Shown: positions 1-64,000 of the stretch, one piece after another
How positions within the stretch are numbered: the stretch's first letter is position 1
How the letters are laid out: the number at the start of each line of letters is the position of its first letter
From: Armillaria gallica
Lineage: Eukaryota; Basidiomycota; Agaricomycetes; Agaricales; Physalacriaceae
DNA length: 64,000 nucleotides
NCBI GenBank assembly: GCA_037576215.1
Contig: JBANDB010000001.1
Coordinates: forward strand, 8,308,001-8,372,000
Reading direction: 5' to 3'
Made by a program: the position numbers and the translations under genes
Notes under the pieces: generated by a model
What the model was told of the DNA's origin: nothing
Databases searched by the model: none
The model's input: the letters and a program-made list of their open reading frames with translations, nothing else

Positions 1-3000
1 GATATACCACTTTACCATGGTATCTACTACTGGACCCGACCCCCCCTTCCACCGATTATGGCTCTTGTCGGGTAACAGCCTTCGTTCCCCAGCTTCGTGG
101 GATGCTCCAATGTCCATGACTTCTACATTTTGTACAGTCACTTTTGAGAACATCTGCCTCCATATGACTGTATCATAGTCGCTTGATGCAGATATTGCAA
201 TCATAATTCTTCACTGTGCTGTAGTGATCACTTCGGGTGTTGCACAAAACATTTACTGTATAAAATAGATTAATTAAACGAAATAGGAGGACATTAATTG
301 GCGAGGAGTAGAGACTTGAGAGAGCTGCTACAAGTACATACAAAGAACAAAGAGTAGACATATTCATTAAATCATATAAAATATATGGGAGAGGTGGGTG
401 GGTGAGCGAAAAAAAAGTTTTAAATTATGGAAGATAGAACGACGATGGTGAAACAGTGATGATGGTGATGAAGGACATCAAGATGAATCACCCATGGTGC
501 ACCCATTTCGATGTCATCCCGAGCCTGGCATCTGCCACAACCGTGGCACCTAACTGGGAACAAAAGGAGAAGCCGGCGGAGGTCACCAGGATGCTGGCAG
601 CGACGACAACGATGTTCTGAGCTCATGCAGAGGCCTACAAAAATGTTCCCCACCCTTGGAACCGATGTTTACACTGAGCATTATGAGGAAACGGAAAAGA
701 CCATCACTGGAAAATGCTCCCTTCTACTGGGCGCATCCGTCATTAAATTGGTGAAACACCTTCCTCATATCCCAGCTGGCTCACGATGCTATCTGTAAGC
801 ATGACAATCAACCTAATCCTAGTACGAACAAGGAGGAACTCACTATGGCATCAGGAGTCTGGAAAGGCCTTTCTGCATTGTTTCTCATGCTCCCCAGAGT
901 GATAATGGATGCCGCTGAATGCATCATGTCCGCTTCTCCTCGACAGATATCATGTGTTATGCGTTGAGCCCTGCACCCTGCTGAGGTAATTGACCAGAGG
1001 GAAAACAATATAGGCTTTGCATCACTCCCCCACAGGAATGCACTTGAGATGGTCAAGTTCAGTCAAAGAACAGACTAGGAGGGGGTGTCATTCACTTCCT
1101 GTGTCAAAGACAGTGTCTTACATACTGAGAAAAGAGACACCGAGAACTTGGCGCTTACAACAGTCACGGTTGGTTTCCGTTGGTTTTCGATGCTGGATAT
1201 GGGTGGGCTTCTATAAGAAAGACGGTTAGAATGTGATCACCCGTAATGATGGATAATTTACATAAATCTTTCAAACTTGCAGCTCAACCGACTCTTCCTT
1301 CGCCTTTGGCCATGCCTCCTCCGTGTAGCCTTTTCTGCACCAACTAGTGATGGAGCCTGGACAGGCATCAGGTTCCACTTCTCCTGCAGGCCTCAGCTGC
1401 CATGAACACTTTGTGGGTCATGACAAGCCTCCATTTGATGCCGGAGATTCCATTCCTCCGTGACTCATAAACATAGATTGTAGCCTTCTAGCGAAAACTG
1501 TAATCACAAGTCTGATAGAAACAGATGTGCCTACTTGTTATATCTCTGCCTCCTACATCTTCTAACATCCATCCTCTTCCATCATCGAGTACCTCCCTTT
1601 GTGCTTCCGTCCACTTGGACATGCACCCATGAAGGGTAACATAATTTGGGGTTGCTAATCTCTGACTAGAAAAGGATTTGTTAGGGGTATCGAAGGCATA
1701 GTTTTGAGCATCAAGTACTGCGACCTGTTGATCATTATAGACAGCCCCGTGGTAAATATGAGCTACACACCTGAAATTTACCTGCCTGTGTTCCTCTATC
1801 CCAAGAGCTAAAACTCGATGTGTCTAATAGTATGCCGATTTCATTGGATGATGGGCCACACCATTTTATTCTGGATACTGACAATTTCCTGCTCTGTGCA
1901 GAAGCCAAACTTGAAGATAGCATTATTCATGGCCATCCAACTGATTCGGTAACAAGTAACAGTTGTGAGATCCACTGGTGGATAGTCTGAGTCGGCAGTT
2001 CAGTGATATCTGTGGGTGTTTGCTTCTTGTTGAGTTTGGGTTCGCACAAGAAAAACACATGGAAGAATTGAAATTTAAATTTAGTCTATCAATGCCGGTG
2101 AGTTTGAAGGAATACAAAAGGGACGAAATGACTTACCTAGGTTGTTGTAAGTGAGGGCGAAAGTGGGAAGAAATCAACGGTTATACATACTCCAGATCTC
2201 ATTGGGAGCATTGGAGACGGTCCCATCATCTCATCTGATCTCATCATTACACGGCACGGTACTTCAGGCACCGGATCAATGCATGGACGGATTCATATTG
2301 AATCATAGTTAACACTCCGGGAATACAGAAATTTGAGGCAGTCTGATTTACTTACCTATACCTAAGATTTCATGTAAATGACAGGACTTACTGATACTTG
2401 TATCCATACCAAAGGTTCATGGAAGCTTTGAATCATCTCTGGAATGTAGGGTATTGGATATGAATCCAGGCTGTTGTAATCGAGATCTGAAAGCAAGGAT
2501 TCAGGAATTCCCTGAATTAATTATGAAAGCTTCCGCTTAGGGTAAAGTTTCGGCAGATGGAAAACTTAAGGTTTTTGGGTGTACGGAACACATGCCCAGA
2601 CCTTTGTTTCCCGTGCCAACAAATAAATGGTAATGAAAGGTATTGCTTTGTACTTGGCTTCTGAGCCTGAGAGATAGCCTGAATTGTACTCACCAGTGAT
2701 TCAGGGCTTGATACCGTACACACGGCCCTTAACAGCTGTCAATATGGGTGCTTCTCAAGTCCTTGACAGTACGGTTACAGTACCCGTACGATGGCACCCA
2801 TACAACTGTATTATACGGTGATGGTGCGAAGCCCTATCTACATCCATTGCCATGTGGAGGCCCACAGACATTGCTTGCACTGACCTCACCACTATCCATT
2901 CTTTTCAAAGGATTTTTACGAGGCATATAGCCTCTATTTGGGCAGATTTACCCTCCATTCATACAGCTCTATATCTCATGTTTGGTATGCACAATATTGC

Positions 3001-4499
3001 ACAATGATGGATTTGTCACCTCGTGTACTTTACAGTGCATCAATATCCTTTCATTTGATGACATCTTTGATTTGCGTAATAGTTTCAGTTCTATTTATGC
3101 AGATTGTAATTCAAAAGTTCCCAACCTTTCTGTGTGCTTGTACCTGGCCGAAATAAGGTGCAAAGAACCGATGGATCTGTGATTCAGTGTCGTGTGGTCG
3201 TATTTTCGATTCCACTACTCCAAGGTGTGCTTGCCTTCTTACCCATTTCGGTGTTGTCCTTGATCGTATGAACAAAAGATATGGCGTTGCTGTTTGCAGA
3301 CTACACGTACTTGCTTCTTACCCATTTCCTATTTTCTCCCTCAATCACTACAATCAGCAGGACTCAGATGATACATGGTAGCCTCCAGGACCAAGTAAAA
3401 ATTTTCCGCAGTCATCTCAGGTACGTTCTATTGGATTCTCGGTCTTCAATGAGTACCTGATTTATGGAGACAGGCCAGTTACAACATCTGGTGGTCCTCT
3501 CATGCCTACCCACTGGCCTTCTTAGACTGCCTTGTCTCGTCATTTTAACTATGATCTTTGCGATGACACTGTGCCGATAACCAAGAAGGAGCAGTTTTGG
3601 TTTTGAAGCGGAATCGACAGTAAGTTAACTTGCAGTATGTGGCCTATGCTGTTTTTATCTGATTGGATGGTAATCAAGTCCCTAGTACCTGCAGACCACA
3701 TCCTCATGAACTGTTGCATTAATATGGCCATAATATGATTGCCTGAACTCCACCATGATCTTGTACTAATTCGCCTTTCACCTTAGACTATCATATGATC
3801 GCTTGTCATTCAAGGACTCTGGTACCTTTACGGCTCCCAACTCAGAGGCTCGTCTTGTACCTACCCACCAGACCTTGTGGACTGCTTCATCTTGGCCTTT
3901 TGAGTACAAAATTGGGAGTGCGCTGCATGGAAAGCCAAGGAGGGGCATTAGTCAGCATATATGCTGGCTTGACATCATCAGGCAGTACATGGCATAGGCT
4001 CTCTTTTATGATTCAATCATAATTGTCTTTAGGTTCTCGCACATGTGCAGCTGCAGACGACTATCATTACAGGGCAGCAGCAATATCATCGCCCGTTTTC
4101 CGGTAGACACTCGGACTGGCTTTCCCTTTGCCTTCGACTATTGTTTCTTCACCCATCATTCCAGGGAGTCTGGTAGCACATCTGTGTGGACTACATTCTT
4201 TCTTCAGAGACTCCACGCATATACCCAAGCTAGGTAAGCTCAGCCATGCCGTCTTGCATCCATCGCATCTAACAAAAGGTGGCTACCTCAGATTATTTGA
4301 TGTTTGGTACTCTCGAGACCACATAACCACAAGTGTAAGGAGACCTTTAAAATATTCGAGCCTCTATCTATATCAATGCACCCTAGTGGAACAGGTTGTG
4401 AATATTGCTCTCTGCCAGTATGGCCTGAGTCAACATACACCTTCACTCGGTCTTCTTGGCTTTTGCAGTGGCTTGCTCGCAACGTCTCTTACTTTCTCT
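1..4499. other. Degraded non-coding DNA, no gene recognised
   Basis: Open frames here are short, overlap on both strands and resemble no family I know. CG dinucleotides are scarce while TG and CA are common, as expected for old methylated repeat DNA. Short phrases recur (for example a CTTCTTACCCATTTC-like stretch near 3237 and 3315), which suggests decayed repeats, but no ends, inverted repeats or target duplications are visible. I see no gene or RNA that can be supported. Confidence 0.5.
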
Positions 4500-4838
4500 A
4501 ACTGTCTTGCTGCTACCAGGGTCCAGAATATACTAGAACATTGTAGAATAGGAATGTCTCAAAACATGTAGTATATAAACACTGTCTGCACTATTGTATC
4601 TTCAACTACTTATCAACTCATCTTTAAACCTCCACAGTTCCTGTGTGAACACAAGTGATCAATATCGGTTACAATTAGGGCTTGCTGATCCCCATTCACT
4701 TTGCTTAACACTCGTTAACAAACTCACGGGTCCCTCTTGGTAATTGGACTCAGCTTACGGACATCCTCGCTCTGAACCAGTCTTTTCTTCAAGTACTCAT
4801 CCACTCATATATTGGCTTGATGAACCATATTCTTAACA
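4500..4838 (+). repeat. LTR-like fragment, family B (copy 1)
   Basis: Resembles the sequence at 34440-34907. Both have TTGTAGAATA, then a TATA box (GTATATAAAC here, GTGTATAAAT there), then a GGACATCCTCGCTC block, and both end in TTCTTAACA. The hairpin array of the 34.7-kb copy survives here only as one decayed trace near 4670. The TATA box about 260 bases before the end fits an LTR promoter. The 5' boundary is uncertain and no target duplication was found. It abuts the inverted duplication that begins just after it. Confidence 0.45.
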
Positions 4839-7800
4839 GAAACAAAATCTACTCACACTGGCATATCTGTTCTACCAACTGGATCAGTCGACATCCTCTC
4901 ACGAAGACTGATCTCTCATTGGTAGGGCTTCAACGTTGCGGACAGCAAGAAGATGACCGCATTCGCCCTTCCTGTTTGGGTGAGTCTCTGAGGCTTGTTC
5001 CATCATACAGACACGGCATCAGAGAGTCTTCCATTTCCCATGTCCAGTCTTATTGTCGTCAATGGCCATCTACTTCTCTACTCAGTAACTCTCGGTTGAT
5101 CTATGTCCTCTCTGTATGCACACCTACGAATACATCCGATAATACAGTGCTGTATAATGAGAATGATGAAAATTTCGCTTGCTGTCAACAATTTTTTATC
5201 CATGTTCTGGGATGCTTGCCCCCCAGATCTACTAGACTGATCTGAATGAAATCGACGAAGCGCTTCGCTGACATCAACATTTCTTTGATCACTGCTTACG
5301 CAGGAGGCCGTGAGTAAAAATAACGGCAATACTCACTAGCGCTCTGGTAGTGTGAAATTCAGGATGACACAATGTGTACAGAACAGTCACATTGACGATG
5401 CAGTTCCTTAAACACCACAGCTTTTCCTGCAGACTGGTGTCTATGACTTCCCACCCACTGGCTTCTCCCGTTTAAGATAAGTGCTGTGGCTTCAAGACTG
5501 CTCTGTCTTCTGGGTTCTGACCACTCATTTCTCTTGAGAAACTCCAATAGCGATGGATGCACACATAAATATCATGGAAGGTTCAATGATGGGAACTCTC
5601 CGGAATCTGTAGATGAGATAGGAACTCAGGAATTTACTCGAGTTTTCACATAATTCTCATTCTTTTCAGATTTAATGATCTGACTCATTCTTTTCTAGCA
5701 TTCTAGAAATACCCGCAGCATCAGCACACTGGATGCTTTCTGCCCTAAAATCGCATCAGAGTCTGTGTGAGAGCAGAATGACATACTCATTGTATGGAAA
5801 CAAGGAATGAATTAATGCGGTGCATCAATATGTCATGCAATTTTTCTATTACACTATATCAACAGTACGGCACATTTGACCTACAAATGCCAAGTCTCAG
5901 ACTTCATTGTAAACCTTATTCTGCCTTAAATTCACATCAGAGTCCGCGTGAGAGCACAATGCCACCATCAGACCAGAAAACAAGGAACAAATTATTGCAG
6001 TACCTTCCATTGAACCTGTGTGCTTATCATGTTTTGTGGCCTCCACAGTATGTCATACCAGGTGACAATTTGACTTAATGGTACGGTGCATCCTATGACA
6101 TATTACCTATAAAGCCTTGTCTTCAACCTGTAATGTTCTTCTCCCTAGCTCATTATCTACTCCTAATCATGTCCTCTGAGGAAACAACCAGCTATCGAAG
6201 CTCATTAAGAGTTTCGTATTGCTTCGTGACGTCCATCTCACTCATCATTATTGTCGCAACCACATGCGTTGCTCTCATTCTCAGGCTACATCCTGGTGGA
6301 GAGTTGTCATATACCATGAATCTGGGTGTGACAGGAAATAGAACTGTAAGACTCATTGCCTGTTCCTTCATATCCACCACTCACAGTAACCGAAGATCTA
6401 TCTCTGCGCTACCTATGTCTCAGCTGATATGCCTCAAACTATTATTGTGGATTGGGTCATCAAGAATGATACCTGCAAGGTTGATTGCCCAGAAGTTAAG
6501 ATCTTCTTTGACATGTGAGCCCTTCCTTCTATGATTCTCAAAAAATGTACGATGTGAATATTCCCTTTTGTAGAAATGTATTGCCTAGATATATTGACGG
6601 TCCTTCCAGTAACAACAGACCCACAGATCCCACCTTCATATGGAACACCACTGTCGGCATGACTTTGATCAGCCATTCAAGTTATGACATCCTGGGCAAC
6701 TCTCCCACGTTCCGCATGAAGTTCAACATCTACCCATTTTTCCACTATTTTCAAGAGAGATTATATATCAGACACAAATCTCTGACTTATTATCCTTTTG
6801 ATGTGTACTGCACTCTTTGTCTCACAATGTTCATCTTAGTCATTGACGTTTCAGTTACTGGTCCAACATATTTGCTTTTGCTCAAGAGGCATCAACAAAC
6901 AATTCTGTCAACCTAGTCCTTGGTTCGGCATCTCCACTAAATGTGTAGGTCAACTTATCACATCTCATCCAGTGACCACCTGACGCATTTGTTTCAGCAA
7001 CCTGAAAATTACAACTCACAATATTCAGGCAGATCCCCCTTACTGGAAGGACATGGACGTTGAACATGAAATTATCGCTGCACGTATGACCCTCCAACGC
7101 AGCTCCCTTATTATTGCATACTGTTTGGCCATTACTGCCACATTCTGTTCAGTTTTGCTCTGATTGTCCATTGACTGTCTGAGCTCATGTGTTATTTTAT
7201 GTGGATAGGGATGGTCACTCTTATGATTTGCTTCATAATGATCACAACCATCATCTTCGGATACCGACAATGGAATGAGATTGTTGTAGTCCCAATAGGG
7301 ACTGTGTTCACCTTTACACAACTAAGATCCTCAATGCCCGGGGCTCCCAATGGCTTTGGTGCATTGGTCATCTCAGGTTTCCTCTTCAGGTCGTTGAAGT
7401 TGCAACTCCCTTAGGCGGTATCCTGGGTGACTTCTCCAGCCTGTTTCATATTGATGGCTAACATCTGATTTACTTCTTTTCGACCCAGATTATCTTGGGC
7501 TGCTACCATGCCTTATCCTGCTTTCGATTTGCATACATTCATGACAATTATTCTCATCCAAATATTTATTATTGTTCATATGATAGGCCATGACCATGGT
7601 TGGCATCTACTTGTTCACCAACCCACATGATCCATCTCGTGAAGCCTTCACCTGGGATGAATTATGTCAGCTTTTATGAACGGTCTGATGAATCGATGCT
7701 CAAAGAGCTTTAAGTGAATACGCTGCGTTTTATTATCCGATGCATGTGTAGGACTGCCAGTGAATGGGCACAATGTGGTTGACTTTGCATACAGATGGCG

Positions 7801-7875
7801 AGAAGGAGAACATCTAATGTTATTGAGATTCCCTTGGCTAATCTTGATGGATTAACAAGTGCCCAAGCCGGCTAG
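4839..7875 (+). repeat. Inverted segmental duplication, left arm
   Basis: This block matches, in reverse orientation, the block 35711-38975. Shared landmarks include GTCGACATCCTCT near 4888 (38.9 kb in the partner), the ACGAATRCATC region near 5128 (38.66 kb), the ATTCTGCC-rich leader near 5920 (37.64 kb) and the whole DUF4436 coding region. The first 1.2 kb (4839-6100) holds no gene I recognise, though conservation in both arms suggests a former exon-bearing segment. The arms differ largely at CpG positions and by one 363-bp insertion at 37650. Confidence 0.75.
6169..7875 (+). pseudogene. DUF4436-like membrane protein, copy 1 (decayed)
   Basis: Start chosen at the Met of MSSEETTSYRSS because the same start is conserved in copy 2. 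An N-terminal membrane segment follows (YCFVTSISLIIIVATTC). Mid-protein there is a YYPFDVYCTL stretch, a second hydrophobic helix, then VTLMICFIMITTIIFGYRQ and the hallmark SSMPGAPNGFG. The C-terminal part (GIYLF...DPSREAFTW) lies at about 7590-7700 and the frame closes at TAG 7873-7875. Frameshifts and stops interrupt it and several introns are implied. The family assignment rests on the YPFD and MPGAP-GFG motifs as I remember DUF4436 proteins; the molecular function is unknown. Arginine codons seen in copy 2 have become Trp and others here through CpG loss. Confidence 0.6.
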
Positions 7876-8239
7876 TATTCTATGTGCATGTACATGCTGA
7901 ACAAGAAGATTGGTCTCTAGAAACTGGGAGGGAGAGGAGTTTAGGATCCGACTGAAAAATTGGTTTCTGCAATTTTTATTGTCATCGCTGTCAATGTTTC
8001 GCAATGGTCAACTGGATTTTTGTAAATTTATTACCAAAAGATGACACATAAGCCTGTGCGCAGATGAAGCAGAAGGAAATTATACTGGGAATGCCAATCA
8101 TTTGGTTAGGTGACCTAGAGAAAGTGCAAGTCAAGGCGGATGGACTTATTATATCCCCCAGGAACTGCCCAAGGTATCGCCAAACCAGAGCGTTGCATAG
8201 GGAAGTAAGTACTTAGCTGTGCATTTATCAAAAAGGATT
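7876..8239. other. Intergenic, nothing recognised
   Basis: No open frame of note, no repeat boundary and no RNA signal seen. Confidence 0.4.
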
Positions 8240-8765
8240 ACTATAGGGTGGAACATCATTCAGATGGAGAGAATTGAATACTGAATGCACATGTTATCCC
8301 CAAAGGTTTCTGGGAATGATGGCCATTAGACGACAGCCAGTGACAATGAAAGTCCCCAAGAAGCTTGAAAAGATCTGATTGGAGACAGTTGTGTGATGGC
8401 AGTGAAACAGGGCCAGAACCATGGCAGAAACTTGTCATTTAGGTACAGCATCTGGGGGTACATTATCTGATGTGCATGCACGATTACAACATTCCATCAG
8501 TGGCGGCAACCTGATTATCCATTTACGCGCAACTGAAACCTGGCCTTGAGTCAGCACATACACTCCTCCTTTCTAAAAAAAAATAGTGCAAAGTGAGCAC
8601 TGAGTCGTCCACAGCTATGCTTACAGCCACCGTGTTCCGTGTCATCGACGAAGTAAGCAAAGCAAAGCAAAGGCTGCCTTTAGACAAGTCAGTGTGGTTC
8701 CATAATCTAGAGCCATGCTGAGGGTTGATGTGAAGATGGGTTCACTGAGTATAGATAATGGTGCG
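8240..8765 (+). pseudogene. 5' fragment of a NAPE-PLD-like gene (copy H)
   Basis: The ATG at 8617 opens a frame reading MLTATVFRVIDE, followed by a degraded KSVWFHNLEP stretch. This matches the conserved N-terminus MLSTTAIRVVDEDKK...PLWFQNPWPSW of the copies farther right. The 370 bases upstream also match the region upstream of the fragment at 58981 (GGCAGAARCTTGTCA, then ...GAGCACYGMGTCRTC). Only exon 1 and its upstream region are present; the metallo-hydrolase core is absent. Relic without function. Confidence 0.6.
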
Positions 8766-11700
8766 TGTTTGGAACTCAAGGGATAATATTACTGAACGGC
8801 TGATCTTCGGCATATTCTTTTGCAGCGAACCTGAAGTCAGTGAAGACGCTGACTTTCAAACGATGAGTACTTGAGGTTTAAGGGTATCTATTTGTGCCAT
8901 GTAAATCCTAAGGTCATGTCACTATTGGGCTTTGGCCTTCTGTATATCTGTTTCTGGCTTTTGCTATCATACTTGGATTCTGAAAAATCGCAACTCATGA
9001 TGTCCATTGATTTCCCCCTCGCACAAATGACACATCCTGGCTTGGAAACTGCACGATCTGTATTTAAACAAAATTCTGTGTGCTTTTCTCCAAAAAGAAG
9101 GACACCAGCTTACCATGCACTGCTATTGTGTGGGATTAAACCTTGATCATATATGCATTTATCGTTGAATGGGGTCAACATTACAGTTACCGCTCAGTCT
9201 GTTGAATCATCATGTACAAGGAGGGTAGCCTGCTTATCCCTGGACAGCATTTATAATTGAGGGTTGCCAAAGGAGTTCAATGCGCTCTGTGTGGAAAGAA
9301 AAGATGATCTGTGAGGAAAACCTCACGAGACCGGGTGAATCTAATGAAGACAATGGGAAAGCCAGTCTGAACCCTTACTCTCGCGAATAGCCCTTATGCA
9401 AGATACAGAAGACTTTGATCTTGTGGCGACATCCTAAATGAGGCTTAGAAGATGCAAATTAGAAGGAAGAGATGACGAGCGACTTACTTGACCTGTTATG
9501 ATGAAATCCGGGACACTAAAGATGTGATGGAGTGACTGACCATCGGATGAAGGTGATGTCGTTGATGTCAAAAGTGCTGTGCATGAAATACAGCGACATC
9601 GAGACAGTAAAAACCTGCTTGGATGAGGATCAATGTTATTTTTGATGCATAATCCCAAGAGAGTCCACCCTGATACGAGATGATGACTAGAAGGCCCAGT
9701 CGCATACTGGGAAATAAGACAATCTGTCAATCGTGGAACAAGGATACAATGCTCACGCAAAGGCTTGAGGACAAAGCTATTGATCATCAGCTGAAAACCC
9801 ATTGCTTCTTCAAGCACAAGGGCCTTTTGTAGGGCAGAGAGTCTTCTGCCAAGAGCAAGGTCATGTTTACTGTGGAACACCATTATTGATTCAATTATCA
9901 TAAATTTACAAGGAGAAATTAGCTTGATGAAAGTGACTGTACCTTGATTGATCAATGTTGAAGATTAGTGTCACAACTTTTGCTGAAGGTTCAATGGAGC
10001 AGGAGTGCCATCATAGATGGAACAGCAGTAGCATACATCACCCTTCTCCGAGCTTAGCATGGATGGAGTTAGAAACAGAAAAATTAGGCATGGGTACTTA
10101 GATCGGAATGGGCATGGTGGAGAGCTAGTGCATGATTCTCTTTGCCATGCTGGAATGCAAAGCTGAATATACCAACAAAAATATAGATAGATGGTGCCCC
10201 GTGTTGCACATGCAACAAGAAGTGAGAATGAAGGCGGATTTGATGGAGTATTGGTGCTGCAGAAGGAAATTTACTGCTGGAGGTAAATTGACCTGAAATA
10301 GTACATGCTTATCCATGTGGAAGATGAAAGAGCAAGAGGGAGACAGCCAGTCCCACTTCAGTTGATGCATTAATGTGACGTGCTGAACCGGATGGGTGTC
10401 AATAGCATCGCTTAAGCCACACATCGCTGAAAGGAATTATATTCCGAAAGAAGGATGAAAGAGTTGCGAGCATGCAATGAGGATAACAGTAACATCAAGT
10501 CTGTTGTTCTGACGGTCATAGAGGCAGTCATATCACCAGAAGCCCATCTGGTACCAAGCACAGACCATGGGATCTCCAATTATGAGACCACACAGAAGGC
10601 ATGCCAAGTACATGGTGGCATTTAATTTGGAGATACAGGAATACAATCTAACATGCAGCATGGTAAGTAAGAAAGGCTGTCGTTTTACCAAAGGATTTCA
10701 ACGTACAGTGAAGTATGTAGATAGAGCAGATTTGATGTCATGGTGCCCTATTCAACATCGCTGTATGAATTGAAGGAGGGTTGGGAAGAGTAGACCATGT
10801 GACAACATCGAAGGAGATGGATGCGGAAGAGCTCTGTTCCTCAGTAAGCAATGAGTGGCACAGAAAAGAGAGATACGCACCTTGTTCCAATAAGCACCCT
10901 GAAAGTCAAGTCCTATGTCCTTATTTCTGTGTTGTCATCGTTTAAACTATGTCAATGTTGCGACTGCCATGGATGAGATCAGAGTGCTGCTGATCCTTAA
11001 GAGTAAGATGGTATGGCCAAGGTCCATTGCTGCGCACTCACAAATGGAAGGGCGAGCTCTGGTATGTCCCTGCTACTTCAAAGCCTTGGAAGTGTTCAAT
11101 GCGAGAGTCCTGGGCTAGATAACGACACTTGACAATGAATGAGTGCCATTGAGAGAGAGTACTGGGAGGGTCCTTCATGACAACGCTAATGAGTTCACCG
11201 TCAACTGGCATGGATAGAAATAGTGATTTTGTAGCTGGCTTAGTGTCATCAGATTCACATACAGGCAGGTCAATGCGGACGGAGCCCGGCTCACCTCCTT
11301 CCATGGTCGACAACAACACCAAAGATAATGAAGACGACCTCTGCTGGACGTGTTCTAGGGCTGACACCATTCCTGTTTTGCGACCCTCAAGTAGAAATGG
11401 ATGACATGCTTCTAGTCACCGGCTCTCTGTTGGAACCATCTTGAGACTAGTGTTTCTATGAGATCTGGGCAGGAGAAAGGACCATGGAAGAAATATTTGG
11501 AAGATGTTTCAGGGTCTTGCAGCACCAAGATATTAATGCTGTTGTCGCAAGGCAGATGAGAGAAGAAGGAGACAACGAAAATTTGATGGTCATTGTGTGG
11601 GACGTGAAATTGACCAGCCAGTAACCTAACTTGACGTCACTGGCAAATTGTCCCGAAAGTCCGAGTCCAGGTTTGTCTCCACCTATCACTATGACACACA

Positions 11701-12430
11701 GCAAGCCACAGCCACCTCCGCGAAACTCAAATACGATATCTTCTACCTCTCAATTAGGTCCTCTGCCTCCATACAGTGAAGATATCGAACGTGGAGTGAA
11801 CAAAACTAGCCTTTTGTATTCTGGTAGATCACCATTCTTTCTTTTGTCGGAAATGTCCAAAATAGGTTATCATGCCAGATAAGGAACAAGTTCCATTATA
11901 ATGTCAACCTTGTTTGGTATAAGGGAAAAAATCGCCGATAATCCACATATTAGGTCATTATCATCAAGACCGGACCTGAAAGTTTAGTGATATGCAGCCA
12001 TAATTGCCGAGGCATCTCTTATATGGTCATTATTTGGCCGTGTATCTTATAATCCATTTTGGAAGTTTCCGACATTCCTCCCTACACTTCCATTATCATT
12101 GTTCTACAGCAAATCCTGTTCATTACATGGTTCCAAGGGAAACTATGGAGTGAGTCCACGATTTTTTCATACCAAACTGAACAGTATCTGAACGTCTGCT
12201 TGTTTAGTGCTTATCGATACCAATCAACATCAGCATCGTCTTCTTGGTATGTCTCGGTACTTCTTTATCTTACCAAACCTAATTGTAAATCGAAGTAAAA
12301 CACTTCGAACCATACTTGTTTTTTCTATCCTTGCAATCGTCTTTACACTTGACCTCCACAAAAGGATGGAACATCAGCTCATCCTCGATGGCCTTACATG
12401 GACTAAACTCACTGCGTTGACACGCTCTAT
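8766..12430. other. Long stretch without a recognised gene
   Basis: The longest open frame is 173 residues on the minus strand (9434-9955). It carries a GTAAGT donor-like site near its 3' end and could be one exon of an unknown gene; its sequence matches nothing I know. Minus-strand 11038-11370 and plus-strand 11456-11880 also read open for 80-110 residues with ordinary composition. No domain, repeat boundary or RNA gene could be supported. Confidence 0.35.
9434..9955 (-). CDS. Hypothetical open frame, possibly one exon
   Basis: A 173-residue frame on the minus strand, the longest non-transposon frame in the left 12 kb. Composition is ordinary with a hydrophobic patch in the middle (about residues 40-110). 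A GTAAGT splice-donor-like site lies near its downstream end. No family is recognised, and neighbouring frames do not extend it convincingly. It may be an exon of a fungal gene or chance. Confidence 0.2.
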   Translation of the reverse strand: MINQGTVTFIKLISPCKFMIIESIMVFHSKHDLALGRRLSALQKALVLEEAMGFQLMINSFVLKPLREHCILVPRLTDCLISQYATGPSSHHLVSGWTLLGLCIKNNIDPHPSRFLLSRCRCISCTALLTSTTSPSSDGQSLHHIFSVPDFIITGQVSRSSSLPSNLHLLSLI

Positions 12431-14130
12431 GAGCGTTCATGCGTGTAATTTTGCGATTTACAATAATAAGTACAGGCAAAGGTGCTCAGATACTAAGGCA
12501 ATGAGAAAAACAACAGAGCGCAGTGTTTATAATGCCAGTAAGGAAATTACCAGAGTAAAGCTGGGTGGAGCACATGACTTAACCTGAGGATAGTACTAGA
12601 AAGGCTGTACTAGGTGTGAAGTCCCAACGTTTGACACTAAGTGCTCTGACAGGGCACAGCACGCGCGCACTAAGAATAGCACAGAACACGCTTATGAGAT
12701 AATTACAACTTCGCGCAACATTGATCTATGACACGCAAGGCACGGCAGACCCGGAACCTAGAGCTCTAGGCTGTATGATGTCAGAACTCGAGTAAATCCG
12801 AAGTTTCTGACCTCGGCCGAAGCGCGCGAGGTCTAGACAAGAGACTCGTTGCCTTCACTACTACAAGAATTCCTTAAGAGAATATATTAAAGCGAAATAG
12901 AGTCGCACGCTAGGCTGCAACTCTGAGGAGATAGCAACCGGCATCAGTACACGTGTGTTAGCATTGTTAACCAACGTCGCAACGCTCAGAGACAGGATCT
13001 GGCCCCGAGCCAGGCTCCTGAGTCAGCGCCAAGCGATGGCGTGCTAATGGCGACATGCGCGGGACGCAGGCGAGGGAGCTCGGCAACTTAAATGATACTA
13101 TATTTGGTGGTACGAATTTGTAGAACGTAAAATAGATAAATAGCGCAGTATAATAGTAGTGTACAAGTTTTGGACCCCCCTTGTTGGAGCGTGAAAGCCC
13201 TCAGCTTAGTGCTCTAGCTTTGGGATTAGTTTGTAGCTTCGAGCGAGAGAATAGACCATTTATTGATAACATTTGAGTGACTTGAGTAGCACGCGAGGCA
13301 TAGAAAGCTAGCGTGGGACTTGTGTACGGTTTGAGTGATTGGTTGACTGCACTCCACCCTGAGAATAAGAGATATTGTGTCATTGCGGACGCGCTCTTGA
13401 GTTTTGAGGGTTTCTTGTGACGCGCGGTGCTACAGGTGGCAGAGGTTCAAACCCTTTGGTCTGGTTAGTGTTCGTACAGAGGCCTTCTTTTAACATGCGG
13501 CGCTACAGGTGGCACAGGTTCAAACCCTGTGGTCTGATTAGTGCGCGCTTGAGGGTTCTCATTTCCGCAAGTGGCAGAGGTTCAAACCCTTTGGCTTGTC
13601 AGAGAGGGTTTATTTGGTTATTGTTTCTCTGGATCGGCACAGGTTCAAACCCTGTGGGTCTACGATCGGTTTGGAAGCTTGAGCGCGTGGGTTCAAATCC
13701 TGTGGCTTGAGTGGACGTGTTTTGTGAAGGGTTTCTGCTTAGAGCGCAAGCTTTGAGTCGTGTTTAGGGTGTGTTTAAGTTGCTTGTGGTCACCTGTGTG
13801 TGTCGCGCAAGGCTTATTGAGGGTTTTGTTGGTGTGTGGCAACAAGTTGTGTATTGTAGTACACCTTGCCTTGAGGCCCGGCGACATCTGTTGCCCCTCT
13901 TGTTATAAAAGCCTTTGGACTTAGAGAGATCTAGATACCCTACGAGCGCTATTGCTATACATGTGTATCATATATTCTGAGAGTTTAGTTGTATTGCTTC
14001 AATCTGCTTCTATCGCATAATATCCCCCCAAGAACTTTGAGGGTTTGTGTGTGTAGTGTTGGGTGTGGGTGTGATCAGTGTCTTCGACACTGTTGCATTT
14101 CTAGCCTGCGCACACCGAGTCTCTTCAGCG
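12431..14130 (+). repeat. Motif-saturated LTR-like element E1
   Basis: About 1.7 kb, roughly colinear with E2 (23239-25073). It begins AGCGTTCATGCGTGTAATTT and ends GTCTCTTCAGCG. Shared landmarks with E2 are a TATA-like AGTATAATAGTAG followed by GGACCCCC near 13170, an array of tRNA T-arm hairpins (13441-13710), TTATAAAAGCC near 13903, and a GTGTGTAGTGTTGGGTGTGG tail. The tetranucleotide GCGC occurs about 15 times. TATAAAAG about 230 bases from the 3' end gives an LTR-like U3-R-U5 layout, but the ends are not TG...CA. Flanking bases TCTAT and TCAAA are not a target duplication, so the flanks have decayed or the ends are misjudged by a few bases. Confidence 0.65.
13441..13710 (+). repeat. Array of five tRNA T-arm/B-box hairpins in E1
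   Basis: Five copies of GGTTCAAACCC or GGTTCAAATCC (about 13444, 13518, 13579, 13642, 13688), 49-75 bases apart. Each is framed by bases that pair across the loop, e.g. CACAGG-TTCAAAC-CCTGTG, which is exactly a tRNA T-arm with a 7-base loop. Variants such as AGAGG/CCTTT keep pairing by G-T and A-T changes. GGTTCRANNCC is also the polymerase III B-box. No acceptor or anticodon arms are present, so these are not tRNA genes. Confidence 0.7.
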
Positions 14131-15027
14131 TCAAACCGATGTCTCCATTATAGCACCCATGAATACTCTGCTCTGCTGAAGGGCTTACCAAATGATGAGG
14201 ATGGTGTACAGTGGTGTAAGGAGAAGAAGATCACCATTCATGGAATATATTTCAAGAAGCCGGCACATTGTACTACCGACATGGATAATTCGGTGAGATC
14301 ATCATCTTGGAAATGTCGAGGTCGCTGATCTTTATCTAGGGGACCACCAGGGTATATGGGCACTGGATAGTCGAGTCGAGTGAGCCAAGTTGCACGACGG
14401 TGTGGGAGGATCTCAGGGATAAAGTAGGTCTCTCTGTGTTTATTTCATGATCTGGGTTGATGTTCTTTGCAGAGATGCATTGGAAAAGGATCGCATTACC
14501 ATGTAGGTCTGTTTACACCCATGCAGTTACACTAATTTGATGATTTTCGAAGCACATTGAAGCCCATATGAGAAACCATCAGCCACCATGGGATAATTGG
14601 CAGGAGATGTGTTTTATGACTCCTGCAGACTATGGTGGGCATCATTTCAATCGGCCAGATAGCTGTGATTGTGTAAGGGACCTTGTACTCCAAGGTTATT
14701 CCAATAGTGATGCTTTGATTTAGACCTTTTCAGTGGTGTAACGGGTGTCTGGTTCCTCAAGGACGACAGTTGCTGATCTATCTGTACCTTTCCTTAGCTT
14801 TGTTGAATATTGTTGAGTACTACTTTGTACATCTAATAATGAAAGGTTTGGCACTTTTAATGTCATAAAGGTCTTTCAACGAAGATATGCTAGCTTCAAG
14901 AGACCCACATCCTTTCCGACTGTCTTATCTCTTTCCATACGTGCCATTAGGAGCCAGGTTTTGACACTCTCTGTGCGAGACAGAAGAAAGTGATGGTTCT
15001 AGCCATAGAACTGAAGAGATAGCCTCA
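14131..15027. other. Host-side sequence between E1 and the Ty3 element, nothing recognised
   Basis: Only a 60-residue frame near 14145-14328 of unknown type. No repeat ends or RNA genes seen. Confidence 0.35.
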
Positions 15028-15162
15028 ATATCTGTTACGATTTTCACAACTTATCTATTTCCATGACTTATCTTATCTCGGCACCTCAGCATCTTGGCGC
15101 CTTGGCATGACCACGACCAAATTGTATGACTCCACTGTTTTCCCAAGACCGCATGGTAAACC

Positions 15163-15677
15163 TAGTGAAAAGCATGGGTGCCCCGGGTTTTGCCGGGTTG
15201 CTGGGTCGGGTACCACACAGGTCGGGTACGGGTCAGCATGTGGCAACCCGGGGTGTACCCGGCTGACCCGTGATAATCCGTTGTATGGAATTACATCAAC
15301 AAAAAGCTTTAAAGCAATTTGGTGTAGTGGTTAAAATGACTGTCTCGGTTCTATTTTGCATCACGCAAGTCAGCAAGTTCGAGTCTCACTCGCTGTGACT
15401 TCATCATGATGTCATCTCCGGTTGTGAGATTAGTTTACAACCGGAAATGAGATCATAGTTTAGTATATCTGTCTTAAATAATATTGTTTATTCCATAATA
15501 TAATGTGATGCAGTTTAATCTAAAAATTTGTCATTTGAATACCCAGCAACCCGGCAACCTGTGAAAAATACCAGCAACCTGGCTGGAACCTGTACCTGTT
15601 GCTCCGGGTTATTACCCTTGCGGGTATGGGTATGGGTTGGCTTTCTGAACCTGGGGGTTTACCCAGGCTATTCACTA
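15163..15677. mobile_element. hAT-like MITE (515 bp) inserted in the 5' LTR
   Basis: Flanked by a perfect 8-bp duplication GGTAAACC (15155-15162 and 15678-15685); the 3' LTR has one copy, giving the empty site. Terminal inverted repeats begin TAGTGAAAAGCATGGGT on one side and TAGTGAATAGCCTGGGT on the other (15 of 17 match). Eight-base duplications and TA-starting ends are typical of hAT. No transposase is encoded. The outer thirds are rich in CCGGGTT/AACCCGG words that could fold, and a tRNA-like core lies at 15313-15395. Confidence 0.85.
15313..15395 (+). repeat. tRNA-derived core inside the MITE
   Basis: An A-box-like TGGTGTAGTGGTTA (about 15320) and a B-box-like AGTTCGAGTCT (15376-15386) are about 45 bases apart, as in a tRNA. 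The 5' half resembles tRNA-Val. No acceptor pairing or clear anticodon arm is visible, so it is a decayed tRNA or SINE head captured by the transposon. Confidence 0.5.
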
Positions 15678-15963
15678 GGTAAACCGAATGACTTCCATAC
15701 CACCTGACATGCGTCTGACAGATGGGGGTGTATCTATTATTAGACAAACCAAACAATATATAAGTAGTATAGCTGTCAGCCATGTACCCTAGCTTCAAGC
15801 TAAGTTTCAATCACACGAACCTTTCTCTTCTCACAACGAGCCCAGAGTCTGATCGTTATACCGATTCGCTGTAGCAAACTTCACGGTACTATCGCCCTGC
15901 CCAAAGTGAGAGGCAGTGTCGTGTTAGTCACCTTGTTTGTTATTCCCGAGTTTGTCCATAACA

Positions 15964-17682
15964 GTTAGCTCGAAGCTTTCTTACTATATTCCCCATCGTT
16001 CACCAAGGGAATCTTTTATGACCAACCAAACCCGACAACCAAAGTACCAGAAGAATGCCAAGAACCCTGAGTTCAAGAACGTCAGAGGAGGCAGGGGAAA
16101 GAAACCCAGAGGCCGCAAAGGAAGGCGATACCCAAAGAGGGACAACTACCACACCAGAACGTGTGATGAAGAACCCCACAACTACGACTACTGTGGGTAC
16201 TACGGAGGCGACTACAACCTCAATATCAACTAAGGACCTATCGTTGGTCGGCACCCTCCTTCGTCGCCTCATCACCATCTACCGATACACCCGAACCCCT
16301 GCATGTCCACGTGGCCTGCAGGGACCATCGCAGCAATTGCCATTTCAGGAACCATCCTTGCTGTCTCCATCGACATCGTCATCCTCTTTAACTGTTACCT
16401 GCTCACACTGAAGATCTGGGAGTGGCAATCCCAACGAATCTGAAATCGACTCCCATCATGGCTCCCTCCTGCGAATCAAGTCTGAGCGAGCAGCAGCAGC
16501 TCCTCCTCGTGTTCACCCTCTTCTTCCTCCTTTTCACCCACTACCATATACTAACCTTGAGGTGGGACCTCGACCAACATGCCCAGCAACTACAGCGCCG
16601 ACATGACCAGAACCCCCACTGATGAGGGAGGACAAGCTCTACTTCTCCATCATATTCTTCCTCCTTCAAGCCATCGTCCATCAGGCTCTCGCCCTGTACG
16701 ATGATCTTTATAGGCTTCAACGACAACGGTGCCTATGACCCCAGACCTGATAATGCCCCAATTCATTACCCTCAGCACCGCCATAGTAGGGGCACTACTC
16801 GTCCTTTTCTTCACCGCACTCATCCTCCTCGCATTCTGATAAAGCGTCCAACATCACCTGCAACATTGGGGACTCCTCGTTCCGATTAGGGCACGCTACA
16901 ACCTCAACTACACCGCATTCCCCAGACATTATGTCTTTCCCAACGCCAAACGAACCTCCCATGCCACTGGCACTGCCAACCCCTATACCCCAACACACCC
17001 AACGACTATGAGAACAGCAAGGCAGTGGTGCCGCCATACGCATGCCACAACCACAACATCCAACGACTCCGAATATTTTAAGAGTCAGGAGACCAATGCA
17101 AATGAGGACAGGGCCCCCATGCCAGGGCCAAGCAATGTTCTAAGAACCCCCAGTCTGCACCCCGTCTCTGTTACCAGGACACTATGGATTGCAAACCCTG
17201 ACCCCTCAAGTGCTGGGAACGAACCCGTTCCAAGCACCCCCGAGGTCATCGTCATATACGACACCAATGACGAACCCGTTCCACCATACTCCCTGCCAAG
17301 AAATTGTGCTGGGGTACTACGCCTCATTCGAATACGAAGAGGGCTTCCCCCTCGACGAAACATACCCTGAGAGTTCTGACCCCCACCTGGAAGATTCTCT
17401 GATACTGACTCCTCGAGTGAGTCTGACACCCCAAACCCCTTCAGACAATGACAGCTTCCCATCTTTGACAGCGTCGATGCCCTCTGGTTCAACCATCATG
17501 GAAGGACTAGAGCCCCAAGCAATCCCCTTAACCCCTACGGGTTCGACTACAACTGGCCCAACCTCTCTACTGTCAACCGGGAGATATTGGGCCTAGAACG
17601 AGTTCACACCTGAACCCTTCGACAGGTCGACACCGATGCCAGAGCACAATCAGGAAGATGGAACACTCAACATTGAGGGTCC
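15964..17682 (+). other. Ty3 leader and N-terminal gag region (degraded)
   Basis: Lies between the 5' LTR and the recognisable gag. Several overlapping Pro/Ser/Thr-rich frames of 60-135 residues occur in two or three phases (such as 17189-17596), so a low-complexity gag N-terminus broken by frameshifts is likely. The primer-binding site should start at 15964 (GTTAGCTCGAAGC); I could not assign it to a tRNA. Confidence 0.4.
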
Positions 17683-19279
17683 ATGGATCAATTTCTCACC
17701 GCTGCATGGGGACCACCACTGGAGCCCGACCACATCAAGGCCCAGCTCACAGCACGAATATTCGCCAACCGGGACAGGAGCATCCACAGTCCCATCAATG
17801 GGGGAACTCACCTCCACTCTCTTCGACCTCAGACCGACGAGGAGCAGTTATGGATTGAGTCCGATCTACTCCCATTGGCTGAGGAGCTCAATGACCGGCT
17901 ACAACAGGCTGAGCGCGAGGGGGAGCCCCTTTAGATATTGAGTTGAACAACCGAGGATGCTCCCCAATTCCCCGCCAAGGGATTGGAGAAAGAGGGGCCA
18001 ATACCTGGGGAGAGGAACAAGCAGGACACTTGGGGGAGCAGGGCCAGAACTGGGAGGATCGGGAAATCAACCCGAACCCACTGAGGCCGAACAAATCGTG
18101 CAGCTCCAGGTGCAAGCCGCAAATATGCGCAACGAAAACACCCAGCTGAGGGAAGAACTGGAGCAGCTGAGGAAAGGAAAAGGGGTTGACAGAGGAAGGC
18201 CAGGGGGACCACCACCATGACAACCAGACCCCAACCGCTTTTTGATCCCGCCTGCCCCCCCCCCCCCCCCCCCCCCTGGGGTTATGACCCACCGGACCAT
18301 GGACCATTAGGGATGTGGAACAATGACCCAACACCCCAGTTCTTCAGGGTAAAGCCTACCTTCAAACGACCAGCAAAGTTCAAGGGAGACCACAATGACA
18401 TCGCCCAATTCATCAGCGATTGTAACTCCTACTTCGAGGTCTTTCAACACTCATTCGCTGGAATACCATCGCTCATGGTCATCTTTACAACCGGGCTATT
18501 CAAAGGACAAGCACTGTCCTGGTGGACCCACCTACAGGAGGAATATTGGTGGATCCCCGATGATTTAACTGAAACCACCCGATACCGCTACCTCTCATGG
18601 GAGGACTTTTGTGAAATGATCAAGAAGCGATTCCACGACCCCACTGTCAAAGAAAAGCATGAGAAGGAGATGAAGGAAATGAAGATGGGCAGTGATTCAG
18701 CTGCCCTCTTCTTTCAGAAGCTGGAGCAAAAGGCCAAATTGGCAGGGCGATGGGGTGACACCAGAGAACGAGGCACCATAGTCGTGGCCGTACGACAAGG
18801 GGTTTTGACCAGCTACATGAACCCCATCATCAACTTCGGGATCGGGATCCCTCGCAATTACGACGAATGAAAGGAGAGGATTCTCATCATGTACAAAGAA
18901 CGCCAGCACCACAATGCCTACAATCAGGCACATGGCATCGAACAGCACCAGAACTGCCACCCATGGAACCAGAAGCAGATCACCGCCCCCAGCAAAAGCA
19001 CTGCAGGGGGCACAACAAGTTCCTCATCAGCAAACAAGTCATCGGACCGGCTGTGAGACTCGAAAGGCTGGTACACGCTGAAGGAAGATGACGCAAAAAT
19101 GCAGGTGGATGCACAGCGGAAGAAGCTCATGGACGAAGGAAGATGTTTCAGATGCCAGAAGGTCATCTGTCGAAGGATTGCCCAGACAAAGGAAGGCCGA
19201 GGCAAGAAGTACAAGCAGTCGAGGCAACCAAAGTGCCACTCGTGCCCTCCACGAACATCAAGGAGGTAAAAGATTAGGT
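17683..19279 (+). pseudogene. gag: Ty3 gag (capsid and zinc knuckle), frame-broken
   Basis: Three blocks in different frames. 17683-17934 holds a region ending LPLAEELNDRLQQAEREGE. 17957-18220 ends in a coiled coil of about 30 residues (AANMRNENTQLREELEQLRK). 18217-18870 is the capsid-like retrotransposon gag domain with AKFKGDHNDIAQFISDCN near residue 50, then ALSWWTHLQ and FFQKLEQKAKLAG. After a TGA at 18868 the frame continues to a CX2CX4HX4C knuckle at about 19143-19185 that is split by a one-base shift. A 22-base C run (18255-18276) encodes polyproline. Role: particle assembly and RNA packaging. Confidence 0.8.
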
Positions 19280-20959
19280 CGTCCGGGTTCTTATTCACCC
19301 GTGACAACCAAGGACAATACTGGTGCATGTTCCCTTTCCGCTGGACGGTCTCCATCTATGCATTCCTCTACAGACATTTTTACTACGATGCATTCAGCTA
19401 TACCCCGGTTTCCAAGTGTGGGACCAGTTTTTACTTACGTGACTTCTAATACAGACAATATATAGCCTATGTGCCATGGATCATCTATTTCACCACGCCC
19501 AGTTACAGAATCAGTGAACTGATACGACATCCTTCAGGATATGGACTTAACTAATGATGAACTAGATGTCTCTCCCCCACAAGGAGGGATAGTTGCGGGC
19601 CCTCATACGCATGCTGAAGAGGGAGAAATCCCTGCAACATGACCAGCTAATTGACCGGCGAGTAACTCATCGCGAGTGAAAGCATCGATCGAAAAGGCGA
19701 CTACCATATCGCCACCCATCATAACAGTGAAGCCCCAGTCGAGGCGCTCAACCCTTAGCAGCAGCAGTGTAGGCGATCCCTCTGGGATGCATAGCCAGCT
19801 AGTTGTCCCTGCTGAAGGGGGTGACGCTCTGGGAACAGCTACCGCAGTGACGCAGGCCCGACCGGATGGGGCAGGACGAGTACCTAGTACAACTCCTGAG
19901 AAGCCCCCCTGCATGACTGTGGGGGTGTCCGTGGATTTGGAGAAAGATGGTATGGCCACACTCTCCGGTCCTCAAGAAGCAGAGGATGCGTCTGTAGGCA
20001 AAACAGATCGAGGAAGGATAGGCGCAACCATCAAGACCATGCGCATGATGGACCAATGGTCAATGCCAACAGATGAGCAGTGACCAGTGCAGTTGTTGGA
20101 TTAGCAGTGAACAGCATCATCAACTGGCTTGTCCAGCAAGAGTCCTTGGAGCATGACCGCCCGTCAAGACAAAGGGCGATCCAGCAGACTATCCCCTAGG
20201 CAGGGATCAAACAATTCGCTAAGTCCCAAGGGAGCCAGTTCCAAGACTGGTACCATCAGGGATCCAGCGCCTCTTCAGCCCAGTGTTGCCTCGCATGATG
20301 CCCCCTTGGTCCAGACGAACTTGCGACAGCCGGCTGTCTCCAAAGAGGCCCAGATAGCCAACCCTCTAGGCAAACCCGCAGAAGATGCACATGTGACAAG
20401 AACTGTTGGATGCGCAATGGCCCCGACCAAGAACAAGCATGACAGCAAAGCTGCAGGACTGGAAGCCACTAGTGCCCAGGCAGTAAAGAGGGGGCATCAG
20501 GTAACCATGATAGAGATACCTGACGAAGAGGACGACACGTCCTTCCAAAGATGGCTTACTGCAGGCAGCCTGACAATTTCCCTGAAGCCTCGCTTAGCAA
20601 CACTTCCGACTCCACCTGAGTCCCCGACTCATGCAATGAAGAGCCTCCCTAACAAGGGGGTGACCTCACCAACGGTAGCTGTGCCCAGAGCCATCAGTGC
20701 AAAGGTTCGAGAGGTCCCCCACTGATGGATGAAGCCTTTCGAGGTCGACTGGACGCTATGAGCCATCCATGAAGCACGCACTGACAACGCTGCACGCACT
20801 ATCCTCTGTCTTTGGATTCACAAAGACCAAATGGAGGAACTCACAGATGAGCTCCTCGCTGAACTGCGCCAACATGAAGAGCTTGCACGCGAACGACTCT
20901 ATGAACTCTGCAAACCCATTTGGTATATCCGCGGGGTGACCAGTGATCTAATGATCCCG
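19280..20959 (+). other. Ty3 gag-pol spacer, low complexity
   Basis: Pro/Ser/Thr-rich frames at 19676-20083 and 20129-20725, then a Glu/Leu-rich stretch (MEELTDELLAELRQHEELA) at about 20830. No domain is recognised. The position between the knuckle and the protease makes it part of a gag-pol polyprotein. In-frame TGA codons recur (for example near 20722 and 20756). Confidence 0.55.
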
Positions 20960-21568
20960 GTCACGATCGAACCCTGTACAGGATGAAAGGTCCTTAGCAC
21001 CAAGGTGCTACTGGACAGCAGATGCATGGGAAGTGCGATCAATCGCGCCTATGTGCTCGAACACAGAATCGACATGAAGAAGGCCATGGTACCAATACCG
21101 GTCTATAATGCCGACAGAACCCGCAATAAAGGTGGGGACATCACCGAATTCATAGAACTCTGCCTAACTATAGGAGAGCACCACGAACAAATTGACCTCA
21201 CCATGACTAACCTCGGCAAAAAGGATATTTACCTTGGGCATGATTGGCTTGAACGTCATAATCCCGTTGTAAACTGGAAGACTGGTAGTGTCATATTCGG
21301 GCGCTGCTCATGCGTCGGGAACCACATTGAACTCCCTGATGCCAGCCCTGACGACCGATGGGACGAAGAACTCGAAGAAGGAGACACCATCCTAGTGGTC
21401 CAAATGGAGGAAGAACTGGTCATCTGCTCGATGCACCATGCAAACAACTTTGCAGCGAAGGCTAATGCTGACAAGCCCAAGAAGACTTTCGAAGAGCTCA
21501 TTCCCGAGCACTACCACTCCTTCCACGACCTGTTTGACAAGGAGAACTTTGACGACCTCCCCAAATGA
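20960..21568 (+). pseudogene. Ty3 aspartic protease region
   Basis: Frame open from 21005 to TGA 21566, preceded by TGA at 20984. LLDSRCMGSAI sits where retroelement proteases have LLDSGATG-like sequence, so the residues after the catalytic Asp are altered. KKDIYLGHDWLERHNPVVNW is the conserved downstream block linking protease to reverse transcriptase in this family. Normal role is processing of the gag-pol polyprotein; the altered active site and stops make it inactive. A one-base shift joins it to the reverse transcriptase frame at about 21566. Confidence 0.75.
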
Positions 21569-22293
21569 AACCCTGGGACCATGCTATTGAGCTCGTCCCT
21601 AACACGAAATCGACCTTAGACTGCAAGGTCTATCCCCTGAACCAAAATGAGCGAGAACAGCTTGACAAATTCCTTGATGAAAACTTGGAATCCAGCCAAA
21701 TCCGCCCGTCCAAGTCGCCCTTCACCTCCCCATTCTTCTTTGTAAAGAAAAAGGATGGCACGCTGTGACCAGTACAGGACTATCGCAAGCTCAATGAGAT
21801 GACCATCAAGAATGGCTATCCATTACCACTCATCTCCGAACTCACTGATAAGCTATGCGGCGCCAAGTACTTTATGAAACTCAACGTTCGTTGGGGGTAC
21901 AACAATGTTCGAATCAGGGAAGGGGACAAAGAAAAGGCTGCCTTCTGCATGAATCAAGGGCTCTTTGAGCTGACCATCATGTTCTTCAGGCTCACCAACT
22001 CGCCCGTGACGTTCCAGTGGATGATGAACGACATTTTCAAGGACCTGATTGCTGAAGGCAAGGTCACCATCTACCTGGACGACATCCTGATCTTTTCCAA
22101 GGACTTGGGGGAGCACCAACAAATCGTAAGGCACGTCCTACAATGGCTTCGTGAGAACAAGCTCTTCCTCAAGGCAGAGAAGTGCGAGTTTGAAGTACTC
22201 AAGACCGAATACCTTGGTGTCATCATTAGCCAGAACTCTATTTGCATGGACCTGGTCAAGATCGCCGGGATCGCAGAATGGCCGATGCCCTGA
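21565..22293 (+). pseudogene. Ty3 reverse transcriptase domain
   Basis: Recognised by [20 protein letters not shown] (about 21700), [18 protein letters not shown], and the catalytic YLDDILIFS at about 22072-22098, followed by [17 protein letters not shown]. One frame throughout, broken by TGA at 21766 (after KDGTL, where Arg is expected) and at 22291. YLDD is intact, as is the [10 protein letters not shown] block. Copies element RNA into DNA; here interrupted. Confidence 0.9.
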
Positions 22294-22866
22294 CGAAAAA
22301 AGGAACTCCAATCATTCCTCAGATTCACGAACTTCTATTGGAAGTTCATCAAGATGTACTCAAAAGTTGTCAAGCCGCTCATGCAGCTAACCGGCAATGC
22401 AGAATGGAAGTGGGGCACGGAACAGGAAAAGGTGTTCCAGGAACTCAAACGATGAATGGCCAAGGATGTTATCCTCACCATCCCGAACGATGACGATCCA
22501 TTCCGGGTCGAGGCCGACTCCAGCAAAGGCGCAGTCGGTGCTGTACTCAGCCAGCAACAGAACGGCGTCTGGTGCCCCATGGCTTTTATGTTGAAATCAC
22601 TCAGCGCCATGGAAAGGAACTATGAGATCTATGACAAAGAACTGCTTGCCATCATGCTCGCACTCTCAGAATGGCGCCACTACCTCATGGGTGCTACCCA
22701 CGACGTAGAAATCTGGATGGATCACCAAAACCTCCAGTATTTCTGACTACCCCAGAAACTGAACCGACAACAAGCCCGCTGGGTAACCGAGCTCGCTGAA
22801 TATCACTTCAAACTCTTCCACAAACCCGGCACCCAGAACGTGAAAGCTGACTGGCTTTCCCAATGA
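22294..22866 (+). pseudogene. Ty3 RT connection and RNase H domain
   Basis: Same frame as the reverse transcriptase. FTNFYWKFIKMYSKVVKPL, then EADSSKGAVGAVLSQQQNG with the first RNase H Asp, ERNYEIYDKELLAIMLAL with the catalytic Glu, and VEIWMDHQNLQYF with the third acidic residue. TGA codons at 22453, 22744 and 22864 interrupt it, each at a place where relatives carry Arg. Removes RNA from RNA-DNA hybrids during reverse transcription. Confidence 0.88.
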
Positions 22867-23238
22867 AGCGATCATGACCAGGGCTCGAAGGACAACGACA
22901 ACATGATCGTTCTCCAACCCGCCCACTTCCACGCTCTCATTCTGCCAATGACCACAGAAGTTCACCAACGAATTGAAGAAGCGACCCGACAGGAGGAATT
23001 GTGGGATGAGGGGATTGCCACATCCCTCAACCACAAATGAGGGATATCCTGAAAGGAAGGGATCCTCTACTACGACAACCGAGTCTATGTTCCCCACAAG
23101 AAGATGCTACGGGGCGAGATCATTTCCCAATACCACGATCACATCACCACCGGCCACCCAGGAATCAAGAAGACAAAGGAGCTAGTGCTCTGCGATTACT
23201 GGTGGCCCAAAATGAAGAAAGACGTTGACATGCTTGAA
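22867..23238 (+). pseudogene. Ty3 integrase, N-terminal zinc domain
   Basis: The HHCC zinc-binding region starts with HHITTGHPGIKKTKELVLCD and YWWPKMKKDVD. The two cysteines of the same finger (CETCQRMK) lie beyond E2, so the 1835-bp insertion splits the finger between its His and Cys pairs. TGA at 23038 and 23050. The intact junction would read DMLE-AYIKGCETC. Confidence 0.88.
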
Positions 23239-25073
23239 AAGCGTTCACATGTGTAATTTTGCGAAATGTATCAATACATACATTTTATAAGACCTAGATA
23301 CCAAAGCAATGAGATATACCTTAGAGCGCAGTGCCCTAAGTGTGGACAATGAAGTTCCTGGAGTGATGCTTGGTGGAGCGCAAGGCTTAACTGCAGAGTG
23401 ATACCATAAGGGTCACACTAAGTCTAAAGCCCCAGCACTTGACACTGAGTACACTGACAATGCACGGAAGGCGCGCTAAGAATGGAACCCACAAAGCTCA
23501 GGAGATAATTGATACTTCGTGGAACCTTGATCTATGATGCATGAGGCACTGCCATGCAGGGAACTGCCATGCGGGGAACTAGCGCTCTAGACCCTGGAAT
23601 GTTTAGAATTGAAGTAGGACCAATGTCTCTGACTTTGGCTGATGCGCGCGAGGCCTAGACTAGATGCTGGTGGTCCTAGAAGACCATGGAAATCACTAGA
23701 AGATATTATTACCATAAATAAGAGTTGCGGGGTAGGCTACAACTCCGAGGAAATACTAGGCGGTGTCAGTACGTGCAGATAGCGTGGTTAACCGATGTCA
23801 TGCAGCTGAGAGACCAGGATCTGGCCCCGAGCCAGAGCTCTGAGTAAGCGCCAAGCAATGGCGTGATTATGGCAACATACCCAGGACTTGGGAAAGGAAG
23901 TTCCGCCAGCCAAGAGTTACTATTTAAGGTTGTATTAATATGTAGAGCGCATAGTATAAATACTGTATTGTAGTAATAGTGTAAAAGTTTCGGACCCCCA
24001 TTGTAATCGCACGCAAGCCTCCAGCTTGATGCCCTAGCAGCAGGATTAGTTTGTAACTTCAAGTGAGAGAATAAACCTAGAATTGATATCATACCGAGTG
24101 AATTGAGTTGCATGCGAGGCATAGAAAGCTTAGCGGGGACTTGTGTATGGTTTGAGTGATTGGTTGACTGCGCTCTACCCTGAGAATAAGAGATATTGTG
24201 TCATTGCAGATGCGCTCTTGAGTTTTGAGGGTTTCTTGTGATGCGCGGTGCTACAGGTGGCACAGGTTCAAACCCTTTGGTCTGGTTAGCATGCGCTTAG
24301 TTGGGTATACCATTCCACAAGTGGCAGAGGTTCAAACCCTTTGGCTTGTCGGACGGCGTTTCTTGGGTGCAAGATACTACAGGCAGCAGAGGTTCAAACC
24401 CTTTGGTCTGGTTAGTGTTCGTACAGAGGCCTTCTTTAACGTGTGGCACTACAGGCGGCACAGGTTCAAACCCTGTGGTCTGATTAGTGCGCGCTTGAGG
24501 GTTCTCATTTCCGCAAGTGGCAGAGGTTCAAACCCTTTGGCTTGTCAGACAGGGTTTAGTTGGTTATTGTGTCTCTGGATCGGCATAGGTTCAAACCCTG
24601 TGGGTCTACGATTGGTTTTGGAAGCTTGAGTGCGTAGGTTCAAATCCTGTGGCTTGAGTGGACATTTTGTGAAGGGTTTCTGCTTAGAGCGCAAGCTTTG
24701 AGTAGTGTTTAGAGTGTGTTTAGGTTGTTGTGGTTACCTGTGTGTGACGCGCACGACTTATTGAGGGTTTTGTGGGTGTGTGGTGACGTATCATGTATTG
24801 TAGTACACCTTGCCTTGAGGCCCGGCGACATTGGTCGCCCCTCTTGTTATAAAAGCCTTTGGACTTAGAGAGATCTAGATACATGATGCGCGCTATTGCT
24901 ATACATGTGTATTGTATATTCTGAGAGTTTAGTTGTTTTGCTTCAATCTGCTTCTATCGCATAATATCCCCCCAAGAACTTGAGGGTTTGTGTGTGTAGT
25001 GTTGGGTGTGGGTGTGATCAGTGTCTTCGACACTGTTGCATTTCTAGCCTGCGCGCACAGAGTCTCTTCAACG
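23239..25073 (+). repeat. Motif-saturated LTR-like element E2, inserted in integrase
   Basis: 1835 bp flanked by TTGAA (23234-23238 and 25074-25078); removing it and one TTGAA restores the integrase reading frame, so the boundaries are firm. Begins AAGCGTTCACATGTG, ends CTCTTCAACG. It contains AGTATAAATACTG then GGACCCCC (about 23950-23998), seven T-arm hairpins (24260-24655), TTATAAAAGCC (24846) and a GT-rich tail. GCGC occurs about 16 times. It encodes no protein. A 5-bp duplication plus a TATA box near the 3' end suggest a solo LTR, though the ends lack TG...CA. Confidence 0.85.
24255..24660 (+). repeat. Array of seven tRNA T-arm/B-box hairpins in E2
   Basis: GGTTCAAACCC or GGTTCAAATCC at about 24264, 24329, 24391, 24462, 24524, 24589 and 24638. 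The last units match the units of E1 one for one; the array has two more units than E1. Pairing across the loop is kept by alternating AGAGG/CCTTT and ACAGG/CCTGT stems. Confidence 0.72.
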
Positions 25074-25645
25074 TTGAAGCCTACATCAAAGGCTGCGAAA
25101 CATGCCAGCGAATGAAGACAAGCATGGCCGCCAAAGCTGCCCCACTCTATCCGAATGCAGTACCAGTGGGACCATGGATGCACATTTCTGTCGACATGGT
25201 CACAGGACTTCCCAATTCCCATGGACATGATGCAATCCTCATGATCGTCGACCAATTCTCGAAAGCCATCATCCCCTTCGCCTGCAACACTGAATTATCA
25301 GCCGAGGAATGGGCCCGGATACTCCGAGACCACGTCTATGCATGCCATGGAATGCCCCAGGTAGTCATATCCGATTGCGGCCCGCAGTTCATATCCAAGT
25401 TCATGAAAGAACTGTACTGGATGCTTGACATCACCCAGAACGTGTCCACTGCGTTCCACCCCCAGACAGATGGACAGACCAAGCATGTTAACCAAGAAAT
25501 CAAAAAGTACCTTCGAATCTTTGTTAACCACTGCCAAACGGACTGGAGCGACTGGCTCCCACTCGCAGAGTTCGCCCACAACAACCAAATCCACAGCACG
25601 ACAGGCAAGAGCCCATTCATGGTGCTCTATGGCCAAAACCCTTGA
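25074..25645 (+). pseudogene. Ty3 integrase, zinc Cys pair and catalytic core
   Basis: Continues the integrase after E2. CETCQRMK supplies the Cys pair. The core shows the DDE triad: VDMVTGLP (first Asp), VVISDCGPQFISKF (second Asp) and the NQEIKKYLR region with Glu after FHPQTDGQTKHV. LAEFAHNNQIHSTTGKSPF is the usual closing block. Open for 190 residues until TGA 25643, where relatives have Arg. Inserts element DNA into the genome. Confidence 0.92.
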
Positions 25646-26254
25646 ATCGTCCCTGACTCCCCATGATCATCTCCATTCTTGAGCCCTGCCACAGAGGACT
25701 TTGTCAAGAACATGACTACAGTCCATGCCGAAACCCAGAAGGCACTCGAAGAAGCCACCAGGAGGATGAAAGCCCAATACGACAAAAGGAAATGTGCCTC
25801 CCATCTGTACCAGATCGGAGACCACATGTGGCTTGACACCACAAACCTTAACCTCCCACAACCAAAGAAGAAACTCAACAACAAATGTGTTGGCCCCTTC
25901 TTAATCCTCGAGAAAGTGGGCGCCAGTGCTTATAAACTCAAACTGCCACCCCACTGGAAGATTCACCTGTGCTTCAACGAGAAGCTTCTGACCCCATACA
26001 CACCACTGGCATTCCCCAATCAGGAACTGCTGCCTCCACCACCACCCGACCTCATTGAAGATGAGGAGGAATATGAAGTTGAAGAAGTCCTCAACGTCCG
26101 CCCCCGACAAGTACACGGATGAAGAGGCCAGAAGTCATGAACAGTCCACGACTACTTCATCAAGTGGAAAGGATGGACCCGAGAACATAACTCTTGGGTC
26201 AGGGAAGAAGATATGGAAAATGCACAGGAAGCGATAGAGGAATTCGAAAAATGA
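25646..26254 (+). pseudogene. Ty3 integrase C-terminus and chromodomain
   Basis: Same frame as the core. Includes a GPY/F-like module (CVGPFLILEKVGASAYKLKL) and a C-terminal chromodomain (YEVEEVLNVR..., then DYFIKWKGW, then NSWVREEDMENAQEAIEEF). Chromodomains of chromoviruses target integration to methylated-histone chromatin. Interrupted by TGA at 25661, 26120 and 26138; the natural stop is TGA 26252-26254. The stops at 26120 and 26138 fall inside the chromodomain. Confidence 0.9.
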
Positions 26255-26544
26255 TGCCGATAAAGGACATTGGCCCTATAACAGGGAATAGCAATGGGCC
26301 CTCATTAATGATATTCACGACATTAATGACATATTTATACTGCATCAACGGGTCCTAGGCCCTCTCTCATCACCACCAGATATGTGGAAATCCTCGTTCC
26401 TCATTCAGCCCTTCTGTGTAGGGACAAAGAAAGGACAAGTCGCAGCCCATGTGGCAGAGCCCCTAGTTAGAGGGGACGGCATGATGATGAAGACCTACAA
26501 GATTCTACGAGCAGTCGGGACACCTGCCTTTAATGAGGGAGTGA
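26255..26544 (+). other. Ty3 3' untranslated region
   Basis: Between the pol stop and the 3' LTR. The purine-rich GAGGGAGTGA immediately before 26545 is a plausible polypurine tract for plus-strand priming. Confidence 0.55.
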
Positions 26545-26928
26545 TGTTACAATTTTCATGACTTATGTATTTCCATGACTTATCTTATCTCGGCACAACC
26601 ACAACCAAATTGTATGACTCCACCGTTTTCCCAAGACTGCATGGTAAACCGAACGACTTCCATACCACCTGACATGTGTCTGACAGATGGGGGTGTATCT
26701 ATTATTAGACAAACCGAACAATATATAAGTAGTATAGCTCTCAGCCATGTACCCTAGCTTCAAGCTAAGTTTCAATCACACGAACCTTTCTCTTCTCACA
26801 ACGAGCCCAGAGTCTGATCGTTATACCGATTCGCTGTAGCAAACTTCACGGTACTATCGCCCTGCCCAAAGTGAGAGGCAGTGTCACATTAGTCACCTTG
26901 TTTGTTATTCCCGAGTTCATCCATAACA
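26545..26928 (+). repeat. 3' LTR of the Ty3 element (384 bp)
   Basis: TGTTACAATTTTCATG to CCATAACA, followed by the ATATC duplication. It lacks the MITE present in the 5' LTR and so preserves the empty insertion site GGTAAACC. TATATAAG is near 26722. Confidence 0.93.
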
Positions 26929-26933
26929 ATATC

Positions 26934-27168
26934 AGGAATCTTGGATGCTCCTTAGTTGCAGACGCTTTACACCATGATTGATAAACACTTGTTACAGCAG
27001 AAGATCCACTAGTGCAGGCTTATGGGTTCGTTGGGGCTGGTGAGAGAAGACAATTGTGAGGAGTGTGCCACATCCATCACCTTCCTCATCATAGGCCTAA
27101 AGGAAAGAACTGGATATGCAACAATTCTACAAAGCCTATCTCTGCCACGGTGCACGATGATACGCCGT
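26934..27168. other. Flanking sequence between Ty3 and E3, nothing recognised
   Basis: Contains GCCGT at 27164-27168, one half of the target duplication of E3. Confidence 0.4.
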
Positions 27169-28507
27169 CTACGCGTTCACACCTAGATTTTGCGATTTTA
27201 TAATAATACTATTGCATATCTATCTTACATTAGTGATACTTAAAGGACTATAGCTGAGGCTTCGAAGCTGATAGTTAGACTAGTATGCGACTAGTAGAGC
27301 CAGGACTTAGATGCGATACCACTAGTGGGTTAAATCTACCAGCCGGCCATACTAGTGACTTGAATGCTAACAGGGCTAAGTGAATACGGCCACTAGTGGA
27401 CAAGTAACGCGACTAGCGCACCAAACAAGAAGCAGAGGACACAAATCTCGTGAAGCTCGGTCACTAGCGAGCCGCTCTGGGCATAAATGCCTAAGTCAGG
27501 TTAACTAGTCACGCGGCAATCTCGAAACAGGACTTAGAAATGAATTAGCAATGGATTAACCTTGCGGTAGATCCGCCGGGTGCGATACAGATCCATTGCG
27601 ATCGGTACTAGTATAGCCGGGCTGCGCCTTCGATCACGATCGACAGCTGTTACAGGCACGCTCGCCTGGCTAGTCATTTATCCTTGGCACTAGTGGAGCG
27701 TCGCTGGGCCCAGGACATGGAATACCACCGCTAGCGGAGCTCCTAGGCTCACTAGTCAGCAAGCGATCGTTTCTAGACCGACTATTGCGTGATTATTCAC
27801 CATTATTCGTGACTAGCCAAGAAATCCTTATCAATAATACCCCTCTAGTCAGTTATTTATATCTCGATCGTACCTTGTTTGTCAGTATATAAGTAGTAGA
27901 ATAGGCGCACGCGTGGCTCAGGCAAGCCATCCCCGCAATTGTGACCTACTAGTCAGTATCTAGTGCCCCAATTAAAGGCTTTTGTGCTTAACCTCGACGA
28001 AGCAGCTACTAGTCGCTAAGTTACCCATAGCATTGAGTGAATAGAAGCGTCTTAGAGCAATCTTTTGTGTCCTGCAAAGGCCAAGAGTGTTTCGAAGTTA
28101 GTTCAAGCAAGTTCTCAAAGTTTAAAGTATTATTCTTAGGCCAAGAGCGCCACTAGTCTGCCTAGAAAGCGACTAGTCAAGTGTTTATTCACTTGTAAGA
28201 CATTATAGGGCCAAGAGAGCCACTAGTTCAAAGCAGTCCCAGTCAGAGCGAGCGCAGTAGCTCAAGTCGAGTCACTATTCATCCAATTGTGTCTTACAAA
28301 CCCCACTAGTGTGAGTAGTACGCTTGTATAGCTCACTAGTAACGAAATAAAACGTCTTTAAACAACTTTCCTTGATTATTGAAGTCTGCAGAGTGCTTCT
28401 ATCGTACTCAAAACGCCCGAATTCAATACATTGGTGATAAGTGTAGAGTTAGTGATTGGTTTAGTGTTGTTGGTGTTCATTGCCAGCCTCTAGTCCATTT
28501 GCCACTC
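27169..28507 (+). repeat. Motif-saturated LTR-like element E3 (ACTAGT type)
   Basis: 1339 bp between two GCCGT sites (27164-27168 and 28508-28512). The start CTACGCGTTCACACCTAGATT and the following TTTTGCGATTT match the starts of E1/E2. A TATATAAGTAGTAG box is near 27895, and near the end CTTCTATCG and GTGTTGTTGGTGTTC recall the E1/E2 tail. Sixteen exact ACTAGT palindromes lie between about 27280 and 28340, plus several one-base variants. No T-arm hairpins and no GCGC enrichment. No protein-coding frame. Confidence 0.7.
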
Positions 28508-28512
28508 GCCGT

Positions 28513-29009
28513 TACCGAGCACATCAACGATGCCTATAGTCTATTGTTGACCTTTTCTGTGCACATACTTGTGCTGGTTTATGAACCCCAGGGCCAGCTG
28601 ATGAGCGTAGATGAAGGAAGCTCTCAGCTGAGACGCTAGAAGACGGTTCGTTATCATTTCTCTGATGGCTTCGTTCATTGACCATAGCACAGTGGCATTA
28701 CAATAACCTCAATGCTTGTGTGTTCAATATCCCAAGTTCCAACCAATGAATGATGTGTTTCTTAAGATCTTGTCGACACGGTCATAGCAGGGCATCTAAG
28801 GACCATGTCTCCTGTGAGACGTGAAACTGAAATCCATCAACACCTTTCAGTCTAAAGGCGGCACCCTAAGTCCATAGCCACAGTTCGACTCCATGTTGTG
28901 TCATTGAAGAGTGGAAAGACTTTTTGTTCTAATTTTTCTCTGGATGGGAATTCTGACAATTTTCATGGTTCCTCGTGATTCCGTGTTGTAGCTTTGACAG
29001 AGATCAGCG
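28513..29009. other. Between E3 and E4, nothing recognised
   Basis: No gene, repeat end or RNA signal supported. Confidence 0.4.
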
Positions 29010-29970
29010 ACAACAGTGATACACCTGCCAGGCATACACCCTTTAAAAATGCGTGTAAATTAACATTTTCTGGCAATACAATGGTATTACATTGTACCAA
29101 TCAGTATGACATGAAAAGAAAGTAACACATTGTAAAACAGAAAGGGCCACCTGGCAACTTCGAAATGAGCTGTTCTAATGCTTGAATAGAAGATCGGGTG
29201 TTCTACCCAGTCGACCGAAGGTCCAGGCTGTGACTCGTATGGTGTAATCGCCTGGCATCTCAGCAGAAGTTATCAGATCACCTGGCAATTGATCTAGTAT
29301 GATTGATCAACATGGTAGCCGCTGATGAGATAATATCTGCCAGGCAGAGAGTTTAGCCTCACCAGGCTGGGTCAGCAAGCATATTAGTCAGTCATAAGAC
29401 ATTGGCAATAGTGTATCAGTAGAATAGTATAAATACAGTGCATGTATCTAGTGGGGAATCAGGTTTCTGACCCCCAGAATGCTACCAGGCAAATAGTATG
29501 GGTTTAATTGGTTGAGAGCTTCGAGTCATAGACTCACCTGGAATAGAAATATTGTGACCTGGTCACTTCATGTGTGCAAGAACAGTAAAGCAAGCAAGCA
29601 GTATAAGCTAGAAACAGAAAGACAAGACCCGAGAAACAGTTCAGAACCAGTCAGAGTGTTTTAAGTCGCAACCAGGCACAAAGTATCAGTATTGAAACTG
29701 CACCAGGCAGCCAGCACAAGTTCAGAACCTGCACCAGGCAGTTATTCTGTATCAGTTTAAGTTTGTGTTCAGTAACATGTCGAGCTTAGAGTGAAAATTC
29801 AATATATCTTTTATATACAATCATATTCATTGCACCCAGAACTTATAAACTACAGTACAAAGCATCGTAACTTGGTATAATCTACCTCCCTTCAAACTGC
29901 AATTACTGAGTGTTTGTGTAGTGTGTTGTGTGTAGCATGTCGCATCTATATAGGCACCCAGCACCTTTCA
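29010..29970 (+). repeat. Motif-saturated LTR-like element E4 (CCWGG type)
   Basis: Related to E1-E3: AATGCGTGTAAATTAACATTTT near its start, AGTATAAATACAG then TGACCCCC (29433-29482) as in E2, and a GTGTAGTGTGTTGTGTGTAGC tail. CCAGGCA or CCTGGCA occurs nine times and CCWGG about thirteen times in under 1 kb. Boundaries are approximate and no target duplication was found. Confidence 0.55.
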
Positions 29971-30955
29971 ATGGCCCATTTTGTTCCCTTCAACAATGAC
30001 TGGTACTGTCAGTTCCATGAGATTCAGACAATCTCACTTGATATCTCGACAACTTCATAGTGTAAGCTCGTACTGGAAGGACGATTAAGTGATGAGGACA
30101 AGTACAGATGGACTTGCCTAGTGTTGGCCACAGTGAGTTACTTCCAATTGTACATTGGTTCTTCATTTCTGACAGCCGAATTGATTATCATGTAATGAAG
30201 AAGGTATACAATACTTTCATGTTGAGTGGGGGATATGATCGGTTAAAGCTTACCTCAGAGTGGTACCAATTTGGCTTTGTATCATCATCCCTTTCACCAC
30301 TGTATTCAAGGAACGGTCTTTGGAACCATAAGCCTGATGCCATTCCATCCCCATCTCACAAGTACGTATAGTGCCATTGTTCCTCTTAGGCTGTGTAGTG
30401 GCATATCGGACTCACATTGTCAACAGAACCTCATTGCAGGATAGTGTGTGTCAGTGTGTCTACTCTCTGATTGTGATACATTGTTATGGAGTGGGTCTCA
30501 CAGTATGTATGTCCCGTCTCATGGTGAGCATTGTTGCAACATGTCACATTGATCCCGATACTCATGCTGTTGGGCATGGCCTGCATCCCGCCAGTCATGT
30601 GCATGGTTTTGGCACTCTTTCTGTAGTTCTCTGGTTGTTCATAGCTGACCTTTGCACTATCATATCCATTTGCCTAGTGAACCCTGCAATATGGTTCCAC
30701 TGTTATGTTCACAATTATGCTTGCAATTGACAAATGTGTGGATAGCACTTTGGAAATTGGAATGCCTATGAAAGCCTGCTGACAGTCCCACAAAATTCGA
30801 AGTTCCTTTTTGTTGTCACACTTCCCTCTACCATGAGTGAATCTGAAATTGCACGATGATTCCCCTCTAAAAGTCAGGAGCCGGTAAATGTGCCATTCAC
30901 TTCTATGAAGTCCCTACTGTAATCATATCACTGATAATCATCCTAGAAGAATGGA
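29971..30955 (+). other. Region with two short unrecognised open frames
   Basis: Frames at 30108-30371 and 30371-30730; the second is rich in hydrophobic residues and reads like two membrane helices, but I recognise no family. Probably relics of one gene, or chance. Confidence 0.25.
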
Positions 30956-31813
30956 TTGTGGTTCAATGTCGATGAACTTGTTCAGACTTACAGAACACAC
31001 AACCAAACTGAGATGGTCATCAATTATGTGAGGTTTAAGGAACACACACCCATCTCCATGAACCGTCCTACAACAGGGAAGTTGATTGAAAGAATTTCAG
31101 TGCTCGTAATCAAAAACAAAGAAGGCAATATTGACTGGACCTCCGGAGATTTGATCTATCTGCTGGCCCACCTGCCAAAACTACAAGTCCTTTCAATTGA
31201 AGAGTTGATACTAGATAATATCGAACTCAACACAGAATCTGAACTGCTCTGCCTCAAATCAGTCTGAATATTCTTTGCATTTCCTCTTGTATGAATTGGG
31301 AAAGTATTGTCTGTCTCCTTATAAAGTCTGGTGTTAATCTCAGTAGGCTCGAACAGATTGATATCACCGATCCTTGGCTCTCATATGCCAAGAATCTGAA
31401 GGGTAATTCAGTTATGCCAGATCCAACATCCAACCTTGGGGAAATTCTTGCACAGGCTTCTGCAAGTTTGCATGAGTTGAGGCTAGAACTCTGCCCCCAC
31501 CACCTCGTGTACATGTGTTCCTTACCTTGTTGAAGCCCATATATTCAAATCTTCTGCAGTCTCTCAGCACAGTATCAGATGGTTGGAATCGCTGGAGATC
31601 GTGCATAGAGGTTCCAAAGATTGTGACAATGGTAAAATGTTTCTGGAGAAGCTGGACTGGTTTATGAGTAACTTTGATTGTGCAGGGACATCCACCTTTG
31701 ATATCTTGAACTTTGGAGCTGTGGATGACATCTACTGGTATTTGACTAGGCCTGAAGCTATGAAGCATTGGGAAGCCACTGCTGCTGTGCAGGAGCACCA
31801 AATCAATCATTGA
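30956..31813 (+). pseudogene. Leucine-rich-repeat (F-box-type) gene relic
   Basis: Three frames in sequence. The first ends LLAHLPKLQVLSIEELILDN. The second contains LSRLEQIDITDP and SLHELRLELCP. The third starts WLESLEIVHRG and includes CAGTSTFDILNFG. Repeated LxxLxxLxI spacing is typical of the LRR part of basidiomycete F-box proteins, but the F-box itself is not visible. Frame changes at about 31265 and 31535 mark it as broken. In such proteins LRRs select substrates for ubiquitin ligases; that is family knowledge, not shown here. Confidence 0.4.
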
Positions 31814-32429
31814 AATATTTATCCTGGAGAATATGGAGGATGTCAAGGGGTTCCTGGGATTTCATTCCGTGATACAGGGTACCCCCATGGGAAATATGAT
31901 GTGATTGCCAAATATGGTGTATAACACACCTTTTATAGTATTTTTGTCACACAGTCAGTTGGATTTTTCAGAAATGATTTTCAAGCAGTGCTTGAAATGC
32001 GGTAAAACACCTGGTACAATAGTCAAAAATCAGGCAAATTTCTGTGATAAAACAGTCCATATATCTGTAACAGGCAAGAGTTATGCACTAAATTTTTTAC
32101 TCCTAGACTTCTCTTACATGTATCTTTCATTTTAGGACAGGATGTCCTTCTACAAAATTTTCGAGACCCCTTGGAGGATGTGTCAGAATCCGTTTTGATG
32201 ATAATTTTCATGTGTATGGCCAGAGCACTGAAGAATTTGAGGAGTGCAAGACGAGATGGTCTGGCTCTTATGAAAAGATCTTTGACTATCATTGTTAATG
32301 ATCACAGTAGATATAATTCTTGAATGGTGTACTTACATAAATGTGCAAATATCCTGTGTTACTCCTGCTTGCCATAGTATCTCTAAGTGTTACATTTGAT
32401 ACACTTCATGAAGATGGAGAGGTGTTCCA
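31814..32429. other. Between the LRR relic and the LINE, nothing certain
   Basis: Short frames only. It may hold decayed upstream LINE sequence, since the recognisable reverse transcriptase starts mid-domain at about 32460. Confidence 0.3.
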
Positions 32430-32468
32430 AAGATTTAGCCAACTTCCATTTTGTAGGGTCACACCCTG

Positions 32469-33374
32469 ATGGGACTACTCACTGGTGATCCTGCCTTGCC
32501 CATCTTGTGGAACCTGTTCATGGCAGACCTGACCATGCCAAACCATGCAGATGACATGAAACTTGCACATCAGGTAATGGACATCCTGGCTCAAGTGTAC
32601 GATATCCTCCTGTTCTCCCTTTCCGCAGCTGGTCTCCAAGTGAAACTTGATGCGCTGACAAGTTGGTGCTTAAAGAATTTTATCACTGTCAACAAGCTGA
32701 AAATGGTGATCCTGATCTTTGGCATGATGCCCTCCTCAGGGATAGCACCAAACTTCTATGTTGGTGTGCACAAGCTCTCTATCTCTGAGGAGGAGAGATA
32801 TGTCAGTGTGACCGTACAGCCTGTCTTAGCCTGTCCATTCAAGGTACACTCGGAAAAGAAGGCATCCACCGCAAGATACAGCAGTCACTGCATCTTTGCA
32901 ATACAAGATAAGAGTGGCCGATTAATGCCTACGCTGCTGAAGCTACTGTATAATGCCAGAGTCGACTGCCACTTGACCCATGCATGTGAGGTTGTCCCAG
33001 ATGCCATTGATGCTCATGTGAAGGACTTAGAGAAAATTCAAGAGTGGTTCATAAGACGGTCGCTGTGTGTTGGAAACAAAGCACCTAGAATTGCTCTATA
33101 CACCGAAACTGGTCTGATGCCTCTCAGAGTGCGATGTTTTGTCCTTCTGATGCGCTACCTTCAATACCTCCTCAATCTGACAGACCATCATTATGCTCAC
33201 CTGGCACTGACAAGTAGCAGGTCATTGTACTTTGCCGGAAAATCTTCATGGTACGGAGATGTACAGACATCTTGTGAACGTTTGCCTCTTTACGTGCGTC
33301 CAGTCCCTGTCCTAGCAGATGCTACGGAGATCGCGGTGTACATGGCAGAAGTCGAAAAGGCAGCGGAAACGTAG
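32469..33374 (+). pseudogene. LINE reverse transcriptase, C-terminal part
   Basis: 301 residues. GDPALPILWNLF at the start, the degraded catalytic box near residues 42-56, then TSWCLKNFITVNKLKMVILIFG, the usual thumb-side block of fungal Tad-like elements. LTHACEVVPDAI and NKAPRIALYTETGLMPLRVR are connection-region blocks. Ends at TAG 33372. N-terminal fingers and endonuclease are missing. Confidence 0.75.
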
Positions 33375-33377
33375 CTA

Positions 33378-33884
33378 TTGCAACAACTGAACGGTGCCAC
33401 AAAACTTTACTTGATCCATAATCGGCTAGAGGTTATTGGAAAACACCGTAAGAGGACCATCGAAGTGCCCTTGAAAATACACACATATCTCACCTGCACG
33501 GTCTCCAAGTATCGGGATGCGCTTGCGTCTGTGGTGTTCTCAACTCACAAGCTCGCAGTGGAAAGGTTACGATGGGCAGACCACGGACGGAGAAGTATTG
33601 CCCGTGACGAACAGCTATGTAGATTGTGCACCACTGCCATCAAAACACCTGAGCGTGTCATTCTCGAATGCGACAGTTCTGGCTTTATAAGTGAATTGCG
33701 TTCGGAGTGGATGGAAAAGGTACATACTGTTATCCCGGAGGCTTGCCTGGTGTCACAGCAGCGGAATCTCGTCGGACACCTGCAATGGCTCTTGGAGCAA
33801 GAGAAGATAGTACTGCTGGTTGGAAAATTTGTGTACTTAGTCCTTCAGGAGGTGTACAGCTATTTCATATACCATCCGCTTTGA
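33378..33884 (+). pseudogene. LINE ORF C-terminal tail
   Basis: 168 residues in the same frame as the preceding RT part, separated by one stop. Contains RLRWADHGRRSIARDEQLCRLC and VILECDS, a Cys-containing terminal region common after LINE reverse transcriptases. Confidence 0.6.
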
Positions 33885-34144
33885 GATGCATATGACGATT
33901 GCTAAATGTTCCTGTTTCTTGCCTGGCTTTCCTGCTACTGGGTTCTTCTCCCCCACGGCCGGTTGAGACGGCGCGTGGATGCTTGGCTCAGCAATGGGGG
34001 GTTGGGTCTGGGCGTCGTACAGATGAAAGTCGTAATGTACGTATTTACTGCTTACTTACTTCCTTTGTCGCGTACATAATGTCTGGGACCGGCGTTCACT
34101 GTGTGGACACTGCCGTGTAATACCACCTGCCTACCTACCTACCT

Positions 34145-34439
34145 ACCATCGCCATCGAGGCAGGTTTCCACGAGGTGATACCAACAAGCTTCGAATGGGG
34201 ATATCACAGCTCCGGCTACTCATGATAGAGCGTGTTCGAGGTAGTCGAGAAGCTATCGGTGTCCTTGCAACGACTCTACAGATAAGTGTCGCATCTTTTG
34301 CATTAGAATCAGTCTTACTTATATGATGGGCTGGAACTACCGAAGATATGAGGATCAACCCGATCCTAATCTTTTGGGGTGAAAATTGGGCGAAAACTGT
34401 AGTGCCTGCCAAATTTAAACTCAGAAATACCAGACTGTA
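34145..34439. other. Nothing recognised
   Basis: Short antisense frame only. Confidence 0.35.
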
Positions 34440-34907
34440 TATCGACAGCTTGCTTCATATACAGGATGATAACGAGACTACAGCTAACGGCACCAGAAAT
34501 AACAACAAGCTCGCTGAAGTTTGAATCGCGGCCTTGTAGAATAATACTGACTCGAGTCCTTACTAGTAGTGTATAAATACTTACCTGACATTGTATTAGG
34601 ATCTCTTAATCTAATTTCACTACTTCGACGTCCACTTAATTGTGTGATCTAAGCATCTTTGATCGGTTACGCCCAGCGCTTGCCAGTCAATTGCTTCCCG
34701 ACTATGCCTAGCGCTTGTCGGAAACCCTGTCAGTTACGCCTAGCGCTTGCTGACGCCCTCGTTAACTACGCCTAGCGCTTGTTAGCACCCCTATCAGATC
34801 CCTCTTGGTGGTTGGAACTCGGCTTTAGGACATCCTCGCTCACAATTTGGGTTTTACTCGAATATTCATTACTTCGTGTCTTACTCGAAACACTCTGATT
34901 CTTAACA
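34440..34907 (+). repeat. LTR-like fragment, family B (copy 2)
   Basis: Matches 4500-4838: TTGTAGAATA, GTGTATAAAT TATA box (34571), GATCCCTCTTGG and GGACATCCTCGCTC blocks, end TTCTTAACA at 34907. A 34490-34560 segment (CTGAAGTTTGAAT...AATAATACTGA) is also found at 40175-40232. The 5' end is not defined. Directly downstream AATTACTTCCACCACGATG recurs at 40318, adjoining the Sec31 relic. Confidence 0.5.
34663..34790 (+). repeat. Four tandem hairpins with a constant 14-15 base core
   Basis: The core TAYGCCYAGCGCTTG occurs four times about 30-34 bases apart. Bases on either side pair and differ between copies: CCGAC/GTCGG, GTCAG/CTGAC, GTTAAC/GTTAGC (one mismatch) and TTGATCGG/CCAGTCAA (two mismatches). 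Stem changes on one side are matched on the other, so the fold rather than the stem sequence is conserved. Lies 90-220 bases downstream of the TATA box, so in the transcribed part of the LTR. Confidence 0.75.
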
Positions 34908-35710
34908 ATAAATTACTTCCACCACGATGAAACTATCGTGATTTTTGTGAAGTCAAGTATGGTCGCTATTCTTATAGAAAGGAGGAGTGCACGTACCGAC
35001 TCAATCCCTGGTTTGACTTCGATGTGGTCAATAATCAGGATGCCGCCACGGCCCGCGAATGGATTATTGAAGGAATGCGCTGGGGCCGCATCAGATGACG
35101 TACTCCCAACGACACGTTTCTCCCGTGGTACTTGTCCTCAGTGCTTGATCCACTTCCATCACATGGCGGTCCCCGAATGTCTTCATCCTGGGTCTTTCAT
35201 TGACATCTAGCTGTTGTCTAAGGACCATCATTCCTGGAAGTCTTGGGGGATCCCGGATCTGGGATACTTAACGTTCACGTTCAAATGTTCATGTTCCGAC
35301 GTTCACGTTCAGTATTCAATTCCCTCCGTCTCAATGATATTTCGCCCTACAGTAGTCCCTGTTGACAGGCGCACAACTACTTCTTTGCGCAACGCTCTGG
35401 TTTGGCGATATCTTGGGCGGTTCCTGCGGGTGATGATATAATCACCTTCTCTTCGTCATCTAATGGAATGATTGGCATTCCCAATATAATTTCCTTCTGG
35501 CTTCAAAATCTTCGAGGCGGAGATGCTACGCACAGGTTTACACCTCGCCGTTTCGTAATACTCTCACAATTAAACAGGTAACCATCATGAAACAGTGTAA
35601 GCGATGACTATGGAAATCCAAGAAGCTAATTCCTAAATTCTTCTCCCTCTCAGTTCCTAGAGACTTATCTTGATCGGCATGGCAGAACAGCCGGTTTGGA
35701 CGCTTCTTGC
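34908..35710. other. Mostly unrecognised; short GTTCAC repeats
   Basis: 35270-35316 contains interspersed ACGTTCACGTTC and ATGTTCATGTTC words (a degenerate 6-base repeat). The 34950-35110 stretch shares words with sequence upstream of the NAPE-PLD-like genes (CTTATAGAAAGGA, then GATGACGT...CCCAA.GAC), so it may be a very old promoter or 5' relic. No gene. Confidence 0.3.
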
Positions 35711-37391
35711 TCAAACAAGATTAGTCGAGGGAATCTCAATAACATTAGATGTTTTCCATCTCGCTATCTGTATGTGAAGTCGAGCACGTTGTGCCCATGC
35801 ATTGACAGTGTTCCAAATGCACCGGATAAAAAAACGCAGCACATTCACTGCAAGCTCGCTGAGTATTGTTTCATCAAATTGTTTATAAAACCCGACCTAA
35901 TTCGTCCCAAGTCAAGGTTTTACGAGACGGATCATGTGGGTCGGTGAACAAGTAGATGCCAACCAAGGCCACGGCCTATCATATGAACATGAATAATTGG
36001 ATGAAAATAAAGTCATGAACGTACGCAAATCGACAGCAGGATGAGGCACGGTAGCAGTCCAAAATAATCTGGGCCGGAAAGAAGTAAATTAGATGACAGC
36101 TGCCGATATGAAAAAGGCTAAAGTCGTTACCCAGGATATCACCTGTGGGAGTTGCTACTTAAGTGACTGCACTGAAGAGGAATATAACCGACGCACCAAA
36201 ACCTTCGGGAGCCCCTGGCATCGAGGATCTTAGTTGGGTAAAGGTGAAAACAGTCCCGATTGGGATTACAACAATCTCGTTCCGTTGTCGATAACCGAAG
36301 AACACAGTTGTGATCATTATGAAACAAATCATAAGAGTGACCATCCCTATCCACATAAAATAACACATGAGCTCAGATATTTAATGAACAATCAAAGCAA
36401 AAACTGAACAGAATGTGGCGGTAATGGCCAAACAGTATGCAATAATGAGGGAGCTGCGTTGGAGGGTTATACGTGCAGTGATAATTTCATGTCCAACGTC
36501 CGTGTCCTTCCAGTAAGGGGGATCTGCCCGAATATTGTGAGTTGTAATTTTCAGGTCGCTGAAACAAATGCGTCAGGTGGTCACTGGATGAGATGCGATA
36601 AGGAAACCTACACGTTTAGTGGAGATGCCGAAATAAGGACCAGGTTGACAGAATTGTTTGTTGACGCCTCTTGAGCAAAAGCGAATACGTTGGACCAGTA
36701 ACTGAAACATCGATAAATAAGATGAACATCATGAACCAAAGAGTGTAGTACGCGTCAAAAGGATAGTAGGTCAGAGATCTGCGTCTGATATATCGTCTGT
36801 GCTGAGAGTAGTTGTCACTTGGGTAGATGTTGTACTTCGTGCCGAACGTGGGAGACTTGCCCAGCATGTCGTGACTTGGGCTGCTCGTCGGGGTCATGCC
36901 AACACTGGCGTTCCATGTGAAGGTGGGTACCGTGGGTCTGTTGTTACTGGAAGGACCGCCACCACATCTAGGAGATACATTTTTACAAAAATAATTATTC
37001 ACGTCGCATTTTTTGGGAACCATAGACGGAAGGGCTCACGTGTCAAAGAAGATGTCAACTTCTAGGCAATTAAGCTTGCAGGTATCATCCACGACATACC
37101 AATCCAGAACCATATTAGTTTTAGGAATATCGGCTGAGACCAAGGCAGCGCTTAAAAAAATCTTTGATTACTATGAGTGTTGGTTATCAAGGAACGGGCG
37201 ATGAGTCTTACAGTTCTATTTACGCCCGTTGAACCCGGATTCATCATGTTTGACGACTCTCCGCTGGGATGCAGCCTGAAAATGAGAGCAACACATGTGA
37301 TTGCAACGATAATGACGAATGAGAGAGAGGTAGCGAAACAATATGAAACTCTCAATGAGTTTCGATAGTTGTTTCTTTGCTCGGAGGACAT
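35711..37391 (-). pseudogene. DUF4436-like membrane protein, copy 2 (decayed)
   Basis: Reads right to left from the Met of MSSEQRNNYRNS (37389-37391). N-terminal helix CFATSLSFVIIVAITCVALIF; lumenal part with YYPFDAYYTLWFMMFILFIDV at about 36.75 kb; helix MVTLMICFIMITTVFFGYRQRNE and SSMPGAPEGFG at about 36.2-36.35 kb; C-terminal TDPHDPSR region at about 35.93 kb; closing IEIPSTNLV and TGA 35711-35713. Exons lie in different frames with introns between, and some stops fall inside exons, so I call it a pseudogene. It is the least mutated of the three copies at CpG sites. Function of the family is unknown. Confidence 0.6.
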
Positions 37392-37649
37392 GCTTAGGAG
37401 TAGATAATGAGCTAGGGAGTAGAAATTGCTGGTTGAAGACAAGGCTTTATAGGTAATACGTCGTAGGATGCGCCGTACCATTGAGTGAAATCGTCACATG
37501 GTACGACATACTGCGGATGCCGCAAAACATGATAAGCACACAGGTTCAATGGAAGGTACTGCAATAATTCGTTCCTTGTTTTCCGGCCCGATGGTGGCAT
37601 TGTGCTCTCACGCGGACTCTGATGCGCATTTAGGGCAGAATAAGGTTTA

Positions 37650-38012
37650 AATGGGTTTAAAGCTTGCTTTACGCAAGTCTAATTGCGGCAAGGGCAGAAC
37701 GGAGATTGGCACCGGGATGCCAGATCAAGTCGCAGGACCGGGATCCTTGTGATAGTGCCGTTCGAAGGACCGAAATCCTCACGGTGATCTTACCCCGACA
37801 CTTGCTCGAAGACCAGGTTCTCGCAAGTGTCTCTCGATCGGTTCCTGGTAGGGCAGTGCATCACGGAGAGGAGCTACATCGCTCTCTCATTCATCCCCTC
37901 ACTGACCAGGTAAGCTTGAATGGTCGCTCTCAGTTTCGCGTTCTCACTGTCCTCCCAGACTCGGTATCGTAGTCTTTTTGGCTACATCAGAGTCCTAAGG
38001 GAGCGACGCAAT
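37650..38012. mobile_element. MITE M1 (363 bp, TA target site)
   Basis: Inserted in the right arm of the duplication; the left arm at about 5913 shows the empty site (GGTTTA then AATGAAGTCTGAG in reverse complement). TA flanks both ends (37648-37649, 38013-38014). Ends read AATGGGTTTAAAGCTTG and ...GAGCGACGCAAT. Inverted similarity of the ends is weak (about 7 bases with two mismatches). Shares both ends with M2 at 45882. No transposase. TA duplication suggests a Tc1/mariner-type helper (inference). Confidence 0.7.
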
Positions 38013-38975
38013 TAGAATGAAGTCTGAGACTTGGCGTTTGTAGGTCAAATGACAGTGTGCTGATGCTGCGGATTGATTGCGGGTGTTTCTAGCGTGCTAG
38101 AAAAAATGAGTCAGACCATCAAATCTGAAATGATTCAAATGAGTGAGATTTATGCCAAAGTTCCAGTAAACGAGAGTCCAATACCTCCTCGGCGTCCTGG
38201 GTAAGTAGCAGGGATTGAATATCCACGAGAACCTTTAGCCAGTGAATTTACTCGAAAGTTTCACAGTGTTGTTCACGTGGAAGGAGAAATTCAGGTTCCT
38301 GAGTCCCTATTTAATACACGGATTCCAACGAGCTCACAGTGCTTATCTTACACGGGAGAAGCAAAAGGGTGTAAAACAATAAACACCAATTAGCGGGAAA
38401 GGCTGGTTTCGCTGGGGTACAACTGATTTTTATGGCGGCGCTTTCCATGCTGTGCGATATATAGTCTCATTTTACATACTACCAAAGCGCTAATTAGTTT
38501 ATTCTTGCTATGACCTCCCAGGTAAATCAGAATTGGAGAAAATGTCAGCAAACACACCTCGTCAGTATATCCTAGGGGGGAAGCATCCCGGAACATAGAT
38601 AAATTGATAACAGCGAGGGAAAATCTTATTGTTACCATAATATAACGCTGTATTATTGATGCATTCGTAGACGCGCATATGTGGAGGGCATAGAACCCCC
38701 AAGAGTAGCAGATAGTAACAACAGGACTGGACATAGGAAACGGAAGACTCTTTAATACCGTGTCTGGAAAGATGTATAACAGGATCAGCCTCAGAGACCC
38801 ACCCGAACGGAAAGGGGAAGTGGGGTCAGTGGGTCACCTCGTTGGTGTCCGCGATATTGAGGCCCTGCGAACGAGAGATGAATCTTTGTAAGAGGATGTC
38901 GACCGATCCGATTAGCGGCACAGATACGGCGGTGTGACTCATGAGTGGCGTTCCGCTTCATCAGGGAATGCAACA

Positions 38976-40379
38976 CTCACGCAATATCATGGATCGAAAC
39001 AGGTTTCCTCGGGCACAATGACCTTCACCGGTGTAGGAAGGAATAGGGACCGTTGTTCCGATCCTGGAATCGAGACTTCAGATCAAGAGGTTTTCTCAGC
39101 TTGTGGTAACGACGACGACGATAGAATACTCTTTAAAGAGCACGTTGATACCAGTCAGTATACGGAATTCGCCATTGGATGATTTACTACCTCCAGTTAT
39201 AAGGATGTTTTCAGACTGTCGAGAGTATTCGTCAAGTAGCCCTCATTCCAGGCGAACAAAGCAAGTGCCGTACAAATTGGATGGTGTCTAATTGGGGCAT
39301 AAGTATCAGTAAATCAAACGAATGGAAGTCAAGCAGGAAGTGATCAATTTATGTTGCTGCGATCTTGCCGTCGTTATCTATGACGTGGACTCGGAAAAAG
39401 GATCACCAGGGACCTATCATCCAGGGAAAGGGGCGAGATCAAAGGAATGAATCGTAGGATTCAGAAGTTTCCGGAGGAGCTCACGTGTAGGCCATGGTTC
39501 GATGTCAAATTTTGTCAATTATACAACATAGTGTTGAATATGACGGAAGGTGAATGGTCACAGATGTGGCCACTTCAGATCAGAGCATAATCATATTAGG
39601 CTGCGTCGGCCCTTGTATCCGCTTTGTAAGTGGGATCATCTTAAGGACCATCGGAAGATCAGCGCTAAACATTACTGAATACTGGATATCGAAATGGTTT
39701 CTTACTTTTTACAGCGGCATTCAAGTCTTACAACTGGGAGATTATCTTTCGGCAATGAACCTTGAATGAACGGTGCAAGTGTGCCTTGTGCAAAGTATTG
39801 GATGATCGTACTGGTGAACAACGTATCCTGTACGCGAATTATACTGAGCGTTCCGGGAACGGTCAGCGGATGGTGACCGTATCGGTAGCTACCGTCTGTA
39901 TGCACCGTATCATAGTCACAGGGACCATCCCGATGAACGTCCCGGAGATCTGGTATATCCAAATCAGTTGGGGGTGCTTCCGATTTTTGTGCTCCTTTCT
40001 TTCGTCGGCATTACGTGGTAGGTAGTCTGTGGATGGCACGACGAGCTGGTATATCACTGTCCTGTCTGCTCACAGTCATAGAACGAGATATATGAGAGAA
40101 AGGGTGAAGTGTTTACCTTTCTATAAGTATCGCCATGATAGCCATCGTACATGACTTACAGTTCCAGATTTCTCAACAAGTTCGTTGAAGTTTGAGCGGA
40201 AGCCTGAAATCTTAAAAGATAATACTGATGAAATGCACGTGGCATGCATCACGTGGAAGCTTTAGGGCAGGACGGAATCGCATGGCCACGGACGTGTCGA
40301 CCAGCGTCCTATTACACGAATTACTTCCACCACGATGAAACTGAAGGAGATCCACAGGACCTAGACATTTACCTGGTCT
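38976..40379. other. No gene recognised; family-B LTR trace at 40175-40232
   Basis: Short frames on both strands (e.g. 39702-39962 minus, 39554-39769 plus), none recognised. 40175-40232 matches part of the LTR-like fragment at 34490-34560. 40318-40345 matches the bases flanking that fragment. Confidence 0.35.
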
Positions 40380-41732
40380 CCGTCTTCCTCTCTTCCGCTC
40401 ATAGCGACAGGGATGGTTGCTGGCGCCCTCGACGAGTCCTTCAGCAATGAGTGCCAGCTAGAAATTTGGGCCCCCAATTTTCTCGACAAGAATGAATTTG
40501 AACTGGGATCGAGGGCCAGTCAGGACCAAAGGTGCTGTGAAGGATACAGCGGGGTACGTCGTCTCGTCGCTATACCGCTGCCGATGATGGCAATATATGT
40601 TCAACCGCTTGAGACGTCGACAGTAATCGACCACGGGCCGTCATTGCAGCTGGTATAGAGAACGGCGAGCTGGCGTTATGGGATCCAGCGAAGATCCTTG
40701 CTAGCGCTGGGTGAGTCGCTTGGCTGTGGCCCTATTTTCTTGTGCTGAACGCGTCGTACAGCTCCGGCGATCCTCTCATCCTATGGAATACCAACCATAC
40801 CAGGCCGGTCAGAGCCTTGGACTTTAATCCTCAGCAGACTCACGTCTTGTCATCGGGTGTCGTTAATGGAGAAGTTCATAGTCGTCGGTCGGTATAGCTA
40901 CCTCCCTCTGATCTTGATGCAGATCTGTATAAGACCCTATGAAACCATGTCCCGACGCCTGGATCTAGGAGCACGAATCTAGACGAAATTACGTCGGTCT
41001 CATGGAATCAGCAGGCACCATATGTTCTTGCCGGGGTGAGCACGACGGGCTACGCTGTTGTCTGAGATCTCAGAGGGAAACGTGAGGTCGTCGCTCTGCA
41101 TGCGGTGGTGGAGCCGGAACCCTTGCAGGCCAAGTCAGCGCGACGAACGGTCTTTCTGTTGGTGGGTGAAGAGGGATGAGCACCATCGCCTGGCATCCAG
41201 ATAACGTGTGACCTACCGCTTTTTCTGCGACAGTTTGCTCACTCTATCATTCAGGTTACGAGACTTGTTACGGCATCCGAAGATGATTCTTCTCCCATCT
41301 TCATGGTCTGGGACCTTCGTAACGCACGCGGCCCGGAGAAAATTGTTACTGGCCACAAAAAGGGTGTCTTGTCTCTTTCTTGGTGCAAGCAAGACGCTGA
41401 TATGTTCTTGTCTTGCGGCAAGGATAATAGGGCGCTCTGCTGGAACCCCCAACATCTGAGATCATCGGCGAGCTCCCGAGCGCGTCGAACTGCACGTTCG
41501 AAGTAGAATGGTGTCCTTGTAACCCCGACCTCCTCGCTACTGCCTTCTTCGACGATACCGTTGGCATTCATTCTATCCAATCGACCTATGAGCCAACAGC
41601 GTCAGCCGCCCCTGCCACTGCCAGTAACGGCGCCGACATATTTGATTCCACAGGCTATTCGCAGACCCAAGGTGGCCTCAAGCAGCCGCCGAAATGGTTG
41701 AGACGCCTAGCATCAAACTCTTTCGGCTTAAT
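40380..41732 (+). pseudogene. SEC31: Sec31 fragment (COPII coat WD40 region), pseudogene
   Basis: Successive frames read [118 protein letters not shown] and KQPPKWLRR, which are in order the N-terminal WD40 propeller of fungal Sec31, the outer COPII coat protein of ER-derived vesicles. A GTGAGT...ACAG intron is retained near 40710-40761, so this is a DNA-level duplicate, not a retrocopy. Several frameshifts and stops; the start Met and all C-terminal parts are missing. It breaks off at about 41732, where NAPE-PLD-like sequence begins on the other strand. Confidence 0.85.
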
Positions 41733-42325
41733 GCTCCTCTTCTAAACCCCATGTCGATATCCTCACAAGAATCCCAGCACTTCCGACTTTCGGGTTAGGG
41801 TTGACCTCATGTTCGGCTCGACTCCTGAGGAGAGCAATTATATGGGGTGGATGGGTCCGTTTGCAGAGCATGGTGAGAGTATGTGTGTCTAGGCTACGAC
41901 AGATGTCGATGAGCGCTGGCAGGCGACAGAGCTGAAGCAACAGTATTAGTCATGGCTAAGTTCAAGAATGAGCTGTTCGACGAGATAATGACTGCGTGGT
42001 CTTTGGTATATCTTGTGTTCTGCGATATCGATAGATGCTTACCTTCTCGGTGTCTTGGCCCGAAGAGGTTGTAGTCCAATGTCCTGGGCAACGTCTCAAA
42101 GTTATATCTGTAAGTAAAATGGTGCTCAGTCTTTAAGCTGTTCTTATATAAAGGAACGAGATATGTACCGATTCATGTCGTGGTTCATCATGGGTCTGCG
42201 CAAGGGCAGGCAAGGGGGTAGTTATCGGGATCTGCCTTAGCATCAATGACGTACATCCATCAGATGACGTGTCCCAAAACGACGGTTCTGCCGCGGTGCC
42301 GGGCTTCTTCCTCGACTTGCGCTAT
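41733..42325 (-). pseudogene. NAPE-PLD-like relic, copy A (scrambled)
   Basis: Exon pieces out of order. 41733-41815 (minus) reads PKVGSAGILVRISTWGLEEE, the start of exon 2. 41836-41910 is the start of exon 4. 42025-42095 holds FGPRHREG-like exon 2 sequence. 42120-42325 matches the upstream region of the other copies. This implies at least one internal rearrangement. No active-site HNHYDH survives. Confidence 0.6.
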
Positions 42326-42930
42326 CTCGACTATTCACTTTCCGCTGTTTTACCTCCCATTTGCCTCAATTGACTTGCCGTGCGGGTACAAGAAGGTTTC
42401 CTTACAAAGAAAGTTTCATTCCACCGGTCTTGAAACTGTCGAACCATGCGTCTTCACGTCGCGTCATCCTCTCCCTACCTTCCGGGTATTGCGAAATGAA
42501 CATTTGCTTATTCCAAGTTTCACCTCGACATAAAACACCGTCTTCTTCGTTTATTTTGTCTGTATGGTCTAATTTCTGTCAGACTACGCTTGGTGTTACT
42601 ATCAAACATTCCACTCCCTACATCCGGATTTCTTTCCGTCCTGGCACAGCCATTCAAAAATGGCATGCGTTATGTCTCAACAGCCGGCTCTCTTTGCGGC
42701 ACCTCTGTACTCAACTTGATTTTGCCAGGCTGCGGCCAAGTGGTCCTGTTCTACCCCGCGAAGGAATACCAGATTTGATAGTGAGCATTCTATTCCACGT
42801 TTGCGTATCAATTGCGTTTTTTCACGGATCGATATCCAGCTACATGTTCAAGTTCATCTTCCAGCCCTAGGCATTAATGGTTATGCGCCGACTTATGGTT
42901 TATTCCATTTTTTGTCTCTTCTACTAGTAG
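42326..42930. other. Spacer before the tRNA-like units, no gene recognised
   Basis: The plus-strand frame 42361-42870 (169 residues) is T/C-rich and resembles nothing known. Probably chance. Confidence 0.3.
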
Positions 42931-43023
42931 ATATCGTCCAATCGCTAGCGCGTTACTGGCAGAGGCGGGGGTCCAAGGGTTCGATTCCCTACATTCAAGT
43001 TGCACGGAAATTTTGTGGTTTTT
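42931..43023 (+). ncRNA. Pol III-type tRNA-like unit U1
   Basis: A-box TCGTCCAATCG (42934), B-box GGTTCGATTCC (42978-42988), T5 at 43019-43023, 30 bases after the B-box. A-B gap 33, close to a normal tRNA. Confidence 0.55.
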
Positions 43024-43335
43024 GAGCGCCCTCGTTCGCGTACCTATCCCAGCTCGTAAATGAAAGGAGCAGCTGATCCGAGGCGTATAGACATATTTTG
43101 TTCCCTCGACTTCTCTTTAGCTTCAATCTTGTGATTGTGAAGACGCGCTCTAGGGAGGGTTTCTATTCCCCATATTTGAATTGAACTTCAGGGTAGTTAA
43201 TTCACCCTATGCTCACGAACCCGTAAAATGTATGCGTGCCCAAAGAAAGACGTCGATGTTAATCATTCTGAATCAAAGGAACACACAACCCGCAACAATG
43301 AGTCGGACGGACCACTGTTACTAGCCAGAAAGACT

Positions 43336-43425
43336 GTTCTGGTGCAAAGGTGCGATGAGTGTTACACATCGAACCCCGGAGTTCGATTCCCTGAGTACGA
43401 ATTCTGTAGGAAGGGTCATTGTTTT
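43336..43425 (+). ncRNA. Pol III-type tRNA-like unit U2
   Basis: A-box TGGTGCAAAGG (43340), B-box AGTTCGATTCC (ends near 43391), T4 at 43422-43425. The sequence after it is paralogous to the sequence after U11 (shared GAGCAATCAATTTTGGTCTC). Confidence 0.5.
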
Positions 43426-43587
43426 CAAGAGCAATCAATTTTGGTCTCGGGGCTTCTATTTCCAAGAGGGCTTATATTAACAGTCGCTCATACTTGACCT
43501 AGGAAAAAGGAAAACCACTAACCGCCTGAGAATTGAAGCTACAAAGCTGTCCCCTTGTGCTTAAATGCGTGTTTCATTGGTTTATCC

Positions 43588-43660
43588 GGTCTAATGGCGA
43601 GTCGGATACCTGGGGTCCAATTCCCTAGGGTGTTCATGATATGTTGTAGGTTAACCGTTT
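43588..43660 (+). ncRNA. Pol III-type tRNA-like unit U3, decayed
   Basis: GGTCTAATGGCG then GGGGTCCAATTCCC (B-box with one change); downstream only TTT. Paralogous to U12 (both followed by GGTGTTCAT). Confidence 0.35.
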
Positions 43661-43769
43661 CATGTCAACCTTAGCGAAGCAGATTCGTGACCGCTCTCCA
43701 TCGAAGCCAAGGAACCTATCCCCGATGGGCTTTTTATTGACGTAGAATTCATGTTGACTGATACCCTAT

Positions 43770-43851
43770 TAGATATGGTTGAGCGGCTGGTTGTGCACCT
43801 GGAGTTCAATTCCCCAGGGTACGAATAATTGAAGAGCTCACGTGACTTTTT
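43770..43851 (+). ncRNA. Pol III-type tRNA-like unit U4
   Basis: A-box TGGTTGAGCGG (43776), B-box AGTTCAATTCC (ends 43812), T5 at 43847-43851. A-B gap about 15, too short for an anticodon arm. Confidence 0.5.
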
Positions 43852-44100
43852 ACGCACTCGCACCGCATATTAGAAGATCATCGTGCTAGCCATCGCGAGG
43901 CTTTCCAACCCAGTACAGCTCTCTGATACTCACTAGGGTGTGTATTTATAATGGCTAGGTCGTCACTCTGATACGGCGGTTGCAATATCAAGTGTCCCTC
44001 TTTCTGGCTCAGTTCCATGTACCATCGTGTAAATTCCTTCAAACGCTCGCCGATGTATGAACATCGACACAGGAATGAATAAACCCTGTGGTTTCCATCC

Positions 44101-44197
44101 AGATCTGGTACAACGGCCATTGCTATGCTACACAGCGAGACCTGCGGTTCGATTCCCCGAGTACTTATTATAGAACTTCCTCGAGACTATTTCTTTT
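44101..44197 (+). ncRNA. Pol III-type tRNA-like unit U5
   Basis: A-box TGGTACAACGG (44106), B-box GGTTCGATTCC (44146-44156), T4 at 44194-44197. Paralogous to U14; both are followed by CTCTCCAGGTTCTTC-like sequence and GAGGGTT/GAGAGTTTAA. Confidence 0.5.
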
Positions 44198-45540
44198 CTC
44201 GCGGCAATGTCTCCTCTCCTCTCCAGGTTCTTCATTATTCGAGAGTTTAAGTCTGGAGGAAGCTCGACCTAAATGAAGAGACGAAAGCTGTCCTGAATAC
44301 ACGTTTTGTTGTCCTTCTTCTCGTTTATAACTTTTGTCTAGCGTCCCTGTATCCAGACTAGAAGTGTCGAATATCCATCCATATTGACGGCGTGTGGCTA
44401 TGATTCTGGATTTTATCCAGAGTAGCAACCGCCGAGAAGGTTCCACTCAAATCAAGTGCGCGCTGTCCACGATTGCGTTCCCTATATTGTAAGCACGCTA
44501 CAGACTCTATCGTGTTCGTATTCCTCATCTAATAGGTTCGTGATCGTCAAAGAATACCAAATATACTTCGTGAAATCAGTGGTGCTATCGGAATACAAAT
44601 CTGAGCAGCTCTTGCGTCAGAAGGTGTCGCTGGCCAACCTCTAGGACGAAGACCCTTTTGTCAGAGAGGGTGGTGTAACGGCGAGTCATACTACGTACGC
44701 AAACTCATTCCATACGTCACCCTTTTGCCTTGCGACGTTAGATTTGAACGCGTCAGGTAATCAACCACTGCTCCACATCAGCGGGACTACGGACACAGAT
44801 GTGTCGATATGACACATACGGACTGCTCATTCACATTTTTTGAACAGGCGTTTCTCTCATGTACCCTGTAGAAAGTGACCGGATACGACTCTGGGTGAGT
44901 TTTCTTTTCATTTCTGTTTTAGATAACGCTGTACTCATCAAGACTTAGGTACTTTTGAGCACGTTTCATTTTAAAGGCCACGATCTTGTGGGCTTTGCTG
45001 GTGCATGGATTCGATCCAGGTACGTTCTCTTGCGCTGCTACACTTGACGCAGACAGCTGACCGGTTTTATATTTAACAGATACATTCCGCTCGGGCTAGA
45101 AGCAAAGATACAAGCCTAACTTAGCGTAACACTACGACGTCCGGGAAAGGAGAGATCGGTACGTGTTTATAGCCGAGGTTACTCATCCCGGTGTTAATGA
45201 AACCTTTATAGGCTGACATTCCCAGTCCGACCTATGGTAATTCAAAGGTCGGATTATGCTAGAATTAAAATTCTAAGAAGAGTCCGAGCCGTTTGGTCGA
45301 ACGACAATTGCAAGGATGGTTGAGAAGCAGCTGATAGACCCATACAAGTAGGAAATGGATGAGTGTCACAACGGTGGGAAATCATTTGTTTCTCATCGCT
45401 CATTTTCAGTTCACTAACACGTTTTCTATTCATCTCGTCCCGCATCACTATCAAGTAGCGAGCCTTCCAGTACCCTATTGTCATCTTCGAAGTCCTTTGC
45501 TATGCGGACATCCTTCCTTACAAACGGTATAGCTATTCTA
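44198..45540. other. Decayed repeat segment with tRNA-like traces
   Basis: 44672-44684 has an A-box (GGTGTAACGGCG) without a clear B-box. The minus strand at 44745-44790 reads GATGTGGAGCAGTGGTTGA, then GCGTTCAAATC, an A/B-box pair without a T run. 44990-45020 has a B-box-like GGATTCGATCC. Otherwise paralogous to 61.9-62.2 kb. No protein gene. Confidence 0.4.
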
Positions 45541-45622
45541 TCCCCGATATTGCGTAACGGCTACCAAGTCGGTAGGGATTCAATTCCCTGTATCTAAATG
45601 TTCCAGGAAAATGTTACCTTTT
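45541..45622 (+). ncRNA. Pol III-type tRNA-like unit U6
   Basis: CCCCGATAT leader, A-box TTGCGTAACGG (45550), B-box GATTCAATTCC (45577-45587), T4 at 45619. Resembles tRNA-Glu with the anticodon arm missing (A-B gap 16). Confidence 0.55.
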
Positions 45623-45797
45623 CGCGTGATTCCTCTCTATTTTCGATGTGTTGCTCCTAGCAGTAAATTGCCATGCGGAGAAGGCTTATTCTACTCAATA
45701 TTCGTGCATTTCCTCAGGTACCCACATTCATGCTAAACCGATGGAAATTTATCCCCAGAATGTCTTGTTACTATTAGCTATATTGAACCTCTTCAGC

Positions 45798-45878
45798 GGA
45801 TATGGGGTAATCGTTCAGCGATTACCAATGTGGGTTCAATCCCCTATATTCGATTTGTTATAGACGCGTTCTCTTTTT
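45798..45878 (+). ncRNA. Pol III-type tRNA-like unit U7
   Basis: A-box TGGGGTAATCG (45803), B-box GGTTCAATCCC (45833-45843), T5 at 45874-45878. MITE M2 begins four bases after the T run. Confidence 0.5.
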
Positions 45879-45881
45879 CTA

Positions 45882-45992
45882 ATTGCGTCGCTCCCTTAGG
45901 ACTCTGATGTCGCCAAAAGCAGCCCCCTGGAAACGTTTCCAGGGGGCCCTAAAAACATCGATTTCGGCGCGTCGTCAAGCTTTAAACCCATT
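45882..45992. mobile_element. MITE M2 (111 bp, TA target site)
   Basis: Ends ATTGCGTCGCTCCCTTAG and AGCTTTAAACCCATT match the two ends of M1 in opposite orientation. TA on both sides (45880-45881, 45993-45994). The centre differs from M1 and contains a 26-base perfect palindrome (45922-45947, centre AAACGTTT). Confidence 0.7.
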
Positions 45993-45994
45993 TA

Positions 45995-46554
45995 ATCTCA
46001 TCAGTAGTACCCCTCGAGACAAAAACTAGATAGTACACCTCCTCTCAATGTCGAGGCCAAATCCGAAAATCACACAGTTTTTTTCTTAGGCTAAGGGGGA
46101 TGATTCAGTTCATTGAGAGAGGATTATTGTAAAGGATCTGCCACACGATGGGTTTTCAACCCAGAAATGAGTACGAGTCGGGTGTACATTGCCAGAGTAA
46201 GCAAGGTCAAAGACACGAAAGCATGGTAGAAGTAAGAGGTTAAGTGAGGAAAAGTCCGAAATCGGCACAGACGTAGCTGCCCGCAAATCATATGTCAACA
46301 TAGCAAAAGAAATGATGCAATAATAACTCCGTAGAAATTCGCATCCCTTAGAATTATATATTGAACGTCCCGTCTACTTTTGTCATGTCTCATAAGATTG
46401 ACAATCTCCGCAGTGAGTTCTACCCCCAAATGCTGATCCTCCTTTCAATTCTGCGGCGACACGGTACAAACGGCATCTCCGGGCAATAAGTAGAGCGCCA
46501 CAGAATTTACACTCCTGTTCGTTCTTACGAGTTGGTACTTGGTTCAACTATCTT
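45995..46554. other. Nothing recognised
   Basis: No gene, RNA unit or repeat boundary supported. Confidence 0.35.
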
Positions 46555-46645
46555 TGATATAGCGTAATCGCGAGGGCATTATTCGCCGTCGCAATTGGGT
46601 TCGATTCCCTATATTTAAATTACAGTCAAAGATCTCAGTTTTTTT
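46555..46645 (+). ncRNA. Pol III-type tRNA-like unit U8
   Basis: A-box TAGCGTAATCG (46560), B-box GGTTCGATTCC (46598-46608), T7 at 46639-46645, 30 bases after the B-box. Confidence 0.58.
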
Positions 46646-46714
46646 CATCACCTCCTCTTGCTTTTATAACTGTCGCCGGATGAACTCTAGGAAGAAAACC
46701 ACCTTGTCAGGAAG

Positions 46715-46803
46715 GATGGTGTAACAGCGAGTGTTACCATGTCCATCTGGGGTTCAATTCGCCGGGTCTGAATGGGTTTTGAATCTATACCAATCGTTTT
46801 TTT
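46715..46803 (+). ncRNA. Pol III-type tRNA-like unit U9
   Basis: A-box TGGTGTAACAG (46717), B-box GGTTCAATTCG (46751-46761), T7 at 46797-46803. Paralogous to U22; each lies just beyond the 3' end of a NAPE-PLD-like gene that runs towards it. Confidence 0.58.
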
Positions 46804-46964
46804 GCGGGAGTCATCGATTTTTGTCTCATGTATGTGTAGCTTGCGCTGAGATCAACAAAGATAGCTGATTCAAAGAGAGCGGCAGTTCGGAACCCCCGTC
46901 TCCTTCCATCTCTACTGGAATATACTGCCAGTCGCCTCATAGCAAATACCATTAGAAATATTTT

Positions 46965-48175
46965 GTCTCGCCGATATGGATGACAGAAAAATCACCGTCG
47001 TCTATACCAGTCTTCCTTCATTAGGATCCAGCTCCTAAAAGAGAATAGGCATATGGCCAAAGGGCAAAAAAGGGGGATCACCATCAAGGTATCGCAACTA
47101 CCTTCTTCGCTCTGATATCCTTGAAGATATGCATCTTGCCGCGCGCAATGTATAGCGGACATGAACCATCTCGGCTGGTATATCCTATGCAAATATCAAC
47201 ATTATAAAACAGCGGCAAGCATCTCACATACCTGATAGGAATCATCGCGAGACCACACCCGCTGAACCACTGGCGAATCTCATCGAATGCGGGGCGTACC
47301 AGTCCCGCCTGTCCGTCTCGGTATCACCGGCAAATAGACCATCTTACCCTCAGCCTCGCCGGCCCAGCTCGTCTGGAGAGTTTTCTTTGGTCAAGCATCC
47401 ATTGACCAGTAAAGTGCTGTGCGAGGGCGCAGCTAAGCTCGAAGGACGTTCCGGGTATCTCCACGTGCCGTGCGTCCCACCATTCGAATGTACACGCGTG
47501 TCCTTTGGGTATCCCGATGGATTCAAAGTGCTTATCGCTGCCTAGCGGACCAGAGAGGGTGGTTAACGTGTCGTAGTCTAGGCTAAGAAAGGTTAGCAGG
47601 CAAAGGCGCTGAGGATGGTGACGCGTACTGGTCAGAATGATTATGCTAACAACGACATTAGCCACGGCTTAGTCTGATGATAAGCTGCTCACCGAGATAA
47701 TGACTGCGTTTAGCTCTGGTATACCTTCGATCTTGCACGGCGGCTCGGTGTACTTCTTCGGACCGAAAGATTGGCTAGGCGATCACTGAAGAGGTTCGAA
47801 CAGCACCCGCGCACCTCTTCCTAGCGAGGTCACAAATGGCAGTTCGACGAGGAAAACACGCCTGATCCAACCACGTCGCCATGAATTTACCTTCATGCTC
47901 CTCTGCTGTGCTCCACATCGGCGGCTTGACAGCAATCCAACTCGTTCCGACTTTCAGCAGGGTGGGGCTGTTGCATGTGAGATAGATTAGTTATCAAACG
48001 ATTAGCAAGGAAAGATAGCTATGCACCATACTGAGCGCATCCATCCTCCCGTTCGTCCCTCACTAGTCCTCAGCTCGGCCAGTCATTGAACCGTAATGGC
48101 TTGTCAGATGTCTGGGCGACCCGCTTCCACTTTAACGTCCTAGTCAGCGACACAGATGGCGGCGGTTGAAAGCAT
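46965..48175 (-). pseudogene. NAPE-PLD-like metallo-hydrolase, copy B (decayed)
   Basis: Minus strand. Exon 1 begins MLSTAAICVAD at 48175. The exon 2 region at about 47700-47960 keeps FGPKKYTEPP-type sequence. HNHYDQ-type microexon trace near 47640; exon 4 at 47330-47600 reads HFESIGIPKGHACTFEWWDARHVEIPGTSFELSC and AQHFTGQWMLDQ. Exon 5 at about 47080-47190 keeps PRWFMSAIHCA with a frame change after it; exon 6 is mostly deleted. Frameshifts throughout. The family hydrolyses N-acyl-phosphatidylethanolamines with two metal ions in a beta-lactamase fold; fungal substrates are unknown to me. Confidence 0.75.
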
Positions 48176-48798
48176 AGCTGTACACGAAGCGGTGCTCAGT
48201 ATTCGAGCTGTCAGGCTCATTATGGAAAGGAATGGCATACATACCAATTTGTGCCTTGGTTCCTGGTGGTGCGTGCAAGTGCCTTGGCAACGATGACGTA
48301 CACCCATTAGATCAGAGCGTCTGCCGTGATGCCGGCTCTTTCCGATGTGCCCTTCTTCCAAACTCCCAGCCGATAATTTACTCAGTCTATCAGCCTCGAT
48401 TTGCGAGTTCTCAACGCCTCATATACATAATGCGGATGGAGTTACTTTCACAAGTATGCCGCTAACTAGCCCTGCATGAGAATGCGTCTTAGTCTGCGAG
48501 GCTTCAAGGTTATTTCCCGTCCATCCTGGTGTTGCACTACATGTCTGATCACTTCGAACCTCATTTTCTGATCCCAATGAGATATCGCTCTGGCTGAAGG
48601 GTTGTCTTCGTAATCTATAGTCTACTGTCTACCGGCCATATTTCAAACTGGGCTTCAAGTGAATGTTCATCGTGATGCCAAGTATCTAGACTACCCACGT
48701 AAGAGTAGATTAAGGACAATTGTTACGATTATCTCACGGATTTCCAGCCTACGTTTGGTGGCCGTGCGTCCTGGGGAGCAACGTTAACGCAGGACACA
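48176..48798. other. 5' flank of copy B and spacer
   Basis: 48176-48340 matches the upstream region of copies C and F. 48380-48798 shows nothing recognisable. Confidence 0.4.
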
Positions 48799-49746
48799 CC
48801 GGTCTCTCCGCCTCGTCCTCTCCATCCTTGACGGATCGGTACCCCGTATCGCCCGCGAAGTACACCTTCTTACCCTCACCCTCTACAGCCCAGCTCGACC
48901 AGAGGGTCTTTCCCTGGTCGAGCACCCCCGACCGGTGAAATGCTGGGCGGGAGTGCAAGTAAGCTTGAAGGACGTGCCGGGTATCTCCACGCGTCGTGCG
49001 TCCCACCAATCGAGTGTATGCCCGTGCCCGCTGGGTATTCCGATCGATTCGAAGTGCTTTTCATTTCCTAGAGGAGCGAAGATGTGCGGTGTGCGGGCCC
49101 GTTTGAAGAGCGTGGATAAAGTGTGGTTGTCTAGGCTAGGAGAGGTTAGTAGGTGAGTGCACTAAGGAGGACGGCACGTACTGGTCGTAATGATTATGCT
49201 AGCAACATCATTAGCCACGGCTTAGACCAAGAACAGGCTACTCACCGAGATAACAACTGCGTCCACCTCTGGTATGCCTTCGATCTTGCACGGCGGCTCG
49301 GTGTACCTCTTCGGACCGAAAGACTGGCTAGGCGAGCACCGATCGCTGAAGACAGGATCGAATAGTACCCTCGCGCCTCTCCCTAGCGAAGTCACAAACG
49401 GAAGCTCGACGAGGTAACACGGGTGTCCTAACCAAGTCGCCTTGATCTCGTCTTGACGCTCCTCTTCTAAACCCCACGTCGGTGTCCGCACAGGAATCCC
49501 AGCAGTTCCGACTTTGGGCAAAGCAGGGCTGTTACGTGTGACATGGCCAACCTATCTGAGGATTAGCGACGGAAGACCCGGACGAAAAACACGTACTATG
49601 CGAAGAGTATCCATCCTCCCATTCGACCTCCAGCTCGGCCATGGATTCTGGAACCATAAAGGCTTGTCAGATGTCCAATGCGCTGGTCGACTTCCTTTCT
49701 CTTTCTTGTCCTCGTCGATGACACGGATGGCGGCGGTTGAAAGCAT
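48799..49746 (-). pseudogene. NAPE-PLD-like metallo-hydrolase, copy C (3' truncated)
   Basis: Minus strand, very similar to copy F. Exon 1 (49746 down) MLSTAAIRVIDEDKKEKG...PLWFQNPWPSW. Exon 2 reads [40 protein letters not shown] and EVDAVVIS. A 17-base microexon encodes HNHYD plus two bases of the next His. Exon 4 starts LDNHTLSTLFKRA and runs to DRPVCPA-like sequence, with a one-base shift in HFTGRG-LDQGK. It breaks off at about 48799, losing the AIHWGT-type C-terminal half. Upstream sequence to 50030 matches the 63.74-64.0 kb flank of copy F, so B/C/F arose by segmental duplication. Confidence 0.8.
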
Positions 49747-50215
49747 AGCTGTAGATAAATCTGCGCTCAGTCTTAGAGCTGTTTTATATCAAGGAAAGGG
49801 ATACGGAACCCGGTTAGCCATAGACATGGTGGGCGTGCGCAAGTGCCGCGGAAACCATGACGTACACCGGTCCGATGACGTGTCCCAAAATGACAAGGGC
49901 GGTGCCGGCCACAATTCTTCGTCGACTTGCGCTTTCTCAAACGCCTAACTCACCGGATGGATTAACGATCAAAAGCCTTCAGAATCGGCGTCAGGGCTCA
50001 CACTTATTTTCAATCACGTACATCCTGATCTATTTTCGTCGCCTTGGAGCAAGTAGTTCATTTTAGCTGTCGCGCTGTCACTTCTCCATATCTAGGACTC
50101 TGTTTAGACCACACTTGTCTCTGACTTAGTTCGACGGACCATGGATCATTTTCACTCCAGTTCTTGACTTATAATCAGTAGTATCTTGTATAGTGAGTGA
50201 GTATTCTATTCCAAG
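49747..50215. other. 5' flank of copy C
   Basis: 49747-50030 is nearly identical to 63738-64000, the flank of copy F (shared CACCGGATGGATTAACGATC). Probably the promoter region. The rest, to 50215, holds nothing recognised. Confidence 0.5.
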
Positions 50216-50303
50216 TCGGACATCGTGTAACGGTTATCACACCGCTCTGGGGTTCAATTCCATCTATCCGTTTCGTTCACTGCATCCACGTTCTGCTTTT
50301 TTT
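50216..50303 (+). ncRNA. Pol III-type tRNA-like unit U10
   Basis: Best tRNA-Glu resemblance: TCGGACATCGTGTAACGGTT, then B-box GGTTCAATTCC (50251-50261) and CTATCCG closing towards the 5' TCGGA. A-box TCGTGTAACGG (50223). A-B gap 17, so no room for an anticodon arm. T7 at 50297-50303. First of the array with a period of about 220 bp. Confidence 0.62.
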
Positions 50304-50455
50304 CAAGCTCCGAGTTCACGCTCCGAGGTCGAACTTTGTGGCTCTTTGAGGGATGTTGCAGAGTTTCGACTTTTCAAACGCTCGCATACCAGTGGAGAAC
50401 GAAATCACCATTCCAGATGAACACACGAAGATTCCTAACCTAGGCCATCCTCCAT

Positions 50456-50548
50456 CCAGATCTGGCGTAACGGTGAGAGTTACATATCGAACCCCTGGGT
50501 TCAATTCCCTAAGTACGACTTCCAAGTGCCGAGTGAATAGTTCTTTTT
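50456..50548 (+). ncRNA. Pol III-type tRNA-like unit U11
   Basis: Perfect A-box TGGCGTAACGG (50463-50473), B-box GGTTCAATTCC (50498-50508), T5 at 50544-50548. Confidence 0.6.
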
Positions 50549-50672
50549 CAGGAGCAATCAATTTTGGTCTCGGGTCTTCTATTTCAAAAAAGCATCACCT
50601 CCGATTCGAGGCAAAGAAGTAACCACCTTAGAATCGGAGTCAGGAAACTATCCCAGATGTGCTTTGAATTTG

Positions 50673-50756
50673 TGCTCTAATGGTCTAACGGGTGAGGTGG
50701 ATGCCTGGGGTTCGATTCCCTACGGTGTTCATAGCATCTGTGAACAGGCCTTTTTT
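50673..50756 (+). ncRNA. Pol III-type tRNA-like unit U12
   Basis: A-box TGGTCTAACGG (50681), B-box GGTTCGATTCC (50709-50719), T6 at 50751-50756. Between B-box and T run lies a hairpin TGTTCA...TGAACA (about 50726-50746). Confidence 0.6.
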
Positions 50757-50870
50757 ATGCTTTCAGGCTAGACGACCTCAGCGGGGCAAATAAGTGATGG
50801 CTCTGCGTCGGAAGCCATCCCCAAAGTATTTGTATTGATCTTACAGACATAGGTTTGACTTGTACCCTAC

Positions 50871-50951
50871 CGGATATCGTCCAACGGCTCGCCGGACGCC
50901 TGGGGTTCAATTCTCTATGGTACAAATCACTGGTTGACGGCACATCTTTTT
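50871..50951 (+). ncRNA. Pol III-type tRNA-like unit U13
   Basis: A-box TCGTCCAACGG (50877), B-box GGTTCAATTCT (50904-50914), T5 at 50947-50951. Confidence 0.58.
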
Positions 50952-51089
50952 GCACGAGCGTATTGCTGCAACATTTTTGGTTCGCAGAGGGACGTTCGGC
51001 TCCACTTTTCAACACCTGCCAAGTATGTATGGACGTCGACATAGGAATAGGCGACCCAAATGTTGCCGGATTTCTAAGTTACTCCTTAT

Positions 51090-51176
51090 CCGGATCTGGT
51101 ACAATGGCGAGTTCACGCATCGAACTCTGGGGTTCAATTCCCTCTGTACTATTGAGGTCGTAGGGTTCTTTTTTTT
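51090..51176 (+). ncRNA. Pol III-type tRNA-like unit U14
   Basis: A-box TGGTACAATGG (51097), B-box GGTTCAATTCC (51131-51141), T8 at 51169-51176, the longest terminator of the set. Confidence 0.62.
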
Positions 51177-51312
51177 GTCAGAAGGTCTTGTCTCGTCTCT
51201 AGGTTCTCGATTATTAGAGGGTTCAAATCTGGAGGAATCCCAGAGTAACTGACGCGACGAAGCTGTCCTGGATGTACGATTTGTTCCTCTGCCTCTCCGC
51301 TATTACATTGTC

Positions 51313-51399
51313 ATATATGGTCTAACGGCATGTTTGATGCCTCGTGTTCAATACCCTAGGGTACGAATCCGTGATACCGAAAGTTAACATACCTTTTTT
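51313..51399 (+). ncRNA. Pol III-type tRNA-like unit U15
   Basis: A-box TGGTCTAACGG (51318), B-box TGTTCAATACC (51345), T6 at 51394-51399. Confidence 0.55.
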
Positions 51400-51530
51400 C
51401 GCACCAGCGCGCTGGATACGTCGCGACATTTATATTGTTTCTGCCCTACACAACGCAAATATCTTCTCCTACCCTTCCTTGTGGGCTATGGTTTTGCGGC
51501 AGAAATACTTACGTCCTCTTGATGTACTTC

Positions 51531-51606
51531 GGATATGCCAACGTCTGCGGATGGGGATTGGATTCTCTATACCAAAGTGATACTTTACAGACGGCGTACC
51601 ATTTTT
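51531..51606 (+). ncRNA. Pol III-type tRNA-like unit U16, weak boxes
   Basis: A-box hardly recognisable; B-box-like GATTGGATTC (51556), T5 at 51602-51606. Included because its position fits the 220-bp period and the 36-base B-to-T distance. Confidence 0.4.
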
Positions 51607-51699
51607 CCAGTAGCCCAGTGTCAAGCTGACGCGGCTCGTAGCGATGAATTCCATCACAACCACGGAAACTATCCTCAATACATTGTCAGTCATCTCGTA

Positions 51700-51780
51700 C
51701 TTATTCTAAGGGCGAGTAGGGATGCCTGGGGCTCGATTCCCTATGGGTACGTATTGCAGATGTGGAAATCAAATCGTTTT
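51700..51780 (+). ncRNA. Pol III-type tRNA-like unit U17, weak A-box
   Basis: B-box GGCTCGATTCC (51730-51740), T4 at 51777-51780. The A-box side is degraded. Confidence 0.4.
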
Positions 51781-51957
51781 CATGAGTTGCACCGTTTTTA
51801 CTAACAGGTATGTATCGGTAAGTAAGACGTCGAAAGCCAGGATTAACCGCTTCGATAGTAGGATCACTGTTGGAAATTCATGTGCTCAATCCTTGCAAGT
51901 ACGTATTCAAGGTTGACGCGGGGTCTGTACTTATTCCTTTCATGCTGCTGTGTACGC

Positions 51958-52058
51958 GGGTGTGGCGTAACGGCCGTTATTACGATAATCCTAGTAGGAG
52001 TTCGAGTCCCCCTAGGTCGTATGAATGTTGTCAATGGTCATTGGTACTTGATTCTTTT
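51958..52058 (+). ncRNA. Pol III-type tRNA-like unit U18
   Basis: A-box TGGCGTAACGG (51963-51973), B-box AGTTCGAGTCC (51999-52009), T4 at 52055-52058. A-B gap about 25. The last good unit of the array; a further A-box-only trace is near 52345. Confidence 0.52.
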
Positions 52059-52479
52059 CCTCCGTCCGACCGCTGCATGCACGGGTTTGAATTTTATGAA
52101 GTTCTCAACATGGTGGAGTTGAGAACAAAGGGTCAGCGCGATTTACTAGCGACATGTTCCTTGAGCCTCAATTTCCAGTCGATTAGCATCATCGTGCTCC
52201 AATTGCTCTGTCAGGCGAAGACTCAATTCCTTCATTCGAATACAATTCCAACTCGTTTTGAATCACCTCAGCGGAATAATAAGGGAACCCTGTACACCAA
52301 GCGTTAACCGTCCCTGGGAACTACTTCATGATTCTGTTGTTATGTAACGGCAAATCGTACTGATGCAAGTACGGGGTTGGTATATTTGGCATGAGCTATC
52401 AATGATATGTGCAGCTGGTACTTCGATGTAGAGCAATCATCTTCCTGCAGTGTTCTCTGATATTAAATAGAGTATGGTA

Positions 52480-54165
52480 AGCAATGAAAATATATTTTCC
52501 GAGGAAAGTTCCCGTCGTCTACACCAATCATCTTACACTCTACAGCCAGCCTCTTCGATCTCCCACATTCTCGAGATACACGTCCTAGATGGGAATAAGC
52601 ATAGGGATAAAAGGTATAAAAGACGACTCACCACCAACGCATAACAATCGCCTTTCTCGTCTGTGCATCCTCGACATGCGGACTCTATCGCACAATGTAT
52701 AGTGGTCATGAACCAACTTTACTCATAAGCGCTAATCACTGGAAGAGCATAAACGCAAACGAACAGTGCACATACCCGATGGTCATCAAACCCGGCTGGA
52801 ATCCGCTTCGCAATCTCCGTGAAAGCCTGGCACACCGGTGTTTCCTCCTCCTTACCTCCTCCATCTTCGATGCGTGGCTAGCAAAGTACACCATCACCCG
52901 AGAGTCTTTCCCGAATCGAATGACCCTAAACAGTGCAATAGTAGGTGCAACTTGAAGCACGTTCTGGGCATTTCCACATGTCGGGTGTACCACGAATCGA
53001 GTGTACGTGGATGTCCGTTACACTATTCAAAATGGTTTTTGTTCACAAGTGGAGTGAAGTGTTGCCTTTGTGGTGCGCGGATCTGTTCAAAGAGCATGCC
53101 TACGGTGGGCGAATCTATGCTATGACATGTGAGCCTGGTAGCGGGCTGGCGACGATGACGTACTGGTCATAATAGGTAAAGCACTAGTTCACAGACGGGC
53201 ATCAGTCGCTGGGTCAAAAAGTAGCCTTGCCTTCCTCCTTAACAAGGGGACAAACAGAACTCGACGAACGAACGCGCCTGGTTTGACCAAGTCGGCGTGA
53301 AGCTCTGTATCCCATGTCGACGTCTTAGGTTGACTACGAAAGAATAGATCCAAGATCAGCCCTTCAGCGGTAGTATCCCCGAGTCCCAAACACGCACCAT
53401 ATTCAGCTAATCCATCGTCTCCTTTGTCTTTCAGGTCGGCCGTAGATTCTGGAACCACATCGACGTCGTGGTAGCCTTTACAATTCTCACCCCTCAACCG
53501 GTCCGATGCGGAGGGAGTACAAGTCAACTTGAAGACTTCGGGTGTCTCCATGCATTGAGCACCCCACCTGCTGATTGTATGAGCCTGTCTTTTGGGTGAC
53601 CCGGTCAGTTCATCGTTTCCTCGCAGGGTGAAGATGTGCGGTGTGAAGCACTGTGCGAGAGCACAAGTTAGCTTGATGAATGTTTATCAAAGTAACTCCA
53701 TGTGTCGGCCGTCCTACGAGTCAAGTGTATGTACGTGACCTCTTATCAGCTTAAAATAATCATCGGTTTGAGCAGAGGGGAATATATTGGGTGGGCAGGT
53801 CCTTTTGAAGAGTGTCTAGCAGGTGACGGAGCTAAAGAGAACAACACATATTGGTCGTAAGGATTACGCTAAGAACATCATTACCCAAGGCTAAATCCAA
53901 TGAGCTGTTCACCGAGATAACGGCTCCATCGACCTCTGGAATCTTGTGCAGTGGGTTGGTGTACCTCATTGGGCGGAGAAGCTGACTAGGCGAGCATCCG
54001 TCGCGGAAGACAGGGTCGAACAGTACCATTGCACTTCTCCCTAGCGGAGCCACAAACGGCAGATAGACGAGGAGACATGCGTGGGTCAACGACGTCGCCT
54101 CGATGTCGCCTTCATGCTCCTTCTCTGTGCCCCACATCGGTGACTTTACGAGAATAAAGGCTGCT
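52480..54165 (-). pseudogene. NAPE-PLD-like relics, copy D (at least two overlapping copies)
   Basis: Minus strand. 3' exons at 52500-52720 and exon 4 sequence at about 52950-53150. Exon 4-like sequence then recurs at about 53510-53640 and 53650-53830, so at least two, perhaps three, damaged copies are fused. 53870-54140 is a better exon 2: STWD/EEH..., YLPFVAPLGRSAMVLFDPVF, PSQLLRPMRYTNPLHKIPEVD and a HNHYD-like microexon remnant near 53860. Frameshifts throughout; exon 1 is missing. Confidence 0.65.
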
Positions 54166-54240
54166 GCAGAATTCGAAACACAATAGCGTAGATGGAGGGA
54201 AATAAGCTACATGCCCCTCGAATGAGCTGCTAGTACGGTT

Positions 54241-54322
54241 AAAAAATGAAGAACGATACTGAAGAACGATTTGAATATTGAGAATTGAACCCCCCACCGA
54301 TGATGTGCTAGCGGTTTGGCTG
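54241..54322 (-). ncRNA. Pol III-type tRNA-like unit U20 (minus strand)
   Basis: On the minus strand: B-box GGTTCAATTCT (54292-54282) followed by T6 (54246-54241), 35 bases apart. A-box CAGCCAAACCG near 54321 is weak. Confidence 0.5.
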
Positions 54323-54463
54323 TATTATCACATTATGTGCGCAAAATGGACGGTTTACAGTAGAATCCGTACTTCCTGAGGAGACCCACATGACGGATAC
54401 CTTGACTTCTTTAACCAATGATCTTCGAGCAAGCCCTCACACTGGAACCAGGTGTCCATCCGT

Positions 54464-54551
54464 AAAAAAGAGGAGAATGCGATAAGGAAAATGTCGGCGA
54501 TAGGGAATTGAACCCCAGAACGAGTTTACTAACGGCTACGCGATATCCGAC
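54464..54551 (-). ncRNA. Pol III-type tRNA-like unit U19 (minus strand)
   Basis: On the minus strand: 5' TCGGATA, A-box TCGCGTAGCCG (54543-54533), B-box GGTTCAATTCC (54514-54504), closing TATCGCCGA that can pair with the 5' end apart from two extra bases, T6 at 54469-54464. A-B gap 18. A tRNA-Glu-like outline without an anticodon arm. Confidence 0.6.
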
Positions 54552-54640
54552 TACCGAATAGAATACTTGGCTACGCACTCTCAGCCCTTTCTGTAAGACC
54601 AGCTTGAAAAATGAGAGCAGCTTTCTCTATAGTCATGCTT

Positions 54641-55582
54641 TCCAACCGCCGCCATCCGTTTCGTGGACGAGGAAAGGAAAGCAAGGTTGGTTGGCTAGCA
54701 CATTGAACGTTGAACCTCTGGGTCCTAGAAATCGCGGCCGAGTTGGAAGGTGAACATTGGCGACATGGATGGATCATGTGTCTTTCCTCGTCGAGCTGCC
54801 AGTTCTGGCTTCACTGGGGAGAGGTACAAGGGTGCTCTTCATTCCTGCATTCAGCAATAGGTGCTGGCCTAGCAAGTTTCTCGGTACACCGGGCCGCCGT
54901 GCAAGATTGAAGATATTCCAGAAGTGGATGATGTCGTGCTGTTGTTAGCATAATCATTGTGATCAGGACGTGTCGTCCTCCTTGATCCCGTCACACTCTA
55001 ACGTCTTTTGGCCTAGACAACCACCCTTTATCTGCCATATTCAAACATGTCCACTCGCGGCTCGTCTTCGGTAAAAAAGAGCACTTTCAACAGATTGGAA
55101 TACCAGACAGTCACGGCCGGTGGGACGCACAACGCGTAAAGATACCCGGCATTTCATTTAAGCTGACATGCTACCAAGCACTTCACTAATCGGAGGCTTC
55201 TCGACCGGAGTCGCACTAAGATCTATTGCTCCGGTGATACAGGCTACCGATCTGCTACGGGTAGAGATGATGAGGCCAAAAGACCAGTATCTTCTCTCCT
55301 GCCAGGTGACTGAAGAGCGTTTCATTGGGCTTGATATAGCGATGATAGATGATTCATATCGACTATATATTTTGCGCTGCAGGGATATCAGCCCGAAAAG
55401 GTCGTCACGACGTATTGGGGGTGTGTCTTCTTTACGCCTTTTGTCACAATGCTGACTCTCATCTAGCACCTGGATCCTAACGACGGAAGAAGTTACCGAG
55501 CAACCAAAGAGACTAGCTGAAGAGTGCAAGACGATTGCTATCCATGACAGCAACTTTCTTGTCAGCGATGTCGACGAGACGT
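54641..55582 (+). pseudogene. NAPE-PLD-like relic, copy E (plus strand)
   Basis: ATG at 54641 begins MLSN, with the exon 1 sequence continuing one frame off. Exon 2 at 54785-54950 reads LVELPVLASLGRGTRVLF. Microexon CATAATCATTGTGATCA (54949-54965) keeps HNH.D. Exon 4 is mostly lost (55020-55165), with ERFIGLDIAMI at about 55315-55347. Exon 6 at 55470-55582 reads TWILTTEEVTEQPKRLAEEC and SDVDET. The only long copy on the plus strand, facing copy D across units U19/U20. Confidence 0.65.
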
Positions 55583-56093
55583 AATATTTCAAATACTCTA
55601 TTCAATATCAGACGACTGGCAATATATTCCGGTGGATATGACTGTCAGATGTGCACTCCAATGCGACACACATTTCGCCTCAGTTTCCTCTGTTAATTCT
55701 AGCGCATGAAATAGAAAATCAATGAATCCTGCAATAACAAGTGCTAGAGATGTGCAAAGATACACCGCATTACCCTACCTGACGAGGACAGTTTGTTATA
55801 GAACTCGCGGATAGGTATTTCCCGCCATGCTTTGTGAAAAAACGGGCATCTTCCAGTACTGGGAAATCGCAAACCTAAGGGATTCTACCCTCGCCAATAA
55901 ACGCTAAGCTATTGTACCTATCCGCTGAAGAGGACGTATACTGTATGATTAACATTGTATTTTCTTCGGGGGTAGACTCGGACCAGTCGCACGAGGCAGT
56001 GTAGTTCCTAGTGAGGGGATGATGGACAGAGTAATGACCAGATCTAGCGCCAAAGCAAGGTTCTTCGTCACTGCAGGCAAACTTGTTGAGATC
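55583..56093. other. Nothing recognised
   Basis: No gene or repeat boundary supported. Confidence 0.35.
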
Positions 56094-57794
56094 TTACTGT
56101 TCAAGCGCAGATTTAGAGACGATATCTATAACATGAATCTCAACATTAATATTGCGAGACACTCTTCCGGTTCCATCTCGCTGATAGTATGCGAAGTCGA
56201 GCACGCCATACCAAATCATTGGAAGTGTCCCAAATGTTCTGCATATAACAACACAAGACACTCTCTGTGAGCTTATTGAGTGTCGTTTCATCGGCGCATT
56301 GACAAAACATACTCAATTCGCTCCATGTGAAAGCTCTACGAGACGGATCATCTGGGTCGGCAAACAAGTAAATGCCAACCATTGTGATCGCCTATGATTC
56401 AAAAGGTAAAATATTTGGATTACAGAAACGCCATGTACGCACGGAGATTGACAGAAGGACAAAGCATGGAAGTAGCCCAGCAAAGTCTGTGTTTTACAGA
56501 TTAAAAATCAGCGGAAAGAAACTTACATGAAGCAGGACGTACCAAGGATATCACCTGGATAGATTTGTGTTTGAATCGATACGTATAGAGGAAGAAAAAC
56601 GACGCACCAAAACCGTCAGGAGCTCCAGGCATAGATGCTCGCAGTTGAGTAAACGCAAACACGGTCCCAATAGGCACTACAACGATCTCATTCCGTTGTC
56701 GGAAGCCGAAAAAGACAGTTGCGATCATGATCAGGCAGATCACGAGAGTGACCATCCCTATACATGTATGGATATGCGGTCAATATGTGGATGGAAGTCA
56801 ATGGCGAAAAGACAAACAAAATGTGATGGTGATGATGAGGCAGTATGCGATAACCAGAGTGCTGCGCTGGAGGTTCATATATATATGGATGGCTTCTTGT
56901 AGATCTTGTAGAAAGACTGATTCATCCTTGGGCCGCCACAGGGAGTACTCCACAGCGTCAGTTGTAGTTTCAATGCCGCTCAATGAGGTTCTGTCAGACA
57001 GATAAATCAGAAGCAGCAAGCAAACATACGTAATGAGTCCATAAGATGTTGACAGGTCTACGGAAACTGAATTGTTTGTTAACACATCTTGTGCAAATAT
57101 GACTACATCTGCGTAGTAACTGGAATGCCCAGGGTTAATGTCTTCAGAATAAAACACTGCCCCAGCTTGAGGGACATACCTGTCGAATGGGTAAGCGCTA
57201 AGGTAGGAAACATCATGCGTGAAAAGGGTTAGCTCAGCGCGGAACGTGAGGCTATTGCTGTTGTAATTGGCAAGTCCTCGCTCGAAGTAAGTGGCATTCC
57301 ATAAAAAGATAGGATCAGTAGGTCTGTTGTTGCTGTAGGGTCCATTATCATGTCTTGGATCCGACGGAGAAAAGTTCCTCCAGAAAGGGATCCTAAGTAC
57401 AGTGTATTCTTCGATACTGGTTCAACAAAGGCTCACGTGTCGAAGAAGATATTGATTGCTGTGCAATTATTATTCATGTCATGGCTGATGCATGTATCCC
57501 GGATGACGGACCATTCTGTAACCATGGTGGTTTGAAGGATATCGGCTGAGACCACATTAGCTTGGAGAATAATCTTCCGGCAGTATGAGAAGCGTATTCC
57601 ACTGAACAAGCACGGAGTCTTACAGTTCTATTCTTCGAGCCCGTATCCCAAACGGCGGTATTAGATATGCCGCTAGTACTACTCGGGGGTAGCCTCAGAA
57701 CAAGATCAACCCATAAGGTTGGAACAATGATGACGAAAGCCAGAGAGGTGAAGAAGCAACAGAGAACCCTTGACGGACTTCGACAGTTAGCCAT
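56094..57794 (-). pseudogene. DUF4436-like membrane protein, copy 3 (best preserved coding blocks)
   Basis: Minus strand from the Met of MANCRSPSRVL (57792-57794). N-terminal helix CCFFTSLAFVIIVPTLW; extracytoplasmic part; PFDRYVPQAGAVFYSEDIN at about 57.15 kb; helix YGLITYVCLLLLIYL; LQRSTLVIAYCLIITITFCL; then VTLVICLIMIATVFFGFRQRNE and ASMPGAPDGFG at about 56.62 kb; C-terminal MVGIYLFADPDDPSRRAFTW at about 56.35 kb. Four or more hydrophobic segments indicate an integral membrane protein. Splice sites are plausible (e.g. GTGAGT/GTAAGT-like) but a frame change near the end and a missing joining exon argue for a pseudogene. More diverged from copies 1 and 2 than those are from each other. Confidence 0.6.
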
Positions 57795-58629
57795 TTGCAC
57801 TGGGGACAGAACAAGATCTCGGTTTGAACGACTGATTTTATAGGATACATGTCTATAATGTAGCATGCTGTCGCGCTACAGCATTCACAACAGCGCGCTC
57901 ATGATAAATCTGTCATAGTTTGTATAAGTGGGAAGATGAGAAGGAAGGAATGAGCGGGCCAAGCCTTTGAAACGATCCAGGGCAATGCTGAAGCGGTCTT
58001 GGCCTCCAAGCGACCTTGGTTTTGTATGGCGCTTTGTAGGGCTTGGCCTAGCTTGGCCGGGCATTCAACCGTATGCCAAGAGGAAAGGACGGGATAATAT
58101 TCCTTGGCCGTGTGAACGTGAGGATATGTATATCAATAAAACGCAATTCACATCAACAAAGTGTGTACGGATGTGCCGAAAAGATGACCAAAGCCAGCAG
58201 TGCTGAGGCCTTCGAGGGATTCAAAGACGATGATTGGACCGTTAATGGAAGTTATTGAGAAATTTACAGTAATGAAGCGTTCAATAAGTATCAGAGATAG
58301 TCGTACACAGTGAAGTCGCGTGCAACGTGTCAATATCATTACGATGCAGCGCTAAAATCTAAATATGGCGCAAGTCCCGGCTTTAACCTTTTTGGGATCC
58401 GGTAATTCCCTAATTCCCTACCAAACTACCATTGACGCATGCTGATGTAAGAAAATTCGGAACCAAGGGGATCTTTCCTCGGCTGAAGGCACGATAGTTC
58501 CCATGTTTACATCATTTCCTGTCTTGTATTTGGCGACCGCCGACAAACTCTGATTTCTTTTGGTAACTAATCTCCAAGACCTTACCGTCTTCGACAATTG
58601 AAATTTTGGTCTGTATTAGATGCAGAATT
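57795..58629. other. 5' flank of DUF4436 copy 3, nothing recognised
   Basis: Short frames only; the plus-strand frame 57967-58206 is not recognised. Confidence 0.35.
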
Positions 58630-59085
58630 GTTGTCTACAAAAACCCGGCCTGTTTGGTATAATCATCTCTATGCAAATTTTCATTTCGTCTCTTAGTCGC
58701 GAGAGCAATGGAAAGGGAACCATTATGTAGAGGAGCCCCCTCATATCCGCCCGGCGACTCGATTGAGGTAAACAGAAAGCAAATAAAGTGCAAGTCGAGG
58801 AGGAGCCGCAGCAGAAGGACCGGCACCGTGGCAGAAGCTTGTCACATCATCTGATGAGTCTACGTTATCGTTGCCGGTCCACTTGCGCAGACCCACCATG
58901 AACCAAAGCTCGAATTAGTATGTATGTCGTTCCTTTGTATAATAAAAGCTCACAGACTGAGCACCGCTTCATCTACAGCTATGCTATCAACCACAGTGAT
59001 CCGCATCGTTGATGAGGAAAAGAAAGGGAAATGACATCGCTCAGCGTATTGGACCTCCGTCAAGCCTTTATGGTTCCGGGCACGT
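58630..59085 (+). pseudogene. 5' fragment of a NAPE-PLD-like gene (copy G)
   Basis: ATG at 58981 opens MLSTTVIRIVDEEKKGK, a stop, then WTSVKPLWFRA, ending where the inverted-repeat transposon begins (59086). 350 upstream bases match the flank of copy H (8240-8616). The rest of the gene is not found beyond the transposon. Confidence 0.65.
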
Positions 59086-60477
59086 AGAATTTTGCGTTTT
59101 CCCCTTGCACGCTTGCGTTCCCTTGCGAGTTTCCGTTTGCATTTGCGTTTGCGTTCATATGCACACGTTTGAATAAATTGCATTTGCATTCGATCAAATG
59201 CATTTGCGTTTCGAGTGTGACATCGTTTGCGTGCGTGACATGATCGACTCTCTCGAGTCTTTGATGCATATCCTCAGTAGACCTGTGCATTGTGTGCTGT
59301 ATATCCAGTTGCAACATGTAGAAATGTCGATGATAGTCGTGAGCCCGGCAATAGGTACAGCCAACATCTCAAACTGATCGGGCATCTAAGAACCCATTTC
59401 GGAACTCACGCTCTACCGCCACATCTACATTGATCATCTGTCTTGCGCTGTAATCCTTCTATGCTTATGATACTGTTTCTCCAACAGATTTAGATTACCT
59501 CAATAGTTATTAGTCCCAACATTTATTTCTAGCCAAATGGGGCCGGAATATGATAAAGAGGAGATAGCGAAATGGCACAGAACCGAGCTAGAGAAGGAAG
59601 AGGCGAGGGAACAAATGCAAAGGCGAACATGCCCAAGACATACATTGCTGAGAAAGGGCACGAGAAAGCGGCGGGCTGCATCCAAAATCCCAGCAGAATC
59701 GGTCGAGCTAAGACCCACCGATGGTAGCGAGGAATATCAGCCACCAGCTAAGCATACCCGTCACAAATTGAGGGATGGTGATTCTAACTCAGCAGATGAT
59801 GGTCTATAGAAAGTAAGTACGCCAATAAGTACACAGATTAATCAAACGAGACGGTAACGGGTAGAAAGCTGGCGAGACCGGAACGGTTGAACTCGATTTA
59901 AATTAGTGTCAAACGCAAATGTGACAGGTCTGTCACATTTGCGTTCATTTGCGTTCACCTTGTAACGCATGCGTTAGATATTTTTACCATTTGCGTTCGT
60001 GCTTAAACACTTGCGAGAAATGTTAGAACGCATGCGTTCACTTTCAAACGCATGCATAAATCATGTCGACGCATGCGTTTGTGATTGAAATGCTTGCGTT
60101 ACCTCCATTGGTGCATGCATTCACATAATTTGACTCGTGTGCAGGCTTCCACTGATTTTCTGATAGTATTGTGGTGCAAACAGATCATCCGACCTTCTGA
60201 GGGGGCATCGTAGGTAGGTAAATTATTGTTTATTATGTCTCCAATACTGAACTGGACACTGAAATCTATCCGGAACAGTGGTGAAAACTCTCAAGGATCA
60301 AAAAAGCATCGGAAGTAGTCTGGTGCGTATATTTCCCTCGCATTCATATGTACCAACATGCATTGATGATGTCATAAACACATTGATAGGAAACGCAAAT
60401 GATTACAAATGAAACGCAAATGAAATGCAAATAAACGCAAGTGAACGCAAGCGTGCAACTCAAAAACGCAAAATTCT
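59086..60477. mobile_element. Inverted-repeat DNA transposon (1392 bp) with TTTGCGTT motif arrays
   Basis: Ends are inverted repeats: AGAATTTTGCGTTTT, then TTGCACGCTTGCGTTC on the left; the reverse complement of the right end reads the same with four mismatches in a 4-base linker, then diverges after about 45 bases. The word TTTGCGTT or AACGCAAA and its variants (GCATGCGTT) are repeated at both ends and in a central block (59905-60115). A 90-residue basic frame (59537-59809) is unassigned; no transposase recognised. Target duplication not resolved. Inserted in NAPE-PLD-like copy G. Confidence 0.75.
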
Positions 60478-61784
60478 CCTGGCTCTATTGTTAACAGCAA
60501 CATCCCCTATACAGAATGCTCCCAGGAGTCAGGATGTCCAACATCAGTGAGCCGATCTTACATTCGCATAAGTTTCAGCAGCAGCAAGGTCACATACGAG
60601 AGATAGCTTAACCCTGCATGTGGCGTTGCCTCTACTAGGCTCCGCAGACCTGGATCTCAGTGATCGATATTGGATAAAGTGCAAAACAAAAAGATTTACA
60701 ATCTGAACAGCGATGAGCTCTGCGATGTTGGCTTATAATGCAGAAAGCCCGAGACTGTCGTCGAGAAAGGAAGTTAAAGAAAGGAAAATGCATTGAATGG
60801 CGCTTACCTTGATCATGGAACCACATATGACGGACGACCGTCCACGAGCAGGAAAACAAAGTGGGTCCCCCATCAAGAGCGGCCCTTCTGCTCGTCTCGC
60901 TCATGCTCTCGCTGGGGATACTAGGGACTATAAGCGCAAGAATAATCAAAACAGCATCACCTTCACCCACCGCGAGGTTTGTCCGAAGGTTATAGCATGC
61001 TACTGCTATCAGAAGCTTGTTAGATGGAAGGGTAAAAGTAGACGTAGTATCGACTTACAATGTCCAGGCGATGAGCAATCGTCTACAGACGGTATAGCCC
61101 CAGTGCATCGTTCCATCCTGTCTGTATCGAAAAGGTACACGAAGCAGGTCCAGATTCTCTTGCCGAGATAACGATCTTGCCATCTCGGATACCAAAAGTC
61201 TATATCGGAGGCATATAAGGAAAAGAATGAACGGAGACATACGATGCATGGTTTCCATGATGAAGCGATGCGTTCACCCATCAACTTCGGATATGACGCG
61301 TAGAAAACGCCTCAAATCGACGGCTAGACGTGTGCCTGATCAATGGCCTTTGCAGCAACTATGAAGGTCAGTACGGCTCACCCGATGGTTTACATATCTC
61401 TGAATCCGCTTCCCGAGCTGCTCCGAGAGTTGGGACGCCAGCCACAACAGACAGACGTACAAGAGCCATTGAGTGAGCAAAACCCAAGTCCTAGTGAACG
61501 AGAGAACACCGAGGAGCTACCGTGTCAACATCTAAGGCACTGAAAACTCCGAGTTAGTGATAAAACAACACTGGAATCGAGTTACTACAAAGCTGAGGTG
61601 AGTGTGGGAACGAACAAGGATACACGATGATGGCGGTGAGAGAGGAATAAGCGACGCGCCGGTGCCTGATCATGCCAAATAGGGTCATCACCTCTTGGCC
61701 TTGAGTTTGAACACCGGCGTGCACCATCCTCCCAGATAAGAAGAAGGCTAAGATACACATACTCATCTTTGTATTTACATTCGC
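60478..61784. other. No recognised gene
   Basis: Frames up to 124 residues on both strands (60797-61171 plus; 60635-60970 minus) overlap one another and match nothing known. Some splice-like signals occur, so an unknown decayed gene is possible. Confidence 0.3.
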
Positions 61785-61869
61785 AGGTGGTGTAACAGCT
61801 ATTGCTATCACATATAAGTAGGAGTTCAATTCCCTGTATCCGAACTATTTAGCAACTTGCCAGCTTTTT
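61785..61869 (+). ncRNA. Pol III-type tRNA-like unit U21
   Basis: A-box TGGTGTAACAG (61788), B-box AGTTCAATTCC (61823-61833), T5 at 61865-61869. CTGTATCCGAA closing side. Confidence 0.55.
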
Positions 61870-62177
61870 GATGAGCGTAGTCTGCACGTGGCTCTAATTC
61901 TGAATTTTATCTCGAGTAGCGACACCAAGAAGGTTCAATTCTCCATATTCAATGAAGCGCGCACTGCCCAAGATCACGCTCCCCATATTGTGAGTATGCC
62001 ACAGAATTTGACGTGTTTGTTCTCATCATCTAGTAGGTTCGTGGTCTTCAAAGTATACCAGACCAATCAGTAGTGCTCTCCGAATACAAATCTGAGCAGC
62101 TCGTTATTTCATCTCCTCGTCTTGCGTCAGAAGGTGTCCCTGGTCAAACTCTAGGACGAAGACTATCTTGCCAGGGA

Positions 62178-62269
62178 GGGTGGTGTAACAGCGAGCAATA
62201 TCATGTCCACCTAGGTTTCAATTCCCCGCGTCTGAATTATATGCGGCGATTGCGAAATACTTGGTTTTT
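62178..62269 (+). ncRNA. Pol III-type tRNA-like unit U22
   Basis: A-box TGGTGTAACAG (62181), B-box GGTTTCAATTCC (62214, one extra T), T5 at 62265-62269. About 125 bases beyond the stop of copy F, facing it. Confidence 0.52.
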
Positions 62270-62393
62270 ATTGCGAAAGTCGTCAGTTTGATGTTACGTA
62301 TGTGCTGAGATAGCCGATGAGAAGTGATCATTACGTTGGATGGTCCATTCACCTCCCATTTCTACTGAAATATGTGTAATATCGAATCAAGTA

Positions 62394-63737
62394 CTAGAAG
62401 TATTTCGTCTCGCCGATATCGCTGACAAGGAAGTCACCCTCGTCGATACCAATCTTCTTGCACTCTTCAGCTAACCTCTTTGGTGGCTCTGTAATATCTT
62501 CTGTCGTTAGAATCCATGTCCTAGAAGAAATTAGGACCATGGAAGAAAGGTATAAATGATAGCTCACCCCCAATGCATTGCAACTGCCTTCTTCGCCCTG
62601 ATATCCTTGAAGATACGCACGCTATCCTGCGGCGCGCAATGTATAGTTGACATGAACCATCTTGGATTGTACGCTCTAGAAGGACATGAGATGAAGAAAT
62701 GCAAACGAGAACGGCACGTACCCAATGGGAATCATCGCCAGATCAAAACCACCAAAGCGCTCCCCAATCTCTTTGAAGGCAGGACACACTGGTCTGTCCG
62801 CTTCATCCTCTCCGTCTTTGACGGATCGATAGCCTGTGTCACCAGCGAAGTACACCTTCTTACCCTCACCCTCGACAGCCCAGCTTGACCAGAGGGTCTT
62901 TCCCTGGTCGAGCGGCCCTCGGCCAGTAAAATGCTGTGCAGGAGTGCAAGTAAGCTTGAAGGACGTGCCAGGTATCTCCACGCGTCGTGCGTCCCACCAA
63001 TCGAGTGTATGTGCGTGTCCGTTGGGTATTCCGATCGATTTGAAGTGCTTTTCATTGCCTAGCGGTGCGAAGATATGCGGTAGTCGGGATCGTTTAAAGA
63101 GCGTGGATAAAGTCTGGTTGTCTAGGCTAGGAGAGGTTAGTAGGTGAAGGCACTCAGGAGGGTGACACGTACTGGTCGTAATGATTATGCTAGCAACAGC
63201 GTTAGCCGCGGCTTAGTCTGATAATGATCTACTCACCGAGATGACGACCGAATCCACCTCTGGTATATCCTCGATCTTGCACGGAGGCTCCGTGAACCTC
63301 TTCGGACCAAAAGACTGGCTAGGCGAGCACCGATCGCTGAAGACGGGATCGAAGAGTATCCTCGCGCCTCTCCCTAGCGAAGTCACAAACGGCAGCTCGA
63401 CGAGGTAACACGCGTGGCCTAACCACGTCGCCTTGATCTCGCCTTGATGCTCCTCCTGTGAACCCCACGTCGGTGTCCTAACAGGAATCCCAGCAGCTCC
63501 AACTTTCGGCAGGGCAGGGCTGTTTCGCGTGACATGGCCGACCTATCTGAGGATTAGCAACCGCCGACCTGAAGGAAAAACACATACTATGCGAAGAGTA
63601 TCCATCCTCCCATTCGACCTCCAGCTCGGCCATGGATTCTGGAACCATAAAGGCTTGTCAGATGTCCAATGCGCAGGGCGACCTCCTTTCTCTTTCTTGT
63701 CTTCGTCAACGACACGGATGGCAGTGGTGGAAAGCAT
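62394..63737 (-). CDS. NAPE-PLD-like metallo-hydrolase, copy F (near-complete; one apparent frameshift)
   Basis: Minus strand, six exons: 63737-63588, 63542-63237, 63189-63173 (17-base microexon), 63126-62722, 62676-62568, 62520-62394 (TAG). Introns use GTATGT, GTGAGT, GTACGT, GTACGT and GTGAGC donors; one has TACTAACCTCTCCTAG. About 370 residues, close to animal NAPE-PLD (393). Motifs in order: [42 protein letters not shown] (metal site, made by joining exons 2-3-4), HFTGRGPLDQGKTLWSSW, FAGDTGYRSV, AYNPRWFM, VAMHWGTW. One extra T at 62640/62641 shifts the frame in exon 5, so it is either a young pseudogene or a sequence error. The start is conserved in copies B and C; in-frame Met codons farther upstream exist. 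Known family role: N-acylethanolamine release from membrane phospholipids. Confidence 0.8.
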
Positions 63738-64000
63738 AGCTGTAGATATAGACGCGCTCAGTCTTCGAGCTGCTCTTATAGAAAGGAAAGGCATACGGAC
63801 CAATTCAAAACCCGAGACATGGTGGGCGTGCGCAAGTGCCGCGGCGACCATGACGTACGCCGGTCCGATGACGTGTCCCAAAATGACAAGTGCGGTGCCT
63901 GCCGTGGTTCTTCGTCGACTTGCGCTTTCTCAAACGCCTAACTCACCGGATGGATTAACGATCAGCATCGGCGTCAGGCCTCGCATTTACTTTCAATCGC
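63738..64000. promoter_or_regulatory. Upstream region of NAPE-PLD-like copy F
   Basis: Nearly identical to 49747-50030 upstream of copy C. An open frame continues upstream of the chosen Met to about 63881 without an ATG at its start, so an extra N-terminal exon is possible. No clear TATA box. Confidence 0.4.

What the first reader, a model, noticed from the sequence alone, without database searches (positions are those of the whole stretch)
42931..62269. A family of 21 tRNA-like units with A-box, B-box and a phased T-run terminator
Units U1-U22 (U3 decayed) each have a tRNA-type B-box and, in most, an A-box, then T4-T8 at 27-45 bases after the B-box (values 30, 30, 34, 37, 31, 30, 30, 35, 35, 35, 31, 32, 27, 38, 36, 36, 45, 34, 35, 31, 39). 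Sixteen of 21 T runs have five or more T. In most units the A-B gap is 15-24 bases, less than in a tRNA without an intron, so there is no room for an anticodon arm although several still look like tRNA-Glu (GCGTAACGG...GGTTCAATTCC). This is the pattern of genes for RNAs of about 85-100 nt made by RNA polymerase III: a tRNA-like head without anticodon plus a 3' tail. I know of no such family.
Basis: partly seen in the sequence, partly recalled or inferred. Interest (0 to 1): 0.9.

Follow-up and report, generated by a model that had tools for sequence, protein, structure and literature searches.

The report
Anticodon-less tRNA-like genes with 22-nt tails
A fungal genome (closest protein matches are from Armillaria) holds same-strand arrays of short tRNA-like units, most with too little space between their promoter boxes for an anticodon arm and with a T run at a narrow distance behind them; they are likely transcribed by RNA polymerase III and predicted to release small RNAs of about 22 bases, a layout for which the literature searches made here found no description.

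Summary
In 42.9-62.3 kb, 18 plus-strand and 2 minus-strand units have an A box, a close-set B box and a T run; the whole-window scan gave 24 rows against 1.5 in shuffled windows. Genome-wide, B box + 26-37 bases + T5 gives 340 forward rows against 0 for the reversed pattern, and 45 when the gap is 45-56. 72 of 74 neighbouring units share a strand. The A-B gap (median 22; 32-50 in 19 normal tRNA genes) leaves most units no room for an anticodon arm. The trailer before the T run has median 22 nt, sd 5, against 11.5, sd 8.5, in 20 normal tRNA genes, and does not depend on head length. In 29 paralogous pairs the head and T run are conserved above the flanks; the trailer is not. Pol III transcription is strongly suggested but untested. 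I propose release of the trailer by RNase Z, as for Neurospora milR-4, and Argonaute loading. Against this: no targets found for three trailers, weak folding of the window's own heads, no RNA data.

The parts
42926..43014 (+). unit: A box, B box at 42978, trailer 11 nt by first T4
   Evidence: CM R1 E 0.028
43332..43425 (+). unit: B box at 43380, trailer 20 nt, T4
   Evidence: CM R1 E 0.027; paralogue of 50455-50548
43768..43851 (+). unit: B box at 43803, trailer 22 nt, T5
44098..44197 (+). unit: B box at 44146, trailer 26 nt, T4
45542..45622 (+). unit: B box at 45577, trailer 20 nt, T4
45795..45878 (+). unit: B box at 45833, trailer 19 nt, T5
   Evidence: CM R1 E 0.45
46552..46645 (+). unit: B box at 46598, trailer 19 nt, T7; best structure-model score in the window
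   Evidence: CM R1 E 7e-9 but in its training set
46709..46803 (+). unit: B box at 46751; T4 close by and T7 at 46797-46803
   Evidence: T7 read
50215..50303 (+). unit: tRNA-Glu-like head (by eye), B box at 50251, trailer 24 nt, T7; trailer unique in genome at up to 3 mismatches
   Evidence: CM R1 E 0.0013, not in training
50455..50548 (+). unit: B box at 50498, trailer 24 nt, T5
   Evidence: CM R1 E 0.51
50673..50756 (+). unit: B box at 50709, trailer 20 nt, T6
   Evidence: CM R1 E 0.31
50869..50951 (+). unit: B box at 50904, trailer 21 nt, T5
51089..51176 (+). unit: B box at 51131, trailer 16 nt, T8
   Evidence: CM R1 E 0.6
51310..51399 (+). unit: degenerate B box at 51345 (2 mismatches), T6
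51694..51780 (+). unit: weak A box, B box at 51730, trailer 25 nt, T4
51955..52058 (+). unit: B box at 51999, trailer 34 nt, T4
61780..61869 (+). unit: B box at 61823, trailer 20 nt, T5
62173..62269 (+). unit: B box at 62215, trailer 28 nt, T5
54464..54551 (-). unit on the other strand: B box at 54514, a T4 at once and a T6 further on (54469-54464)
   Evidence: T6 read; CM R1 E 0.08
54241..54330 (-). unit on the other strand: B box at 54291, trailer 23 nt, T6

Best explanation
These units belong to a genome-wide family of short tRNA-like units, most without room for an anticodon arm, which are likely transcribed by RNA polymerase III from their internal A and B boxes and predicted to be cut by RNase Z behind the tRNA-like head, so that each would release its own small RNA of about 22 nt plus a few U, likely loaded into Argonaute. 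Shown here: boxes, close spacing, phased T run, narrow trailer length independent of head length, array organisation, conservation of head and T run above the flanks but not of trailer sequence, and many Argonaute-domain and RdRP-domain places in the same genome. Inferred: transcription, RNase Z cleavage, Argonaute loading. A head kept for promoter and processing, in front of a guide-sized stretch that drifts freely, is the pattern expected of individually promoted piRNA-like loci, here built on Pol III. In one subgroup (C7, C6, C3) the trailer is instead a conserved hairpin, as in tRNA-linked miRNA precursors.
For: T-run phasing genome-wide and in loci chosen without regard to T runs (45 of 78). 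Of 105 units with a good A box in such loci, 96 have T4+ in the 38-base search window against 13% of random positions; trailer median 22, sd 5.2, against 11.5, sd 8.5, in 20 normal tRNA genes (Mann-Whitney p 5e-5, Levene p 6e-5). Trailer length does not correlate with head length (rho -0.01, n 89); medians in five cluster groups are 20-24 (group D was fetched by its T runs). 29 disjoint paralogous pairs picked by flanks alone: A box 0.91, between boxes 0.86, B box 0.95, acceptor 3' strand 0.82, T run 0.84, trailer 0.67, upstream 0.72, downstream 0.75. Structure model R1 finds 59 places at E<=0.01 besides its 27 training rows, many of them relatives of those rows, and none in L009 and L023-L028. 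Covariation in 27 well-formed units: 80% paired against 54 and 48% when slid by one column. Hairpin trailer with both-side changes at 3 of 9 pairs in ten C7/C6/C3 sequences, which I had picked for their visible hairpin. Piwi domain: 38 matches at about 18 places; RdRP: 60 matches. Precedent: Neurospora milR-4 comes from a Pol III tRNA precursor and needs RNase Z (PMC3547838, passages).
Against: No RNA evidence of any kind. Three trailers searched with 2-3 mismatches allowed have no good second match in the genome, so no target is known. The trailer is unstructured in groups A-E (mean z -0.4 to 0.5); heads fold only slightly better than shuffles (mean z 0.05 to -0.78), and the T arm is in the best fold of only 46 of 117 heads. 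Acceptor pairing beats within-group permutation clearly in two of five groups (A 0, B 4, C 180, D 629, E 279 of 1000); the window is group E, and model R1 finds only 9 of its 20 units at E<=1. The model also misses three box-scan units in L023. A trailer that evolves at the flank rate is also what a discarded trailer would do; the hypervariability seen in hand-picked pairs was not general (mean percentile 0.49 of flank windows; trailer against upstream flank p 0.14). Normal tRNA genes also have trailers of up to 25 nt, and a T as first trailer base is common to both (57 of 96 units; 13 of 20 normal genes). 13 of 126 units have an A-B gap large enough for an arm. Some Piwi and RdRP matches on different contigs have equal scores (C2/C5, C14/C17) and may be recent copies or two haplotypes, which would inflate all genome-wide counts.
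Confidence: 0.4

Rival explanations
1. Pol III genes whose product is the tRNA-like body or the whole RNA of about 85 nt (a decoy, scaffold or regulator of tRNA enzymes or Pol III); the trailer is cut off and discarded.
For: Head conserved, including the stretch between the boxes (0.86 against 0.72, p 3e-6) that no promoter box covers; trailer sequence not conserved; no targets found for three trailers.
Against: Does not explain why trailer length is narrower and longer than in normal tRNA genes and independent of head length; weak head folding in groups D and E; heads differ widely between arrays.
Confidence: 0.3
2. TFIIIC-binding arrays that act on chromatin (boundary or tethering elements like yeast ETC sites or fission-yeast B-box clusters); RNA is not the point.
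For: Dense B-box clusters; strand-coherent arrays, the window lying 86-150 kb from a TTAGGG contig end; B box is the most conserved part (0.95).
Against: A terminator-like T run at a narrow distance is not needed for TFIIIC binding yet is kept (0.84 against 0.67 in the trailer, p 0.005); A boxes are kept as well; acceptor strands are conserved above the upstream flank (p 0.008, 0.015).
Confidence: 0.13
3. Relics: arrays of decaying tRNA genes multiplied by segmental duplication, with no present function.
For: Paralogous blocks (47 pairs kept); tRNA-Glu-like heads by eye; some units have lost the T run or a box; weak folding in group E.
Against: Head features more conserved than flanks in 29 pairs picked by flanks; in 16 of 17 usable pairs the partner of a T5 unit still has a T4 run.
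Confidence: 0.1
4. A mobile element: a tRNA-derived SINE, or TRIM elements with a tRNA-like LTR (Helenus).
For: Both carry tRNA-like Pol III promoters and Helenus occurs in fungi (PMC10886601, abstract and outline seen).
Against: Heads and trailers differ between units; the three trailers tested are unique or nearly so in 86 Mb and one 22-base head end occurs only 8 times; 72 of 74 neighbours are on one strand. Target-site duplications were not searched.
Confidence: 0.05

Closest known systems
Neurospora crassa milR-4 (tRNA-linked milRNA, Pol III, RNase Z)
   Same: Fungus; tRNA moiety in front of a small RNA; Pol III; RNase Z makes the 5' end (PMC3547838, passages).
   Different: There two normal tRNA-Ala genes lie around the small RNA and its star strand at a single locus; here most heads lack room for an anticodon arm, trailers are short and unstructured, and units stand in arrays.
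MHV68 TMERs (tRNA-miRNA-encoding RNAs)
   Same: tRNA-like element followed by a small-RNA part, Pol III, tRNase Z (PMC4838037, passages). The C7/C6/C3 subgroup has a tRNA-like head plus hairpin.
   Different: TMERs are 200-250 nt with two pre-miRNA hairpins, eight per virus; the window's units are about 85-100 nt and show no trailer hairpin.
Caenorhabditis type I piRNA (21U-RNA) loci
   Same: Over 10,000 independently transcribed tiny genes clustered in two chromosome domains, each with a promoter motif (abstracts in the listing). That the guide itself drifts freely there is recalled.
   Different: Pol II with an upstream motif and a primary transcript of about 28 nt (abstract); no tRNA-like head (recalled).
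TFIIIC-only sites (ETC, fission-yeast B-box clusters)
   Same: Clusters of B boxes.
   Different: Here A box and T run are kept too. Recalled; C. elegans TFIIIC sites seen only in a listing.

Membership tests
tRNA gene | scores as tRNA by standard models | tested here: not met
   ARAGORN 0, Rfam 0 at gathering cut-off in the window
tRNA gene | anticodon arm | tested here: not met
   A-B gap median 22 against 32-50 in 19 normal tRNA genes; 13 of 126 units at 33 or more; some C7 members have an arm-like stem by eye (A2), not in the consensus fold
tRNA gene | A box, B box, T-run terminator | tested here: met
tRNA gene | 7-bp acceptor stem | tested here: inconclusive
   paired in the selected 27; beats permutation in groups A and B only
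Pol III gene | transcription by Pol III | not testable with these tools
   no RNA or ChIP data
tRNA-linked miRNA precursor (milR-4, TMER) | hairpin behind the tRNA part | tested here: not met
   trailers of groups A-E unstructured; met in the ten C7/C6/C3 sequences picked for it: 9-bp stem, both-side changes at 3 pairs
tRNA-linked miRNA precursor (milR-4, TMER) | RNase Z and Dicer processing | not testable with these tools
   needs RNA or enzyme tests
SINE / TRIM | near-identical dispersed copies | tested here: not met
   one head end and three trailers searched genome-wide; strand-coherent arrays
SINE / TRIM | target-site duplication | not tested
   not searched
piRNA-like guide locus | guide-sized RNA bound by an Argonaute | not testable with these tools
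   Piwi-domain places exist; no RNA data
piRNA-like guide locus | matches to targets | tested here: inconclusive
   none for 3 trailers genome-wide; 110 trailers against the 260 kb held locally gave fewer shared words than control segments; foreign targets not testable

The most novel reading that the evidence does not exclude
A fungal counterpart of the piRNA repertoire: hundreds to over a thousand individually promoted guide genes in chromosome-scale arrays, in which a stripped-down tRNA serves as internal Pol III promoter and RNase Z handle and hands over one freely drifting 22-nt guide per gene to an expanded set of Argonautes, for defence against mobile elements or mycoviruses.
Probability: 0.25. 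Interest if true: 0.95.

Novelty: new variant of a known kind. Interest (0 to 1): 0.8.

Why it matters
If transcribed, this would be a very large family of Pol III genes that standard annotation misses (ARAGORN and Rfam see nothing in the window). It would show tRNA architecture reused, minus the decoding arm, as a promoter and processing cassette for short RNAs, and would make Pol III-made small RNAs in fungi, for which I know one RNase Z-dependent tRNA-linked locus (Neurospora milR-4), testable on hundreds of loci by a single small-RNA library.

Tried and rejected
1) Hypervariable trailers under diversifying selection: suggested by nine hand-picked groups of paralogues; in 32 disjoint pairs the trailer is an average flank window (mean percentile 0.49, below the middle of its flank windows in 17 of 32; both partners had to carry a T4 run), and in 29 flank-picked pairs it is only slightly below the downstream flank (p 0.027) and not below the upstream one (p 0.14). 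Dropped as a claim. 2) Transcription-associated mutagenesis as the cause of trailer divergence (recalled idea): no clear excess to explain. 3) Targets of trailers: none in locally held DNA beyond paralogues, none convincing genome-wide for 3 trailers (best other places 3 mismatches in 22 and 2 in 20). 4) Link with the metallo-beta-lactamase copies beside the window's arrays: found also in the adjoining L022 and L023 but not in L009-L020, so probably incidental. 5) A constraint on total transcript length instead of trailer length: not supported (rho -0.01). 6) Long trailers as such being unusual: no, 8 of 20 normal tRNA genes lie at 18-28 nt too; only the narrow spread and higher median differ. 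7) phase counts included loci picked by their T run and were replaced; averages included retrotransposon pairs and overlapping pairs and are not used. Rows dropped before counts: B-box-like motifs at window 13-25 kb and loci L021, L024; L049-L068 in the counts called unbiased.
Full report
What is there. The window lies at 8,308,001-8,372,000 of contig C1 (8,457,901 bases, ending in TTAGGG repeats) of an unnamed 86-Mb, 28-contig genome. Its metallo-beta-lactamase-like ORF is closest to Armillaria proteins (A. luteobubalina 83%, A. mellea 79%, over 79% of the query), so the organism is an Armillaria or near relative. Between 42.9 and 62.3 kb, 18 plus-strand and 2 minus-strand units show an A box, a B box and a T run in order; the scan gave 24 rows in the whole window against 1.5 in 60 shuffled windows. 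ARAGORN and Rfam report nothing in the window.

Genome-wide. The B box GGTTCRANTCC occurs 1060 + 905 times against 148 + 149 for the same motif read backwards. With T5 at 26-37 bases there are 340 forward and 368 reverse rows (reverse rows count long T runs more than once) against 0 and 1; with T5 at 45-56 bases 45 and 59 rows against 6 and 1. The calls list only the first 100 or so places. On C1 these gather at 0.01-0.14, 0.45-0.79, 5.9-6.35, 6.6-6.8 and 7.4-8.0 Mb, and the window and L022 add 8.35-8.38 Mb. Candidates on other contigs are listed; of those I read only L067, L068 and the 20 stretches. Normal tRNA genes are part of these totals (for example the tRNA-Ser gene of L034); one search scored 63 tRNA candidates and listed 54. 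Equal-scoring matches on C14 and C17 and on C2 and C5 hint at recent copies or two haplotypes, so the counts may be inflated.

Anatomy. One search started from 174 B-box places (43 of them in L049-L068, nearly all picked by a T run); 126 have a good A box and a T4+ run (30 of them in L049-L068). In these the gap from A box to B box has median 22, and 13 are at 33 or more; 19 normal tRNA genes of this genome gave 32-50. Head length is 62-63, trailer 22, total 84-85 (117 and 89 units). Leaving out L049-L068, 96 of 105 good-A-box units have T4+ in the search window against 13% of random positions, 67 have T5+; trailer length has median 22, sd 5.2, IQR 20-25, against median 11.5, sd 8.5 in 20 normal tRNA genes fetched of the 54 listed (ARAGORN ends may be off by a base or more). 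Group medians are 22, 24, 22.5, 21 and 20 (group D comes wholly from loci picked by T run). Trailer and head lengths are uncorrelated. Neighbouring units share a strand in 72 of 74 cases, with median spacing 410 bases.

Structure. An alignment of 27 well-formed units (chosen for good pairing, so biased) pairs in 80% of cells against 54% and 48% when slid by one column; 0 of 500 shuffles reach that percentage. The model built from it finds 99 matches at E<=1 in 254 kb, 86 at E<=0.01, of which 59 are not training rows though many are their relatives; none lie in L009 or L023-L028, although L023 holds three units by the box scan. In the window it finds 9 places at E<=1 and 2 at E<=0.01, one of them a training row. 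Own against permuted acceptor pairing inside five cluster groups is clear for A (0 of 1000) and B (4), not for C (180), D (629) and E, the window's group (279); the outer T-stem pairs stand out only in C (2 of 1000). Heads fold only slightly better than shuffles, with the T arm in 46 of 117 best folds. So the fold is firm in some arrays and eroded in others, while boxes, spacing and T run are kept in all five groups.

Selection. Among 127 units (L049-L068 included) I picked 29 disjoint paralogous pairs by flank similarity alone. Identity: upstream 0.72, acceptor 5' strand 0.80, A box 0.91, between boxes 0.86, B box 0.95, acceptor 3' strand 0.82, trailer 0.67, T run 0.84, the 40 bases after it 0.78, further downstream 0.75. 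Head and T run are constrained, the trailer is not. In a second test 16 of 17 usable pairs keep a T4 run in the partner (of 19 pairs printed, two matched a neighbouring motif and are left out). Hand-picked pairs had suggested trailers that change much faster than flanks; the wider tests do not bear this out.

A subgroup. On C7 (eight units read) and once each on C6 and C3, units carry a trailer that folds into a hairpin of 9 predicted pairs, with both-side changes at three of them in ten sequences; I chose these because the hairpin was visible. Some also show an anticodon-like stem by eye, which the consensus fold does not contain. This is the layout of MHV68 TMERs and suggests that at least here the RNA, not only the DNA boxes, is under constraint.

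Mechanism. I take Pol III transcription as very likely from A box, B box and kept terminator. RNase Z acts on the acceptor-T-arm part of a tRNA and does not need the anticodon arm (recalled), and in Neurospora it frees milR-4 from a tRNA precursor made by Pol III (PMC3547838). The same step here would free an unstructured RNA of about 22 nt plus U. The genome has about 18 places with a Piwi domain (38 exon-level matches) and many RdRP matches (60), so a small-RNA pathway is at hand. That trailers drift while their length is held fits individually promoted guide loci; it fits equally a discarded trailer whose length matters for termination or processing. I therefore give the full model 0.4 and the statement that these are Pol III-type genes about 0.85.

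Literature. Ten searches of the open full-text library listed no description of such a family in Armillaria or elsewhere. Seen: passages of PMC3547838 and PMC4838037; abstract and outline of PMC10886601; the others as listings only. Most subscription papers and preprints are not covered.

Noticed in passing
window 13444-13690 and 24265-24637; similar stretches in L021 and L078, single similar hits on C2, C4, C7: A B-box-like motif (GGTTCAAACCC, last copy GGTTCAAATCC) is repeated five and seven times at 48-73 bases beside or inside what looks by eye like a Ty3-type retrotransposon (ORFs at 18.2-25.6 kb); it lacks the A-box/T-run layout of the units.
   Followed up: partly
window 46955-47930, 48785-49527, 52505-54152, 54760-55590, 62397-63518; L022, L023: Several copies, some clearly broken up, of a metallo-beta-lactamase (PF12706) gene lie between the window's units and in the adjoining stretch; none in L009-L020.
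   Followed up: partly
C7 2.5-4.3 Mb (L080-L087), C6:5338350 (L088), C3:2851390 (L089): tRNA-like heads followed by a conserved hairpin trailer and T run, resembling tRNA-linked miRNA precursors.
   Followed up: partly
genome: C2, C3, C4, C5, C6, C8, C12, C14, C18, C20; RdRP at C9:2.30-2.34 Mb and elsewhere: About 18 places with Argonaute (Piwi) domains, five of them on C12, and 60 RdRP matches: a large RNAi repertoire, some of it perhaps counted twice.
   Followed up: no
C14/C17 and C2/C5: Equal-scoring matches suggest duplicated segments or two haplotypes in the assembly.
   Followed up: no
40 bases after the T run, all groups: The stretch just behind the terminator is more conserved than the upstream flank (0.78 against 0.72, p 0.013); reason unknown.
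   Followed up: no
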